64,000 nucleotides of DNA, from the NCBI GenBank assembly GCA_036245525.1, contig BTPG01000004.1, positions 20,564,978 through 20,628,977 on the forward strand, in the 5' to 3' direction. A program made the translations under genes and the position numbers. Below, piece by piece: positions 1 through 64,000 of the stretch. This DNA comes from Semisulcospira habei (taxonomy: Eukaryota > Mollusca > Gastropoda > Semisulcospiridae). Numbering within the stretch: position 1 is the stretch's first letter; each line of letters begins with the position of its first letter. The notes beneath the pieces were generated by a model, which had not been told where the DNA came from, made no database searches, and saw only the letters and a list, made by a program, of their open reading frames with translations.

Positions 1-1191
1 GCGCATGTAGCTCGCTCCCGCGCGAAGCGGTAGGAAGTGCCAGCAGGAAACAAGTCTTGCGTGCCAAGTCCGCGAGCTGGGCCAAAGGTAATGGTACGAA
101 GCGGGCGGAGTTCAACCACGTGAACACCCAGGGTAGGTCCCAGCGAGGAAGGAGCGAGCGGAGTGTAAGGTGCTGGGTGCCGAAGTGTCCCATAAGGTCG
201 GCTAGGTCCTTGCAGGCGCCCGGATCGGGTCGTCCCAGGTGACGATAGGTGTCCGCCATCATGGACCGGTAACCGCGTACCGTGATGAGGGTTAGGCTTT
301 GGTCTCGAAGAGCCAGAGAGAGAAGTCCGCCAGCGGAGGATGAGTCAGATCCGTGGGCGGAAGGCCAAGATCGGTACACCAGGAACAGAGGACTCGCCAG
401 TTCCCTCGTAGGCTCGAAGGGTCGACAGTCCCCGGGGCGCAGCGATCGCCTCCATAGCTGCATCTGAGTCTACTCTAGCTCCGAGGGTTTGCCGCCCAAC
501 CTCCAGGCGTGAAGGAGGAGCCACTCCAGGCAGGGGTGAACAGCGGCTGGCGCGGTTGCTTGAGCATGGTCCGCGGGGTGGGCAGCAGCAGGGGCGGGTC
601 TGTGGCGAGGCTGAGCAGGTCGGTGATCCAGGAGCGGTTCCAGACGAGCGGTGCGACCGACAGGAGGAACGCCGAAGAGCCCCGCAGTTAGAGGAGGACT
701 TAGGGCACGAGGACGGTAGGGGGACCGGTATAGGCCACAAGTCCGTCCCAGGGAAAGGAGAGCGCATCGACAGCCCAGGCAAGGTGGTCGGGAATCGGGG
801 AGACGAAGAGGGGAAGCTGGTGGTTCCACCTCGTGGCGAACGACTCGGCCTGGGGAGTCTCCCAGCGGGCGCAGATCATCTGAAAGATGTCCTGTCGCAG
901 GGTCCATTCCGTGTGTAGGAGTTGGTCGCGGCGAGACCGAGAGTCGGCCAAGCCATTTAGGCATCCGGGAACGTGCGGGGCTTGAAGGATAATGCTCCGG
1001 TCCTCGCACCAACGCATCTTCCTGTAGAGGAGCATACACAGGTCAGGGGAGCGTGTGCCACCCAGCTTCTGGATGTAAGCGACCACGATCGTGTCGTCCG
1101 AAAGCACGAGAAGCTCCTGGTGTCGGAGGAGGTACTCCCCGGCGTGAAGGGCTCGCCATACGGCCTGCATCTCCAGACAGTGGGTGTGCTC

Positions 1192-1230
1192 TTTTTCTTT
1201 TTCTTTTTTTTTTTTTTTTTTTTTTTTCTT
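1192..1230. repeat. poly(T)/poly(A) tract inside DIRS RNase H
   Basis: A run of T with a few C interruptions. It stands where the first catalytic part of RNase H would be expected, so coding sequence was lost there. It produces misleading poly-lysine frames on the minus strand. Confidence 0.85.
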
Positions 1231-1755
1231 GGTGTGCGCCCAGTGTGCGGGCCAGGGGCCCGCCTGGAGGGGGAGAGGCTAAGGGAACTCCCGACGCTAG
1301 CCACGTAGGGCCGGTCCACCGACGAAGGTGCGGACGGAGCATCTGGGGCACTGGGACCGCGGCCGTCAAGTCTCTGGAAGACGTGAGCCAATGGAGAAGA
1401 TGCAGTTGAATTGGCCGGGAGTAGAGACGCCCTAGAGGGATAAGATCCGCTGCGGCGTTCATCAAACCCAGCAACTGAAGCCAGACTCTGGCGGGGCCTG
1501 CATCCTCCCGAGCTAACTGGTCGGCTAGATCAGCAATCCTCTTGATCCGGGGCACCGGAAGGCGTACCGTGTTGAGGTTGGTAGGGAGTTCCATACCCAG
1601 ATGCACAACCCGGCGGGAGGGAGAGATCCGACTTGCCGTCGTCTACTAGGAAGCCCAGGTGTGCCAGGAGGTGCAAGAGAGCATCTCTGTCCGTGGCTAG
1701 CGCGGTCTCCGATTGGTTGCACCACGGAGACCGTCCAGGTAGTTCGACGTGGACT

Positions 1756-2040
1756 TGTGTTTCTGTCTACCCGAGGTCCATTCACCTGTATTTGCCTTTT
1801 TTAAACTCTCCCTACTGTCTGCACTGCCTGTAGCTCTTGATATTGGATGTGTGTTGCTAAATGGTCTTAGCTTTATTTAGGCCCCATGTGTTAGGTTTAT
1901 TTAATGTGTTTGACCGGCTGGCGACATACATTCAATGTTCTGTTTAGTTGGGTTTTTTTTTTTCACAAGCAGTGCAGGCACGTCCTGAGAAAGCCTTGTT
2001 GCTGTCGGGACGTTAAGCAATGTACAATCAATCAATCAAT
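1756..2040 (+). repeat. SINE-like retroposon, 5' truncated, with (ATCA)n tail
   Basis: The insertion ends in ACAATCAATCAATCAAT and is flanked by an 11-bp duplication CGACGTGGACT (1745-1755 and 2041-2051). Its body, including TAGGCCCCATGTGTTAGG and CGGGACGTTAAGCAATGTAC, recurs in reverse orientation at 24463-24849, so this is a dispersed family. The present copy lacks the roughly 100 bp at the 5' end that the other copy has. It entered the DIRS RT, so it is younger than that element. Confidence 0.85.
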
Positions 2041-2164
2041 CGACGTGGACTGGAGGAGGACTGTCGGGCTAAGGCGACTAAGGCGTCCATCCGCCAAGTG
2101 AAGACCCAGGGGCGGAGGTTGAGTCCGAACGGCAATCCTACCGAAGGCGCTCGAGCGGTGCGCA

Positions 2165-4220
2165 CTAGTGTCCTGAACAGAAAGTGGAACGGAAGGAGTC
2201 GGGGGCGCGACCGAGTCGTGCAAGCTAGGGCTGACGTCTCTCCTGGCCAGACTCAGTGAGTAGGGCGCTACGCCGGCGTACAGATCCTCCGGAAGGATCA
2301 GCGGGCTTAACGGGGAGAGACGGGAGAGGAAGGCCAGTCACGTTGGACGGCACATGGCGGACTGCTGCAGGCCGGGCTCAGTGAGGCGGGCGCTGTGCCG
2401 GCAAACAGACCCTCCGGAAGGGTCAGCGGGCGTGGCAGCAGTGGCAGTCCTCTGATCAGCCATCAAGTGACCTGAAAGTGGAACGGAGGGAGTCGGGGCG
2501 CGACCGTGTCGCGCAAGCTAAGGCTGAAGCCTCTCTTGGCCAGACTCCGAGAGCAGGGCGCTATGCCGGCGTTCAGATCCTCCGGGGGGAGCGGCGACGA
2601 TCCCGGCGAGGCGAATGATCCCTCCAGCGATGCTCGAGGGGCGAGCGTGAGTGTCTAGAACTGACGGTGGAACGGGATGAGTCGGGGGCGCGACCGTGTC
2701 GCGCAGGTTGAGGCTGACGTCTCTCCTGGCCAGACTCAGTGAGAAGGGCTCTATGCCGGCGTGTAGATCCTCCGGAAGGATCAGCGGGCTTCTCGGGGAG
2801 AGAGAGAGGATGAAGGCCAGTCAACGTGGGACGGCTCATGGCGGACTGCTGCAGGCCGGGCTCAGTGAGGCGGGCGCTGTGCCGGCAAACAGACCCTCCG
2901 GAAGGGTCAGCGGGCGTGGCAGCAGTGGCGATCCTCTGGTCAGCGCACAACGCCGGGTCCCGACGAGCAGACCGTTCCGAGGGCCGATGCGAGGAAGGGC
3001 GGTCGTTACCGAAGGGGCGGCGGAAGTGTCCACAGGAGCCGGACGAGAGATAGTAGACGGAGGTCACTCTCGCCGATAAAACTCCAGAGGTCCGACCAAC
3101 GTCTCCGGCCAAGTCGCACAGACATCCCGAGGAACGAACCGCCGACCCGTAGAGACTGAGTCGCCGAACAGCAAGGGTCCACCCAAGGGGGCACGGTGAA
3201 GTTGCGCTCGCAGGTCCGGCGGCAACGTACTGCAGGGGCGGAGCAGGGCATCTCGACGCATGAGGTCGCAGTTGGCCGAAGCCACCATCGCGTTGACCGA
3301 GGAATGGTAGGCGGCGCAATTGGCGGTCTCCGCGAGGACCAGCAGGTCTCCTAGGAGGGGAGAGATGGAATGATGCCAGGATACCTCCACCCGACGAACC
3401 AAGGCTTGAGTGAGGAGCTCCATAACACCCGAGCAGGCCAAGGTGTTTCGGACCAAGGTCGCTGTCTTGTCCAGGCCCCGCAGCGGGGACCGCCGCAGCA
3501 GAGTCAGACCGCCGGCTAGGGACACCGCCGAAGGGTCCAGCGTAGGCAGAGGGATGGAGAAGGCCTGGGAGAGTCCAGCATACCCGTCCCGCCGAAAGAT
3601 GTCTAAATCCGCGGGCCAGCGACGGTCGGAGAAGAAGACCGGCTCCTGGGACGTGGCCAGCTGTAGGTGCGACGAAAAGACGTCTCGAAGACCCTTAAAG
3701 CCGGGCGGTTGGGGAAGCGACCTAAACTTCTTGACCTGCCTCTCCGCGTCAACGAAGGCGGCGACCTTCCTCTTCAGCTCCGGGGAAGCTGCCGCGTGCG
3801 AGGTCGAGCGATCCTCCTCGTCCAACAGAGCCGAGACCGAGACTTCGGGTAGCAGGCTGAGCGCATCGTCCTGCAGGGGGCGTCGAGAATCCCGCTGACG
3901 GTGCTCGCGAGGCGAGCGAGAGCGCGGGCGTCTGGAGGAGGAACGGTGAGGATCAGGGTCGCGGCTGCGTCGCGACGGACGGTGCTGACGTCTCTCCGGG
4001 CCCTACTCCGGAAGTAGGCCACTATGCCAGCAAGGCGATCCTCCGGAAGGATCAGCGGGCTTGGTGCGGGGAGAGTGGTGAGGACGGCTCGTCAACGACG
4101 GACGGCTCAAGGCCAACTGCTGCTGGTCACTCTCAGTGAGACGTGCGCTAAGCCGGCAAACAGACCCTCCGGAAGGGTCAGCGGGCGTGGCAGCAGTGGC
4201 GGTCCTGTGGTCAGACAAAA
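2165..4220. repeat. GC-rich repeat units inside the left DIRS element
   Basis: A unit of about 300 bp carrying GATCCTCCGGAAGGATCAGCGGG, followed by the related AGACCCTCCGGAAGGGTCAGC, occurs at about 2170-2470, partly at 2480-2600, again at 2650-2950 and at 3930-4220. The CCCTCCGGAAGGG cores are small palindromes. The gag-like ORF lies between the third and fourth copies. No separate coding function is visible. Confidence 0.7.
3064..3900 (-). CDS. DIRS gag-like ORF1 protein (partial, no clean start)
   Basis: A long open minus-strand frame, continuing in frame upstream of a non-ATG start at 3825 to about 3900. The protein opens with an acidic/serine-rich segment, then a basic stretch (ELKRKVAAF, RQVKKFRSL), and continues with leucine- and alanine-rich helices. 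This matches the position and character of the gag-like first ORF of DIRS retrotransposons, upstream of RT. No CCHC knuckle is seen, and the assignment rests mainly on position. Upstream sequence is in a shifted frame (to about 4022), so the gene is probably broken at its 5' end. Confidence 0.5.
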   Translation of the reverse strand, partial: RQRDSRRPLQDDALSLLPEVSVSALLDEEDRSTSHAAASPELKRKVAAFVDAERQVKKFRSLPQPPGFKGLRDVFSSHLQLATSQEPVFFSDRRWPADLDIFRRDGYAGLSQAFSIPLPTLDPSAVSLAGGLTLLRRSPLRGLDKTATLVRNTLACSGVMELLTQALVRRVEVSWHHSISPLLGDLLVLAETANCAAYHSSVNAMVASANCDLMRRDALLRPCSTLPPDLRAQLHRAPLGGPLLFGDSVSTGRRFVPRDVCATWPETLVGPLEFYRRE

Positions 4221-5405
4221 CCGCGAACCCCGAAGAGGGGACCGTTCTGTGCGGGAGTGGCCGAGGAAACAGCCAGGGCGGCCAACGTGTCAAAGGGCGC
4301 TGAACGCTCGTAAGCCGGGCGGGCACGCTCTCGGCGGTAAAAGGACCAAGGTCCGCCCACATAACCTCAGGCCAGGCCGCACACCGCTTACACTCTGGTA
4401 TCAGATTCAGTCCACCCAACCAATTTCAAATACGATTTTGAACTTCCAAAAACCACAGCAGCTCGCCTGAGCTTGCCCTTAGCACCACGTGAAAGTTCTG
4501 TGTTTACGTTCCGTGTGTGAGTGAATGCGCGTGACTCACGTGAGCGCGCTTGTTGGGCCCAGTTCGGGGCGGCGCTTTGAGCCGATTTTCAATTGGGATA
4601 AAGCGCCTATTTAATGTGCTTAATATTATTATTATTATTATTATTATTACACCTGCGGTCCGAGGAACCACCGAACGCGGTAGGGAGACCGAGTGAGTGT
4701 CCGTCGGCCACCTAAAGTCATCGCACCGGGAGCACAACGACATTATCGAAGCGTAGGCGGGCTCCCGGTGAAAGCGTAATGGGGCACTCTCGGAGGGCTA
4801 ACGGGGCTTTAAACGGGCTAACACACACGGAGCCCAAGGCCCACGTGCAAAACGGGCGCGACACGGCAACAGCCGACCGTGAGCTAATCAGGCACTACGC
4901 ACTGAAACGAACCCCAAAGCAAAAGCAGGGAAGCACCCACAGGCAGCCGGCTCTCAGCCCGAGGGCCGGCCGAGGGAACTACCGCTACCTTACCTCTGCA
5001 ACGAAGGGAAGGGGGGGAAGGGCAGTCAAACCGCCGTCCACAGAAGCAGAAGAATCCCCGCAAGTGGCCCAACGAAGCAGGAAGAGAAGGCCAGGTAGAA
5101 GGCAGGGTAGAAGCGGGCGCAGAGCACACGAAGTCGGCATCAAGCGTCGGTAGGCAGAAGACCGGTCGAGGCAGCGAGAGCGCGGGCCAGACACGTCTTC
5201 TCTCCACGAGCGAAGTAGAAAGACTGAATGGTCTCGTGACCGGATCTGGTAAGGCAGGTATGGGGAGATAACTCTCGGCCCCTCTGGGGGGTTCCCCGAG
5301 GGCCTCTCGGGTTGTGTGGGCACACAACGGGCAAGTAGGCTAAAATTGAGCCTAGAAGTAGATATTCCCATGTAGTCATGTCATCGGTAATGTTTTTGAG
5401 GAAAT
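4221..5405. other. 5' non-coding end of left DIRS element
   Basis: No gene is supported here. There is an (ATT)n microsatellite at 4621-4649 beside a TAAAGCGCCTATTTAATG fragment typical of molluscan SINE debris. Beyond it lies GC-rich DNA running to the DIRS-type terminus (CATGTCATCGGTAATG near 5380). Confidence 0.5.
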
Positions 5406-6049
5406 AACTTTTAATTCAAAATGATTGGACCTAAAGAATACACACCCAACCCACATTAACGTGGCTACAAATGGGTGCGAAAGAGACAGCAAAGCCTCTT
5501 TCAATTCAATCCAGAACAGAAAAGCATTCTGAATATCACATTAAGGATAAATCTAATTCACAATAAAGTCATACTGTTTATATCACATGACACATATTCT
5601 GATTCACAAACGTATTCACATTGAGCAAGAAAATATTGGCATCATCTATGTAAGGAGCTATAGCCCCCTGAACATAATCCTTTAGTGATAAGCAAAAAGT
5701 CCTCGGGCCGATGTCAGCAGCAACTGCGGCTGAGTGCCGTCAGGAGCTCTGAAAAATGTTGATAAATCTGACTTTCGTTAAAGTAGCTAAGCTGACCTTG
5801 CAATAACCAAAGTAGACTGCATGTATACATACCTGCATCTGTGGTGTGGAAGACGGAACATGACAAACCAGATGCAAACCACAAGAAAGAGTAAACATTT
5901 TGTAAACCACTACAGAAAATACATCATTGACAGTAGAAAACCTGTGCAAACCATCAACCATGGAGCACCCTTATCACAGTGCACGTTGTGTAACAGTTTG
6001 CAATTGGTTTGCACTCGCATACTACTCAGTCCATGAGGTTTCACCCCCT
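5406..6049. other. Flanking host DNA left of the Polinton; no gene seen
   Basis: AT-rich sequence without a supported ORF. It ends at the target duplication TGTGCA at 6050-6055. Confidence 0.5.
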
Positions 6050-6055
6050 TGTGCA
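6050..6055. repeat. Polinton target-site duplication, left copy (TGTGCA)
   Basis: TGTGCA immediately precedes the 5'-AG terminus and matches 22154-22159 exactly. Confidence 0.93.
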
Positions 6056-6298
6056 AGAGATAGATAAGTAGACAGGTGATGGACACCCCTCCCCCAATCA
6101 ATAGATTTATTCTAATTAGCACGGTATTTAGACAAACCCACTCGACCAATTACCACCAATACCTTTATTACCTAGCCATTTTAGTTCCACTCCAGAAATC
6201 ATTCAAGCTACGTTTTTTCATCATCTGCCAACCCACGATCATTAAGCCAGATCCCCCATCCCCCCTAAATAATTAATGCTGTCATTGACTTTTTTAAA
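6056..6298 (+). repeat. Polinton left terminal inverted repeat
   Basis: 243 bp, the reverse complement of 21911-22153. Identity stops at TTTTTTAAA, after which the left side reads C and the right side (reverse complement) reads A. A 66-codon open frame in each repeat is the same sequence read twice and is not a gene. Confidence 0.95.
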
Positions 6299-6586
6299 CA
6301 AAGGCTAATTATTCAATCGGCATTTACAGTTTTACCTTTGTCAATGTAAACGACTCATTTACGATCAGCTGTTTTCGAGAAATGACTACTTGCGTCATTG
6401 TGGGAATTCCCGTTAGGCATTATTGCCCCAACCCCTTGGAAACAAAAGGCTAGTTAAAATATCTTCCCGAGAAATACACACCACCCACCCCCACACCCCA
6501 CCACTCGATGCTGTCAGAGTTGGCCTTCCTGAGAATACTTTCTGTTCATACCACCATGGTAAACAATAGTCCTCTATGCCCAAATA

Positions 6587-6591
<5 letters not shown>

Positions 6592-6640
<49 letters not shown>
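6592..6640. repeat. (CT)n microsatellite
   Basis: Dinucleotide run with one TT interruption, between the terminal repeat and its diverged copy. Confidence 0.95.
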
Positions 6641-6700
6641 GACGCCAATAGTTTTACCCCCAGAGAATAATAATGTGGGCTCCTGAGAATCCTATTTAAG

Positions 6701-6916
6701 AATCTATAGATTTATTTGATCCTCTCCGTATTTAAACTAACGCGCTCCAGCACTTACCACCAATGTCTTAATCGCCTAACCGTCCTAGTTCCATTTCAAA
6801 AATCATTCAAGCTACGTTTTTTGATCAGCTGACAACACACGATTATTAAGGCAGATACCCGACCCCACCTAAATAATTAATGCTGTCATTGACTGCTTTA
6901 AACAAAGACTAATTAC
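6701..6916 (+). repeat. Diverged second copy of the Polinton terminal repeat
   Basis: The sequence follows the terminal repeat in the same orientation: ATAGATTTATT, then CTTACCACCAAT, then CATTCAAGCTACGTTTTTT, then TAAATAATTAATGCTGTCAT, and TTTAAACAAAG..CTAATTA, with many substitutions between. It lacks the outermost ~40 bp. It lies about 400 bp inside the left end and has no counterpart that I see at the right end. Confidence 0.85.
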
Positions 6917-7070
6917 AACACAGTCAGTATATAGTACTGAATACCTAGTCAAACCGTCACGCGTCACCGGTTTATAACACACACACACACACCCGCTTAG
7001 TGTACATAAAGCGGAACAGCCAGCTGGCTAATTTTGGCTCATCATAGGCGAAAAATCTTTCTCGCACAGT

Positions 7071-7191
7071 GAAGAACATTCTCGATTCCAAAACTGTCCC
7101 CCTACAACTGAAACTGTCCCCACACCACTGAAACTGTCCCCATCAAAACAAGGGGGACAGTTTTGCATTCTAGAATGTTCTAAAGCACGTG
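7071..7191. promoter_or_regulatory. Imperfect palindrome with three AAACTGTCCCC copies and a heat-shock-element-like core
   Basis: The left side reads GAACATTCTCGATTCC then AAACTGTCCCC three times (about 7089-7141). The right side reads AGGGGGACAGTTTTGC then TTCTAGAATGTTC (7168-7180). The outer parts are complementary, so the block can fold. TTCtaGAAtgTTC is three perfect alternating nGAAn units, the consensus bound by heat-shock factor. The left arm GAAcaTTCtcGAt is a near match. It lies about 500 bp upstream of the first plus-strand gene. A regulatory role is inference. Confidence 0.5.
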
Positions 7192-7510
7192 TTTGCTGTT
7201 GTAATCATCCCATAAATAGCGTACATGTCGTAGTTGGCTACACGTCAGCGTTTGCTGATTCACATCCTGTAACCTGTTCCCACGAAAGGGACCGTAAGTC
7301 GCTTTCGGTCGAATGGAGCTACAGGCCGAAAAGAGTGCAGGGGGTCATCTTGGGTTAGTTCGAGTGATCAACTTTAAATGCTTGTTTCTCACTTAATAAC
7401 CAATCTACAACAAGTCTGTTCATCAAATTAATTGGTTTTGATAGTAGATTGTAATGGTGTAAATATCTCAAAACTCAAAATTTCCGACTTATGGTCCCTT
7501 TTGTGGGATA

Positions 7511-7565
7511 TAGAGGTATAAAGTCGACTCACAGTCTAGGATGTTCCAAATGACGTGTTTGCTTA
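7511..7565 (+). promoter_or_regulatory. Candidate promoter of the leftmost Polinton gene
   Basis: GTATAAAG (about 7516-7523) resembles a TATA box. Just downstream, CTAGGATGTTCCAAATGACGTGTTTGCT (7536-7563) repeats, with changes, the block CTAGAATGTTCTAAAGCACGTGTTTGCT at 7170-7197. The start codon of the 97-aa gene is at 7683. Confidence 0.4.
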
Positions 7566-7682
7566 TGAAATCGTTTGCAATACTGCAGGTATAAAAGTAA
7601 ACCAACAGCCAATAATCATTCTTTCCCGATTACATCCGTACCAGTAGGACAGTAAGCAGGGCCAAACGATAGCCAGGCATAA

Positions 7683-7976
7683 ATGGCGAGCCACCAAAAC
7701 AAATATGTTGAGGAAATGGAGATTGGTGAAAAAACGTACACTCAAGCTTTTTTAGACAAGCTGACAAAAGACGAGACTCTTACAAAAAGTCGCCTACGCT
7801 TAGACTTAGCAAGAGCGAAAAATAGAAAGGAAACATGTTTTCAAAACATGAAAAAGACAAAAAAGAGAATTAAAATTATGGTTGAAAAGCTACGTGAGCA
7901 ACAATCATCGTTTGACGCAGCGGTAGCTGACATACAGAGGCTAAAAGGTCTCCTTAAAGAAGAAAAAAGTGGCTAA
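7683..7976 (+). CDS. Small basic coiled-coil protein of the Polinton
   Basis: 97 aa, ATG in the context GCATAAATGGCG. The protein is highly charged, rich in Lys, Glu and Arg, and predicted almost wholly helical. Repeats of K/R and E with regular hydrophobic residues from about residue 40 to 95 (KKRIKIMVEKLREQQ) suggest a coiled coil. I recognise no family. It is the leftmost gene, alone on the plus strand behind a 1.3-kb non-coding leader that holds the heat-shock-like motif, so its expression may differ from the capsid genes. A regulatory or DNA-binding role is possible but not shown. Confidence 0.6.
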   Translation: MASHQNKYVEEMEIGEKTYTQAFLDKLTKDETLTKSRLRLDLARAKNRKETCFQNMKKTKKRIKIMVEKLREQQSSFDAAVADIQRLKGLLKEEKSG

Positions 7977-8719
7977 ATGTGGCTGTAGTTTTTTCTACAC
8001 GTCTTTGGCATACCTCGCGAGGGGGAGCCATAAATACCTTCTAGGTATTCTGATGAGACCTAACAGGTTGAAATGGCTCACAGGTTAGTACTCTATTTTT
8101 CATAGTTTGAGATCTTTCTTTCTCATATGGTGTGAAATATGTGACACTAACCTTTGAAAGCTCTGACATTTCCAAATCAACTCCAGCGTTATCCAGGGCC
8201 TTTTGAAAGCATTTGTGTACCCAGGTAAGGGAACTGTGTAATTTAGTGTAACACATGACCGCTTTTGAATACCAGGAAGGTGTTCGCTTTCAATAGGCGT
8301 GTAGTGAAATAAACACCATTACAAGTAGGGACAGGAATATCAGAGATAGACGGAAGGGGACTTCACCCCCGCGCTGGGAAAAAAAGTAAATTACAAGTAC
8401 ATGATAAGGTAACCTATAAGTTACTTTCAACTGACACATAACTTATAGGTTACCTTATCATGTACTTGCAAGTTAGTTGTCACAAATTCTTATAAGTGAC
8501 TTAAAATAAGAACTTATAAGAACCTAAACATAAGAACTTGTAAGTTCTTAACCCAAGTCACAACTTACTTGGACAGAATTTCCAAGTTACAAGGACAACA
8601 AGAAAACTTTTTTTCTCAGTAGTACTCTGGTGGTGGGGCTGATGGCATCAAATGAGCAGGCATGACATCTCTTTGTGAAGAGTATTTCAGAATTAATGAA
8701 TGATTACCAAAACTGATCT
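7977..8719. other. Non-coding spacer between convergent Polinton genes
   Basis: No convincing gene. A 71-codon minus-strand frame (8041-8256) has no supporting features. The right part (8390-8600) is full of inverted repeats, listed separately. Confidence 0.5.
8394..8468. repeat. Perfect 30-bp inverted repeat with 15-nt loop
   Basis: Arms 8394-8423 and 8439-8468 are exact reverse complements. Downstream to about 8590 the arm motif recurs in shorter palindromes (CTTATAAG, AACTTGTAAGTT). It lies between convergent genes, where a bidirectional 3' end signal or a replication-related structure could sit; function is inference. Confidence 0.9.
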
Positions 8720-9355
8720 TTACTTGCCTAACAGTCCGTAAACTTTTTTCATAGTTTCTTCTACGCCTATTTTCTTTCCTTCCTCTAAAAAAGATTGCTT
8801 TAGCTCTTCAACATTCGCGGGTTGACTACGCATCTTATTCTGTATTTCAGACTTCTGTTGCTTGTAATTTGCTAAATCATCCTGGACTCTTTTAAATTCG
8901 TTATCGTCAATTTCATTATTTTCCAAAGCCTTACTAATAATAAGTTTCATACTCGTCAGCTTAGCTGCTGCGAGCGTACTTAATGCTTCATGCTTCTGCA
9001 ACTTCATATAAAATCTTTTGTTAATAGCTTCCATACCAAAGCATGCTAGACTTGTGACAAGACCAATACCTTCAACAGCAATTCCTATAACACTTCCCAC
9101 CCCCGTTGCAAAAAGAGTTATACCTCCTACAGATAATCCGGCCGAAACCACCCCCATGGCCATTGATGTGTTGTGTACAGAATTGAAAACCGTATTGTAA
9201 CGGCGTTTACACCTCGAGTATTTTGCTTGTTCTTCTTCCAAATACTTCAACGCTTCTGTAATATTCATTAAACGGAATGAATCTGCCTTTAATGTTTTAT
9301 CACGCTCAATAGGCTCAAGCTGCTCAGGTGGTATTTGTGGATACAAGTTCACCAT
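8720..9355 (-). CDS. Polinton protein with central glycine-rich hydrophobic segment
   Basis: 211 aa; start ATG preceded by TAAATAAAAA. The N-terminal ~60 residues are polar. A long hydrophobic, Gly- and Ser-rich stretch follows at about residues 66-112 (MGVVSAGLSVGG, VGSVIGIAVEGIGLVTSLA), long enough for one or two membrane helices. Then comes a charged helical tail with coiled-coil character (QQKSEIQNKM). Proteins of this kind are encoded by invertebrate Polintons, but I know no assigned function; a virion or membrane-interacting role is inference. It is the distal member of a run of three minus-strand genes separated by about 20 bp each. Confidence 0.75.
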   Translation of the reverse strand: MVNLYPQIPPEQLEPIERDKTLKADSFRLMNITEALKYLEEEQAKYSRCKRRYNTVFNSVHNTSMAMGVVSAGLSVGGITLFATGVGSVIGIAVEGIGLVTSLACFGMEAINKRFYMKLQKHEALSTLAAAKLTSMKLIISKALENNEIDDNEFKRVQDDLANYKQQKSEIQNKMRSQPANVEELKQSFLEEGKKIGVEETMKKVYGLLGK

Positions 9356-9376
9356 TTTTTATTTACAAATATTTTT

Positions 9377-10255
9377 TTAATCAGCAATTACATTTTGCAA
9401 CTCTTCAAAAGTATACAATTTGTTAGCATAATAAAATGCAACAAGATCAATGTGTTCAAGGTTTATGTAAGTTAGACGAACAAAAGTTGTTTTGTCGACC
9501 ACCACCTTGACAGCTGGAACACTGCTCGAAACATTAATAACATCATTATTTTTTGTAATAGCAATAAAGACCTTTGATGACTCTGCCACTGTGTCATTCC
9601 ATGTAAGTTTAATTCCTTGTGCAATTTGAGCCTCTTTAGCAGTAGTTACTGATCTCATGATAATTTCAAATACTATTGTCGCTTCTCTTGCGATGGGAAA
9701 GTTTATTGGTGCAAACACGACCTTCGCATCAGACCTACCCTTCCTATGTGTAAGAAGATATCTCCGTCTCTCATAATTTTCAACTTTCAGTTTTTCTCTG
9801 CTATTGTCGTCTGGGGCAAAGCTTGGAACAAGACTTACAATAAGCGGCCCCGAGTTAACAACCTTCCTAAACACTAAGGCACCTTCGTCATCAGTGTATA
9901 CATAAGGACTAATAAATTCCAACTTTATGTCCCAGTCAATTGTGGGTGGTGGAACAGGCACAGGTGAAACAACCCACTTACTACCTACATGTATTAAGTT
10001 GTAGGGCACATTATTTACAGGTGGAGTAGGTACAGTAACATCACGTAGCTGACCAAGTTTAGGAATCTGTTTTTCACCGTCTTTCATGTCAACAATTACT
10101 TTCCTCTTGTACATGCCATTTAAATCAAGTTCAAAACCATATATTTCTCCAACATCCCCCTCCTTCTCAAAATCCTGTACGTCTGCCAAATCTTTCAATT
10201 CTGTTACTGGACACGCAACTGGTATGATTGTTCGCTTTGGACCAAGACCACTCAT
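9377..10255 (-). CDS. Unassigned Polinton protein, beta-rich, possible structural protein
   Basis: 292 aa from the ATG at 10255 (MSGLGPKRTIIPVACP). The frame is open slightly further, but only via a non-ATG codon, and this ATG has the element's usual TTTATAAAAATG context. No transmembrane segment. The composition alternates short hydrophobic strands with Pro-rich turns (PTPPVNNVPYN, SPVPVPPPTIDWDIKLEF), as in beta-sandwich capsid or fibre proteins. I do not recognise the family. Its position between the 211-aa and 244-aa genes, with short spacers, suggests co-expression with virion-type genes. Confidence 0.7.
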   Translation of the reverse strand: MSGLGPKRTIIPVACPVTELKDLADVQDFEKEGDVGEIYGFELDLNGMYKRKVIVDMKDGEKQIPKLGQLRDVTVPTPPVNNVPYNLIHVGSKWVVSPVPVPPPTIDWDIKLEFISPYVYTDDEGALVFRKVVNSGPLIVSLVPSFAPDDNSREKLKVENYERRRYLLTHRKGRSDAKVVFAPINFPIAREATIVFEIIMRSVTTAKEAQIAQGIKLTWNDTVAESSKVFIAITKNNDVINVSSSVPAVKVVVDKTTFVRLTYINLEHIDLVAFYYANKLYTFEELQNVIAD

Positions 10256-10275
10256 TTTTATAAACAAAAATAAAA

Positions 10276-11010
10276 TTATTTAACTTCTAACACTACACTA
10301 AAATCATGCATAAGAACTGGTTTGTCATCTTGATTAGTTACAGATATACACAGTGACTCAAAGAAACTAGAACCTAATTTCTTAAACTGTAAATTAGGAA
10401 ATCTAACAACCACACTTTCACAATAGGGTGCAGTTCCAGTTGGTAAGCATCTCAACAAAGTTGAAGGTTTTCCATTGTGAACATTCTCAGATGTGTTTAG
10501 TTCTTTCAAATAAACATTTAGCACTGTGTGTACTGACAAATGAACAGCATATCTTCCAGTTATTTTGTTTTTTTTGGGCTTAAATTTTAATCCTGCTTCA
10601 TAAGTCCAATCATCATCACCACTAACAGCTACAATACCAAGATCAGATTCAGTTAAAAAACCCAGTAGTATTAAAAGTTTGTCTGTTAATATAAGCTGAC
10701 TATCTTTTGGAAATTCCAATGTAACAAACAAGTTAGCCGGATTTAAAGTTGCTTTAATTTTATACCTATCTTGTAAAAATTCAGCTATAGTACAAAAGTC
10801 ATAATACCCAGGCTGTAAATGATTAGCGCCCCAACTTGTAGTACCTACCATTCCATGTACAGAATATTCACCATCATCTGTTACATTAAACCATTTTACT
10901 GTATAGAACATTTCATGGATAGCAACAGCCTTGCTACCATCACGATTATCAATCCCATTAGTTAACCACACTGGTTTGCTTGTGTCAAGATTTGTTAAGG
11001 TAATAAACAT
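10276..11010 (-). CDS. Candidate minor capsid (penton-like) protein of the Polinton
   Basis: 244 aa; starts MFITLTNLDTSKP behind ATAATAAAAATG. Beta-rich sequence without membrane segments and with many aromatic residues in alternating patterns, compatible with a single jelly-roll fold. Polintons normally encode such a penton protein near the major capsid gene. The identification is by elimination and composition, not by a diagnostic motif, so it needs structure prediction. The start lies only 24 bp from the divergent 415-aa gene, so both must share a very short intergenic promoter region. Confidence 0.55.
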   Translation of the reverse strand: MFITLTNLDTSKPVWLTNGIDNRDGSKAVAIHEMFYTVKWFNVTDDGEYSVHGMVGTTSWGANHLQPGYYDFCTIAEFLQDRYKIKATLNPANLFVTLEFPKDSQLILTDKLLILLGFLTESDLGIVAVSGDDDWTYEAGLKFKPKKNKITGRYAVHLSVHTVLNVYLKELNTSENVHNGKPSTLLRCLPTGTAPYCESVVVRFPNLQFKKLGSSFFESLCISVTNQDDKPVLMHDFSVVLEVK

Positions 11011-11034
11011 TTTTATTATCTCATATAAAAAAGG

Positions 11035-12282
11035 ATGGAATTTAAATCACCAACCATTACCACTACAAACGCATTTCAATTTAATGTGGATGCCAAATAT
11101 AATGTCGCACCTACTTATGAACAGAAAATAATTCAATTAAATCAACTAGACATAGCTGTAAGCGAACAAGATCTATTCCAAGTCAAAGTACCCAACCCCT
11201 TTGATCATTACCTAAACCCTCCAATAACAGATGACTCAACTGCAAGAAAGTGGTCTTCAAGTCCACTACAGATGTTTCAAAACCAACTCAACTTTGCAAT
11301 ACTATGTTCAACTACAGGCTGTGGTGTTTCATTTACAGACCACTTGAATCACTCAAACAAACTGATTAGGTCTGTCTATCGTTTTCACACTTACTACCAG
11401 CTTAGACGTATACTGTCAGAACTGCATACACCATTACCAACTGAATCCAGTTTCAACAGGTTTAACAACCCCATGGATATGAAAGCATTTGAACGCATCT
11501 GTAATGAATTTAACATAAGCCCTCGGTATGACTTCACACAAAAACTTGATGATCACCACGGCATTGGTACATTGTATTACGCTTTGAGTCACAGACAATA
11601 CCCTCAAGATTATTACCCTGGTTACACTTCATTCTCATCAAAATCACAAGTCTGGATAGGATCAATTGAGCAGAAGCAGACTAATGCGTGGACCACATTT
11701 ATTTTAGATAAATCTGACGGGTTTACTCAAGCAGGAGTCGAGCGCGTAAATGAGTCAATCAGAACATATGTCTGGTGTATACTAGGAGCACAATCACTAA
11801 CAAAATCAAACATTTTGAATGGAAGTGGTAAATTTGAATCTCAAAAACAATTTCTCGCAAATCTAGAAGATTCAATCAACTCAACAGTTGATCTCCCGTC
11901 AAGCATACAGCGTTATCAAGACGTACTCAGATATGCTAGATCAAAAGTTGACTTTGTAGTTGGCGTCGGGTTATACATGTTACCATCTGACCTTCAACTC
12001 CAAATGGGTACAATAACAAATTATAATAATGAAATCATTGTTGCAGGTGTTGGTCAAAAACTCGGTCTCAATCAATCTGTAAACTTAGGAGGAACAACTG
12101 CGCCTGTACTGTCATTAAAATCATTACAGGTGGTTACTTCCCCTGCCCCACCACCGACACCCATACAGTCAGTAATGCCCCAAACATCGCTACCAACCCC
12201 TAACACACATGAATCAGAAAGAACCGCATTGACAATAGGATTAACAGGATTAGGTATATTACTTCTTTACCTGTTTCATTAA
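11035..12282 (+). CDS. Polinton protein with C-terminal membrane anchor
   Basis: 415 aa. A long polar, Asn/Gln/Ser-rich ectodomain-like body is followed by a Pro-rich linker (PAPPPTPIQ) and a hydrophobic C-terminal helix in the last ~20 residues (LTIGLTGLGILLLYLFH), so it is probably tail-anchored. No catalytic motif recognised. It is transcribed divergently from the 244-aa gene and ends by overlapping the 3' end of the minus-strand 418-aa gene by 24 bp. Membrane association suggests a role in virion assembly or entry of the putative particle, but this is inference. Confidence 0.75.
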   Translation: MEFKSPTITTTNAFQFNVDAKYNVAPTYEQKIIQLNQLDIAVSEQDLFQVKVPNPFDHYLNPPITDDSTARKWSSSPLQMFQNQLNFAILCSTTGCGVSFTDHLNHSNKLIRSVYRFHTYYQLRRILSELHTPLPTESSFNRFNNPMDMKAFERICNEFNISPRYDFTQKLDDHHGIGTLYYALSHRQYPQDYYPGYTSFSSKSQVWIGSIEQKQTNAWTTFILDKSDGFTQAGVERVNESIRTYVWCILGAQSLTKSNILNGSGKFESQKQFLANLEDSINSTVDLPSSIQRYQDVLRYARSKVDFVVGVGLYMLPSDLQLQMGTITNYNNEIIVAGVGQKLGLNQSVNLGGTTAPVLSLKSLQVVTSPAPPPTPIQSVMPQTSLPTPNTHESERTALTIGLTGLGILLLYLFH

Positions 12283-13515
12283 ATAACCTATCATTAACCC
12301 TCCTACTGTCACCAAAAAGACCCACACATGCTCTGCCATAAACCCTACTGCCTTTGCCGCTGTACTAATCAACCAGCTGACAACCGTGCCAATTAAATTC
12401 GGTAACGCGTCTACTGCTTTCAGAGCCAATTTCTTAAGCAAGTCTGATATGTGAGACAACTGTTTCTTTACCCATGACTGTAAATCTTTTGGATCTGTGG
12501 GAGCCGGTGGGCCCGGGGTTGGTGGACCTGGCGGTGTTGGACCACCCCCAGCACTGCCAGCACCGGAGACAGCCAACACAGCAGTACTGATAATAAACCC
12601 AAGAGCTGTAATTAAACTAGCAATTGTAATACCCTGCTCTCTGAAAAGTGTTTTCAATCTCTCAGCCAGAGTAGTGTCTTCGTGAAGTATTTTCTGAATA
12701 GTTTCTCTAATTCTGTTGACCTGTGATTTTAGTTTTTGTCTCCCGATACTAATCACTTCTAACCGCCCTGATCTTTCTATCTGCAAATCATTTAATCTGT
12801 GTTGTATTCTTTCTTTCATTTCTGTGTCAAGATTCCCATTGTCTGCGGTAGCCAGTTTCTCTTTTTCACGTTCTATGTGTTTATCAAGCTCACCCAGTTT
12901 GGCAACATTGTTTACCATCTCACCTCTTATTGTCTGCAGTGATTTATCCAATCCTATAATCTCCCTCATTGACAAAGGCGGGTCATCTATTGTTTTCATA
13001 GCATCATTTAATTGACCTTCAGTAAATGAGGTTTCTTGTATCACTGTGTTTGCTATTTCTGGCAGGCTTGTTACTGGAGCCATTTCAATTTCTTGCCCTG
13101 TTGGCAACTTTGTTTGCGTGTCGTGAAGCACACTAACCAGTCTTGGCGTGACAGGAGACCCTCCAATACCAAGTTGACGCAAGGCACTAACACCACCTTC
13201 ATTTTTTATTGTACTTAAAGCCCTAAACCTACTAGGGTCTTTTTTGTTAGTCAATAGTACTTTTCCTTTGTCAACAGTATTTAAATATAAATGACCCTTG
13301 CCATCAAGTTCAAACTGATTAGGGTCTATGTTGTCTGGGCGGCCACCAACATGATCATAAAATGAGTTCACTTTGGTTTCTAAAAGTTCGTGACGTAAAC
13401 TGTAAATATTTCTTGTACCAGTCATATCTGCCATATCTGTCATATCTGTTGTATTACCAAAATCATACGTGTCATCCATTTCAAAATCTTCATGATTAAA
13501 TCCTCCCGCTGCCAT
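12259..13515 (-). CDS. Polinton Pro/Gly-linker membrane protein with coiled coil
   Basis: 418 aa starting MAAGGFNHEDFEMDD. Order: an acidic N-terminus with an Asp-Met-Thr repeat (about residues 24-33); a polar middle; a charged coiled-coil region (about 195-265, LGELDKHIEREKEKLA); an RIRETIQKILHEDTTLAERL block; a hydrophobic helix (ASLITALGFIISTAVLAVSG, about 300-320); a Pro-Gly linker (PPGPPTPGPPAP); an amphipathic stretch; and a hydrophobic C-terminus. From memory, the helix-linker-helix C-terminal half is a frequent signature of uncharacterised proteins in coral and mollusc Polintons. Function unknown. It is divergent from the major capsid gene, with 40 bp between the start codons. Confidence 0.8.
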   Translation of the reverse strand: MAAGGFNHEDFEMDDTYDFGNTTDMTDMADMTGTRNIYSLRHELLETKVNSFYDHVGGRPDNIDPNQFELDGKGHLYLNTVDKGKVLLTNKKDPSRFRALSTIKNEGGVSALRQLGIGGSPVTPRLVSVLHDTQTKLPTGQEIEMAPVTSLPEIANTVIQETSFTEGQLNDAMKTIDDPPLSMREIIGLDKSLQTIRGEMVNNVAKLGELDKHIEREKEKLATADNGNLDTEMKERIQHRLNDLQIERSGRLEVISIGRQKLKSQVNRIRETIQKILHEDTTLAERLKTLFREQGITIASLITALGFIISTAVLAVSGAGSAGGGPTPPGPPTPGPPAPTDPKDLQSWVKKQLSHISDLLKKLALKAVDALPNLIGTVVSWLISTAAKAVGFMAEHVWVFLVTVGGLMIGYLMKQVKK

Positions 13516-13555
13516 TGTTTTATTAATTTATTATTTTTTATTGTGCATAATAAAA

Positions 13556-14845
13556 ATGACACAGTCTTACGGATCAAAGTTAGACCCATACAGAAAACTA
13601 CGTGAGCCCCTGGGTGTTAAGGGCATTCGACAATCAATCGTCATCACAAACAATCCAAGTACCATAGACCAGAACCAAACACTTACAGTCAAGTTTCCAA
13701 ACCTAGGTCCCAGTGACGTTATTGTTCCTGGCACTGCACGCCTTGCTTTTAATATTGAACTATCATCAGACGCAGACGTGAACAGAACACTAGTTAACAA
13801 TCTTGGCAGAGCAATTGTTAGAACTATTAAAGTAAAACTTGAAGGACAGGAAGTGTTTAGTCTTGATGACTCAGATGTATTTTACTGTTACAAAGACCTT
13901 TGGCTCACAAGAGAAGAACGAGAAGACCGTATTTATCAAGGCATACAGCCAGATAATGTTGGTAAACTTCGAATCAATGCCGGAGACAAAACAACTACTG
14001 GGGTACCAAAGGATGTTATTATAGCAGAAACATATGGAACCAGGTTTTACATTCCACTTGAGTTTGAAATCCTAACAGCACATTTGCCTTATTATCAAGG
14101 AGCACTGAATGACCGTCTGAGCTTTGAACTAACTTTCAATGACTACTCCAAAGTTATAAAATCATCTGCCACAGATGCAACATACAAGATCTCTAACATT
14201 TCCTTGGAATATGAGATTGTCACACATACTGAACTAGCCAGACTCATTCAAAATCAGTACCAGTCAAGACTTCCAATTTATTATGACAGGGTGATTAGAC
14301 ATAGTTTAATACCCAAAGACAAAAGCGACCCAATGTGGAACATAAACTTAAACACGCCAGCTAGGTCACTGAAAGGTATTCTTATGTTGTTTGTTGAACC
14401 AGCAGATCCATACAAACGGGATTCAGAAAAATTCTACAATCCTAAGATTACACATTTGTCCTGTACAATCGAAGGCCGTCCTAATCAAGTGTACGCGTCT
14501 GGAATGCTGCCTTATCAACACTACGACGAGATCACAAAGTATTTTGCGGGTGGAAGGATTAGAGATAAACCAGCAAACATTGTGTGTAAAGATTTACATC
14601 TGTATGATGTTAGGATCGGACAATACCTTACAAACAAATACGCACTGTGGCTAGACCTTCGTAGTACAGATGATGATTACCTTCATGGGTCAGGACGAAC
14701 TGTTGAGAATGGTAGTGATGGGATTACAATTCAGATACAAAAGAAGGTTGAAACTGCTGCAGCCATAAACATATATTATTTGTACCTAATTTATGACGCA
14801 CAACTCAATATTGCAGAAAGCAGACTGAGTGGACACATATATTAA
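13556..14845 (+). CDS. MCP: Probable major capsid protein (double jelly-roll) of the Polinton
   Basis: 429 aa from the ATG at 13556 (context CATAATAAAAATG); a longer frame starts only at a TTG. Beta-rich throughout with no membrane segment. Conserved-looking blocks include NNLGRAIVRTIKVKLEGQEV, DSDVFYCYKDLWLTREERED and the C-terminal INIYYLYLIYDAQLNI. The length, the position directly upstream of the packaging ATPase (19-bp spacer) and the long Pro-poor beta pattern fit the hexon-like capsid protein of Polintons/adintoviruses. I identify it by context and remembered similarity to invertebrate Polinton proteins; fold prediction would settle it. Confidence 0.75.
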   Translation: MTQSYGSKLDPYRKLREPLGVKGIRQSIVITNNPSTIDQNQTLTVKFPNLGPSDVIVPGTARLAFNIELSSDADVNRTLVNNLGRAIVRTIKVKLEGQEVFSLDDSDVFYCYKDLWLTREEREDRIYQGIQPDNVGKLRINAGDKTTTGVPKDVIIAETYGTRFYIPLEFEILTAHLPYYQGALNDRLSFELTFNDYSKVIKSSATDATYKISNISLEYEIVTHTELARLIQNQYQSRLPIYYDRVIRHSLIPKDKSDPMWNINLNTPARSLKGILMLFVEPADPYKRDSEKFYNPKITHLSCTIEGRPNQVYASGMLPYQHYDEITKYFAGGRIRDKPANIVCKDLHLYDVRIGQYLTNKYALWLDLRSTDDDYLHGSGRTVENGSDGITIQIQKKVETAAAINIYYLYLIYDAQLNIAESRLSGHIY

Positions 14846-14864
14846 AATTATATTGTGTATTAAA

Positions 14865-15470
14865 ATGAACCTAATGACCCTTGACCCACACTGTGGCTTA
14901 TTTTGTGGTGCGACAGGGTGTGGGAAAACTGAATTTGTACTTAACCTCTTACAAACAAGATACATACACCACTTTGAAAACATTGTAATATTTTGTCCAA
15001 CAATAAAACACAACAAAGCTTATCACAACCGTTTTTTTATTTGGACTGATCATAACATTTACTTAGTTGACCCTGAAAAGAAACTGAATGACTACCTACA
15101 ATATTTTTACAAGCAATTTGAAGGACAGCCAACATTGTTTATAGTCGATGATTGCTCTGCAGAGAAAGACATTGTCAAAAAGAGAAATACTTTATCAGAA
15201 CTTGCCTTCAGTGGTAGACACGCAAACATCAGTGTTTGGATTCTCACTCAGAAATATAATGCTGTACTAAAAGATTTTCGAGAACAGTTAAAGTTTATCT
15301 GTTTGTTTTACTGTAAGGATCGTGACAGCTTCGAAGACTGTCTCAGAGAAAACGATGTTATACCAAATAAACATGAACGAGACTGTGTAAAAAATAAACT
15401 GAAATCAACTAAGCATCTAAAGCTTATTTTAAAGACAGATCAACCCACTGGATATGGGTTAGTAAATTAA
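14865..15470 (+). CDS. FtsK/HerA-type (A32-like) genome-packaging ATPase
   Basis: 201 aa from the ATG at 14865. The upstream in-frame GTG start would add residues overlapping the capsid gene's 3' end and is less likely. Walker A GATGCGKT lies at residues 15-22, and Walker B LFIVDD at about 91-96, ending in two acidic residues. A following conserved Arg/Gln-containing segment (SGRHANISVWILTQKYN) matches the sensor region of the family. The size is typical of the compact packaging ATPases of Polintons, which drive DNA into preformed capsids. It sits in the plus-strand cluster with the capsid protein and polymerase. Confidence 0.9.
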   Translation: MNLMTLDPHCGLFCGATGCGKTEFVLNLLQTRYIHHFENIVIFCPTIKHNKAYHNRFFIWTDHNIYLVDPEKKLNDYLQYFYKQFEGQPTLFIVDDCSAEKDIVKKRNTLSELAFSGRHANISVWILTQKYNAVLKDFREQLKFICLFYCKDRDSFEDCLRENDVIPNKHERDCVKNKLKSTKHLKLILKTDQPTGYGLVN

Positions 15471-15496
15471 TTTATCTTTTGGGTTTGTCTATAAAA

Positions 15497-15892
15497 ATGA
15501 CGGACGGACAAGAGGATCAAAATTGGTCTATTGGTAAATTCATGGATATTACATCGAGTTTCAGGGGTTTTATGCTTATTAGTGACTTAAAAACACAAGT
15601 TAGACGCCCTTTTTCAACACTCCCAACACCGATGAAGATGTACATGACATATAGTTTTTATCTTGGATATTCTAATACTTTTCCACTTTATAATAATAGG
15701 ACAACATATTTTTTAGTTTATGATGCTAAATCTGACTGGTTTAAGATTACGTGTTTACAAATATACAATCAAATAAAAAAAGAAAATAAAAATGTTAAAT
15801 TTATTACTGTCAATAAAACAATATTACACATGCAAAAGCTTGAAGATGATACCACAAAAGACATATCGATGAAGTGGTTTATTAGTTGGTAA
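15497..15892 (+). CDS. Unassigned 131-aa Polinton protein
   Basis: Start ATG at 15497 in the context GTCTATAAAAATGACGG, 26 bp after the ATPase stop. The protein begins MTDGQEDQNWSIGKFMD and is soluble-looking, with mixed alpha/beta composition and many Tyr, Phe and Lys residues; no motif recognised. Position between ATPase and polymerase suggests a virion or replication accessory role, without direct evidence. Confidence 0.65.
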   Translation: MTDGQEDQNWSIGKFMDITSSFRGFMLISDLKTQVRRPFSTLPTPMKMYMTYSFYLGYSNTFPLYNNRTTYFLVYDAKSDWFKITCLQIYNQIKKENKNVKFITVNKTILHMQKLEDDTTKDISMKWFISW

Positions 15893-15982
15893 TTAATTTT
15901 GTCTATTATATAGGTTTTAGTCAATAAAGTGCCATTTACATTATGTAATTTTCTATTTATTTTTTTTGTCGGACAAATAAAA

Positions 15983-18900
15983 ATGGCGGACAATTTTCAA
16001 AGATTAAGAAACGTGTTTCACACAATTGACTTACCTATATCTAATTATTTTAATGTATATGAATCAATAGAAAGCTCTTTTACCGTAATACAAGAAAATC
16101 TTCTTTCTGGTAGTATAAAAATTCAGATTGTTGCAAAAATAGAATTTAGAAGGGAATCTGGACAAGTTATTATTTCATATATTTCAACGAGACAACACAC
16201 AGTTAATTCGAGAAGAGAATTAAAAAGAGTGTTTAGAGAAAGATTGTTGCCTGACTTTCTTGAAGCAATTGATAGGGCAAAAATAAGTGGATCTGGTTGG
16301 CATGAAGGTTATGTACTTGAACTTCAACTAAAGCAGTCAAGATATCATCCTATTTTAGGCAAATCATGGATACCACTGCCGGCAGAGGTTGCAAACAAAA
16401 AGGCTGTAGTCAATATTCAAAACAATGATAATTTATGTTTTATGTGGTGTGTGCTTGCCAAACTGCATTTTGTAAAAATAAAACCTGATCGTGTATCTAA
16501 CTATACCAAATTTGTAAATGAACTCAACTTCAGTGGCATTGAGTTTCCTGTTAAAATAGAGGATATAGACTTGTTTGAAAAACTAAATCCTGGTATATCT
16601 GTAAACGTGTATATATGGGATAATGACTCTGAGAACAAGTTACAACCAATTAGAGTGTCACCAATTGCCCCAACCTACGGACAGTCAGAAGATAAGCATG
16701 TTGACATGTTACTAATAAGCTCTGGTGATAACTTTCACTACACAATTATCAGAAGTATGTCAAGACTAATTCATCATACAACAAAACATGATGGTAAACA
16801 GGAATTTTGTAAAAAATGTTTACAAAGGTTTTCTTCTATTGAAGTGGCACACAAACATGTTTTAAATTGTAGGTCTGTTGATGACGTACAAACAGTACTT
16901 AAGTATCCAGAGCCTGGTACTAAAGTACATTTTTGTAACTATAAAAATCAGCAAAAGCTACCGTTTGTAGTGTATGCTGATTTTGAATCACTGGTTGTTC
17001 CATATGAGGGTCCAGTTCCAGAGTCATTACCAAAGACTATAAAATTGAGTGACCAAGTGGTGTGTTCTTTTGGATACATTTTTGTTATGTCAGACGGTCA
17101 GCATTCAGAACCTGTTATTTACAGGGGAAAAAATGCATCAGCTATGTTTTTGTCAGAAATGAGACAACTGTATAACAAGGTATTTGATTATTTGAAAAAT
17201 TGTCAAAAGACTTTGGTTATGACAGAAGAAGACAAACATAATTTTGATACAGCTGAGATGTGTTGGATTTGTGAACAACCTTTAGAGGGTGATAAAGTTC
17301 GTGACCATGATCACATAACTGGGCGTTACAGAGGAGCTGCACATAATAATTGTAACTTGTTATTAAAAATAGATCCTAAGACATACAAGTTACCAATCTT
17401 TTTTCACAATCTGAAGGGATATGATTCACACATTATCATGCAGGCTGTAGACGAGTCGTACAAAAAAATTAGTTGTATTGCCCAGACAACTGAGAAATAC
17501 TTGACTTTTAGGTTAGATAAATTAGCATTTTATGACTCCATGCAACATTTGTCTTTAGGTCTTGCTAGTCTGGCAGAAGGACTGACTGAGTATCCAATAA
17601 CAAGTAAATATTTTGAACCAGACTTGATTAAGAAAGGTGTCTATCCGTATGAGTACATCGATCACTGGGTAGTTTTTGAAGAAAGGAGTCTTCCACCAAA
17701 AGAAAATTTTTATTCTACACTAATTGGTAAAGGTATTTCTGACTCTGAATACCAACATGCACTTGATGCGTGGGATAAGTTAGGATGTCAGACAATTGGT
17801 GATTACCACGATCAGTACTTGAAAGCTGATGTTTGCTTGCTAGCAGATGTATTTGAAAGTTATCGTGAAAAGGGTTTGTTGCACTACAGTCTTGACCCTG
17901 CTTGCTACATAACTAGTCCTGGCATGACATGGGATGCATTTTTGAAATCCAGTAAGATATTTATAGACCTGTTGTATGATCGTACGATGGGTGAAATGGT
18001 GGAACGTGGATTGAGAGGTGGTATTAGTCTAGCAGCAAACAATTATGGCAAGGCAAATAATAAATATCTTGACGACTTTGACCCCTCAATGTCAAGGTCA
18101 TTTATTACGTACTTAGATGCTAATAATTTGTACGGATTCGCGATGTGTGAATTGTTGCCATTAAAAAACTTTTGTTTGTATGATTTGTCACAGTATGGCA
18201 TAAAAAAATTAACAAAATATATTATGGATCGAGGTCAAAATGATGAAAAGGGTTGGATCTTTGAAGTAGACTTGGAGTATCCACATCATCTACATGATTA
18301 CCATAATGATTATCCATTAGCAGTTGAGAAACTGAGTTTGACTGGGAAAAAAGAAGACACCAAACTTGTACCAAATTTAAATGACAAATTCAATTACGTT
18401 TGTCACTACCGCTTGCTGCAGTTTTACATCAGACATGGGTTAGTATTAAAGAAAGTTCACAGAGGAATTCAATTTGAACAAAGTGCTTTCATGAAAGATT
18501 ACATAATGAAGAACACAACATTGCGTGCAAGAGAAGGTAACACTGCATTTGACAAAGACTTCTTTAAGCTTATGAACAATGCCTGTTTTGGTAAGACTAT
18601 GGAAAATCCTCATCACCGCAAAGATGTGAGACTAGTCACAACTGAATCGGGCGCAATTAAACTTACAAGTAAGCCTCAGTACACAGGGTATAAAGAATTT
18701 CATTCATCATTGTATGCTGTGTCACTCAAAAAAAAGATTGTTAAACTGGATAAGCCAGTATTCATTGGTATGGCAATTCTTGAGTTATCAAAACTGTTAA
18801 TGCTTGAATTTTATTATGATTACTTTAAACCAAAATATCCTGAGTGTCGATTGTTATACGCTGACACTGACTCTATGATCATTGATGTGCCTACTGAAGA

Positions 18901-19426
18901 CTTTTATGAAGACATGAAAACAGAGTTACACATGTATGACACGTCTGACTACCCAAAAGACCATCCACTGTTTAGCACACAAAATAAAAAAGTGCCTGGT
19001 AAGTTTAAGGATGAACTAAATGGTGTGCCAATAGTTGAGTACGTTGGACTGAGATCCAAAATGTATTCTATACTGCACCAGAAGGGAAGTCAGTCGAAAG
19101 CCAAAGGTATCAAGAAAACAGCAATAAAAAATAAAGACATTCGACATGAACATTACAAGCAAGTGTTAGATGGTGCATTAATGCCTGATTATCCAAACAA
19201 GACACTAAGATCAAACAAACATAATATTGAAATGATTCAAACATATAAAAAGTCTCTAGCAGTAGGTGATACAAAAAGAGTGTTTCATAGTAAGGAAAAA
19301 GCTTATGCACCAGGTCATTACAGGCTCAAGTTATCTGAAAAAATAGCTGATGAACTGTTTGATGAACTAATTGATGAATTGAAATTGTTAAAAATGAGTA
19401 ACGGTGTCTGTGGGAATAATCTGTAA
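15983..19426 (+). CDS. polB: Protein-primed family B DNA polymerase of the Polinton
   Basis: 1147 aa from the ATG at 15983 (context GGACAAATAAAAATGGCGG); the longer frame begins with a hydrophobic stretch that looks like untranslated DNA. In order: a C-x2-C..H..C zinc motif (about 275-296); exonuclease motif I DFE (D333, E335); an endonuclease VII-like zinc insertion with CWIC at 427-430 and DHDH..G..RG..HNNCN at about 441-460; Exo II HNLKGYDSH (about 475-483); Exo III YLKADVCLLADVF (about 610-625); polymerase motif A LDANNLYG (D712); motif B LMNNACFGKTMEN (about 863-875); and motif C YADTDS (959-964). All catalytic acids are present. Such polymerases copy linear Polinton genomes from a terminal protein primer. 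The last 39 bp overlap the integrase gene tail to tail. Confidence 0.96.
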   Translation: MADNFQRLRNVFHTIDLPISNYFNVYESIESSFTVIQENLLSGSIKIQIVAKIEFRRESGQVIISYISTRQHTVNSRRELKRVFRERLLPDFLEAIDRAKISGSGWHEGYVLELQLKQSRYHPILGKSWIPLPAEVANKKAVVNIQNNDNLCFMWCVLAKLHFVKIKPDRVSNYTKFVNELNFSGIEFPVKIEDIDLFEKLNPGISVNVYIWDNDSENKLQPIRVSPIAPTYGQSEDKHVDMLLISSGDNFHYTIIRSMSRLIHHTTKHDGKQEFCKKCLQRFSSIEVAHKHVLNCRSVDDVQTVLKYPEPGTKVHFCNYKNQQKLPFVVYADFESLVVPYEGPVPESLPKTIKLSDQVVCSFGYIFVMSDGQHSEPVIYRGKNASAMFLSEMRQLYNKVFDYLKNCQKTLVMTEEDKHNFDTAEMCWICEQPLEGDKVRDHDHITGRYRGAAHNNCNLLLKIDPKTYKLPIFFHNLKGYDSHIIMQAVDESYKKISCIAQTTEKYLTFRLDKLAFYDSMQHLSLGLASLAEGLTEYPITSKYFEPDLIKKGVYPYEYIDHWVVFEERSLPPKENFYSTLIGKGISDSEYQHALDAWDKLGCQTIGDYHDQYLKADVCLLADVFESYREKGLLHYSLDPACYITSPGMTWDAFLKSSKIFIDLLYDRTMGEMVERGLRGGISLAANNYGKANNKYLDDFDPSMSRSFITYLDANNLYGFAMCELLPLKNFCLYDLSQYGIKKLTKYIMDRGQNDEKGWIFEVDLEYPHHLHDYHNDYPLAVEKLSLTGKKEDTKLVPNLNDKFNYVCHYRLLQFYIRHGLVLKKVHRGIQFEQSAFMKDYIMKNTTLRAREGNTAFDKDFFKLMNNACFGKTMENPHHRKDVRLVTTESGAIKLTSKPQYTGYKEFHSSLYAVSLKKKIVKLDKPVFIGMAILELSKLLMLEFYYDYFKPKYPECRLLYADTDSMIIDVPTEDFYEDMKTELHMYDTSDYPKDHPLFSTQNKKVPGKFKDELNGVPIVEYVGLRSKMYSILHQKGSQSKAKGIKKTAIKNKDIRHEHYKQVLDGALMPDYPNKTLRSNKHNIEMIQTYKKSLAVGDTKRVFHSKEKAYAPGHYRLKLSEKIADELFDELIDELKLLKMSNGVCGNNL

Positions 19427-20338
19427 TTCTTCTCTAACAAATGCCCTCTGGGGTGCAGGCTCATACAGATAATATATTGTTGCATTAGCTGAAGGAACTA
19501 TTTTTTTTATATTATGAACAGATGTAGACCAAATTGGATCAGTTGCCCTACGTCTAACGTCATTCTCAGCTTCACCTGGTTGATACAAATATCTTACCTG
19601 TTTTGTAAACAAGCTAGTGTCTGGAGGTGTTGTTATTGCTTTTATTTCTGACGGTATTGTTTTCAATTTAATAGAATCAACAGGTTTAGGGTGACCATCA
19701 TTATTCATTGCTTTTATTACAGACGGTAATCTTTTAACCCACTCAGTGTTACGTGTGTCATGCATGAGTTCCTTAGAATACTGATAGCTAAAAAGTCTCT
19801 CCGATAATTGCTTGTTAAAGTTTTCAACAATTGCCTGTGATCTATGCAAGCCTGGAATACCGCGTCTAACCAGTACACCATGCTTTGCAAATAACTGATT
19901 AACAGCGCCTTTAAATTCACTCCCATCATCAACCTGCACAAGCCTAGGGTATTTTAAAGGACCTCGACTATATATTTTTGATAATGCAGTGGCCACTGTT
20001 ACAGCTTTTTTGTCAGTTATGGGTTCTGCATCCTTATACCTTGAAGCTATGTCAACAACAGTTAATGCATACTTGTATCGTTTCTTTCTTATTGTGTCAT
20101 GTGGAAGAAACAGGAGGTCCATTTGGTGTGTGTCATTAGGTGATGTGTTTTCAAAATGAGGCCTTGTTATTTTTCTTGGAGCAGGAAGATATATTTGCCA
20201 AATTGCCTGTTTTTTAAGCCACTGTTTTATTTGGTTGACATCTCCACCCAAAGCAGCATGTAATTTTTTTATTGCAGTATTCCCTTTCCAGTAGCCAATT
20301 GGGGAGTAATATATTTTTGATAGTTTAGCGTCTGCCAT
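19388..20338 (-). CDS. int: Retroviral-type DDE integrase of the Polinton
   Basis: 316 aa from the ATG at 20338 (MADAKLSKIYYSP); an in-frame TTG 12 bp upstream is not needed. The catalytic core has D74 (HQMDLLF), D137 (QVDDGSEF) and E172 (QAIVENFN), with the 34-residue D-to-E spacing close to the classic D,D35E. The N-terminal part includes a helical zinc-free region, and the C-terminal ~90 residues form a basic domain (VRYLYQPGEAENDVRRR) like the SH3/chromo-type tail of Polinton integrases. It inserts the element and makes the 6-bp target duplication seen at both ends. It overlaps the upstream 143-aa gene by 14 bp. Confidence 0.95.
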   Translation of the reverse strand: MADAKLSKIYYSPIGYWKGNTAIKKLHAALGGDVNQIKQWLKKQAIWQIYLPAPRKITRPHFENTSPNDTHQMDLLFLPHDTIRKKRYKYALTVVDIASRYKDAEPITDKKAVTVATALSKIYSRGPLKYPRLVQVDDGSEFKGAVNQLFAKHGVLVRRGIPGLHRSQAIVENFNKQLSERLFSYQYSKELMHDTRNTEWVKRLPSVIKAMNNDGHPKPVDSIKLKTIPSEIKAITTPPDTSLFTKQVRYLYQPGEAENDVRRRATDPIWSTSVHNIKKIVPSANATIYYLYEPAPQRAFVREELQIIPTDTVTHF

Positions 20339-20756
20339 TTTTTCTAGCAATATAAACTCCTGTAAAATATACTAATGTCATTCCTACTAAAACAAATATT
20401 ATTTCTCCATTTCTTTGTTCTGGGCTTGGTTGGTAGTAGTCACTAAGTTTTGGTTGTGGAATAGACATGTCTTCACCAGTAACAAGATAGTATTCTTTGA
20501 TCGCGTCATCAACATTTGAAAATGTATGCTGTGCATGACCCTCAAGTTTTAGTTTTTCATTAATAAAATCAAGTTTCTCAATTCTTTGCTTCTCATAATC
20601 TTGTTGAGCTTGAGCTAGTTTTTCAGATGCCTCATTGTGTCGCTTCATTTCTTCTGCTGATTCTTCTTTACTAACTTTTGAAAAGAAATAGTTTGATCCA
20701 CTAAAAGCTAATGCGTTAATAACTGCACCGCCAATCATAACAGCTATAGTTGCCAT
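20325..20756 (-). CDS. Polinton two-helix membrane protein
   Basis: 143 aa. An N-terminal hydrophobic segment (residues about 3-22, IAVMIGGAVINALAFSG), a charged coiled-coil region (about 28-70) and a second hydrophobic helix near the C-terminus (about 117-134, IIFVLVGMTLVYFTGVYIA) followed by basic residues. ATG context GTAAATAAAAATATGG. Related small proteins accompany the integrase in other invertebrate Polintons as far as I remember; the role is unknown. Part of a tightly packed minus-strand cluster of five genes. Confidence 0.75.
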   Translation of the reverse strand: MATIAVMIGGAVINALAFSGSNYFFSKVSKEESAEEMKRHNEASEKLAQAQQDYEKQRIEKLDFINEKLKLEGHAQHTFSNVDDAIKEYYLVTGEDMSIPQPKLSDYYQPSPEQRNGEIIFVLVGMTLVYFTGVYIARKNGRR

Positions 20757-20764
20757 ATTTTTAT

Positions 20765-20995
20765 TTACATAGAAATATTTTCTGGAATAATTCCTTGCTT
20801 GACTAGAAAATCTTTTGTTGCAATCGATGCTGTTATAACAACTACTAGCTTAGCACTGTCTTCAAAGTCTAATTTACTAAGGTCTGCTGATTTCATTTTG
20901 AGAAGACTTTTTCCCAACATAGAATATGCTACTGCTAGTCCACTTATTACAGCAGAGTGATAGACAAGGTTCATTAAGTTCTTTGTGTCGCTCAT
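20765..20995 (-). CDS. Small Polinton membrane protein (76 aa)
   Basis: 76 aa beginning MSDTKNLMNLVYHSAVISG. Two moderately hydrophobic helices (about residues 10-30 and 47-65) separated by a charged loop. It ends 8 bp before the next gene starts. Size, start context and tight packing support a real gene. Family known to me only as an uncharacterised Polinton product. Confidence 0.7.
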   Translation of the reverse strand: MSDTKNLMNLVYHSAVISGLAVAYSMLGKSLLKMKSADLSKLDFEDSAKLVVVITASIATKDFLVKQGIIPENISM

Positions 20996-21031
20996 TTTCT
21001 TATACCATAAAAATTAAAATAATAAATTTAT

Positions 21032-21427
21032 TTACTGCATGTAAAATGGGTCCAAAGGTTTTGGAACTGCTGGTAATGTGGAGACTTCTTCTTTTGTTTT
21101 TTGAGTGTTTGATTTTTTGGACACTGTTTGAGTGTTTGGTTTGTATTTTTTATATAATTGGTAACCTACGTAACCAAATCCGACAACAAATCCAGCAACT
21201 ATATATTTTGTAGTTGGTTTTTTCTCACTTTTGGGTGGTTGTGTTGGTTCTGGTGGAAGTGGTGATGGTGTGTTAGTCTTTTCTGTTAATGCTTGAAGCT
21301 GTAATTTCTTTTGTCTGTTATATTCAGCTAATCTTTTTCCAGCCTCTATTCTACCTGGGCTTTTAGTCTTAGTCACTGTTTGAACCTGTGTCAAGACATG
21401 GCTCTGTTGTGGAGTCGTCTCGTCCAT
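21032..21427 (-). CDS. Polinton single-pass membrane protein with basic N-terminus
   Basis: 131 aa. Basic N-terminal region with SPGRIEAGKRLAEYNRQ (about residues 24-40), a Pro-rich linker (SPLPPEPTQPPKSEKK), one transmembrane helix (about 75-93, IVAGFVVGFGYVGYQLY) and a Thr/Lys-rich tail. The GK-LAEYN block is one I associate with invertebrate Polintons; function unknown. Its first 59 bp overlap the 171-aa gene in another frame. Confidence 0.75.
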   Translation of the reverse strand: MDETTPQQSHVLTQVQTVTKTKSPGRIEAGKRLAEYNRQKKLQLQALTEKTNTPSPLPPEPTQPPKSEKKPTTKYIVAGFVVGFGYVGYQLYKKYKPNTQTVSKKSNTQKTKEEVSTLPAVPKPLDPFYMQ

Positions 21428-21884
21428 TTTCTTCTAATTTAAAATTTATTTTAGAAAAATCAATATGACTACTAGTAACAAGTAAGGTTACAGCAGGCGC
21501 AAGGTAATTCCCAAACTTGTAAAACATAAGGCATGCTAATTTGCCTATTGAACTTGAAACTATGGGATTACTTTCAAGGTCGTGTGAAAGGTTTTCACTA
21601 TCAACAGGTAGGAAGTGACTTACAGCTTTTGTATATAGGCAGACAAGAGATCGACTTAAATCACGAGTCATTAGTGAGGCAATGTGATTTTCATATTTTG
21701 AATGAAGCTTGATTAGCTCGTCAGAGGTTAGAGATTCAATATCCTCTATCATGTATTGTCTTCCTAGATAAGTCTTTGATTTGCCTGAGACAATTACAGA
21801 CAAAAGACGCTGTTTTTTCGAGTCCAAGTCTTTGTTTTCTACAGTATTGATATCGTTTAGAAGAAGTAATTCGTCTTGATTCAT
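21369..21884 (-). CDS. Rightmost Polinton protein, 171 aa, unassigned
   Basis: 171 aa starting MNQDELLLLNDINTVE, 26 bp inside the right terminal repeat. A mostly helical, soluble-looking N-terminal half is followed by a moderately hydrophobic segment (about 108-135, GKLACLMFYKFGNYLAPAVTLLV) and an acidic, Asp/Ser-rich tail. The start lies behind CATTATAAAATG. As first gene from the right end its promoter must lie in or next to the terminal repeat. No family recognised. Confidence 0.7.
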   Translation of the reverse strand: MNQDELLLLNDINTVENKDLDSKKQRLLSVIVSGKSKTYLGRQYMIEDIESLTSDELIKLHSKYENHIASLMTRDLSRSLVCLYTKAVSHFLPVDSENLSHDLESNPIVSSSIGKLACLMFYKFGNYLAPAVTLLVTSSHIDFSKINFKLEENGRDDSTTEPCLDTGSNSD

Positions 21885-21910
21885 TTTATAATGTAATATA
21901 ATATTTTTGT

Positions 21911-22153
21911 TTTAAAAAAGTCAATGACAGCATTAATTATTTAGGGGGGATGGGGGATCTGGCTTAATGATCGTGGGTTGGCAGATGATGAAAAAACGTA
22001 GCTTGAATGATTTCTGGAGTGGAACTAAAATGGCTAGGTAATAAAGGTATTGGTGGTAATTGGTCGAGTGGGTTTGTCTAAATACCGTGCTAATTAGAAT
22101 AAATCTATTGATTGGGGGAGGGGTGTCCATCACCTGTCTACTTATCTATCTCT
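21911..22153 (-). repeat. Polinton right terminal inverted repeat
   Basis: Reverse complement of 6056-6298, ending ATCTATCTCT directly before the TGTGCA duplication. Confidence 0.95.
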
Positions 22154-22159
22154 TGTGCA
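22154..22159. repeat. Polinton target-site duplication, right copy (TGTGCA)
   Basis: TGTGCA follows the terminal CT of the element and equals 6050-6055. Confidence 0.93.
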
Positions 22160-22745
22160 TGCAACCTCCAGTACTGTTTACAGTACCAGCAGCTACATGC
22201 ACACGGGATTTAATCTACCCATTCAGCACTGATACACTACAATAGGAGATAGGTCAACCGTGATAGTTCAAGGGTGGAGCCAGCATAGCCTGGCGCCTAG
22301 AGGCGCCAGGCTATTCTGGCACCACCCTTGAACTATCGCTGGCAATCTTGCTCCTATTGTAGCATGAATCAGAATGCAGTTTTTAAAGGGCTACTGCAAA
22401 ATTGTTACCACAGATCTCAATATGTAAATGTATCAGAAAGGTGACAAATCTACAGTATTATTACTATATTGCTGCATTTACTTCAGACTACAACTTCAAA
22501 GAAAGAAAAATAGAAGCATGTTTGTGGACAAAAAAGTGTCCCTGTTTTTCAAAGCCTGTCTTTCTTTCTTTGTACTGTTTTGCCTTTATTTTTTCCAAAG
22601 CATTTTCTTTCTTCATTGCTGCACTTACTATTTCGTTGTTTAATTCTAAAAATGTGTGTGTGTGTGTGTTTTTGCTGGTTACTTCCTTGCATTCTACACG
22701 TTTGGCAGTCACCCTTTTAGTGTGGATTTTCCCTCACACAACAGA
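22160..22745. other. Spacer between Polinton and L2HGDH 3' end
   Basis: Holds a family A palindrome (22261-22338). On the minus strand there is a possible L2HGDH polyadenylation signal AATAAA (22585-22590), about 155 bp past the stop codon. No gene seen. Confidence 0.55.
22261..22338. repeat. Family A palindrome
   Basis: Arms GATAGTTCAAGGGTGG..GCC meet at CGCCTAGAGGCG; a few mismatches between arms. Confidence 0.9.
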
Positions 22746-25700
22746 CTATAAGGAGAAAGTCTTATTCACTTTGTCAGCTATCATCTCAGCAATGGCCAAA
22801 GAGGAGGTTGCTGCTGGTGATGGTGCATTACGCACGTGCAGGATTCTCTTCCCCAAGTGTCCTTCACCTTGGTCGAAGACAAAGTCATCCACTAGCTTGC
22901 CGTCTCGATCAAGCGCTTGGGCTCTAACACCGGTTGGACCCCTGGGTCAACCACAGAGAAAAATACATAGCAGTCTAGCACCGGGTGATTCCACTTGTTT
23001 GTTGATTGGAAACACGTCAACAAACATCCATTTACATCTTCCTTATGGCACCAAATAGGTTTATTCCCTAAATGGGAAGTAACTCGTCTTGCAGGAGTGA
23101 TGTCCCTGAACCGCAGACAAACATGGCGAACTCCTTACGTAGAGTGTCTGAGTTTCAAGCATTTTTGAGAGATCGTGGTGTGGTTGTGTCTGGCCAAAGA
23201 AAGGCTGAACTAGCGGAACTGTGTGAGATTGCGAGAGAAATTAACCTGGAGTTTGATCCCGATGGATTATTTGAAGACAGACAGGAAATCATTGTTGACA
23301 AACTGACCGACCGCGATGTCATGTTACCGAACCCTTCTCTCCATGCGGGTAACAGCGACCTTTCTGCGTTGCCTTTTTTCAGCGTTTTTGATGTGTTCAC
23401 CTATCTGATGAGCACTTTAGACTATGCAACCGTGCGAGAGTACCAAAGGTCAGAAGGATATACGATGATGACGGATGGATATGTCAAGGCGATGGAAGTT
23501 GTGTCATTTCCAGACCATTCTGATTATTTTGCATTGAAATCTCATGTGAAACCTAGAACTAGGGATAAAGATCCAGTAACTGGTGCAGCTTTCTACTACC
23601 CCTGGATTATCATGTCGACACTGGGAAACAAGAACAGAAGCTGCATCTTGTCAGCACTTTGCACTTGCAAAGGCGGGTATGCATACTTTTGAAAACTTTA
23701 CAGTGTATAGAGAGACTAGGTTTGTGTTCATTATAATCATTAGGAGAGGGGGGAGAGGTGTTTTTTAATTAAATTTAATACTATTCCAATCCTTTTGTTG
23801 GGCAACAAATGAAAAATTACAAAGAGAGGACTCCGAGTTGAGTCTGATTCAGTGATTGTTCAATTTTCTGATAATGACAGCTTCATCATTTCCTAACCTG
23901 AAAATAAACCTTGTGTACTTGTCTCAAATATATAAGTACATGTGTGATTGTGTCCCTCTGTGTGTGTGCGTGTACATAATATGTGAATTGGTTGTGTCTG
24001 TAAACATCATTATCCATAAAGCAGTTCTTAAAATGATCAGATTTGACAAAAGACAATTAAAATGTTTAGAATCTGTGTCCTGAATGAAGGTTGTAATTAG
24101 ATTCAAACTCTGTGTTTGTGTAAGAGCATATAGGTTTGTGCCAACATAACATTTAAGTTATTGAAGAAACAGTACTATTTCAGTATTTGTAATGTGTTCA
24201 TTATTGCAGGATTGATGGCTGTTGTCGTCATGTCCAAGCGACCCTCTATGAAGTTATTGACTTCAGGGATGACAAGAAGAAGACCAGTGTGACATCAGGT
24301 CCATGTCTATGGGTGCGACGTGCTACAGCCCACCAAAATGCTGTCCTCTTAACCGACATTGTAACGACTGCACACAAGGACAGTCAAAAGTAAGTCAGAA
24401 AGTGTCCGCTTTAATGATTGCTCTTATTCTGAAATCGCAGGAGGTTAAAATGTTAATGATTGATTGATTGATTGTACATTGCTTAACGTCCCGACAGCAA
24501 CAAGGCTTTCTCAGGACGTGCCTGCACTGCTTGTGAAAAAAAACAACCAACTAAACAGAACATTGAATGTATGTCGCCAGCCGGTCAAACACATTAAATA
24601 AACCTAACACATGGGGCCTAAATAAAGCTAAGACCATTTAGCAACACACATCCAATATCAAGAGCTACAGGCAGTGCAGACAGTAGGGAGAGTTTAAAAA
24701 AGGCAAATACAGGTGAATGGACCTCGGGTAGACAGAAACACATGCCCCAGAATAGAGAGAAAACCCCACCCTGTGGGGCTGACCAGGGTGACCCTGGGAA
24801 CTAAAAAATACCTAACCCCACCCAAGTCCCCCAGGGCAGACCCGGGTGGGGTTAAAATGTTAATGTGTTTCACTTGTCTATAAGTTCATGGTTCAAACCC
24901 TTTCTGCAAGGAAATTGCACCCAGATTTATATATGTAGTTCTGGTTAACATGTGTGGTTTAGGAGTGATTTTGTTATTCTTTCATTTCAGATAAGACATT
25001 TTTCATTTTGGGACCAGATGTGTGTTTGTGCAAAAAGGGGAAAATGAATTAAACCCACCCATTACAATCAGTGAATCATAAAAACCAATGGTAATTTTTT
25101 TTTTAATATACTAAACTCAATTAAAACCAAATATTGTAAAAATGTTAATTGCATGCAATGAAACTATCTTTGAAGCATGTATTACTTGAAATTGAATATA
25201 GTCATACTCGTCCTTTTTGCCAACCAATTTACAAACTACGAGTTCTATTGATAACATCACTTTTGATGTGAGTATTGTGAGCATTAGGTTGGGAAAAGCT
25301 GTTACTGATTATTCACTGGCTCAGTTTAATTGATTATGTGTGTGTGTATGTGTGGTGGTGATGGGGTGGTGTGTGTGCGTGCGAGCATCTTATCATTTTG
25401 ATGAAGACGTTAATAAAACAACCAATCAACAAAAACCAAGCCAATGTTCATATGTTCGGTACATCAGTTTCTTTATTCGAAAACATTCTCACAAACTACA
25501 AAAATGCATTGCTCTCACAGAAGACTGCCATTTATGCAAGAATTGCAAAATGACAAAAAAACATTACTTGCAAAGTGGTTTGTCAAAATTTGACAGCACA
25601 GAAACCACTGTAAGAATTTGATTAAGACAAAATCGCACCTTCATTGGGATCAATCCAGACAGAATTTTAAAACATTTCATGCGATGAATGGCTCTCTCAA

Positions 25701-28700
25701 CATGAATGCGCACAGTTGCAATGCGCCGAGATCTTGTAACTGCTTTTTTAGACAGATTTTTACCCATGCTGAAGGCAGGAATGTTCAGTGTTGCCCCTTT
25801 TTGCAACAAGAGATGGCGGATGTTGAAGCCACGATCAGCCATGATATCATCTTGTCTTTCGATGAGGTCAAGGAACTGACTTTTTTGAACTATCGTAGCA
25901 TCTGGAATTGACCCTACATAGATTCTGGATAGAAACGTTATTGCTCCACATGGATGGATTCCAACTAAGAGTTTTGCTGTGTTTGTGTGTTTGTACTTTG
26001 AAAATGTTTGTCTTTGAGCTGCAGGTTGAAATGGTTTTTCAACCCGAAATTCAGTACAGTCAATCACACATCTTGTTTGTGGAAATTCTGCGAAAGACTT
26101 TGGAAGATTTCTTTTTGCAACTTCTCGAGTAGGCCACTTAAGGAGAGGCTTCAAGCACTGATCCAAAATATTCACCCACAATATGAAAACGCGACTGACA
26201 TGGCTTTGAGAGATCCCAAAAAGATATGACATGTGCTTTGTGCCAAAGCCCATTCGGATTCGAACCAAGGTCAGCAGGAAGCATTTGAAAGGTGTAATTT
26301 TGTACTGTGTCCTTCCGCGAGGATCTCGGCCTGGTGTCAGTTTATTTTTTCCGTTCCAAGTTTTAACTTTTTGTGTGGCAGGTTTGATCCACTTGAAAAG
26401 TTTTTGGAGCAAGTTTCTGTTTGGAATGCCTGTATGCTCAAAGCAATTCCTTTCTGAAGCCATGATGTGACTTATGAAACCAGCCACAGCAGCTTGCTTC
26501 TTTTGTTCATTTGTAACAATGTTTGATTTGCAACTGTGTTGGCAAGTCCATTTCAGGTCATTGTCAACATGTACTTTGTGTGTGTGTGTGTGATTCTGTG
26601 CTTGTTGGGGTTCTAAAGTGTTCACTTCGACAGTTTGGTCAATAGGAATAGCATTTTCTAGAACAAGTTCATTTTTAGGTACTGTTGGCGAAAGTTTCTC
26701 AAGCGAAGGTTTCTCAAGTGCCGCTTCTTTGTTGAGATCTTCAGGCTCAGGCAGTCGTCCACCCACAATCTGCCAATGAAACAGAAAGTATGCATTATAG
26801 TTAGTTACAGAAAACAAAGTAGATACAATTAATAATTAACAAAATTAACCTCACTTTTCATATTTATTTTGTGCAGACCACTACGTCCTCTCCAAGGTGT
26901 CTACAGACCAGTTGCAGATACCTCAGTGATGGCATCAGTGGAGGATTTTCTGAAAGACGTTAAAGAAAGCAAACCAGATGCATGCATGTTGCACGTATGG
27001 GAGGTTCAGCCAAAAGATGTCCCCTTTGAAGCCCCTCCCCTGTCTTGCACAACTCCCATGGAACGCCTGTGTGACTTTGTAAAGGATCATGTGTGTGTGG
27101 GTGATGACTGTGACTGTGCTCAGAGTTTTTTGGAAAGGTATAAATATACTGACACAGATGCAGCATCTATTGAGAGAGAAACAAGGGGTCAGCAACTAAA
27201 CAAAAACTGGCTCTCCATGAGAAAAGGTCTGGTAACTGCCTCAAACACAAAGAAAGTGCTACATTCGACCAACCTTGACAAAACAGCAAATGCCTTACTA
27301 AAAGATAGTTCCCTTCGTGAGGAAGCCTTGCCTGCTGCAGTCAAATTTGGTCGAGATAATGAAAAGAGGGCTCTCACTATGTTTCATAGAGCTCACCGTT
27401 ACCACCACCGGAAATGTAATTTTCGGCAACCAGGTCTGATAATTTCACCCAAGACACCATTTCTTGGAGCCAGTCCAGATGCCATTTTTGAATGTGAAGA
27501 CAAAGACTGTGGTACATTCTTGGTGGAGGTGAAATGTTCATTTAAGTTTAGAAATGTTCAACCTAAGAATGCGTTATCAGAGTATTGCGAGATGGATGCA
27601 AACAATCAGTTCCGATTGAAACCAACTCATGACTACTACCACCAAATTCAATGTCAGATGGCTCTCACTGGACACAGAAAATGCTTCCTTTGTGTTTACA
27701 CAAAAAAAGGCATCGAAACAGTTGAGGTGCAGTTTGATGAGGCATATTGGGAAAGTGCGGTTGTAAAATTAAAGCAGTTCTGGAAGAAAAACATGTTCCC
27801 TAAAATGTCAGCAAAATCCTGCCTTGCTGTATAGATCAATCATTTAGGTTTTTAGCATTGTTTCTTGTGTTGACAAGAATTACAGAACAAGTTACATTTT
27901 TTTATCAGCTCAAACTAGTAGTAATGCTTGTACAGTTAAAGGAATTTTTTTCACTACCAGAAAAAAAAAGATAGTCACTAAAGTCAACATCAAAAATGAT
28001 TAATTTAATGCACTTTATTGAACTGCACCGCATTTGTTTTCAAACCTTTTTGATTTATAATATTTTCTATTACTAAATTCTGGAATTTCTTGTTAACCCT
28101 TATCAGTCGGAATACACCAGTGTGTGAAATAGGTTTGACTAAAATAGTTCAAGGGTAGTGCCAGAATAGCCTTTAGGCGCCAAGCTATTCTGGCACCACC
28201 CTTGCACTAAAGCTACTGTTCTATATCCTTATCTATAAGTACTATAATATAGCTTGCATATGGCAGTAAACAAATTTGAAGCTTTTAACCTCCGTATGAT
28301 ATGGGTTAACAAACGTATCATTTTAATAGTTTTCCCTTCTCCCCCATTCCCAGTCGCCTAAGCGTCAGACTATGCGCCCAAGGCAGCAAGTGGGTGCCTC
28401 AGGCAGCTTGAGTTGGATCTTGTATTGACAGCGCCTTGAGCAGCTTTTGAACTGAAAAAGCGCTATATAAGAATGATAAATAATAATAACGTAACCTGAT
28501 AATAAGGTAACTGAAATCACATACATGTATATGGAATGCCTTGCATTATATAGAACAGAAGAGAAATAAAATGAAATATATGATAAAATCATAAATAAAA
28601 CTGTATGTGTATAAAATGGTGCTCAAACATCGCACACCAACAACGCGTTCGGTAGCCTGTTTATTCTGGCTTGGCCGTATACACAAAGTTTTATGACACA

Positions 28701-31700
28701 GGTCTAGATTTTGTTTTGTCACTCATTCCCTTGTGTATTTTCGAACACATTTTTGCTTGCAACAAGCCAGGTACCGTTCTCGTCAGCGGACCAACCTGAC
28801 CACATTGGTGATAAATACCAAACCTTTCTTTTGTTGTGACCGTTCTGTGGATTTATATTTGTTAGGTCACTCTTTCCTGGTTTTTTTTTTAGAGTCATTG
28901 CGTTGTTGGGGGTGCTTTAAGCATTAGGTCTTGTTTTACCCTGCTGTTTTCTCCCTAGTTTTTGTTGTCGAGTTTAATTTGTTTCATTGCGTGTTGGCTT
29001 GTTTGCAATGGTGCAGCGTTCACTGTGACGCTGGGCGTTAACCTTTTGACGACGGAACACACATATGTGTGCCCCAAGCAAAGCTCCGTTGCCGACGGGA
29101 CGCACACATATGTGCGCTGGCCTAGTTTCCCCATTGCCAATACCGGCAGTATGGTCTAAGGGAAGCAATCTACTATAATATGTCAAGCACTCATTTCTTT
29201 ACTTGTAGAGTGACTTTTCTTGTTTGTATGGGCTGAAACCAACGAATTAGAAGCTCTAATACAAAACGTCCCCATGTGCAAAAAAAATGGCGGATTTTGG
29301 TGTAAAAACTTTTATGTGTGAAGAAACTTTTCTGTTGTGCCTTTCTTTCTGGATTATTTACTGGTGACACACTAGAATATGTCTCTGGAATGCTAGGTGA
29401 GTGTAATTTTCACACTCTGGCTAACTAATACACTAACAGCATGTTCAGTTTCAGTGGAACCCAGTGTGAAACTGTTTTTGATTTTTGGCTTCTTACACCA
29501 TCTTCTTTATACACCTGTAAAATCTTAACATTACAAAATATTTTCTTCAGCATAGTGTCTACGAGTTCACCTTGAATTGCTTTTTCCACTGATACCAAAT
29601 ATGTTGGGGTATGATAAGATTTTTACAACAGACAAGGCCAATGAAATTTGTCAAAATTACTACGGTAGCAGGGAAAAATCAAGTTGGCAGACTACGGTGG
29701 CAAAAGGTTAAGACTGGTTCTCGCGCGTGGCAGTATTTCTGCTGGCTGGCCGCGCGGTCCCGTGTGACTGTGAGTCATCAGTGACCATTGTTGCTGGTGT
29801 TTGTTAATTGCGTCTTGACAGACTCTTTGGCTTTTTCTGATGTTACGGATTCTGGCCTGGGATTTTTGTTTTCCCTAGTGTTTTCAGAGTACGACCTCAA
29901 GCGCGTCGTGCGTTATTTCTTTTACATGTTGTTTCTTAGGTTGGCTTGTTTGCCTTTGCGCATTAGTTGTGCGCTGAAATGAAATATACGATGATAAATA
30001 AAACTGTATGGGTATTTTCATTCATAAGCCTCCCTCTTCAGTTTGATCACACTAACAATGTGTCTTCAATTTTTATATGTATGAGAAAATAAACTGAAGT
30101 ATGCATCAATGTAAAATAAAAAGTGTTTGAGTATGTGTGTGTGTGAAATGTTAACAAAATATATATTAGCATAAATGATTTAGATCTATTACAAATCTTA
30201 CCTCAGTTTCAAGTTGATTGTTGTCATGGTGGAGAGTAGCTGCAACCTCAGACCGACCTACTCCCAATCTTTGCCCAGCCTGTAAATCAAAGATCAAGCC
30301 TTGTTCGATAACTTGAAATAATGTACTTAAAGCATACGTCATGTAATTTTTTAAAATATTTGTTTTATCTTTGTATTCAGGAGATAAAGAGTGATAGCTT
30401 CAAGAGGATCAATCAACTCCCCACGGTGTTTTCAGCGAATAAGTGAATTGAAATCCTTTTGACACAACGAAATGCTAAGAAAAGAGAAATCACAAAACTA
30501 GACCATTTTTTTTTTTTTTGTAAAGCACATGAAAGTATCACAAATTCAGGAGGAGTTTGTCCCTTAAAAATAAAACAGGTTTTTGGTTATGTACAATTTA
30601 TCTTTAATTTAGCAGAGCACAAATGCAAAAGCACAGTGCTATGTACTCAACAGACACTTAGGTGTCATGTATTGCTTGTTTTATTAGTAATACACATCTT
30701 ACACAACACAATCACAATGCACTATAAGTTTTCAACCAGCTGGTACAAAGATTGCATACGAGCAGCCTCTGCTACTGAAATTAAGTATTGTCAAAAAGGA
30801 TTTGTTTTTAATTGTCAAACTGACTTTTGTTTTCTTAATTGATTTTTAGCTTCATGCTAAATTTTGAAAATAATAATAATTATTTTGAATTTATGCGCCT
30901 AATCTAGACTTAGCTCTAGAAGTACAGTAATACAGAACAACTTTAACTATAAACAAAATGAGGAAAAAAAAACTATTAACAGTAACCTTATGACTCTAAC
31001 AAACACACACAAACACTCACTCACTCATGCGCACACACTCAGACGCTATGACTTTGTAGATCTGTTTCATTGATTTCAATCGGTGGAACGAAAATAATTA
31101 GTTTACCTGTAAATCCAACAGAGCAGTGGCAACTGAAAGCCTTGACATCTTTGGAGGGGGTGGTGCTGTTCTCTTGGTAGGGAATTTTCTTTTTGTCAAG
31201 TTGCCAGACTTATCATCTGCACTCACAGGATCAGGATTTTGTCTTGTAGGTTCAGAATCCACAAAGTGCTAGAAAACAAACACACAATCAGGCGCAATGA
31301 AGAAAAATAGTAAACTTTACTGAAGATACACTTTTTCTACTGAAAAAAATTCAGAAGACAAAGTCTGTGATTCAGTCATCTTCCCAAGTCATTTCTGGGC
31401 AGCAGTTTGCAATAATGACTTGCAAGCAAGTCGATTCAAGTCACATATGCGTTAAAATTGAATGTAATGCCCAAATCAAAAGAAGGTTTGACTTACCTGA
31501 GAGCAAACGTACATCCATCGCTGTATGTTGTCGACATTGAGTTGGGAGTGCGGGCGACCACACGCTTTGATCCATCGCAGACACTTCTCTCTGTTGTGGG
31601 GTTTTGTCGGTTTAGCAAAGGGGAAAAATTTTACACTGGGGTATCGGTCAGGATACCTGCTATCTGCATTGCAAGTGCCCCAACTACACCGTTTTACCAT

Positions 31701-34700
31701 GCTGTAAAGCTTTAAAACAAAAAACACACCGATAACACGTGCTTTTCAGTGTCAGAAATGACCGGAAGTCCTGAAGTCTGTCTGCGGTTTGGAAACCGTA
31801 ACTCTTGCAGGCTTGCAGGATTATCTTCTCTTCTTTATCGGAATAACTCCTATTGCCAGCTCACAATGTCAAGGCATGAAGTACACATCACATTAACCCT
31901 CTTAACCCGGCTGCATTTCCAAAGTTTTGGAGGCGTTGTCCAACGACAATGCACCATTTGTAGCAGATGGATTGATCATGATAATTCAAAGATAGTGTCA
32001 GATGAGCTTGGCGCCTGAAGGTTAAGTAAAATAAAGAATGAATACAATAAAACTATGTCAATAAAGCAACCTGTATGAGCCAGTTACTTGTCAAGGGCGT
32101 ATATCCAAGTGCCAAAAACACACTCTTACAACTACAGCTGAAGCTGTGGTCTTTTTGCTTGAGATGGATGAACAACACAAAAGTGTGAAAGCATCTTACC
32201 TTGTGACATCCTGCGGCCGAAGCTGAGGCACAAAGCGCTGCAACTGTCTGACTTGAGCTCTGATGTAGATGCCTTTGTACATTTCCTGGACGCCATAACT
32301 CAAATGCTTCCACGCCAACTTCCGAAGACCCCTGCAAAAGTAACATTGCCAAAATATACAAATACACATAAAGAGAGCGCTTTTACAAAGATCTGTTCAG
32401 GCTATGTCCATTGGTCAAGGTCTCCAGATTTGGTACTTGTCATCTGAAGACAAGATCTATATATTATACTGGTAGTTTAAGTGAATAATTGAGTATGATA
32501 GTGAGTAGTGGTACTAGTACAGGTTGGTGCCGGAGGCACAAAGCTACTCTGGCACTACCCTTGAACTATCATGGTAGACTTGAATTATAAACTGCAATAT
32601 AATTTTCAATGCACAACTCGCGCATTTTTGAGAATTCTAACCCTAGCATTCACGCTGTTAATCCCGTCCACAATGGTATTCCTTTTGGGGTGTACATACA
32701 AATTTACTATTGATAACTTCAGAGGCCAACCCACAAACTTTGAGGTTGTACACATACATTTAATTGTTTAATATCACCAAAAGGCCAATGAGCAGCACTC
32801 ACCTGAAACTGAGAGCCTCAGCAAGCTCACGGACATTGATGTCAAAATAGCCATATCCCTCTCTCCTGAAAGCCAATACAGCATTAGGCCCCAGCCACAC
32901 ACTTCCGTCCATGCGAGGAGTGAAGTGCACACCCAGGAAAGGGAATCTCGGGTCAGGCACCTGTAGTAATAATAAAAGAATGTAATAATAATGATAATAC
33001 ATGTAATAATAGTCTAATAACAACAATAACAATGATAGTACAGTTAATTATAAAGGTATAGCCATCTCACCTTTATACAGGGTCCGTACAGAAAAGCAGG
33101 GACGAAGTTCACAAACTTTTCATAAACGTTTCACAAACCCAAACTGAAGCCTAAAGGTTTACACACTTTAATTAGATCACTCTGTATCAGCAGCTCATTT
33201 GAAGCTTTCGTGCCTAATGCACGAAGAGATACCAAAATAAAAGAACGCTTACCGAATGGCGGAGCTCGGTAGAAGCATAAACAACCAATCAGAATGTTCG
33301 GCAGAAAGGCCATGCAGTCACTTTATGATCAGAGCTAAATATAGATCATTTCCAACAAGTGTCAGCATGATCGTTCGAAATGGAATAGTCACAAATTTGG
33401 GGAGAAAAAAAGTAGACAACAAAAGTTTGCCAGCATTTTTGTCATTTTTTACAAACTTTCACAGACTTTAAGGAAAAGGACTGAAATTGCCAGACTTTCC
33501 AGGGCCCTGAAAAAGCCTTGCCGTTTTTTAACAACTTTCACAAATGCTCACAGACCGTACGGACCCTGTTATAAGACATCAGAGCAGCAGACAAACTGAT
33601 CATGATAGTTCAAAAGCATGCCAATTTATTTTGGCAGCTTGGATGGTGGCAAGCCAATCTGGCACTCCAATAAAATACAAAAGTCAAACACAAGCTGAAA
33701 CTTATTTTATCGGTTTGAAAAGTTAGATCCATACAAACCCTTTTCTGTGTACAGTAAGAATAAGCTGAGTAACTTACAGGGTAAATATTTCCTCGCACAA
33801 GGTTGCATTTCTCTGGTGCTAACAGAAGGTATTCCCCGCGGAAAGGAACAATGCGTGGCTCTGATGAACAACCAGACAGTGCAGCAATTTTGTCTGACTG
33901 TAAACCACCACAAGTTATGACATACCGACATCGCAGTGTCTGACCCTGTTGAGCAAAGAAAAAATACATTCATTAAAAATTGTCTAACTTTTGGATAAAA
34001 AATGAGCAAAACAAAGCTCATTTTGCAGTTTAAATAGCAACTGTCCTCACCAACCCCTCCACCCCCCCACCCCCCCCCCCCCTACAGCCCCCCCCCCCCT
34101 CCCCACCCCCCCCCCCCCCCCCTGAAAGTAAAAGAAAAGAAAGGAAAAGGACAAGCAACACAATTCCTTTTGCTACATCTAAAAACTTTCTGTCATCTGT
34201 AAATGTGACTTTCACTTAAATTTTCAGCTGTCAAAGGTCGACATTAACCCCTTCACTGCTGAGAAAGAGTGAACACAATCCAGCTGCAAGAGACATAGAT
34301 CTTCATGAGCCCCCGCAACTGCGGGGGCTCATGAGGATTTATGTCTCTTGCTGAGATCTGTTTGTATCCATGTTTTTTGGCCGTTTGTGACTTTTGGTCA
34401 TTGAATGTACAAACATTTCAGAAACAAAAACGTGTGTACTCTGGCAGGGAAGGGGTTAATGGCTCCAGAATTGTGCTTATTTTTCTTACATATCTATCTA
34501 CCCATTGCACTAGCCATACCTTTGAAGAGTCTCCCACAACAGTGACTGGATGACCGAGCCCTTCCTTACTGCTGGCCACCCCCTCCTTGGTTTGCTGCAG
34601 TTGGGACACCTTAAAGCCTGTGTAAACCACACCTCCCTGCTTCTCAAACTGCTTGCCATAAAACCTGGTCACAAGGCCCCAGTCCACAATGCCAGTGTGA

Positions 34701-37700
34701 GGGGAGTGGATGGCTTTTAAGCCCTGGGAAAAAATCAAAACAATTAATGCTACTGACTAGTCAGTTCCTGTTATCCACACAAGTAACTCCAAAAACAGCA
34801 TGTAGAATTCACAGCAAATGACTTACTAAAGACATGGTGCCTACCCCAGTAGCAAAACGTCTTCATGCTCACGATGGCCGCAGTGGGCCCACGCACTGTG
34901 GCCATCATGGGCCCGAGGACCTTTGCCTACTGGGTAAACACAGGAATGAAGTCAAAAAAGCAAGACTTGCTCACAGTGCTTTGTGCTCTACATGTTTGCA
35001 TCAGGGCTTTAAAAAGAACATCTGCTATCACTTTATCAGGGTGATAAGGTTAGCTGGTGGAATAGGCAACAGAAGGTACTCGCTTTAGGGTGATGCACGG
35101 TGACAAAAGTAGCATTTAGCTACAAGCACAAACATAACAGTTTTAACTAAGCTACCTCATCACACATTTATTTCTAATGACTACTGCAGCAACACAAATA
35201 AAACAATTGATCTTGGATATCTCACAACACAGTTTGGCTCAATGTCCTTGATCTGGTCGGGTCCCACCATCTTGAGGTCTTTGACCCCGTTCTCCAGTCC
35301 CCGCTTGTATAGACCCTCCAGTCTCGGCACCTCATCCCTCTCCACAGCCACTATCAACTGCCAAGAAATATTATAACAAGAATTAATTCACAATTCCAAA
35401 TTTGGATGTGCCAGCTGATAGAGATGGATCAGCCATGATAATAATAATAAAAATAATTAATAATGGATATGTATATAGCGCCTAACCTCCTGATGGAGCT
35501 CTAGGCACTTTACAATGGACAAACATCATGCAAACATAAGTATACAAATAAATAAATATTAACAACATAAAAGAACAAAACCAAACAGCCACAAAAACAC
35601 TGGTGTGTATATGCACATATGCGATCATGAACACGCACACACTAACTCAAACAAGTCATCAGTAGGCAGACTTAAAAAGATACGTTTTGAGTGAGCTTTT
35701 GAACAAATGACTGCACTGCGCGTAGCATATTTCTTGTGGGAGGCTGTTCCATAGCAGAGGACTCTCGCGCCAAGCTAATCTGGCACTACCTCTTAACTAT
35801 CATGGCCGACCCAACTCTTGGTCTAATGTTATAACTTCATCCCTGGAAGCCACTAGAAATGATCTCTCTATAATCAAGGCAGATTCACTGTCGGTTCACC
35901 TGGTCTGCTTTAGATACACAGGCATTATCTCTCTATAATCAAGGAAGATTCACTGTCGGTTTACCAGGTCTGCTTTAGACACACAGACATTAATGAGGCC
36001 AGCAAGAGACACAGATCCTCACGAGCCCCTGCAGGGGCTCATGAGGATCTGCGCCTCTTGGATTGGGGTGTAGTTCACCGTGCACCAGCAGTGAAATGGT
36101 TATGATGAATGTGCAAAATCTGACACTAACCTTACCACATTTTTTGTATGGAATCTGGTGCTTGTCACAGTAAGCATAGGACATCTCCAGGCCCTTCACA
36201 CACAGACGAGCTTTCAAGGATCCAGGGGTGTAGTAGATCCCAGCGTGGATCACTCCACTGTTCTTCCCACTTTGATGTGCCGCTGAAGATTAAATTCAAT
36301 GTTCAAATATTTCAGCTATTCAGCCTGACACACTGCAAGATGAGAAGGAATGACCATGATAATTCAGCAGAAGTGCCAGAATAGCTTGGTGCATCTACCC
36401 AGTAAGCAAAGGTCCTTGGTCTGGTGTCATCTGCAGTGGACCCATGCACAACTGTGCGCAGGCCCTCTGCGACTGACATCGGCCAGACGGGTTTGTTTTC
36501 TCAAAACACATTACCGATGGTATTACACTTAGGAAATGGCTCTTAGCTGGCCTAATTTTAGCCAAATTTTGGTTGTGTCCGTATAAGGGGGTGTTGGCAG
36601 GAGTGGGGCGCCATAGACCATGCCAAACCCGAATAGCCTCCCCTTACTCACATCCGGTACAAGATTACCCAGCATACCCCAGTTTTAGTTCTTAGCTGGC
36701 AGAAGTAGGTTGTGTCTGTTCGAGCTCCGCTTTGGTTCTTGGCCGGTCGTTTCGACCTTGACTGTTCGTTCGTTGGGACTTGAACTGTGGAGTGGTGGCG
36801 TGACTGGGAGTAGTAGTGCTCACGCTGTGCCGCCTCGTCGACCTGTGTGTTCTACGGGCCTACGGCTTGTACCATGGAGACTGTGACTGGCGGCTTCCGG
36901 ACGCTGCTTCGGCCTGCGCTCCGAACCGGTCGGGCTGTGTGGCGTGCTGTTACGATATGGTGATACGTGGGTTTGCTCCTTTTTTCCGCCATGGCCAGGT
37001 AATATCTCGGTGAATGCCCTCGACCGGCGCCCTTGGGTGGGAAGGAGCGCCGAGCGTCGGCACGCGCTGTACACTCGTTTGATTCGACTTCATATTCAAT
37101 TATGTCCGATTCGCCAGCGCGCGCGCGTTGTTATTGCGTGACCTTAGAGGCCACGCTCGCTCTTTCATCTTGTACCCTCTTGTTGCAGTAACTAGGTTCG
37201 GATCTGCACGATGTGTGGCGACTTTCAGGGCCCCTCGGACGAGCATGCGGAGGGCCTTCCCTGAGCAGGAGGCGAGTCGACCCGCACTGGTGAGGTGTCC
37301 GCCTCATGACTGGAAGAGAGATGGTTAACGCTGGGGGGGCTTACCTCCGTTGCGTCCTACTCTATCAGAGGTCGGCCGACAGTGATGTCCAAGCTAACAA
37401 GGAGGGACCCACGTCAGGAACAGGGACTTTGTTGTCCCGCACAGAGATAGGGACTTCGTTGTCCCGCAGAGAACGTTCGACGTCTCAAGTCAGAAACAGG
37501 GACTTCGTTGTCCCGCACAGAGATAGGGACTTCGTTGTCCCGCAGAGAACGTACGACGCCTCAAGTCAGAAACAGGGACTTCGTTGACCCGCACAGAGAT
37601 AGGGACTTCGTTGTCCCGCAGAGAGCGTACGACGCCTCAAGGCAGGAACAGGGACTTCGTGGTCACGCACAGAGATAGGGACTTCGTTGTCCCGCAAAGA

Positions 37701-40700
37701 GCGTACGACGCCTCAGGTCAGGAACAGGGGCTTCGTTGTCCCGCACAGAGATAGGGACTTCGTTGTCCCGCAGAGAGCGTACGACGCCTATCCGAGATCG
37801 CCGGGCATTGATGTCCGAGTTTACAAGGTGCGACCCAAGTCAGCAGCAGGGACTTCGTTGTCCCGCAGAGAGCGTACGACGCCTATCAGAGACCGCCGGG
37901 CATTGATGTCCGAGATGAACAAGGTGGGTCCCAAGTCAGAGGCAGGGACTTCGTTGTCCCGCAGAGAGCGTACGTTGCCTATCAGAGATCGCCGGACACT
38001 GATATCAGAGTGTAACAAGGCGAAACCCAAGTCCGAAGCAGGGACTTCGTGGTCCCACAGAGAGCGTACCACGCCTATCAGATCGCCGGGCAGTGACACC
38101 TGGCAGGGACAAGCTGGGACCCAAGTCAGAGCAGTGGCTTTGTTTCCCCACAGAGAGCGTACCACGCCTATCAGATACCGGGCGGAGACGCCTGACAGCC
38201 ACAAGGTCGGACCCAGGGCACAAGCAGTGGCCTTGCTGTCCCACAGAGAGCGTGCGACGCCTATCGGAGATCGTGGCCACGGAAGCAGTGGCTTGGTTGC
38301 CACTTCCCTCATACGAAAGTAATAAGTCGTGGCGGATTCTCTGTTTGTCTATTGACAAGGGGTATTTACCTAAATATTACTAAATTGCGTTGCTACCTTA
38401 GTGGCTTGGTTGCCCAGACCTGTTTACCATACACATTCGGCGTATTGTAGTACACTATTTTGCTTGGGGTACACATACATGTGCACGTTATACACAAATA
38501 CACATCTTGGAGAAACTGACAACTCACTGGCTTGTGAATAATACACATGTGAGTCCAAAGTACACTTTTAGTCAGTTGAAAGTACACTGACTGCACCCAG
38601 GGGGTAACCAGGTCGGCAAGTTGTCACTCAGAGAGCGGTCGGCGTCTTTCAGAGCTCGCCTGTCAGAGACGCCCAAGAGTAACAAAGGGGACCCCAATCA
38701 GAAGCAGTGCCTTGCTGTCCCACAGAGAGAGTATGTCGTCTGTCAGAGATCGCCGGACAGAGACGCCCAAGTGTTTTAAGGTGGGACCCAAGGTGGTCCC
38801 GGACCTGTAAAGCACAAAATACCTTGTTCTGGGCTCTGGGCAGCAGGAGAGGTAGCTGACAACCTCTACTTGCATGGCTAAACCAATGATTCTTCCACCG
38901 GCCCGGGACCCGGCCTCAAGGGTGACCCGCTCCACTGTCCTTCCGCAGGCCAGAGTGGACAAACAGCAGGTGGACAGAGCATCAAGGTGGGGCCCATGTC
39001 AACGGCAGTGACCTAGGCGCCCCGGCCCAGTAAGCTTGTAGTCACTGACTGCGGAGGGCTGGCGTCGGCTACCGTACCTACGATGCTTCCAGTCCCGGGC
39101 CAGACGACAAGTCATAAACGGACATGCAGAAGCGACTGCTCGGCTTCTCAGGCGCTGGACAGTGTCTAGTGTCTGTGAGGGCATGTGGGCGCGGTAGCAA
39201 ACACGTATGAGTATGTACGTTTATCGTGGTGCGCGACACAGGGGTTAAAAGGTTGCTTTCCCAGCGGCTCAGCGGTTCGCCAGGCCGCTGGGGCGCGACA
39301 CCTCTTATCCTTCCAAGGTTAGGTTCCTGGAACCTCTAATCCGATTTCTTGCTTTGGGCAATAGAGATGAGAAAACAGAGGGGTATTCTGTCTCCCATAT
39401 TTTAATCTAATTCAATAACTTGATTATCCCTTAAGGGCTATTACAATCGAAGTGTGCTCATGCATTAAGCATTGATTAATTTAATTTTTCTTATTATTCG
39501 GTTGGGCGCCCTCGCCCGGGCTGCTCACCAGTTTTTTATGGCTTGTGGCGACCGCAAGGGCTACAGGACCACTGCACTTCGCTCTGCAGGATCCCGGCTC
39601 GGTGATGTTGGGCCACGCCTCGCGCCGACCATGCAGACGAGAGCCGCTCTAGATGCAGTGCAGAAGAGACGACCTCACGATGGGATCCGGGTTCCGGCGT
39701 TCGCTCATGATCTTCAGTTCCCCTTCGGAAGCAGGGACTCGCCTCACAGAAGCCAGGGGTACGAGAGGAACAGGAGACGCCGTCCCAGTTCCATGGCTCG
39801 CTACGCAAGGGAAAGACGGGCTCTCCGAGTTTTCGCCACCGTTCGGGGGAGCGGCCCCCTGAGACTACGTTGTTCCTTCCAAGTGCGGGGTCCGCCTTCG
39901 TTGGATCGCCGCCGGCCGGAGTTCCCCGGACTTCGGAGGGGTTGGACATCCCTTCGCCTGCGGGCGGAACATACGGTTCCCGCTGGACGCCAGAGGACGT
40001 CATTCGCCGTGGCTGGACGAGGTTAGCTTCTCTACGTCGCTACGCTCGCAGTTCCGAGAGGTCTTGCGTTCGCCGTCTACTGCGAAGATTTACAGGAGAG
40101 TCTACTCGGGCCGGGGACTACGCAGGTCCCCTCATCGCGTCCAAGCATTCAAGTCCCTGCCCCTTCTGGTCGGCTTCGGTCTCCGCTTCAGGGCGCCGGG
40201 GGAGGCGCTGGTGGCTTCAGCTGGATCCTACTTCTTCCGCTGCCAACGGTTGCTGCGTCCGTCCTGGTCGATTACGCGCGGCTGAGTGGAGAGTCGGCCA
40301 CGCAGGGCACCGCGCAGTGGAGAACTTCTTGGCCCCCTGGGCAGACCGACAAGGAGGCTTTCAAGGCCTGTCACTCAGCTGATTCACGCTGCGGGCGCCG
40401 CCGGATGTAGCAGCCTTCTTAAAACACTGTGGACCGTCAGACAGGATTGGCAGGGACCACTCTTCCGCGGAGGCGCGGTTCGTCCGATGCACCGGATTGG
40501 GCGACTTACATCCGAGAGACGGAGGCGGCGACGGGACGCCAACGGCACACTCCTGTGAACGTCAGGGACAGCATACTCCAGGCGCGCGAGGGATAGAGGT
40601 CAGCGCGGGTGGAGGACTGGTCCGACAGACTTCACTGCGGACGCCGTCTTCATCGGGGGTATGCACACAGTTCAGATTAGCTCCGCCTGAGATGACTGGC

Positions 40701-43700
40701 GGCTAGTCGCTTCATTTCCCCGACGGGGTGCTACTCTTCGCTTGGGCCTGGCCGTAGTCAGCCGTGACCAGGCACGCTTGTCGCCTCCTTAGACGACAGC
40801 TTCGGGACCTAGCGGAAGCGTTCGCTTCCCTGGGTGGCGGCGACTTGGAGTTCTGGCAGGCTGCAGCGCCGGACCGGAGCGGATGGACTTACCCTCGGTA
40901 GTGCCTTCAGGAAGTTACCCATTCGGCGCTGTGGATCCTGCGGCCGGGGGCGCAAGTACAGGGAGTTAGACGGGACAACTTGGCAGGAATTAGTTCCTGA
41001 GAGGTCGTTGCGCTCGGGCCTGTGGCAGTAGGGTCGACGCAGCTCTTACACTAGACGGTAGATTGGAGCACGATCTTCGTCCTTCGACTCGACACAAGTG
41101 CCTCGTCATCTCGGCAGATACCAGACAAAGACCTGAGAGCAGCGGTGCGTCTCCAGGACCTGGGACAACTCGAGTTTCGAAGTCGTAACCAGTTGGCAAG
41201 CCGGGCGGTAGGCTGGGATCATGCCCACTTCGCCGTCGACTAGAGGGCCGACGCTACAGGACAGGTACTACGTGTTTCTTCGCCGGGATTCCGTCGAGGA
41301 TGGAGTGCGTGGTCGTCCTGTTCGAGTGGGACTCCCAGTAGACGGGAGCAGGGCAGTGTAGGAGGGACTCTCAGTCCCTTCTTCAGCTCTCTTAGGACGG
41401 ATGACTTACTAGGGGATCACCGTTCAACCTGACACCTCCTCTGCTTGGAGAAGGAGGGCGTAATTGGGAGAGGCTAGTGCGCTGGAGGCCTGCCGCGCGG
41501 GGAGGCGTCGCTGTGGCCAGATCTTCCAGCTCCACTGCTCGCCATCGAGATTGAATGCCGAATTATACGCTTGGTTGTCCGCCATTCCTTGTGTTGCAGG
41601 TTGGGGGATGTAGGTGCGCACCCGGAGATTGGGCGGCAAGCCCTCTTCCACAGAGGCTTCCTATGGCGGCCATGGGTGCTACCGAGACAACCCGCAGACC
41701 CTCAACCAGTCGAGTTGCGAGGGTAGATGACGAGCGCTGTGTGACGGGAATGACAACCTTCTTCCTTCCGAACTGGACGAAGCCCCAGCTGGCAGGGTGC
41801 TTCCTCGGGGTTTTTCATCTCCTAAGGACGGCCCCCTTTCACCGTTCAGGACTATCTCACCATGATCGCCGACTCCTACAGGCGATTTCGCTCATCCGAC
41901 CCGGGTAGCTGCAAAACCTCACTTTCAGAGGCTCCCTTTGCTTGGAATGCCCCGCTGTGCTGCGCAGGGACCAAGTTCTACCTTGGGGGCTTACGGGATC
42001 TCAACCTCGTCTGTTGGAACCCGGCACATGACGCGCCTGACGGATGTTTCAAGGAGGAGAGCTTCAGGGCAGTCCTTGACTCAACCTCCAGGCTCAGTAC
42101 TATGCACGCTGTCCACACACCCGGGTGGCTGGCAGTGCCAGTCGACCGGTTCATGCTACAGCTACCTGACACATCTGCCTGGACGAGACGCGGCCTACAT
42201 GACGGCGACAGTTGTTTCGCCCGGCGCGTGTTGGGTGCCACCCGGGAGAACAGACTTCAAAACCCGGTGACAGCCTTACCTCTTCCAGGGTCAGTATCCG
42301 TACGCGCTGTCGTCACACACACACACAGATGGCTGGCTGTTACGGACGGAAGGCGCCGTGCAACTACTACGGTACCAGCCTTCAGGGTCAAGTCGTGGTC
42401 GCCTTGGCTGCCCTACAGTCTATGTCTGTCTGCCCGTACGAGTGTCAGATTCCACTCAGTAGCCCAGACAATAGGAACCGGTGAGAGTCTTCCGTGTGTA
42501 CCTGCGCCGGACCAAGCTGGCGCAGGGGGACGCACACACCTGTTTTCTCCCTCTGTCCACAGGTAGACGTGGTATCTCAGCCCAGACCTGCTCCTCCTGG
42601 TTCCGGGGAGTTATCCGCCCGGCCTTCCAGGACGTTGACCTGTTGATGCCACATGTTGCACATCGCGGCGCACGAGGTCAGAGCCATGGCCGCAAGTTCC
42701 GCTGCGACAGCACCGGTGCAGTCAAAGTCTTGTGGCGGCTATGAGATGGCGAGCGGAGTCCACTTTCGCCCGCTGCTACCTGAGGGACCTCTCCTCCCAG
42801 CGACAGATCCTCTCGCTGGTGGGAGACACCGCAGCAGCGCAACACTCCCTCCCGGCGCCCTAGGCGCCGCAGGTATCTTAGCTAAAATTATCGGGAGTGT
42901 GCTGCAGGAGGGCGAGTTTGTGGGCAATGTGGTTGGCAGTAGGGGCGCTATAGCGGCACCCACCTCCTCTTTGTGATTCTTCCTAAGTGTAATACCATCG
43001 GTAATGTGTTTTGAGAAAACAAATGAATTTTTCAATTAAAATGCATTTTTTTGAAAAATACTTACCGATGGTATTACTCGAAGGTCCCTCCCTCCGGCCC
43101 CGCTTGCCGCAGTTCGCTAAGAACTAAACTGGGGTATGCTGGGTAATCTTGTACCGGATGTGAGTAAGGGGAGGCTATTCGGGTTTGGCATGGTCTATGG
43201 CGCCCCACTCCTGCCAACACCCCCTTATACGGACACAACCAAAATTTGGCTAAAATTAGGCCAGCTAAGAGCCATTTCCTAAGTGTAATACCATCGGTAA
43301 GTATTTTTCAAAAAAATGCATTTTAATTGAAAAATTCATTTTTTCCTACTGGGGCAGGCACAAAGCTATGCTGGCAACATCCATTAAAATTATGATGGCT
43401 GTTATCTCTTATCAAAGGCCTTAATGTTATATAATTTTCAAAGGTACCAGTGAATATCCATGCTTTTTAAGTTTCTGTAAGCCTGTCATTAAATAAACAA
43501 AAAATGTTACAAAAACCCTTATTTATTTTTATTTATTTTTTTGGGTTGGGGGTGGGGGTGTGGTTGTTTATTACAGCAATGTTGACAACTCAAGCAGTTT
43601 TGATTTAAAATTCTGACACATGAACGCTTCAAAAGTACATGTATTATGCACAGGCATTGGATGATCGTTGCGCAAATAACAACCTCTGTAAGTATAATAC

Positions 43701-45609
43701 AAGTAGCAGGAATCTGAGGAAATAACACAAATTTAGGCCATGGTCATCCAAGTCCCACAATCTGGCGGACACTCACTATATGACACCTTAGCATGAGTCA
43801 CATGCATTTTTAACTGGTAAAAAAGCTTGAAATTATTTTTTTAAATCTTGGCTGAAAGCATAAGCTGCGGTTTGAGTGATTTTGTTCAGTAATTAACGGA
43901 CAAGCACACTCTCTTGTAGGTCTCATTGGGAATGTCTGCAAAACTACTTTTGAACTGGTAACCAAAGTACTTCCCTTCACTTAACCCATATCATACTGAG
44001 GCTAAAAGCTTCAAATTTGTACACTGTCACATACAAGCTACATTATAGTACTTATAGATAATGATATAGACCAATGGCTTTAGTTCAAAGGTGGTGCCAG
44101 AATAGCTTGGCGCCTAGAGGTACCAAGCTATTCTGGCACTACCCTTGAACTATTTTAGTGAAACTTATTTCACACACTGGTGTATTCCGAATGATAAGGG
44201 TTAAGTTTCACAGACATTTAGTATGAGACTTTTGTGTGACGCTGATCTTACTCATCATTGTTGTTTATAAAGCGCGTTGTATTTTTGTTTTCATTTTTTT
44301 TTTACTTAACTTTTTGTCATTGTGTTTGTAAAATTAATTTTATGGGGATACAATTACCTTTTCGTTAAGCACCTAGAGCTCTGCTTCTGAGGTTAGTCGC
44401 TTTACTCATTAATATTATTAATATATTATTATCTTTAATAAATCTGCAAAATAATCGCTCAGAAGACAGCTTATCCATTCAGCCAAGAAAAAAAGTTTCA
44501 TATATATCTACCAGCTCGAAAAGGTAACATTTATTGTCGTTGGCATGTCACACATCTGAAGGTCTCATAGTGAATGTGCACCAAACTGTAGGATGCAGCT
44601 AACCTGGATGGATTTGACCTACCCTTGTGTTATTTCCCACTACCACCCGTGTTACAGAGGTGGTCAACTTCTCAACAATCATCTTATGCCTGTGTTATAA
44701 TGTAAATCCTTTTGCACATTTTCAATTAAAATGTGTAATTACCCAGCTCCTTCTCTTTTTCCACAACAGCAAAGGACAGATTAGGATGCTGAGTAATAAG
44801 CTCCTGTGCAGTTGCCATGCCGACAATGCCTCCCCCTACTATAACCACATCATAATCTGTCTTGCTTTTCCTGTGAAACAAACACAAACTCATTTGTTAG
44901 GGAATAAGCAGAAATCCTTCATAAATTCATGCTAGTCATATTGTGCAATCTCTTTTGTTAAAGTAGTAAGTACCATTACGCATTTAAATCTGAAGACACA
45001 TTTCAGCACCAGTTGTGTTTGTTATGCCTTGTCAACACACCTAATGAACTTTAACAGCACTTTGGACACACAGCAAAAGCACACGCGTAATCACACTTAT
45101 TTATTCTGCGCTGCCGTTATCGTGTCAGTCTATTTTTAGCTCTTTCTCACACTGACATCATTGCATTTCTAGAACGGAGTGGAGTCATTATCAGATAACT
45201 TGATATAAGGACGACGTGTGCTGGACTGGGTCTAAATGAACCATAACTAGACCTGTGTGCAGCGTTTTGAAAACATCTGTTATAGAAGTGTATCTTTGAA
45301 CAGTTAAGGCGGTAGTGGGCCTTAAAATTTAGCTTATTGTCTATTTGTTAGTTTTTGAATTCTTGGTTTGTATTTGTTTTTGTATTGCACTCAATTGTAT
45401 GTGGTCTTGCTATAGATATTCATCATTTTCCAAATTTCTACATTTTAGGACAGCAATACACAAAATAAATATGATTCAATAAGAAAAGCTGCAGAAGGAT
45501 CATCACATACGTAAGACGAAGTTCCGTGGGGAGAAAGACACTGCCAGTGACAATGAACCTTTCTTTGAAAACGATAAACGGCAGACAATTTTTCACACTT
45601 GCCGTCTTT

Positions 45610-45690
<81 letters not shown>

Positions 45691-45874
45691 CTAGAGAGAT
45701 TTGACGATTTGTAAGTGTTTCAGATGAAAACATTTTAAAAATTAGAGCCTACCTTTCTGATAACCAGCGCTTTCCTGACCCGACAGATGCAATCACACAT
45801 CGCGCGGACTGCAGAGATCCAAACCTGCAGCAAAATAATCTGTGAGCACCGACTAAAGCCATGGGCGCTGCCAT
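22746..45874 (-). CDS. L2HGDH: L-2-hydroxyglutarate dehydrogenase, mitochondrial; nine coding exons
   Basis: FAD-dependent oxidation of L-2-hydroxyglutarate to 2-oxoglutarate in mitochondria. Coding exons on the minus strand: 45753-45874, 44743-44870, 36131-36282, 35226-35357, 34520-34723, 33778-33945, 32803-32960, 32200-32331, 22746-22941. All junctions are GT/AG and phases agree; the sum is 1392 nt, 463 aa, the same length as I recall for the human enzyme. Exon 1 encodes a basic, acid-poor mitochondrial presequence. Exon 2 has the FAD-binding [17 protein letters not shown]. Later exons hold [50 protein letters not shown] and [11 protein letters not shown], all family blocks. Intron 2 (36283-44742) hosts a DIRS element and intron 8 (22942-32199) an ISL2EU-type transposon. 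Start chosen as the first ATG; a second lies four codons in. No inactivating change seen. Confidence 0.95.
23123..27834 (+). CDS. SWIM-zinc-finger/YqaJ-type exonuclease of the ISL2EU element; three exons
   Basis: Exons 23123-23676, 24210-24389 and 26877-27834 have matching phases and GT/AG borders; total 1692 nt, 563 aa. An in-frame ATG 51 bp upstream (23072) is possible. N-terminus: SAP-like helices ([18 protein letters not shown]). A SWIM-type zinc motif is assembled across the first splice: CTCKGG then GCCRHV (C-x-C..C-x-H). The C-terminal YqaJ/lambda-exonuclease-like domain has [18 protein letters not shown] and FLVEVKCSF, giving the acidic residue, D and E-x-K of the metal site, then [15 protein letters not shown]. 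Proteins of this type accompany ISL2EU transposases; a DNA end-processing role is inferred. The third exon lies inside the last intron of the opposite-strand transposase gene. Confidence 0.85.
24463..24849 (-). repeat. SINE-like retroposon with (ATTG)n tail and target duplication
   Basis: Same family as 1756-2040, opposite orientation, longer at its 5' end (right side, with GACCAGGGTGACCCTGGG). Flanked by about 14-16 bp of GGTTAAAATGTTAATG on each side. Lies in intron 2 of the YqaJ gene. Confidence 0.88.
25564..31700 (-). CDS. THAP-domain DDE transposase of the ISL2EU element; four exons
   Basis: Minus-strand exons 31497-31700, 31107-31268, 30202-30279 and 25564-26769 are all phase 0 with GT/AG borders; 549 aa in total. 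Exon 1 starts [16 protein letters not shown] and ends in YVCSQ; exon 2 opens HFVD, completing the C2CH THAP zinc finger with its AVPTIF-like spacing. Exon 4 encodes a helix-turn-helix region and a DDE_Tnp_4-like catalytic core: D in [12 protein letters not shown] in [11 protein letters not shown] and E in [12 protein letters not shown]. It would bind the transposon ends through THAP and catalyse excision and insertion. No stop or frameshift seen, so it may be functional. Exon 4 lies antisense in intron 2 of the YqaJ gene. Superfamily assignment is from domain combination, not from terminal repeats. Confidence 0.87.
28093..28309. mobile_element. TTAA-bounded foldback unit (second flank type) with family A palindrome
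   Basis: Begins TTAACCCTTATCAGTCGG and ends CGTATGATATGGGTTAA. The palindrome is at 28143-28208. Same unit in reverse orientation at 43981-44204. Confidence 0.85.
28541..30020. other. Segment flanked by short direct repeats; no gene
   Basis: AAATGAAATATATGATAAAATCATAAATAAAACTG at about 28568-28602 recurs as AAATGAAATATACGATGATAAATAAAACTG at about 29978-30007. Between them is T-rich DNA with CACACATATGTGTG palindromes near 29056 and 29102 and no supported ORF. Confidence 0.4.
31977..32018. repeat. Family A palindrome, one arm only
   Basis: GATCATGATAATTCAA..GCTTGGCGCCTGAAGG matches the left arm; no right arm follows. Confidence 0.7.
32525..32574. repeat. Family A palindrome, mostly right arm
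   Basis: GCTACTCTGGCACTACCCTTGAACTATCATGG; left arm almost lost. Confidence 0.75.
34062..34121. repeat. Poly(C) low-complexity tract
   Basis: Several runs of C separated by A or T in L2HGDH intron 5. Confidence 0.95.
34244..34459. mobile_element. TTAA-bounded unit carrying a family B palindrome
   Basis: Starts TTAACCCCTTCACTGC and ends GCAGGGAAGGGGTTAA, so the ends are inverted. Palindrome at 34281-34353 with core CCCCCGCAACTGCGGGGG. Size 216 bp, in L2HGDH intron 5. Confidence 0.85.
34842..34936. repeat. Foldback MITE, CCCAGTAG..CTACTGGG type
   Basis: Ends TACCCCAGTAGCAAAA and CTTTGCCTACTGGGTA are inverted repeats; GATGGCCGCAGTGGGCCC and its partner lie inside. Confidence 0.75.
35455..35762 (-). 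repeat. SINE-like fragment (TATATAGCGC type)
   Basis: GTATATAGCGCCTAACCTCC, then GAGCTCTAGGCACTTTACAATGG, ending with GGAGGCTGTTCCATAGCAGAGG. Pieces of the same kind recur at about 4590, 28440 and 44380, which marks a dispersed molluscan-type repeat. Orientation uncertain. Confidence 0.55.
35768..35813. repeat. Family A palindrome, right arm only
   Basis: GCGCCAAGCTAATCTGGCACTACC..AACTATCATGG next to the SINE-like fragment. Confidence 0.7.
35862..35990. repeat. Tandem duplication of ~66 bp
   Basis: ATCTCTCTATAATCAAGG..AGATTCACTGTCGGTT..TCTGCTTTAGA occurs twice in a row with few differences, in L2HGDH intron 3. Confidence 0.9.
36001..36060. repeat. Family B palindrome
   Basis: Arms AGCAAGAGACACAGATCCTC and GAGGATCTGCGCCTCTTG, short centre GAGCCCCTGCAGGGGCTC. 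Confidence 0.88.
36355..36491. repeat. Left parts of nested foldbacks split by the DIRS insertion
   Basis: 36355-36393 is a family A left arm, ending CTTGGTGCA. From 36396 TACCCAGTAAGCAAAGG starts a CCCAGTAG-type MITE, which is cut by the DIRS terminus at about 36492. The matching right parts are at 43345-43399. Confidence 0.75.
37395..38330. repeat. Tandem array of small hairpin repeats in the DIRS element
   Basis: More than a dozen copies of GGGACTTCGTTGTCCCGCAG, spaced at about 45 bp at first and about 90 bp later, separated by CGTACGACGCCTATCAGAG-like spacers. GGGAC and GTCCC in each unit can pair. The open frames across it arise from the repeat and are not genes. Confidence 0.9.
38331..42600 (+). 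other. Decayed interior of the right DIRS element
   Basis: GC-rich with many short frames on the plus strand, none longer than about 235 codons and none with a motif I can assign. By position it should hold gag, RT/RNase H and the N-terminal part of the recombinase. Confidence 0.5.
42655..42863 (+). pseudogene. DIRS tyrosine recombinase, C-terminal fragment, frameshifted
   Basis: [11 protein letters not shown] (from 42671) matches the H-x-x-R catalytic box of DIRS recombinases. After a frame change, [17 protein letters not shown] (from 42741) contains the candidate nucleophilic Tyr at 42777, and the frame stops at 42863, just before the internal complementary region. This places the recombinase at the 3' end of a plus-strand DIRS element. 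The single-base frame shift between the two boxes means this copy is inactive. Confidence 0.75.
42981..43078. repeat. DIRS internal complementary region
   Basis: Reads CCTAAGTGTAATACCATCGG..., then AATTTTTCAATTAAAATGC..., then TACTTACCGATGG; complementary to the left and right outer ends respectively. Confidence 0.88.
43345..43399. repeat. Right parts of nested foldbacks split by the DIRS insertion
   Basis: CCTACTGGGG closes the MITE opened at 36396, and GGCACAAAGCTATGCTGGCAAC..ATTATGATGG closes the family A palindrome opened at 36355. Confidence 0.72.
43981..44204. mobile_element. TTAA-bounded foldback unit (second flank type) with family A palindrome
   Basis: TTAACCCATATCATACTG to CCGAATGATAAGGGTTAA; palindrome at 44083-44155. 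Reverse-orientation copy of 28093-28309, in L2HGDH intron 2. Confidence 0.87.
45613..45691. repeat. (GA)n microsatellite
   Basis: Long GA run with a few interruptions in L2HGDH intron 1. Confidence 0.95.
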
Positions 45875-46529
45875 CTTGAAGTCGAAAGTTCGCCAGTGCT
45901 TTCCCTTGCTCTCGGAGTCGCAGTTGCTTCCCTTAGACCAGTTCTTGACGGTCGATCAAGTACAGTGACGTGGGAACGGGAGAGGGGGGGGGGGGAGGGG
46001 GGTGGGTGTAGGCCCATTGGCCCGTTCCCCTACCCCCCCCCCCCCCCCGCCCCTATCCGCACCCCTTTGACAAAAGTAGGTGGAAGGGGGGGGGGGGGGG
46101 GGGGGGAGGGCAGAGGATCCCCTGGCTCCCCTGGCCCCCACCGCCAATATTTTTCTGAACTCATTTTCAAGTTTATAATTTTTAATGAATTTTGTTTGTT
46201 TGTTGCCGAAGCCGCCAATATTAGTATTGAACATGTTTATTTATTCTTTTTAATATTGTTATAGGCTGGGAAGTAACATGTCAGGTACGCTGTTCTCTCC
46301 TCCGCCCCCCCCCCCCCCCCACCCCCACACACCTTTGAAAGATATCTTTCAACGCCACTTTCAATGATTCGACTGATCTAGGACACATTTAACTTGATCT
46401 ATGTTTTATTTATTTATTTTGTACACTGAACTCGGTCCTGTGACACGATGTGAGGCACAATTTTACAGTTTGTTTGCATTATTAATAGCGGTATCTGTAC
46501 CGGTTGTTCGACTGACGGCTCGGTTCATT
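45875..46529. other. L2HGDH upstream region with poly(G)/poly(C) tracts
   Basis: Upstream of the L2HGDH start on the minus strand. Contains runs of G and C at about 45984-46110 and 46303-46320. No TATA box or gene recognised; open frames across the tracts are low-complexity. Confidence 0.5.
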
Positions 46530-46753
46530 TTAACTTATTATGCACGAGGTACGAAATACCCGCATTTTGGAGTTAACCTCTGAGGACTGCATTACAATTC
46601 AGGAGACAGATCGACCATGATAGTTCAAGGGTGGTGGCAGAATAGCTTGGCGCCTAAAGGCGCCAAGCTATTCTGCCACCACTGTGACCCTTGAACTATC
46701 ATTGTCGAGCTATATCTTGCTGCGGTGTGTCGCGCGCAGAACTACTGAGTTAA
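46530..46753. mobile_element. TTAA-bounded unit with family A palindrome
   Basis: TTAACTTATTATGCACGAGG to ACTACTGAGTTAA. Palindrome 46612-46707 with an extra GTGACC insertion in the right arm. Confidence 0.83.
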
Positions 46754-47090
46754 ACGAAGACTGTCGCAATGCTAATGGATTACCTGTATCACCGTATCGA
46801 CGAATTGCCCACGTGGCGAGCAGGCTTGGTCATTTCAGCGGAGCCCATTCTCCTCAGTTCCGGCAAAAGTGTGGATAGAATCTTGTGTACTATAATAAAC
46901 ATCTGACCCCGGGACAATCAGTGACGAAGCCGTCGCCCAGGCCGACCGACAGTACTGAAGTCGTGTGAAGGCCGGCATACACCCATCAGTCGACCCTACG
47001 ACGGACCGTGGCCTCAATCTTTTTATTTTGTGCTTAAACCCATTTAAACCCTACCGCCGCATTTCCCCAAGTTTGGAGATCATGTCACCT

Positions 47091-47176
47091 AACGACTATG
47101 TCAAGGGTAGTGCCAGATTAGCTTGGCGCCATCAGGCGCCAAGCTAAACTGGCTCTACCCTTGAATTATCATGGTC
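47091..47176. repeat. Family A palindrome
   Basis: Centre GGCGCCATCAGGCGCC, arms with GGGTAGTGCCAGATTAGC. Confidence 0.88.
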
Positions 47177-47338
47177 TATTCATCTCCTGTTGTAGTGCGT
47201 AGGCTCTACTTAATGCGATAACCCTTTTGACTGTCAGTGATCTCAAAATGATGTCAGTTTCTGAAGTCTTTACTCATTCCGCAATGCTAAGCTCAGCCAT
47301 CCAAAGAAAATAGACACAAACTGGTCAGTGTCAGAAAA

Positions 47339-47408
47339 AGGCATGAATCCTCATTCGGACCCCCCCCCCCCCCAATTGCAGGGGATCATGAGGATCTATG
47401 TCTCGTGC
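47339..47408. repeat. Family B palindrome with poly(C) interruption
   Basis: AGGCATGAATCCTCATTCGG, a C run, then GGGGATCATGAGGATCTATG. Confidence 0.7.
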
Positions 47409-47540
47409 AGCTGGATGATCCTGTTAATTTTTTTTTTCTCGGGCAGTACAGTCAGTGAAGACTCTGCTCCAGGACCGAAATCCACAATTTTTGAACTGTG
47501 CTGCCCCCTGAAGACTGTATTACACTTCTGGAAACAGATC

Positions 47541-47606
47541 GAGCGTGATAGTTCAAGGGTTGTGCCAGAATAGCTTGGCGCCCAACCCTTGAACTATCAC
47601 GCTCGA
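47541..47606. repeat. Family A palindrome, shortened
   Basis: Outer arms GAGCGTGATAGTTCAAGGG are perfect, but the inner right arm is deleted. Confidence 0.88.
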
Positions 47607-47919
47607 TCCATGTCTTGCCGTGGCGTGTCAGAGTTGAATGAGTTAATGGGTATTCAGTTTTGAACACTGAAGTTGAGGAGAAGTCGCCGGCTAATTTGAT
47701 CGAGTCCTAGGCCGTACAACGGAACACCTAGTTTCAGCAGTGACTAATGTCGGACTAAGCGGCTCACTCGGCCGCATGCAACTGGCTCCTGGGTAAACTG
47801 GCAGTGGCCCTTGGAAAGGCGCCTTGCTAAGCGATCAGTTAACCCCTTCCCGGCCTCCCAACGGACGTACATTTTGTTTCTGAAAACTGTGCGGCGGTTC
47901 ACTGAACTACCATAAAACC

Positions 47920-49626
47920 TCTTGGCTTGACTTCGCCGAACGAAGATTTTATAGGAGTTGCCCACGACGTCTGCAGGCTTGTTCGTGGCTGCGGAGGCCA
48001 ATCCGAGACTGGCAGGTTCGACCGCAGTGGCTGCAGGGGAAGGTATGGCCAGGGTTCTGAGCTGCGGCATCTCTGTTTTTTCTCCTGAGCCGCTTGTCCT
48101 TAAGGCTAGCTCTGTGAGAGTCCTCAAAGGAGACAGCTGCCTTGTAAATGGTGGAGCGCCAGGTGTCACGGTCCGCAGCAAGCGAAGACCACTGGTGGTG
48201 GTCGATTTGGCAGGCACTAAGTGACTTCTTGAGACAGTCTTTGTATCTCTTCTTTGGTGCCCCTCTGTCACGGTGTCCAGTAGCAAGCTCGCCGAACAGG
48301 GTGATCTTTGGTAGGCGATGATCCTCCATCCTGGAGACATGCCCCGCCCAGCGGAGCTGTGTCCGCAGCAGCAAAGCCTCGATGCTCACAGTTTCAGCCT
48401 GTTCAAGGACCTCGACGTTGGTGACATAGTCACTCCAGTGAATGCCCAGGATGGTACGCAGGCAGCGCTGGTGGAAGCGTTCGAGGAGTCGTAGTTGGCT
48501 GCGGTAGAGGGCCCAGGACTCGGATCCATACAGCAGGGTGGTGAGGACCACAGCTCTGTACACGCTGATCTTGGTGCCTGTTTTCAGCTGTTGATTGTGC
48601 CACACCCGCTTGAAAAGTCGCCCGAAAGCGCTGTTCGCTTTTGCCAGCCTGCTGTCAAGCTCCTTGTCCAGCTTGGCGTCCGACGTGATAATGCAGCCGA
48701 GGTAAGTAAACTGGTGCACTGACTTTACTTCAGACTCGCCAATGGTGATGTGAGGAGGGCGATACACTGTCTTGGGTGCTGGCTGATGGAGGACCTCTGT
48801 CTTTTTCAGACTGACCTCGAGTCCAAAGAGCTGGGCAGCATCTGCGAAGCAAGACGTGATGCGCTGCAGGGCTCTCTCTGTGTGTGCAACGAGGGCAGCA
48901 TCATCAGCAAAAAGCAGCTCACGAATCAGTTGGTCTAGGGTTTTCGTGTGGGCCTGCAGTCGTCTGAGGTTGAACAGGCTGCCATCGAGACGATACCTGA
49001 TGTACACTGCATCGTCATCATCGAGGTCCACTGTGGCCTGCTTCAACATCATGCTAAAAAAGATGGTGAAGAGGGTCGGTGCCAGCACGCAGCCCTGCTT
49101 TACGCCGTTGAGAATAGGGAATGGTTCTGAGAGGTCATTGTTGAGTCTGACCTGGCCTTGCTGGTCCTCGTGTAGCTGGACAATCATGTTGAGGAACTTT
49201 GGGGGACAGCCAAGTCGCTCCAGGATCTGCCACATGCATTGCCTGCTCACAGTGTCGAACGCTTTTGTTAGGTCGACAAATGTTACGTACAGCCCTTTGT
49301 TCTGCTCGCGGCACTTCTCCTGTAGCTGTCTCAGCACAAAGACCATATCGTTGGTGCTCCTGTTTGCTCTGAAGCCACACTGGCCCTCTGGGAGGTGGTC
49401 TTCAGCGATGGCAGGTACCAGCCGATTCAGGAGCAGCCTTGCAAGGATTTTCCCAGCAATGGACAGCAGGGTAATTCCCCGATAGTTGGAACAGTCAGAC
49501 TTCTCGCCTTTGTTCTTGTACAGGGTGATAACGACTGCATCACGGAGATCTTTTGGTAGTGTTCCTTCCTCCCAGCAGCAGAGAAAGAGGTCATGGAGCT
49601 TGTTGTGCAGTGCTGTGCCTCCATGT
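47920..49626 (-). mobile_element. 5'-truncated non-LTR retrotransposon (LINE), minus strand
   Basis: Flanked by a 22-bp target duplication TTCACTGAACTACCATAAAACC (47898-47919 and 49627-49648). The 5' end (right side) starts in the middle of the RT domain, a normal truncated insertion. Confidence 0.9.
47949..49626 (-). pseudogene. LINE reverse transcriptase, C-terminal part with zinc-finger tail
   Basis: An uninterrupted frame of about 558 codons within the insert (the first ~14 codons of the open frame are host DNA). Blocks: TLYKNKGEKSDCSNYRGITL, GFRANRSTNDMVFVLRQL, FVDLTKAFDTVSR (motif A), GVKQGCVLAPTLF (motif B), LLFADDAALVAH (catalytic FADD), FTYLGCIIT and RWAGHVSRMEDHRLPK, ending in a C-x2-C..H..C finger (FPCSHCGRTCQSRIG). 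The endonuclease domain is missing through 5' truncation. I do not assign a clade. The lack of stops suggests a fairly young copy. Confidence 0.88.
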
Positions 49627-49816
49627 TTCACTGAACTACCATAAAACCACAGCCGTCCAAAAAACATGGAGACAAATTGGTCTCAGCTAGAGGCATAGAT
49701 CCTCATGAGTCCCATCAGTCGTGGGGGCTCATGAGGATCTATGCCTCTTTGCGGTTAGATCGTGTTCACTTTTTCTCGTCAGTGAAGGGGGTTAATCCCA
49801 CCCGACAAAGCCTGAT

Positions 49817-50168
49817 NNNNNNNNNNNNNNNNNNNNNNNNNNNNNNNNNNNNNNNNNNNNNNNNNNNNNNNNNNNNNNNNNNNNNNNNNNNNNNNNNNNN
49901 NNNNNNNNNNNNNNNNNNNNNNNNNNNNNNNNNNNNNNNNNNNNNNNNNNNNNNNNNNNNNNNNNNNNNNNNNNNNNNNNNNNNNNNNNNNNNNNNNNNN
50001 NNNNNNNNNNNNNNNNNNNNNNNNNNNNNNNNNNNNNNNNNNNNNNNNNNNNNNNNNNNNNNNNNNNNNNNNNNNNNNNNNNNNNNNNNNNNNNNNNNNN
50101 NNNNNNNNNNNNNNNNNNNNNNNNNNNNNNNNNNNNNNNNNNNNNNNNNNNNNNNNNNNNNNNNNNNN
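49817..50168. other. Assembly gap (352 N)
   Basis: Unsequenced or masked; open frames drawn through it are meaningless. Confidence 1.
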
Positions 50169-50219
50169 AAGTTTAGAAGATGGCAGATTAGCGGTGATAC
50201 ATGATAAAGAGATGACAAA

Positions 50220-50626
50220 TGTAGCTACGGTTCAAAGGTGGTGCCAGATAGGGCTCGGGAAGTTCCCGCGTTGCCAAGCAGCGTTGGCGCATCAGCCGCC
50301 ATCTTATGAGGAAACCATAGTCATCAGGTAGTAGCGAAGTAGTGTTTCAACACGTGAGTTTTTCTTCATGTTTCTTCCTCTTTGGAAACAAACAAAAACA
50401 GATTCTGGTGAGCGGTTTCCAACCGAGATGGCAAGACTTACTGTTATTCGGCTTATAGCACATCATGACTTTCCTGACATTACAAAAACAGCGATTCTCC
50501 TATGAGCACTTAGTCCCGTATCCTCACAAGATGGCCGCCACGACTGGCGTGATGACGTCAGCTTCCCGAGCCCTATAGCTGAGGCGCCAAGTTAGTCCGG
50601 CATCACCCTTGAACTTTCATGGTCGA
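50220..50626. repeat. Family A palindrome split by a TA-flanked MITE
   Basis: Left arm GGTTCAAAGGTGGTGCCAGA before 50249; right arm GGCGCCAAGTTAGTCCGGCATCACCC to TTCATGG after 50577. Confidence 0.8.
50251..50573. mobile_element. Mariner-like MITE, 323 bp, TA target duplication
   Basis: Termini GGGCTCGGGAAG and CTTCCCGAGCCC, flanked by TA (50249-50250, 50574-50575). No ORF. Confidence 0.82.
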
Positions 50627-51387
50627 TACCGGTTTTTGTTTTTGCCAGTTGTAGTGTGTATGAGCCTGGTTAAAACAGGACGACCCACTCCAAGCCGCAG
50701 TGAAGGATTAACTACTGAGATCGGAACATTTCCTTGACAAACTTTTTTTTTGTTTTTGTCTTACAATAGTGATGAAAGTATAAAATTATGAAGTTTTGAA
50801 TGTCGTTAAATGAAAGACGTTTCTGCTTTTCTTCCCCTCTGTACACAAAAAAGTTCTTTCCGTTACACTCAAAATTTCGCAGTAAAAAACGTGTGCTTCC
50901 TTTATGACTTGTGAAAAGAAGGGTATAAAAATCTTAGTTGGTTACTGATTATAACCCGTTGTATTGGCGAATTTTAGCAATCAAAGCCGATCGCTTGAAC
51001 CAGGTTGCGGTAGACAGAGAGCCGCAACGATGACCGTCCGTTTCCCTACAGGTCAGCCGGCTCAACCAATCTCACAAGACGTCCGCGATAGCTCAGCGTG
51101 TCAGTTTGATTAGCAGAACATTAGCGGCCGGCAGTGAGTCAGCGGAGACGGTCGGATCGGATGAGTCTCACCAGGGGAACCAAGCGTTACGGACAGCGGT
51201 ATCGGAATCCGGAAGTTTTGACTTCAAACCCCAAAAACGTCCTACATCTGAGAAGCGAAGATGAAAAAAAAAAAAAAAAAAAAATCAACGTTACATTCAC
51301 TGCCAGCGGGCACAAAATTATGGTCCTTGAAAGCAGGGCAAATTCAACACCCAATCCAAGGACTTGAACACGGACGTGAATAGGACC
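50627..51387. other. Intergenic DNA; no gene seen
   Basis: Contains an A-run at about 51265-51284; open frames are short and unsupported. Confidence 0.5.
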
Positions 51388-51456
51388 AGCAAGAGGCAAA
51401 GAACCTCATGAGCCCCCGCAGATGCGGGGGCTCATGAGGTTCTTTGTCTCTTGCAG
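51388..51456. repeat. Family B palindrome
   Basis: Nearly perfect arms; centre CCCCCGCAGATGCGGGGG. Confidence 0.92.
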
Positions 51457-51684
51457 TTGGGTGGCGTTCGCATTTTTTCTTGCAGTGATGGGGTTAAAGT
51501 CAAATAATGCTCTATTTTTCTTCATCGTTGTCTTGCTCGCTGTTTGAGATTTTTTTTCCCCCGCCCGCACTGACACTCAGTCTCGCAAATGCTGTTTGTG
51601 CTTGTTATTCCCATGCACATTTCTTTCTTTGCTTAGTTTTGCGCGCGTCCTTGTCTCACAATAAGTGGGGAATTAGAACTGCCG

Positions 51685-51750
51685 GCAAGAGGCATGGATT
51701 CTCATGAGCCCCTGCCGCTGCAGGGGCTCATGAGAATCCGTGCCTCTTGC
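51685..51750. repeat. Family B palindrome
   Basis: Centre CCCCTGCCGCTGCAGGGG; arms with GAGGCATGGATTCTCATG. Confidence 0.92.
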
Positions 51751-52762
51751 AGATTCGCCTTTGTCACCCGGCGAATCAAGCGTTACGAATGGACCTGATG
51801 CATCTGCGGGTCCCCCGACTGTCAGATTCCGCCCTTCCAATCACTAACCTTTTTTGGTGGGTCACGAATTAAGACGGAGGGAGAGGGGCTAGAGAGTAAT
51901 AGTGGATGCCGGGGATGGATGGGGAAAAAAAAAAAACCGAGGGAATGTGGGATGAGGGGGTGGGAGGGGGGGGGGGAGGAAGGGGGGGTAGGGCGGAGGT
52001 GGAAATCTTGACAGAAGGTCCCAAAGCTCATTAAAGAAAGAGCCCATTTTCTTCGTATGCAACATGTGACATGCCTTTTTTTGTTTGTCTTTTTTGGGTT
52101 TTAATTTTTTAGGTTCGCGCAAGATATCAGTCACTAGCACGCACGATATTGTAACTCTTCTTTTCTTCTTAGTCTTGCATTTCAAAAACCACAACCATCG
52201 CTGCCTCCAAATATCATCTACTGATTAAGAAAAATATTTTGCCGGCAAGAAAGAGCGGAGTGGGTGTGGTGCGTAGCTGCACTGAAAGCTGCCACAGTAT
52301 CTCAATTGAACAGGTTACGTATTTTAGCATTTCACTCAGTAGTCCACAAGCGTATTCTAGCGTCTCCACAAACCATTCGGTACCGGCAACGGATGACCTG
52401 ATAATTGTGTGTTTGTGAATCTCTTGTATGATACAGTCTGCAAGGTGCAAACCACACACTAGTATGACACGTACCGAGGTAGCAATAGGTTCAACTTTGC
52501 TCAAAAGAACTGAATGCCGGATGACATGTACAATGTCAGTCACAGTGGTCGCCTTGAGTGCCGCAGCCGACTGGGCGGGAAAACAAGCGCCTCCGTCTGC
52601 TCAATAATCAGCACCTCAGACACAGAAACACGTAAGCCCATGCAGCCGCAGGGCCCCATGAGAATCTATATATCTTCCTTGCGACGATCGCCTCATTTGC
52701 ATCCGAGGCAAAGCCATTCAGCCCTGACACACTACCTGACTCATCGACGTAGATCCGCAACT
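51751..52762. other. Intergenic DNA with poly-purine tracts; no gene seen
   Basis: G-rich tract at about 51957-51990. A degenerate family B relic lies at 52625-52685 (AGCCCATGCAGCCGCAGGGCC). A 109-codon minus frame (52214-52543) has no recognisable feature. Confidence 0.45.
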
Positions 52763-52841
52763 TTGATAGTTCAAGGGTGGTGCCAGAATAGCTTGGCGCC
52801 TTTAGGCGCCAAGCTATTCTGGCACCACCCTTGAACTATCA
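52763..52841. repeat. Family A palindrome
   Basis: Perfect-looking arms around GGCGCCTTTAGGCGCC. Confidence 0.93.
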
Positions 52842-53410
52842 GGGTTGAGTCTGCCTCCCGGACTGTATTTTGGTTTTACAGGATTTTCATGAATTGGGGG
52901 GTTTCGACGTAGTGACCTAAGATCTCAACGTGTCTTAAAGACGTCTGACTTTTGATTCACTAAAGTTATTATATGATCAGAGGGTTAGGCCCGTCAGCAA
53001 AGCAGACTTTTAATCTTGGCGCCAGACACGGTGCCTTCTCAACCTCGTATATTAAATCATCTTCCTTTGAAGCACCTTGGCGTCAACGCGGACACAAAAG
53101 GGCAGACAATCTGTCAGAAAAAGGGAGTGAATCCCACGCCGGACTGACAATGTACAGGGAAGAGCAGTGACGCGAAGAGAGAAAAATCAAAGGAAACTCA
53201 TGAAGTTTTCTGCTAACGGGAAAGTAGGCGACTTCATGGCTCGTGAAATTGCAAGAATCGGATTTCCTTTTTTACCTAGTTGCCTCCCTTCACCTTGCAC
53301 TCTCCGGTGTCGGAGGAAGATGTCAAACTCAGACAAAGTCTCTGGACACAAACTTTGACATTCCTTCATCTGAGCCAAAGAGATGTGAATAAATTTGCCT
53401 GATGGCGATC

Positions 53411-53476
53411 AGCAAGAGGCATAGATTCTCACGAGCCCCTGCAGTTGCAGGGGCTCATGAGAGTCTATGTCTCTTG
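53411..53476. repeat. Family B palindrome
   Basis: Centre CCCCTGCAGTTGCAGGGG. Confidence 0.92.
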
Positions 53477-53935
53477 AAGATGGAAGGTTTTTGAGTGAGG
53501 ATTCAAGATGTCAGACTGGCGTGCAACATTTGGCCCTGTCTGTCAGAGTTAGGTCTGATAGGTTGATGTCTATGTCGTGTGGTTTGTAATAATTTAGAAA
53601 ACAGCGCAGAAAAAAAAAAGGAAAGGGCGGTGTGGTTTAGGGGGTGGGGGCGGATTGGGGAAAGGAAAGAAGTGTGAATGGGGGTTGGGTTGGGGGTGGG
53701 GAGGGGAAGGGGGCTGAGGGGGAGGGGGAGGGGGAAGGGGGTTGGTGCTGTTTGCGTAGAGAGATTCAGTCGTAGTAAAAACACCCATTGGAAGGCCAGC
53801 TCAGTTACTACCATGTTACACGATCACTTTTTGTATTCCAAAATCACTTTCTTCAATACTTCACATTTCAACCCGAATGCGTTGGTTTTTAAAATTATAT
53901 ACTTTTATATCATAATTGCAGGCAATTAACCCTTT

Positions 53936-54050
53936 ACCTGTTGAGAGAACGTTCCTTGTGATGGCCGGCTTGGGTTCTTTGACTTTGAATTAAAAAAAAC
54001 AAAACATTGCAGAAAGACAATTTAGTTTCAACTGGAAGTGAAGGGGTTAA
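53936..54050. mobile_element. Short TTAA-bounded unit without palindrome
   Basis: TTAACCCTTTACCTGTTGAGAG to GAAGTGAAGGGGTTAA, 115 bp, with the same ends as family B units but no foldback core. Confidence 0.65.
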
Positions 54051-54452
54051 TGTTTGCTATCTTGTTTTCCGTCGACATTTTCTTCATCTAAGTTTTCTTT
54101 TGCTTCTTTTTGCTTATATTATTATCACAATATTTTCTTTTTCTCTCTCAGTCTCCAGTCCTGACCGCACCCCCCCCCCCACCCCCACCCCCAATCCAAA
54201 CTTTCTACCCCTCCTCGCCCACCCCGGGAGAAAAACGCCTAAAAAGGATACTGTCAAAATAGAGAAATCAAATGCATGAAGTGTTCTATAGGAAGCGAGC
54301 AAGCCCGAGGCGATGATTTACGAGCATGTATGGATTTCCTAACAGATCAGTCCGAGCGAATCAAATTATCCCTGACACAGGGCAAAGACGTTTTTGAAAA
54401 CTCCCGACAACGCTGTCAAAGAGGGGTTGAACGCTCCCTAACGGAAACTCAT

Positions 54453-54522
54453 CAGCAAGAGGCACAGATTCTCATGAGCCCCTGCATCCGCAGGGGCTCA
54501 TGAGAATCTGTGCCTCTTGCTG
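54453..54522. repeat. Family B palindrome
   Basis: Almost perfect 70-bp foldback, centre CCCCTGCATCCGCAGGGG. Confidence 0.94.
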
Positions 54523-55066
54523 GCAAGGAACTACCTCATTGACTTACTCCTGCATGGAAGGCAGGATATGATCGGTACTTGAAGGCTGTGTCTATAGGCG
54601 GGCTAGATGTACACCCCCGGTTTTTTTTTTTTTTAATTTTTTTTTTAAGCCACCCTCCTGTCGACTAGCGTGCCGCCGAAGGAGACAGACCGGCGCCAAG
54701 CAGGGGAACTAATTGCAAAATTACACAGACTTACATGCCCCAATCCACCCAGACTGACTGGCGGGCCCTGGGGAGAAGTATCATAACCGAGGAACAGTAA
54801 GTATACACCGTCGAATCAAGCTGAAGTTATTGAGCACTCCTTGATACAATATTGTGTGTGGTCAAAACTGTTATGGGTTGTCAGTTCAGTTCAGTTCATT
54901 TGACTGAGATGGTATCTTTGCGCTCTGCCCCATCCCTCAGAAGTCTTTCCAAATTTCCTTTCGATATTGCACCTTCACGTTGGTCTGGTTTACGATATAT
55001 GTTTCATAATTATACATTTCAAGTCCGACCAGAGTCAGCTGCTTTTGTCCACGCCTCTGAGTAGTG

Positions 55067-55833
55067 ACCCACACTCATCAACAAATGCAGGACAAGACCA
55101 CGAGGCTTGCTGACATCTCGTCCCAAGTGGGCCTCACCATTCACAAACAGAAAACAAAGACAATGAGGCTGAACGCAACCAGGGAAGAACCAGTCTTGCT
55201 TGCTGGCACCCCGTTGGAAGAGGTGGAGTCCTTCACCTATCTCGGGAGCATCATAGACAAAAAAGGCGGCACTGATGCAGATGTCAGAGCACGAATCGGT
55301 AAAGCCAGAGCAGCCTTTCTCCAGTTGAAAAAAGTGTGGAGCTCCAGAGAGCTGTCACAACACACCAAAGTCCGGATTTTCAACTCCAATGTAAAAGCAG
55401 TTCTCTTATATGGAGCAGAGACTTGGAGATTGACAAAAACCACAGTCAACAGAGTACAGACCTTCATGAACAGTTGCCTTAGAAGAATTTTGAAAATCCA
55501 CTGGCCAGAGAAGATCAGCAACGTCAGACTCTGGGAGAGAACAGAGCAGATAACAGCAGAGAATGAAATTGGGCGAAGAAGATGGGGATGAATCGGTCAC
55601 AGTCTGAGAAAGCCAGCTTCCAGTATCACTAGGCAGGTATTGTCATGGAACCCCCAGGGAAAGAGGAAAAGAGGTAGGCCGAGAAACTCCTGGCGTCGAG
55701 ACCTCCAAGCAGACATCAAGAGACTGGGAACCACCTGGAGTAGAATCGAAGGAGAAGCACAGGACAGGAGTTGCTGGAGGTCTCTCGTCGACGGCCTATA
55801 CCCGGGTAGGGGTGACAGGCGTAAGTAAGTAAG
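55067..55833 (+). mobile_element. 5'-truncated LINE 3' end with 11-bp target duplication
   Basis: Flanked by TCTGAGTAGTG (55056-55066 and 55834-55844) and ending in a GTAAGTAAGTAAG tail. Plus-strand coding remnant: KTTRLADISSQVGLTIHKQK, ESFTYLGSIIDKKGGTDADV, NVKAVLLYGAETWRLTKT, LRRILKIHWPEKISN, then after a stop WNPQGKRKRGRPRNSWRRDL. These are C-terminal RT-region blocks of a common invertebrate LINE (RTE/CR1-like; clade not assigned). Confidence 0.88.
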
Positions 55834-55868
55834 TCTGAGTAGTGTATCCAAAACTACAATAACAACAA

Positions 55869-55950
55869 AATCCAACCAACCAACCAACCAACCAACCAAC
55901 CAACCAACCAACCAACCAACCAACCAACCAAACAACCAACCAACCAACCA
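55869..55950. repeat. (CCAA)n microsatellite
   Basis: Tetranucleotide run; degenerate copies continue to about 56010. Confidence 0.95.
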
Positions 55951-56050
55951 GCCAGCGAGCTAACTAGCATGTCAGCCAGTCATCCAAACCAACCAGCCAA
56001 CCAACCAGTGGTTCTCTTTCGGATGATGAAAAATACACACACCAGAACTG

Positions 56051-56258
56051 TTAACTCATTCTGCCCGCGACACACCACAGCAAGATCTGGCTCGACCGTG
56101 ATAATTTAAGGGTGGTGGCAGAATAGCCTATAGGCGCCAAGCTATTCTGCCATCACCCTTGAACTATAATGGTCGGATCTGTCTCCTGAATTGCAATGCA
56201 GTCCTCAGAGGATAACTCCAAAATGTGGGTATTTCGTACCTAGGGCACAATGAGTTAA
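56051..56258. mobile_element. TTAA-bounded unit with family A palindrome
   Basis: TTAACTCATTCTGCCCGCGA to GGCACAATGAGTTAA: inverted ends GTTAACTCATT/AATGAGTTAAC. Palindrome at 56093-56175. Confidence 0.86.
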
Positions 56259-56782
56259 CTCATTCGAGAAGTTCTGCATCCGGACACGCCGCGTAAAGCC
56301 GCGCATTCAAATGCAGCACGTCTCGAATATGTTAAGAGAAGGTGCGTCCACTCCATGCAACTAATTCTTCTTCGTGTCATACGCTTGAAAAAGCGATCGG
56401 TGCTAGGCATGCCTCGACAGCGGATTGTGTATGCCTTTCTGACTTCTGATAGTGGCGCTATAACGGTGAAAAGAAGCATGGGTTGATTAATGGTTGCTCG
56501 AAAGTATCCTTGAGTCATCCAGGGGATTTCTTTTTCTTCTGCTCCTTTGGGAGATGCGCGCCGCTATTCAGTGTATTACGGAGTTCCGGCTGCACATTTA
56601 TCGCACGCAACAGGGTTTGAAGTTGATGTTAACAGAATATAAATGAAAACTGTGTGACGTCTTTGCCCAGAAAGAAAACGTGCACAGATACGGGGGACTT
56701 GGAGCGGGTTGGGGAGAGAGAGAAAGAGAGAAAGTAAAAGGAAAGACTGATATACTGCAAGAATAATACACAGTAAGGAATT
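56259..56782. other. Intergenic DNA; no gene seen
   Basis: Only short unsupported frames. It starts with a CATTCGAGA..CACGTCTCGAAT foldback relic of the type at 60750-60793. Confidence 0.4.
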
Positions 56783-56842
56783 CCCCAATGCGCAAAAGGC
56801 CATCGGGCCGACGTCGGCCCGATGGCCTTTGCGCAATGGGTC
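56783..56842. repeat. GCAAAGGCCATCGGG-type palindrome
   Basis: CCCAATGCGCAAAAGGCCATCGGGCCGACGTCGGCCCGATGGCCTTTGCGCAATGGG folds on a GACGTC centre (arms about 27 bp). Confidence 0.9.
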
Positions 56843-57060
56843 AATATGAAACAGGAGGAGGCGAAAAACCAAAACCTACAAGAACACCGCCGAAGCAGCA
56901 ATAGTAGCAGCAACAACAACACAACAACAACAACAACAACACCAATAGAACTTTTTTGAAGACAGACCTTTCAGTCACATCTTTCTCTCTCTCCTCCCTC
57001 CCCCCTCTCCCCCTTTTTCTCTCTCCTTCCTCCCTCCCCCCCCCCCCCCCTCTCTCTCTT

Positions 57061-57171
57061 CCCAGTGCGCTAAGGCGATCAGACCGACGTCCGCCGCCGT
57101 TAGCCCGCGCACGACGGTGCGCTGGCCAACGGCGGCTGACGTCGGCCCGATGACCTTTTGGGCATTGGGTT
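57061..57171. repeat. Longer GCAAAGGCCATCGGG-type foldback
   Basis: CCCAGTGCGCTAAGGCGATC to GATGACCTTTTGGGCATTGGG, with an additional inner foldback GCCGCCGTTAGC/GCCAACGGCGGC. Confidence 0.75.
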
Positions 57172-57412
57172 CCCTCCTCTTCCTCTCTCTCTCTCCCCTT
57201 CCCCCCCCCCCCCTCCCCCAACGTCTCTGACTCAGAGCTGCTAAGTTCCAATGCCCTGTCACATTCATACACAATTTCAGAAAAAATATGGATCAGGAAA
57301 AAAATGAAGGGAAGGGAGAGAAATGACGTGCACAGATTGGAGATGCCGTCCATTTTCAACTAATTGCGCCGATTCCCAATTGGCCTTATCCATCCGCAAA
57401 CCGGACCATCTG

Positions 57413-57477
57413 CAGAAGGCATACATTCTTATGAGCGCCTGCAGCTGCAGGGGCTCAGGAGCAATTATCCCTCTTGT
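57413..57477. repeat. Family B palindrome, diverged
   Basis: GCAGAAGGCATACATTCTTATG..GCCTGCAGCTGCAGG.. Confidence 0.8.
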
Positions 57478-57620
57478 TGTCAGAGATTAGTCCTATTTTT
57501 TTGGGGTCATCTTTGATACTCAGACGGAGGAAGACCGCAGGGATTTCATTGAGTTCCCAATTGGCCCTATCGCCTTGCTCATGCTTGGGATTTATGTCAG
57601 GAAAATTTTGGCACCATCCG

Positions 57621-57625
<5 letters not shown>

Positions 57626-57697
<72 letters not shown>

Positions 57698-57760
57698 TGG
57701 GGTGGGGTGGGGGTGGGAGAGGGCGGGTGGGGGTGGGGGTCGGGGGTGGGGAGGGGGGAT
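57626..57760. repeat. (GA)n microsatellite followed by G-rich tract
   Basis: GA run to about 57688, then GGGGTGGGGTGGG-type repeats. Confidence 0.95.
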
Positions 57761-57852
57761 ATTTGCTTTGCGGTTGATAATGGCTTAGAGTTTTTAACCC
57801 TTTGGGTGTCGGAAGCGCTCTTTGTCGAGGTTAATCTCACATTTTGTAGTTT

Positions 57853-58634
57853 GAGTTAGTTATTTGGGTTTAACGCCGAGCAGGCGACTAAGGCCATCTC
57901 ACGGCAGGAAGGGTAGAAATCTGGCCAGCCAGACTAAAAGAACGGTCTTAAGACAAGATGTAAATATATTTTAAAATAGTTTAGTTAAAAAGTCATAGGA
58001 GTCTTTAAGGAATGCTGAAAAAGTCAAACCAATAAAATTCACATGGTCTACAAATACTCAAATCTTGCTGAAAATATTTGACGCTCTCAGAAAACTGAAG
58101 ATTTTGTCTGAACACTCAGTCACGATTAAGGGCTCATACAATTGCATGTACTGGTAGAAGAAGGTTATCCTTTTTGGCCCCAAGGTCCCATTCCTCAAAT
58201 TTTGGAGGTGTTGCCTAACGACTATGAAATAGTTGCAGGAGATGGATTGACCATGATAATTCAAGGGTAGTGCCAGATTCGCTTGGCGCCTGAAGGCGCC
58301 AAGCTAATCTGGCACTACCCTTGAATTATCGTGGTCAAGCCATCTCCTGCTGTAGGGATCCGGGGCTAAAAGGGTAATACCGGACGGAGTTCTTATCTCT
58401 GAAGGCGAAAGACAGCCAGTCTAATTTTGTGAAAAGCGCGATTTTCATTGCATTGCAATGAAAATCTCGCTTTTCGCGAAAACGGACTTGCTGTCTTCTG
58501 CCTTTCACTCTCCCAGCTGTTTCACGTGTGAGGCCACAATCCTTCACCTCCTTCTCTAGGAATTGGCGCCATGGGTCAGTTGCTTGACCTGCCCTGAGAT
58601 GGCCTTAGTCGCCTGCTCGGCGTTAACCCTTAAT
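57853..58634. other. Segment bounded by ~40-bp inverted repeats
   Basis: GGTTTAACGCCGAGCAGGCGACTAAGGCCATCTC (57867-57900) is inverted at 58590-58627. Between them is a family A palindrome (58249-58336) and no gene. Confidence 0.6.
58249..58336. repeat. Family A palindrome
   Basis: Full-length arms GACCATGATAATTCAAGGGT, centre GGCGCCTGAAGGCGCC. Confidence 0.93.
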
Positions 58635-58654
58635 AAAATTAATAAAAGTGGCTT

Positions 58655-58746
58655 GAGTGAGCTTAGTCCTGCGCCAACCACTAAGCAAGGTGCTCCGCTA
58701 TAGCGGAGCACCTTGCTTAGTGGCTGGTGCAGGACTAAGCTCACTC
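58655..58746. repeat. 92-bp near-perfect palindrome without loop
   Basis: Two 46-nt arms (58655-58700, 58701-58746) with two mismatches, centre CTCCGCTATAGCGGAG. Unrelated in sequence to families A and B. Confidence 0.93.
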
Positions 58747-59025
58747 ATGCAACTGGCCTCATGTCTCTAGTTTCAGGCGACTTCATCTGTGCATCCAGTC
58801 CTTTGTGGTGTCCAGAAAAGCGCCACCTTCCGGCCACGAACAGTTTTACTGCTGTCTTTGAGTGTAAAAGGACTGCCATCAAATAATTCGTCAGCAATTT
58901 TTACGAAAACTCGTGATGTGTTAACGTTTTTTCATGGTCGTATTATTTGCAGTAACCTCTCTTAACAGCGACAGATTGCACAATTTCTTCTTCACGCTGG
59001 ATCGGCTGCTCTGGGCTGAAGCATG

Positions 59026-59028
59026 ACT

Positions 59029-59072
<44 letters not shown>

Positions 59073-59074
59073 GT
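59026..59074. repeat. (CT)n microsatellite
   Basis: Dinucleotide run with one TTT interruption. Confidence 0.95.
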
Positions 59075-59300
59075 TGTACGTGATGTTACCACGAATGTAG
59101 GGCACATTATATTATTATAAATATTTGAGATCCTTTGTGACAGTGCCATTTCAGCACTGTGCTCAAATAAATCTGTTGACCAAATAAACAATTCTGCTCA
59201 CTAAGAAATTTCTTGCATCGTTAAACTGGGCTTTCATAGATGACACAGACGCATACATCAAATTGTAGTAGTCATTCAGCACAATACTCCTGGCTCATCT

Positions 59301-59366
59301 GCAAGAGGCACAGATTCTCATGAATCCGTGCAGTTGCAGGGGCTCATGAGAATCTATACCTCTTGC
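59301..59366. repeat. Family B palindrome
   Basis: GCAAGAGGCACAGATTCTCATG and its partner; a few mismatches near the centre. Confidence 0.9.
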
Positions 59367-59535
59367 TAGCAAGGATCGCGCCCATGTCAAAAGAATACAT
59401 ATCTGTGCTCTGCGTGCGGAAAAGAAGTAATCGGGAATTTAGTTTGTCTGTGTATACCCTTTATCTCGCCGATCTTTAGCACGGTGTAGCTGGCGTAAAC
59501 GCTGCTTTTACGATCGTTGGCATAGTTCTGATAGT

Positions 59536-59749
59536 TTAACTCATTCAGCCCCGACACACCACAGCTGACATGGATCGAGCATACTAGTTCAAGGGTGGTG
59601 CCAGAATAGCTTGGCGCCCAAAGGCGCCAAGCTATTTTGGCACCACCCTTGAACTATCATGCTCAGTCTGTCTCTGGAATTGTAATACAATCCTTCAGTG
59701 GGCAACTTCCAAATTTGGGGATTTCGGTCCTTGGTGTAGAATGTGTTAA
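59536..59749. mobile_element. TTAA-bounded unit with family A palindrome
   Basis: TTAACTCATTCAGCCCCGAC to GTGTAGAATGTGTTAA, 214 bp; palindrome 59577-59664. Confidence 0.86.
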
Positions 59750-59902
59750 AATCGGGTGGAAAACTAATCACACGCCTGTTCGCTGACACAAGACACCCTG
59801 TAATGCCTCGTTTGCTTTGACGCAAACTAGTTGGCGAACATTTAAAAAGGAGAACTTATAGAAACAAGAACGGTTGCGAGTGCTTGCATAACCGGCTTTG
59901 TT

Positions 59903-60117
59903 TTAAAGCCAGTCAGCCCTGACGCACTACAGCAGGAGAAGTTTCGACCATGATAATTCATGGATAGTGCCAGATTAGCCTGGCGCCTGTCGGCGCTAAG
60001 CTAATCTGGCACTGCCCTTGAAGTATCATGGTCGATCCATCTCCTGCAACTGGTGCATAGTCATTAGATGACGCCTGCAAAATTGGGGAAATACGGCCTT
60101 CGGGCTGAATGAGTTAA
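59903..60117. mobile_element. TTAA-bounded unit with family A palindrome
   Basis: TTAAAGCCAGTCAGCCCTGA to CGGGCTGAATGAGTTAA, 215 bp; palindrome 59945-60034. Confidence 0.86.
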
Positions 60118-60471
60118 GCGATTTTACAGAATGTTTCCACGTTGGTTAATAATTATAAACACTGTGAACCATTTCAGTTCCAGGGCCACATGATTCTTAA
60201 GTCTGTTTTTACATTTTTTCTGTAAAAAGCTTGTGCTGTTTTATACAATTGCCTTCGACTTTGCTTGTGACAAGGTTGGATTTAACGATAGTCAGAGAGA
60301 ACAACACTTTTTCAAAGGCCTTAGTCACACGTTTTCTGTGTAAACCACTTCGCTTATCACACACTTCCGTTGTGACACCAAACAGTTTGGGTTTGTTATG
60401 TACGAAGTTTAATATATATTGAATAATCAATCCAGACCAAAAAGGTGACTGCCAAGCGTGTAATATGCAAA

Positions 60472-60664
60472 GAAGTACCCAACGGAGAAAGAAACACGCT
60501 TAGAAAAGACGGGTACAACACAATTTATTAATATTTCGGGTAAATACCCTTTGTCAAAATAGACAAACAAACAAACAGAGAGATTAGCCGCTACTTATCT
60601 TCATTGGCAGAAGGAATGTGGCAACTCTTTTCTAAGCGTGTTTCTTTCTCCGTTGGTTACTTCT
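60472..60664. mobile_element. Foldback MITE with ~38-bp inverted termini
   Basis: AACGGAGAAAGAAACACGCT (60481-60500) is exactly inverted at 60636-60655, and the match extends outward through GAAGTA. About 120 bp of spacer, no ORF. Confidence 0.82.
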
Positions 60665-60749
60665 AATATATATTGGTCTCTAGGCAGTATGTACGTAATA
60701 AAAAAGAAAAAACAACATTCAACGTTAAAAATTTAGGACTTAAATCATT

Positions 60750-60793
60750 CGAGACGTGCCGCCTACAGATACGCGGCACGTCTCGAATGAGTT
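60750..60793. repeat. Short palindrome CATTCGAGACGTGCCGC
   Basis: Arms CATTCGAGACGTGCCGC and GCGGCACGTCTCGAATG around a 10-base loop. Confidence 0.88.
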
Positions 60794-60958
60794 AACGTCT
60801 TGTGTCCACTACGAAAACAAAGACGGATTCAATGACGGGGCACCGAACAGGCAAAATGACGGGCTTGTTCAATAGCATGTCCGTTATAAGGTCCTGGTGA
60901 ATCCAAGTGGCACAGTTGCAGTGCGGCCGAATCTATCAGTGTTCAGGTCGTACTCCAT

Positions 60959-61021
60959 ACCCACTGAGCAAAAGGCCATCGGCCGTCCGACGTCGGCTCG
61001 ATTGCCTTTGCGAACTGGGTA
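60959..61021. repeat. GCAAAGGCCATCGGG-type palindrome, diverged
   Basis: ACCCACTGAGCAAAAGGCCATC to GATTGCCTTTGCGAACTGGGT, centre CCGACGTCGG. Confidence 0.85.
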
Positions 61022-61072
61022 GGTAACAGCTGTCCCTCTCCCCCATATTTCCGCCCGCTAGGGCCGTCCATG

Positions 61073-61215
61073 ATCACCCCTGTGCCGTGGACGCTAAATT
61101 AACAACAACAACAACTGAATAGGGTCTGAACAAATGTGGACTCCCGTTGGATTCGAATCCACGACCTTTCGAGGAAAACACGAACGCTCTACCACCTGAG
61201 CTACCTGGCCAGCTC
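61073..61215 (-). repeat. tRNA-derived SINE head
   Basis: On the minus strand TAGCTCAGGTGGTAGAGCG (A box) and GTGGATTCGAATCCAACGG (B box) lie at tRNA spacing, followed by a GTTGTTGTTGTT stretch and a non-tRNA body (CCACGGCACAGGGGTGATCA). The outer ends do not pair as an acceptor stem, so this is a SINE rather than a tRNA gene. Confidence 0.7.
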
Positions 61216-61506
61216 ACCGTGTACAGATTGTAGGAGATCGACCAAATTTGATAGGCCAAAGTCAGACCAACTTGAACATGGTGCCTTGGCTGTGAAAGCT
61301 GAAGGGCAGTGCAAGATTAACCTTGCGCCTCTGCATTACCCCGGAGCTGTCATGGCCGACCCGAATCTAAAGCAATTGACTCTTGAAGATAAACAGGTAA
61401 GAAGATTGTTTCAGCTAGGTTGTTTCACACACTGCGTCAAGTGGTCGGAATGTCAAAATATGGGAGTCGTCCTCTGAATACTACATTACAGGTTTCAAGA
61501 GCGACT

Positions 61507-61590
61507 GACTATGACAATTCAAGGGTGGTGCCAGAATGGCTTGGCGCCTATAGGCGCCAAGCCATTCTGGCACCAGCCTTGAACTACCTG
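61507..61590. repeat. Family A palindrome
   Basis: Centre GGCGCCTATAGGCGCC; outer arms more diverged than in other copies. Confidence 0.9.
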
Positions 61591-62199
61591 TTACAGTCAA
61601 ACCATATCTTGCGTTGAATCATGACTGAATTTGTTAATAAACACACGCAACAAGAAAAAGGCGTAGGATAATGAAAACACATGTTCGCCATTACACGGTT
61701 GACTAGGTCCAGTGTAAATTTGAAACTTGATGTTTCTTTAGAAGGCCGCGTTCATTACGAAAACATCTGGTGGTGTGAAAACACCATAGGAGCACAGATA
61801 ATAATTGCAGGGTTAGAAGAAATCTGTCGATGATTTTGTTTCGATTTTGTTAAGGTTTTCTAAGAAGAAACCCCACTGAAAACAATCTCCAGTAATCGAG
61901 TCCAATCCAAGTCCACGTAAAGCGCAATAACTTCCATTGTAAAATGCTCGTGGGGCTCGATTGCGGAGGAGAAGAGGAAAGGGAGAAGAGAGAAAAAATA
62001 AAAGAAGAGAGGCTTGGCAATATTCACACGAAGCAGTCAGTGAAGAGATGGACTCTTCAGCTGACGGCGGAAAGATTGGACATTTTCGACATTGTGCAAG
62101 GTATCAGGAAGGCTGTTCCAGAAGATCTGGGAAGTAATTTATTTATCGAGTTCAATACTTATTATTTATTGACTTATGTGATCACCCTTTTCATTTTCA

Positions 62200-62200
62200 T

Positions 62201-62243
<43 letters not shown>

Positions 62244-62247
62244 TTAG
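62200..62247. repeat. (TTTA)n microsatellite
   Basis: Tetranucleotide run. Confidence 0.95.
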
Positions 62248-62302
62248 TATTCTTTTATTTTTTGGCAAACAAATATTAACATGCGAATATGTGACACTTA
62301 CG

Positions 62303-62674
62303 TCACGATAACGACATATCTGTCATACAAATATTAGAACCCACTGAAAGAGACGTGACCTTGACTTCGACCTTAACCTTGACAGGACGTCGGCGGCAGA
62401 GCCATGGAGGCAAAGCCTCCTTCACCTCGCTCCTGAATTTCTTCCCGGCGATGCAGTAGAGCAAGAAGTTGACAGCGTGGTTGGTGTAAGTCAGGCTGTT
62501 GAGCACTGTTCGCACCAGCTGGTAGCTGGCCTTGTCAAGGACGGTCACCGGCACCCAGCAATACCGCTCCACCACGATAATGACGGCCATGGGTGCGATG
62601 CAGACAAGAAAGATGAAGGTCACCAGTAGCAACATCAAGGTCATCTGGTGCATGAACGAAAGACCATTCGGACT
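62303..62674 (-). CDS. Rhodopsin-like GPCR, last coding exon (TM6-TM7 and tail)
   Basis: The frame after a TTCAG acceptor (exon start 62674, phase 0) gives 123 aa. MTLMLLLVTFIFLVCIAPMA is TM6 with a C-I-A-P variant of the CWxP motif. TM7 runs through NSLTYTNHAVNFLLYCIAGK, where NFLLY replaces NPxxY, followed by the helix-8 segment KKFRSEVKEAL and a basic tail ending at 62303. The NFLLYC form of TM7 is common in peptide (FMRFamide/myosuppressin-like) receptors, so a neuropeptide receptor is likely, but the ligand cannot be read. Earlier exons lie to the right, outside or unrecognised in this window. Confidence 0.75.
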   Translation of the reverse strand, partial: SPNGLSFMHQMTLMLLLVTFIFLVCIAPMAVIIVVERYCWVPVTVLDKASYQLVRTVLNSLTYTNHAVNFLLYCIAGKKFRSEVKEALPPWLCRRRPVKVKVEVKVTSLSVGSNICMTDMSLS

Positions 62675-62817
62675 CTGAACCAAATCAGTACATACGGGCA
62701 GGACTGTGGTTAGCATTTTAATTTAAAAACACGACAGCTTTGATATAAATTGTACCTTTCTTTGCACCAAGTTATAACCCCTTGATTGCCGGGATACAGC
62801 CAGAAGTGGGGCCCAAC

Positions 62818-62884
62818 TGCAAGAGGAATAGAACCTCATGAGCCCCCGCGACTGCGGTGGCTCATGAGGTTCTATGCATCTTGC
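62818..62884. repeat. Family B palindrome
   Basis: Flanked by TAACCCCTTGATTGCCGGGA on the left and GGTGGGGTTACA on the right, remains of unit ends. Confidence 0.9.
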
Positions 62885-62949
62885 TTGCCTTATTGTGTAT
62901 CCGTGTTCGTTGGAACGGTGGGGTTACATGCTTAGATTAACGATTGTTT

Positions 62950-63640
62950 TTGTCGCGCTTTTAAAGTGCATGACTGTACTTTTCTGCTGGGTCTCCCGTG
63001 CTTCTTCGCCCCATGTAGACTGAAGAAGGCTATAAGACAACGCGGAGATAAATACCGCCGAGAATGATATATCATATGCAACATCATCGGAATCATCGGA
63101 AACACTGAAGTGCTTCCAAGATCTGCGCCCGCGGCGGCTTAACCCGGAATCGCGTCCCAGGCTTCGGCGCTCACCGCGGCGGCACTCCTACTCGTCTCGG
63201 CTTGGCTTTTGGAAGGCTGTTGCGGAGACGGTCCTTTATCGGCCCGACACTCCAGCGCCATCCCGTTTCAGGGCTGGTTGATGATTCCGACGATTCCGCT
63301 GATGTCGCATTTCTTTTGCTTGTCCATATTCCTGTATGTGCTGATTTGATTCAGTGTCAGATTTAAAGCTCGAGCTGAGGGTTTAAAAAATGAAAACTTT
63401 TGATAATCCCGCCAGGGGTAACTGAACACGTCCGTCAGATTCAACAACAAATGATAATAAACCCACATACATTAATACATGTAGGCTATATTATTGGTAT
63501 TGATGACCCAGCCGGAATCGGAAAGCTTATGAACAGACCTACTGTGTAACTATGCATTCTTATATATGTCAATGTCACCTGGCGTTCTCTCTCGGTCAGT
63601 CTGGAGTGAGTGAGGGGGGAGAAGGAGGAGGGCAGGGAGG
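62950..63640. other. Intergenic or intronic DNA upstream of the GPCR exon; no exon recognised
   Basis: A GC-rich patch at 63120-63250, no supported coding exon. Confidence 0.4.
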
Positions 63641-63643
63641 AGG

Positions 63644-63677
<34 letters not shown>
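63641..63677. repeat. (GTT)n microsatellite
   Basis: Trinucleotide run. Confidence 0.95.
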
Positions 63678-63787
63678 GCCCTCCGCGTAGACGTTGCGTG
63701 AGTGAAAAGATCGGGAAGATCGAATCTGTAACGATACTCAGGTGTTTAATCCCGTCACTGCCGGGACAATGCAAACATCACGCAAGT

Positions 63788-63853
63788 GCAAAAGACATAG
63801 GTCCTCATGAGCCCCCGCAGTCGCGATGGCTCATGAGGATCTATGCATCTTGC
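63788..63853. repeat. Family B palindrome
   Basis: Arms GCAAAAGACATAGGTCCTCATG and partner. Another copy starts at 63952 and runs off the window. Confidence 0.9.
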
Positions 63854-64000
63854 TGACACAAGTTTGATTCCACATTTCTTGGACGGTTGGGGCTCTGTCA
63901 ATTTTCCAAATTTTTAACCCCTTTACAACACAAGAAGTAATCCCCAAAACACAAGAGGCATAGATCCTCATTCCCCGCAGTTAAAAATTTAGGGCATCTT

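Follow-up and report, generated by a model that had tools for sequence, protein, structure and literature searches.

A complete Polinton of Semisulcospira habei belongs to a multi-copy family with discrete types of a putative penton crown

The window analysed here, a stretch of 64,000 nucleotides from the genome of the snail Semisulcospira habei, raises the question of whether the DNA between positions 6050 and 22159 is an intact and recently inserted Polinton (Maverick), as the original prediction proposed, and whether such an element may form particles. We found that it is a complete Polinton and a member of a multi-copy family. The host genome measures about 2 Gb, and most of 1.98 Gb sits in eight contigs of 178-344 Mb.

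Direct sequence comparison revealed the target-site duplication (TSD) TGTGCA on the left (6050-6055) and on the right (22154-22159) of the element. The left terminal inverted repeat (TIR; 6056-6298, plus strand), which starts with AGAGATAGATAAGT, was realigned with the reverse complement of the right TIR (21911-22153, minus strand) and was identical at 243 of 243 positions, confirming the predicted 243-bp termini and their flanking duplication without a single mismatch. A repeat finder extends the pair to 245 nt, since two bases of the TSD are complementary as well, and a repeat search detected a degenerate internal copy of a TIR segment (81-83% identity) at 6728-6911 on the plus strand. When the genome was searched with the TIR, 40 scored matches with 94-100% identity were obtained, the window's own two counted in. 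Sister copies are flanked by TSDs of their own, and TSD length across the family is 6 bp in 4 and 5 bp in 6 of 10 paired copies.

In other copies, some of the differences between left and right TIRs recur at separate insertion sites, showing that they are inherited, so that identity between the two ends is no insertion clock. Thus, the predicted intactness is borne out by the full termini, the TSD and the open genes, while recency is not demonstrated, and insertions of this family should not be dated by TIR identity. A gradient along the TIR was considered as proof of end-to-end homogenisation and rejected, as the outer 160 bp differ little within elements and likewise little between elements (mean differences per bin of 0.60, 0.60 and 0.30 within elements versus 0.47, 0.53 and 1.11 between elements). 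Only concordant single sites (position 74, where the two ends agree in 10/10 elements, and position 15, with agreement in 9/10) point to concerted evolution, and the shared ancestry of the copies weakens this indication.

All 15 open reading frames (ORFs) of the element are free of internal stops, as predicted, and no hidden frameshift was seen in the assembly sequence of the window copy. Among the features that characterise Polintons, the retroviral-type (rve) integrase is encoded at 19388-20338 on the minus strand (Pfam rve, 7.1e-11, above the cut-off, with the acidic motif positions), and the A32/FtsK-like packaging ATPase at 14862-15470 on the plus strand (Pfam Pox_A32, 7.8e-16, also above the cut-off; Walker A motif GATGCGKT). 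The expected double-jelly-roll major capsid protein (MCP) is represented by a 429-aa protein (13556-14845, plus strand) with numerous homologues and a predicted fold of this type. Of 7999 proteins scored in a search with this MCP, 3233 had E values up to 0.001, and one homologue bears the UniRef name 'Major capsid protein'; a genome search gave at least 40 matches at 96-100%; no match was found among PDB sequences, and none of 37 pattern matches in viral contigs scanned with an MCP alignment was confirmed. One named match comes from the sea slug Elysia.

The ORF at 15983-19426 (plus strand) contains motifs that we take to be the exonuclease and polymerase motifs of a family B DNA polymerase (PolB), probably protein-primed and with an endonuclease VII-like insert. 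The endonuclease VII match of this ORF lies under the Pfam cut-off, and neither Pfam polymerase families nor PDB sequences matched it. A PHROGs search with seven proteins returned endonuclease VII three times, and a terminase, a primase/helicase and an unknown family once each. The adenovirus-like maturation protease of nearly all Polintons was not found: a Pfam search of the ORFs at E up to 1 gave no protease family, at a sensitivity that a very diverged protease could escape. Since a protease is not universal among Polintons, membership rests on the remaining features. Polinton-like viruses, according to excerpts of PMC4642659, lack a protease and, in all but one case, an rve integrase; the window element does not fit their definition because its rve integrase is present.

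Several other ORFs surround these genes. On the plus strand, g1 (7683-7976, 97 aa) is open in 8/8 other copies tested and has no Pfam match above the cut-off, g5 (11035-12282, 415 aa) has a C-terminal hydrophobic segment and may be structural, and g9 (15500-15892, about 130 aa) is of doubtful coding status, with a dN/dS of 0.93 at very low dS. On the minus strand, ORF comparison among copies covered g2 (8720-9355, 211 aa, two hydrophobic segments), g13 (20765-20998, about 77 aa) and g15 (21369-21884, 171 aa); g6 (12259-13515, 418 aa, two hydrophobic segments) is variable, as is g14 (21032-21427, 131 aa, 78-99% nucleotide identity among copies), and g12 (20325-20756, 143 aa) also has two hydrophobic segments. 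When 14 ORFs were sought in pieces of nine other copies, 9/14 were matched in 9/9 copies, some of them partial or broken; the deleted copy c7_168 either lacks the other five, PolB, the integrase, g12, g13 and g14, or has truncated versions of them, and several sister copies have stops or frame breaks.

We then compared the element with nine sister copies, counting the bin-by-copy cells with at least 96% identity. This was the case for 94/103 cells at 6299-9549 and 114/153 at 15549-20299, versus 0/144 at 9549-13549. The copies are thus mosaics, with a near-uniform left end and near-uniform replication and integration genes next to a divergent structural block. Divergence extends to genes besides the penton candidate: g3 (9377-10255, minus strand, 292 aa), inside this block, is 91.3-92.8% identical to nine copies at the nucleotide level. 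The identity minimum within the element falls in the ORF at 10276-11010 (minus strand, 244 aa), hereafter ORF10276.

Within ORF10276, the deepest divergence lies in residues 41-156 (10543-10890, minus strand), an insertion domain that we call the crown; four types of it are found on the same conserved core. Compared with 12 intact copies, the core of the window protein is 93.2-100% identical, the crown 40.5-43.1%. Among 25 intact copies, type W is found once, type I 11 times, type II 3 times and type III 10 times; W, I/II and III form discrete groups without any intermediate among these copies, and crown type is not linked to the remaining backbone. Type I copies hardly differ in the crown (pS 0.003) but do differ in the core (pS 0.086), indicating that the crown behaves as a moving cassette. 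The interrupted copy C7:134 (locus L080, on another chromosome) matches the window protein at 100% over residues 1-75, a stretch that takes in the first part of the crown. Since only one intact copy among 25 has the window crown, one may ask whether this crown is a chimera of assembly or polishing rather than biology. We consider this very improbable: the window frame is intact and its core normal, C7:134, on another chromosome, shares residues 1-75 exactly, and the remaining three types are found in 3, 10 and 11 copies.

What ORF10276 encodes is suggested by a structural model of low confidence, whose best neighbours are the mavirus penton (PDB 6g42) and the PBCV-1 capsid chain 6ncl_a6, and whose two-domain layout resembles a penton with a crown. 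The penton expected of a Polinton is a single-jelly-roll minor capsid protein, and in an adenovirus-like penton base a jelly-roll core holds an exposed insertion domain on which hypervariable loops sit. ORF10276 is the probable penton of the element on the basis of this low-confidence model, and residues 41-156 would be its exposed crown. If it was instead an accessory or fibre-like protein, the true penton could be g3 or g5. That model confidence is low and that database homologues number 2, compared with 3233 for the MCP, would fit such an assignment, although g3 likewise has 2; the best structural matches being viral capsid vertex proteins, together with the penton-like layout, argues against it, and we regard it as unlikely.

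The original prediction also held that the element may form particles. Indirect evidence agrees with this: the comparison of copies indicates purifying selection on capsid genes, the MCP and the ATPase included, the MCP fold is predicted to be a double jelly roll, and ORF10276 displays the penton-crown pattern, but no maturation protease was found among the ORFs searched. The ORF10276 core also appears to be under purifying selection, judging from pN of 0.026-0.041 and pS of 0.133-0.233 between types. According to excerpts of PMC8097293, capsid genes are known from animal Polintons and particles have so far been unobserved.

An ordinary intracellular Polinton, with a mosaic produced by ectopic gene conversion and a weakly constrained crown, would need no particle stage. 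Conversion templates are abundant, given the MCP matches in the genome, and the protease result, the stops or frame breaks of several copies and the divergence of non-penton genes would all suit such an element. Purifying selection on the MCP, the ATPase and the ORF10276 core does not, nor do the discrete types without intermediates, and an almost invariant type I crown on a varying core is unlike a simple loss of constraint. We judge a purely intracellular element rather unlikely. Discrete, exchangeable versions of a domain in a probable vertex protein, on nearly the same backbones, are what one would expect of particles under entry selection, and are harder to account for if the transposon never leaves the cell. 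As among related adenoviruses, sister copies combine nearly the same replication genes with differing versions of one domain on the probable capsid surface, which hints at travel, present or past, as particles. The reading that we favour, and hold to be reasonably likely, is that this complete Polinton, with its mosaic structural block and an ORF10276 penton with an exchangeable crown, spreads or once spread as capsid-bearing particles. Replication of its DNA would be protein-primed, starting at the TIRs, and the rve integrase would carry out integration; copies meeting in one cell would recombine, and selection acting on entry, on receptor use or on the exclusion of related particles would maintain crown diversity.

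We read the crown types as serotype-like surface variation within one Polinton family. More tentatively, with somewhat less than even confidence, we propose Polinton 'serotypes', in which a shared replicating and integrating backbone is combined with an exchangeable penton crown, diversity is kept by selection on the particle surface, and the population forms particles now or did so recently. If that was the case, Polinton viruses would meet and recombine within the same cells and the genome would be an archive of surface types; one would expect crown types to vary between individuals, crowns to face outwards and particle DNA to contain several types.

These comparisons with known systems draw on excerpts of the cited sources. 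Intact vertebrate Mavericks (PMC8097293) resemble the window element in their AG-rich TIR ends, TSD, PolB, rve integrase, ATPase and capsid genes, and in having intact copies with strong purifying selection on core genes, but they encode a protease and have a TSD of 6 bp; host switching was linked to pw rather than to the minor capsid gene, and crown exchange is not mentioned in these excerpts. In the human adenovirus type HAdV-C89 (PMC6355881), a vertex protein carries two hypervariable loops, one of them integrin-binding, and the type was recognised as new by its novel penton base, the backbone being already known; the penton fold that ORF10276 would share with it is weakly supported, and HAdV-C89 is a free virus for which a few changed residues are named, whereas the window element is integrated and differs over about 59% of the domain. 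EMALE virophages of Cafeteria (PMC8547959) are also integrated, TIR-flanked dsDNA elements in which recombination probably replaced a morphogenesis module, but they are protist virophages and the whole module was replaced, in contrast to one domain within a conserved core. Cryptophyte Polinton-like viruses (PMC12220804) likewise have modular genomes shaped by recombination and variable receptor-binding domains proposed to act in entry, located in separate variable fibre proteins rather than in an insertion domain of a penton-like protein.

Concerning the surroundings of the element, a position just beyond a conserved metabolic gene had been proposed. A Pfam search of seven ORFs on the left (5-5371; E up to 1) and two on the right (22402-23689; E up to 0.1) gave no match, and hence no such neighbour among these nine uninterrupted flank ORFs. 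By eye, the left-flank reading frames resemble retroelement debris. An inverted pair at 1751-2041 and 24458-24747 was considered as the ends of a larger transposon around the Polinton and rejected, since by eye it consists of two dispersed repeats with CAATCAATC tails in opposite orientation.

The left (6056-6298) and right (21911-22153) terminal inverted repeats (TIRs) of the element at 6050..22159 were identical at 243/243 positions when aligned, TGTGCA was found on both flanks, and the 15 ORFs lying between the termini contained no internal stops, bearing out the full termini and 15 open genes of the original prediction. The element is a Polinton, since it encodes an integrase with an rve domain (7.1e-11, Pfam), an ATPase with a Pox_A32 domain (7.8e-16, Pfam), a PolB with exonuclease and polymerase motifs and an MCP with a predicted double-jelly-roll fold (pLDDT 75.7). 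The best PDB matches of the MCP model were PBCV-1 capsid chains, with the mavirus and Sputnik MCPs lower down, and 3233 MCP homologues were detected at E <=0.001 among 7999 candidates scored. A Pfam search of PolB matched no polymerase model, and an insert in this protein resembles endonuclease VII. No protease was recognised among the element ORFs sent to Pfam, which is unusual, as nearly all Polintons encode one (PMC4642659). Within the left end, at 6728-6911, part of the TIR is present a third time in degenerate form.

The element belongs to a multi-copy family, since TIR and MCP queries found matches across the genome: identity was 94-100% in all 40 TIR matches scored (best 40 of 2447 first-look candidates, the window's two ends included) and 96-100% in all 40 MCP matches scored (best 40 of 6326, the window's own included), counts that cover the best-scoring candidates only and are not usable as copy number. 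The window copy was then compared with pieces of 9 other copies in 250-bp bins, counting one cell per bin and copy. At least 96% identity was reached in 94/103 cells at 6299-9549 and in 114/153 cells at 15549-20299 (g9, PolB and integrase), in 23/72 cells at 13549-15549 (MCP and ATPase), in 9/34 cells at the right end from 21049, and in 0/144 cells at 9549-13549, where the median was 86.8%; the lowest identity, 64-66%, fell in bin 10549-10799 for 9/9 copies. Synonymous divergence from the sister copy c3_238 was 0 in g9 (15500..15892), 0.015 in g2 (8720..9355) and up to 0.445 in g5 (11035..12282), a spread that could not easily be derived from a single shared history. This mosaic pattern shows recombination between copies. 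Between sister copies c4_156 and c4_93, 12 genes were 98.5-100% identical, while g14 (21032..21427) and g15 (21369..21884) were only 84.4% and 91.8% identical, which argues for a recent exchange at one end. An 11.1-kb copy with both ends present (L037 and L038, C7:168095315-168106462), in which PolB, integrase, g12 (20325..20756) and g13 (20765..20998) were not found, is a deletion derivative. Two small contigs (C217 and C208) each carry a Polinton end (L059 and L060) with an identical 12-base flank; the two are probably alleles, or else a single insertion that has been duplicated.

Four types of crown, the insertion domain (residues 41-156) of the penton-like ORF at 10276-11010, occur among 25 intact copies: W (the window's own), I, II and III. 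Crown divergence was far above that of the core, the rest of the protein, between W, I/II and III: crown pN and pS were 0.424 and 0.361 for W-I (core 0.026 and 0.216), 0.365 and 0.405 for W-III (core 0.026 and 0.133), and 0.381 and 0.320 for I-III (core 0.035 and 0.233). The 55 pairs of type I copies had an almost invariant crown (pN 0.002, pS 0.003) in a gene with a core pS of 0.086, and in the 3 pairs of type II copies crown pS was 0.000 versus 0.132 in the core. Two comparisons were off this pattern: crown pS was below core pS for I versus II (0.187 and 0.228) and near it within type III (0.062 and 0.086; 45 pairs). Crown type appears unlinked to the MCP, because a copy with an MCP ~100% identical to the window's carries a type I crown and the MCPs beside type II crowns stand at 83% and 96%, each crown and MCP being assigned to one element by their spacing. 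MCP residues 141-160, which may form an exposed loop, differed by 37% when type I copies were compared with the window (other 20-residue bins <=10%), and differences from type II copies were more widely spread; hot stretches were also seen in g5 and g6 (12259..13515). Searches of open-access full texts turned up no description of Polintons with several penton-crown types in one genome; already known are virophages in which a whole capsid module has probably been replaced (PMC8547959) and Polinton-like viruses with modular fibres (PMC12220804).

Each of 10 paired copies (window included) had its own target-site duplication, of 6 bp in 4/10 and of 5 bp in 6/10 (c6_88, c4_156, c1_28, c2_24, c7_168 and c2_275), whereas 6 bp is the length described for Mavericks. 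Four right-type ends at separate places (c6_88, c1_28, c3_238 and c4_156) had one block of differences in common, which was missing from the left-type ends paired with them. Since the same block recurs at different places, such left/right TIR differences predate insertion, so that TIR identity is no clock for insertion in this family and the identical ends of the window copy do not date its insertion. TIR position 74 was the same at both ends in 10/10 copies and position 15 in 9/10, suggesting that the two ends may be copied from each other, a reading weakened by the shared ancestry of the copies.

Judging from its protein families, the element would replicate its DNA by protein priming from the TIRs, integrate through the rve integrase and be packaged by the ATPase into a double-jelly-roll capsid; recombination could take place between integrated copies or replicating genomes. 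MCP, ATPase, PolB and integrase have mattered, because their dN/dS of 0.09-0.20 shows purifying selection, as reported for vertebrate Mavericks (PMC8097293). That there may be particles with selected surface types is argued from the penton assignment, which is tentative, and by analogy with adenovirus, where one type was defined by having a novel penton base although its backbone was already known (PMC6355881).

The conserved metabolic gene expected next to the element was not found: Pfam gave zero matches for 9 unspliced flank ORFs (7 left, 2 right), and the left-flank frames look by eye like retroelement debris. At 25567-27831, within the stretch 25564-27834, Pfam recognised a DDE_Tnp_4/HTH_Tnp_4 transposase gene (minus strand) beside a YqaJ-type nuclease gene (plus strand), a pair that is probably a separate ISL2EU-like DNA transposon. 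Pfam also matched a reverse transcriptase at 47952-49667. MITE-like palindromes of ~80-90 bp occur at 22246-22337 and at 8 more places up to 61588 (66-84% identity to the reference copy), and a second family has 11 copies at 34279-63862. Inverted dispersed repeats with CAATCAATC tails (1751-2041 and 24458-24747), 98-99% identical, flank the Polinton and look like SINE copies.
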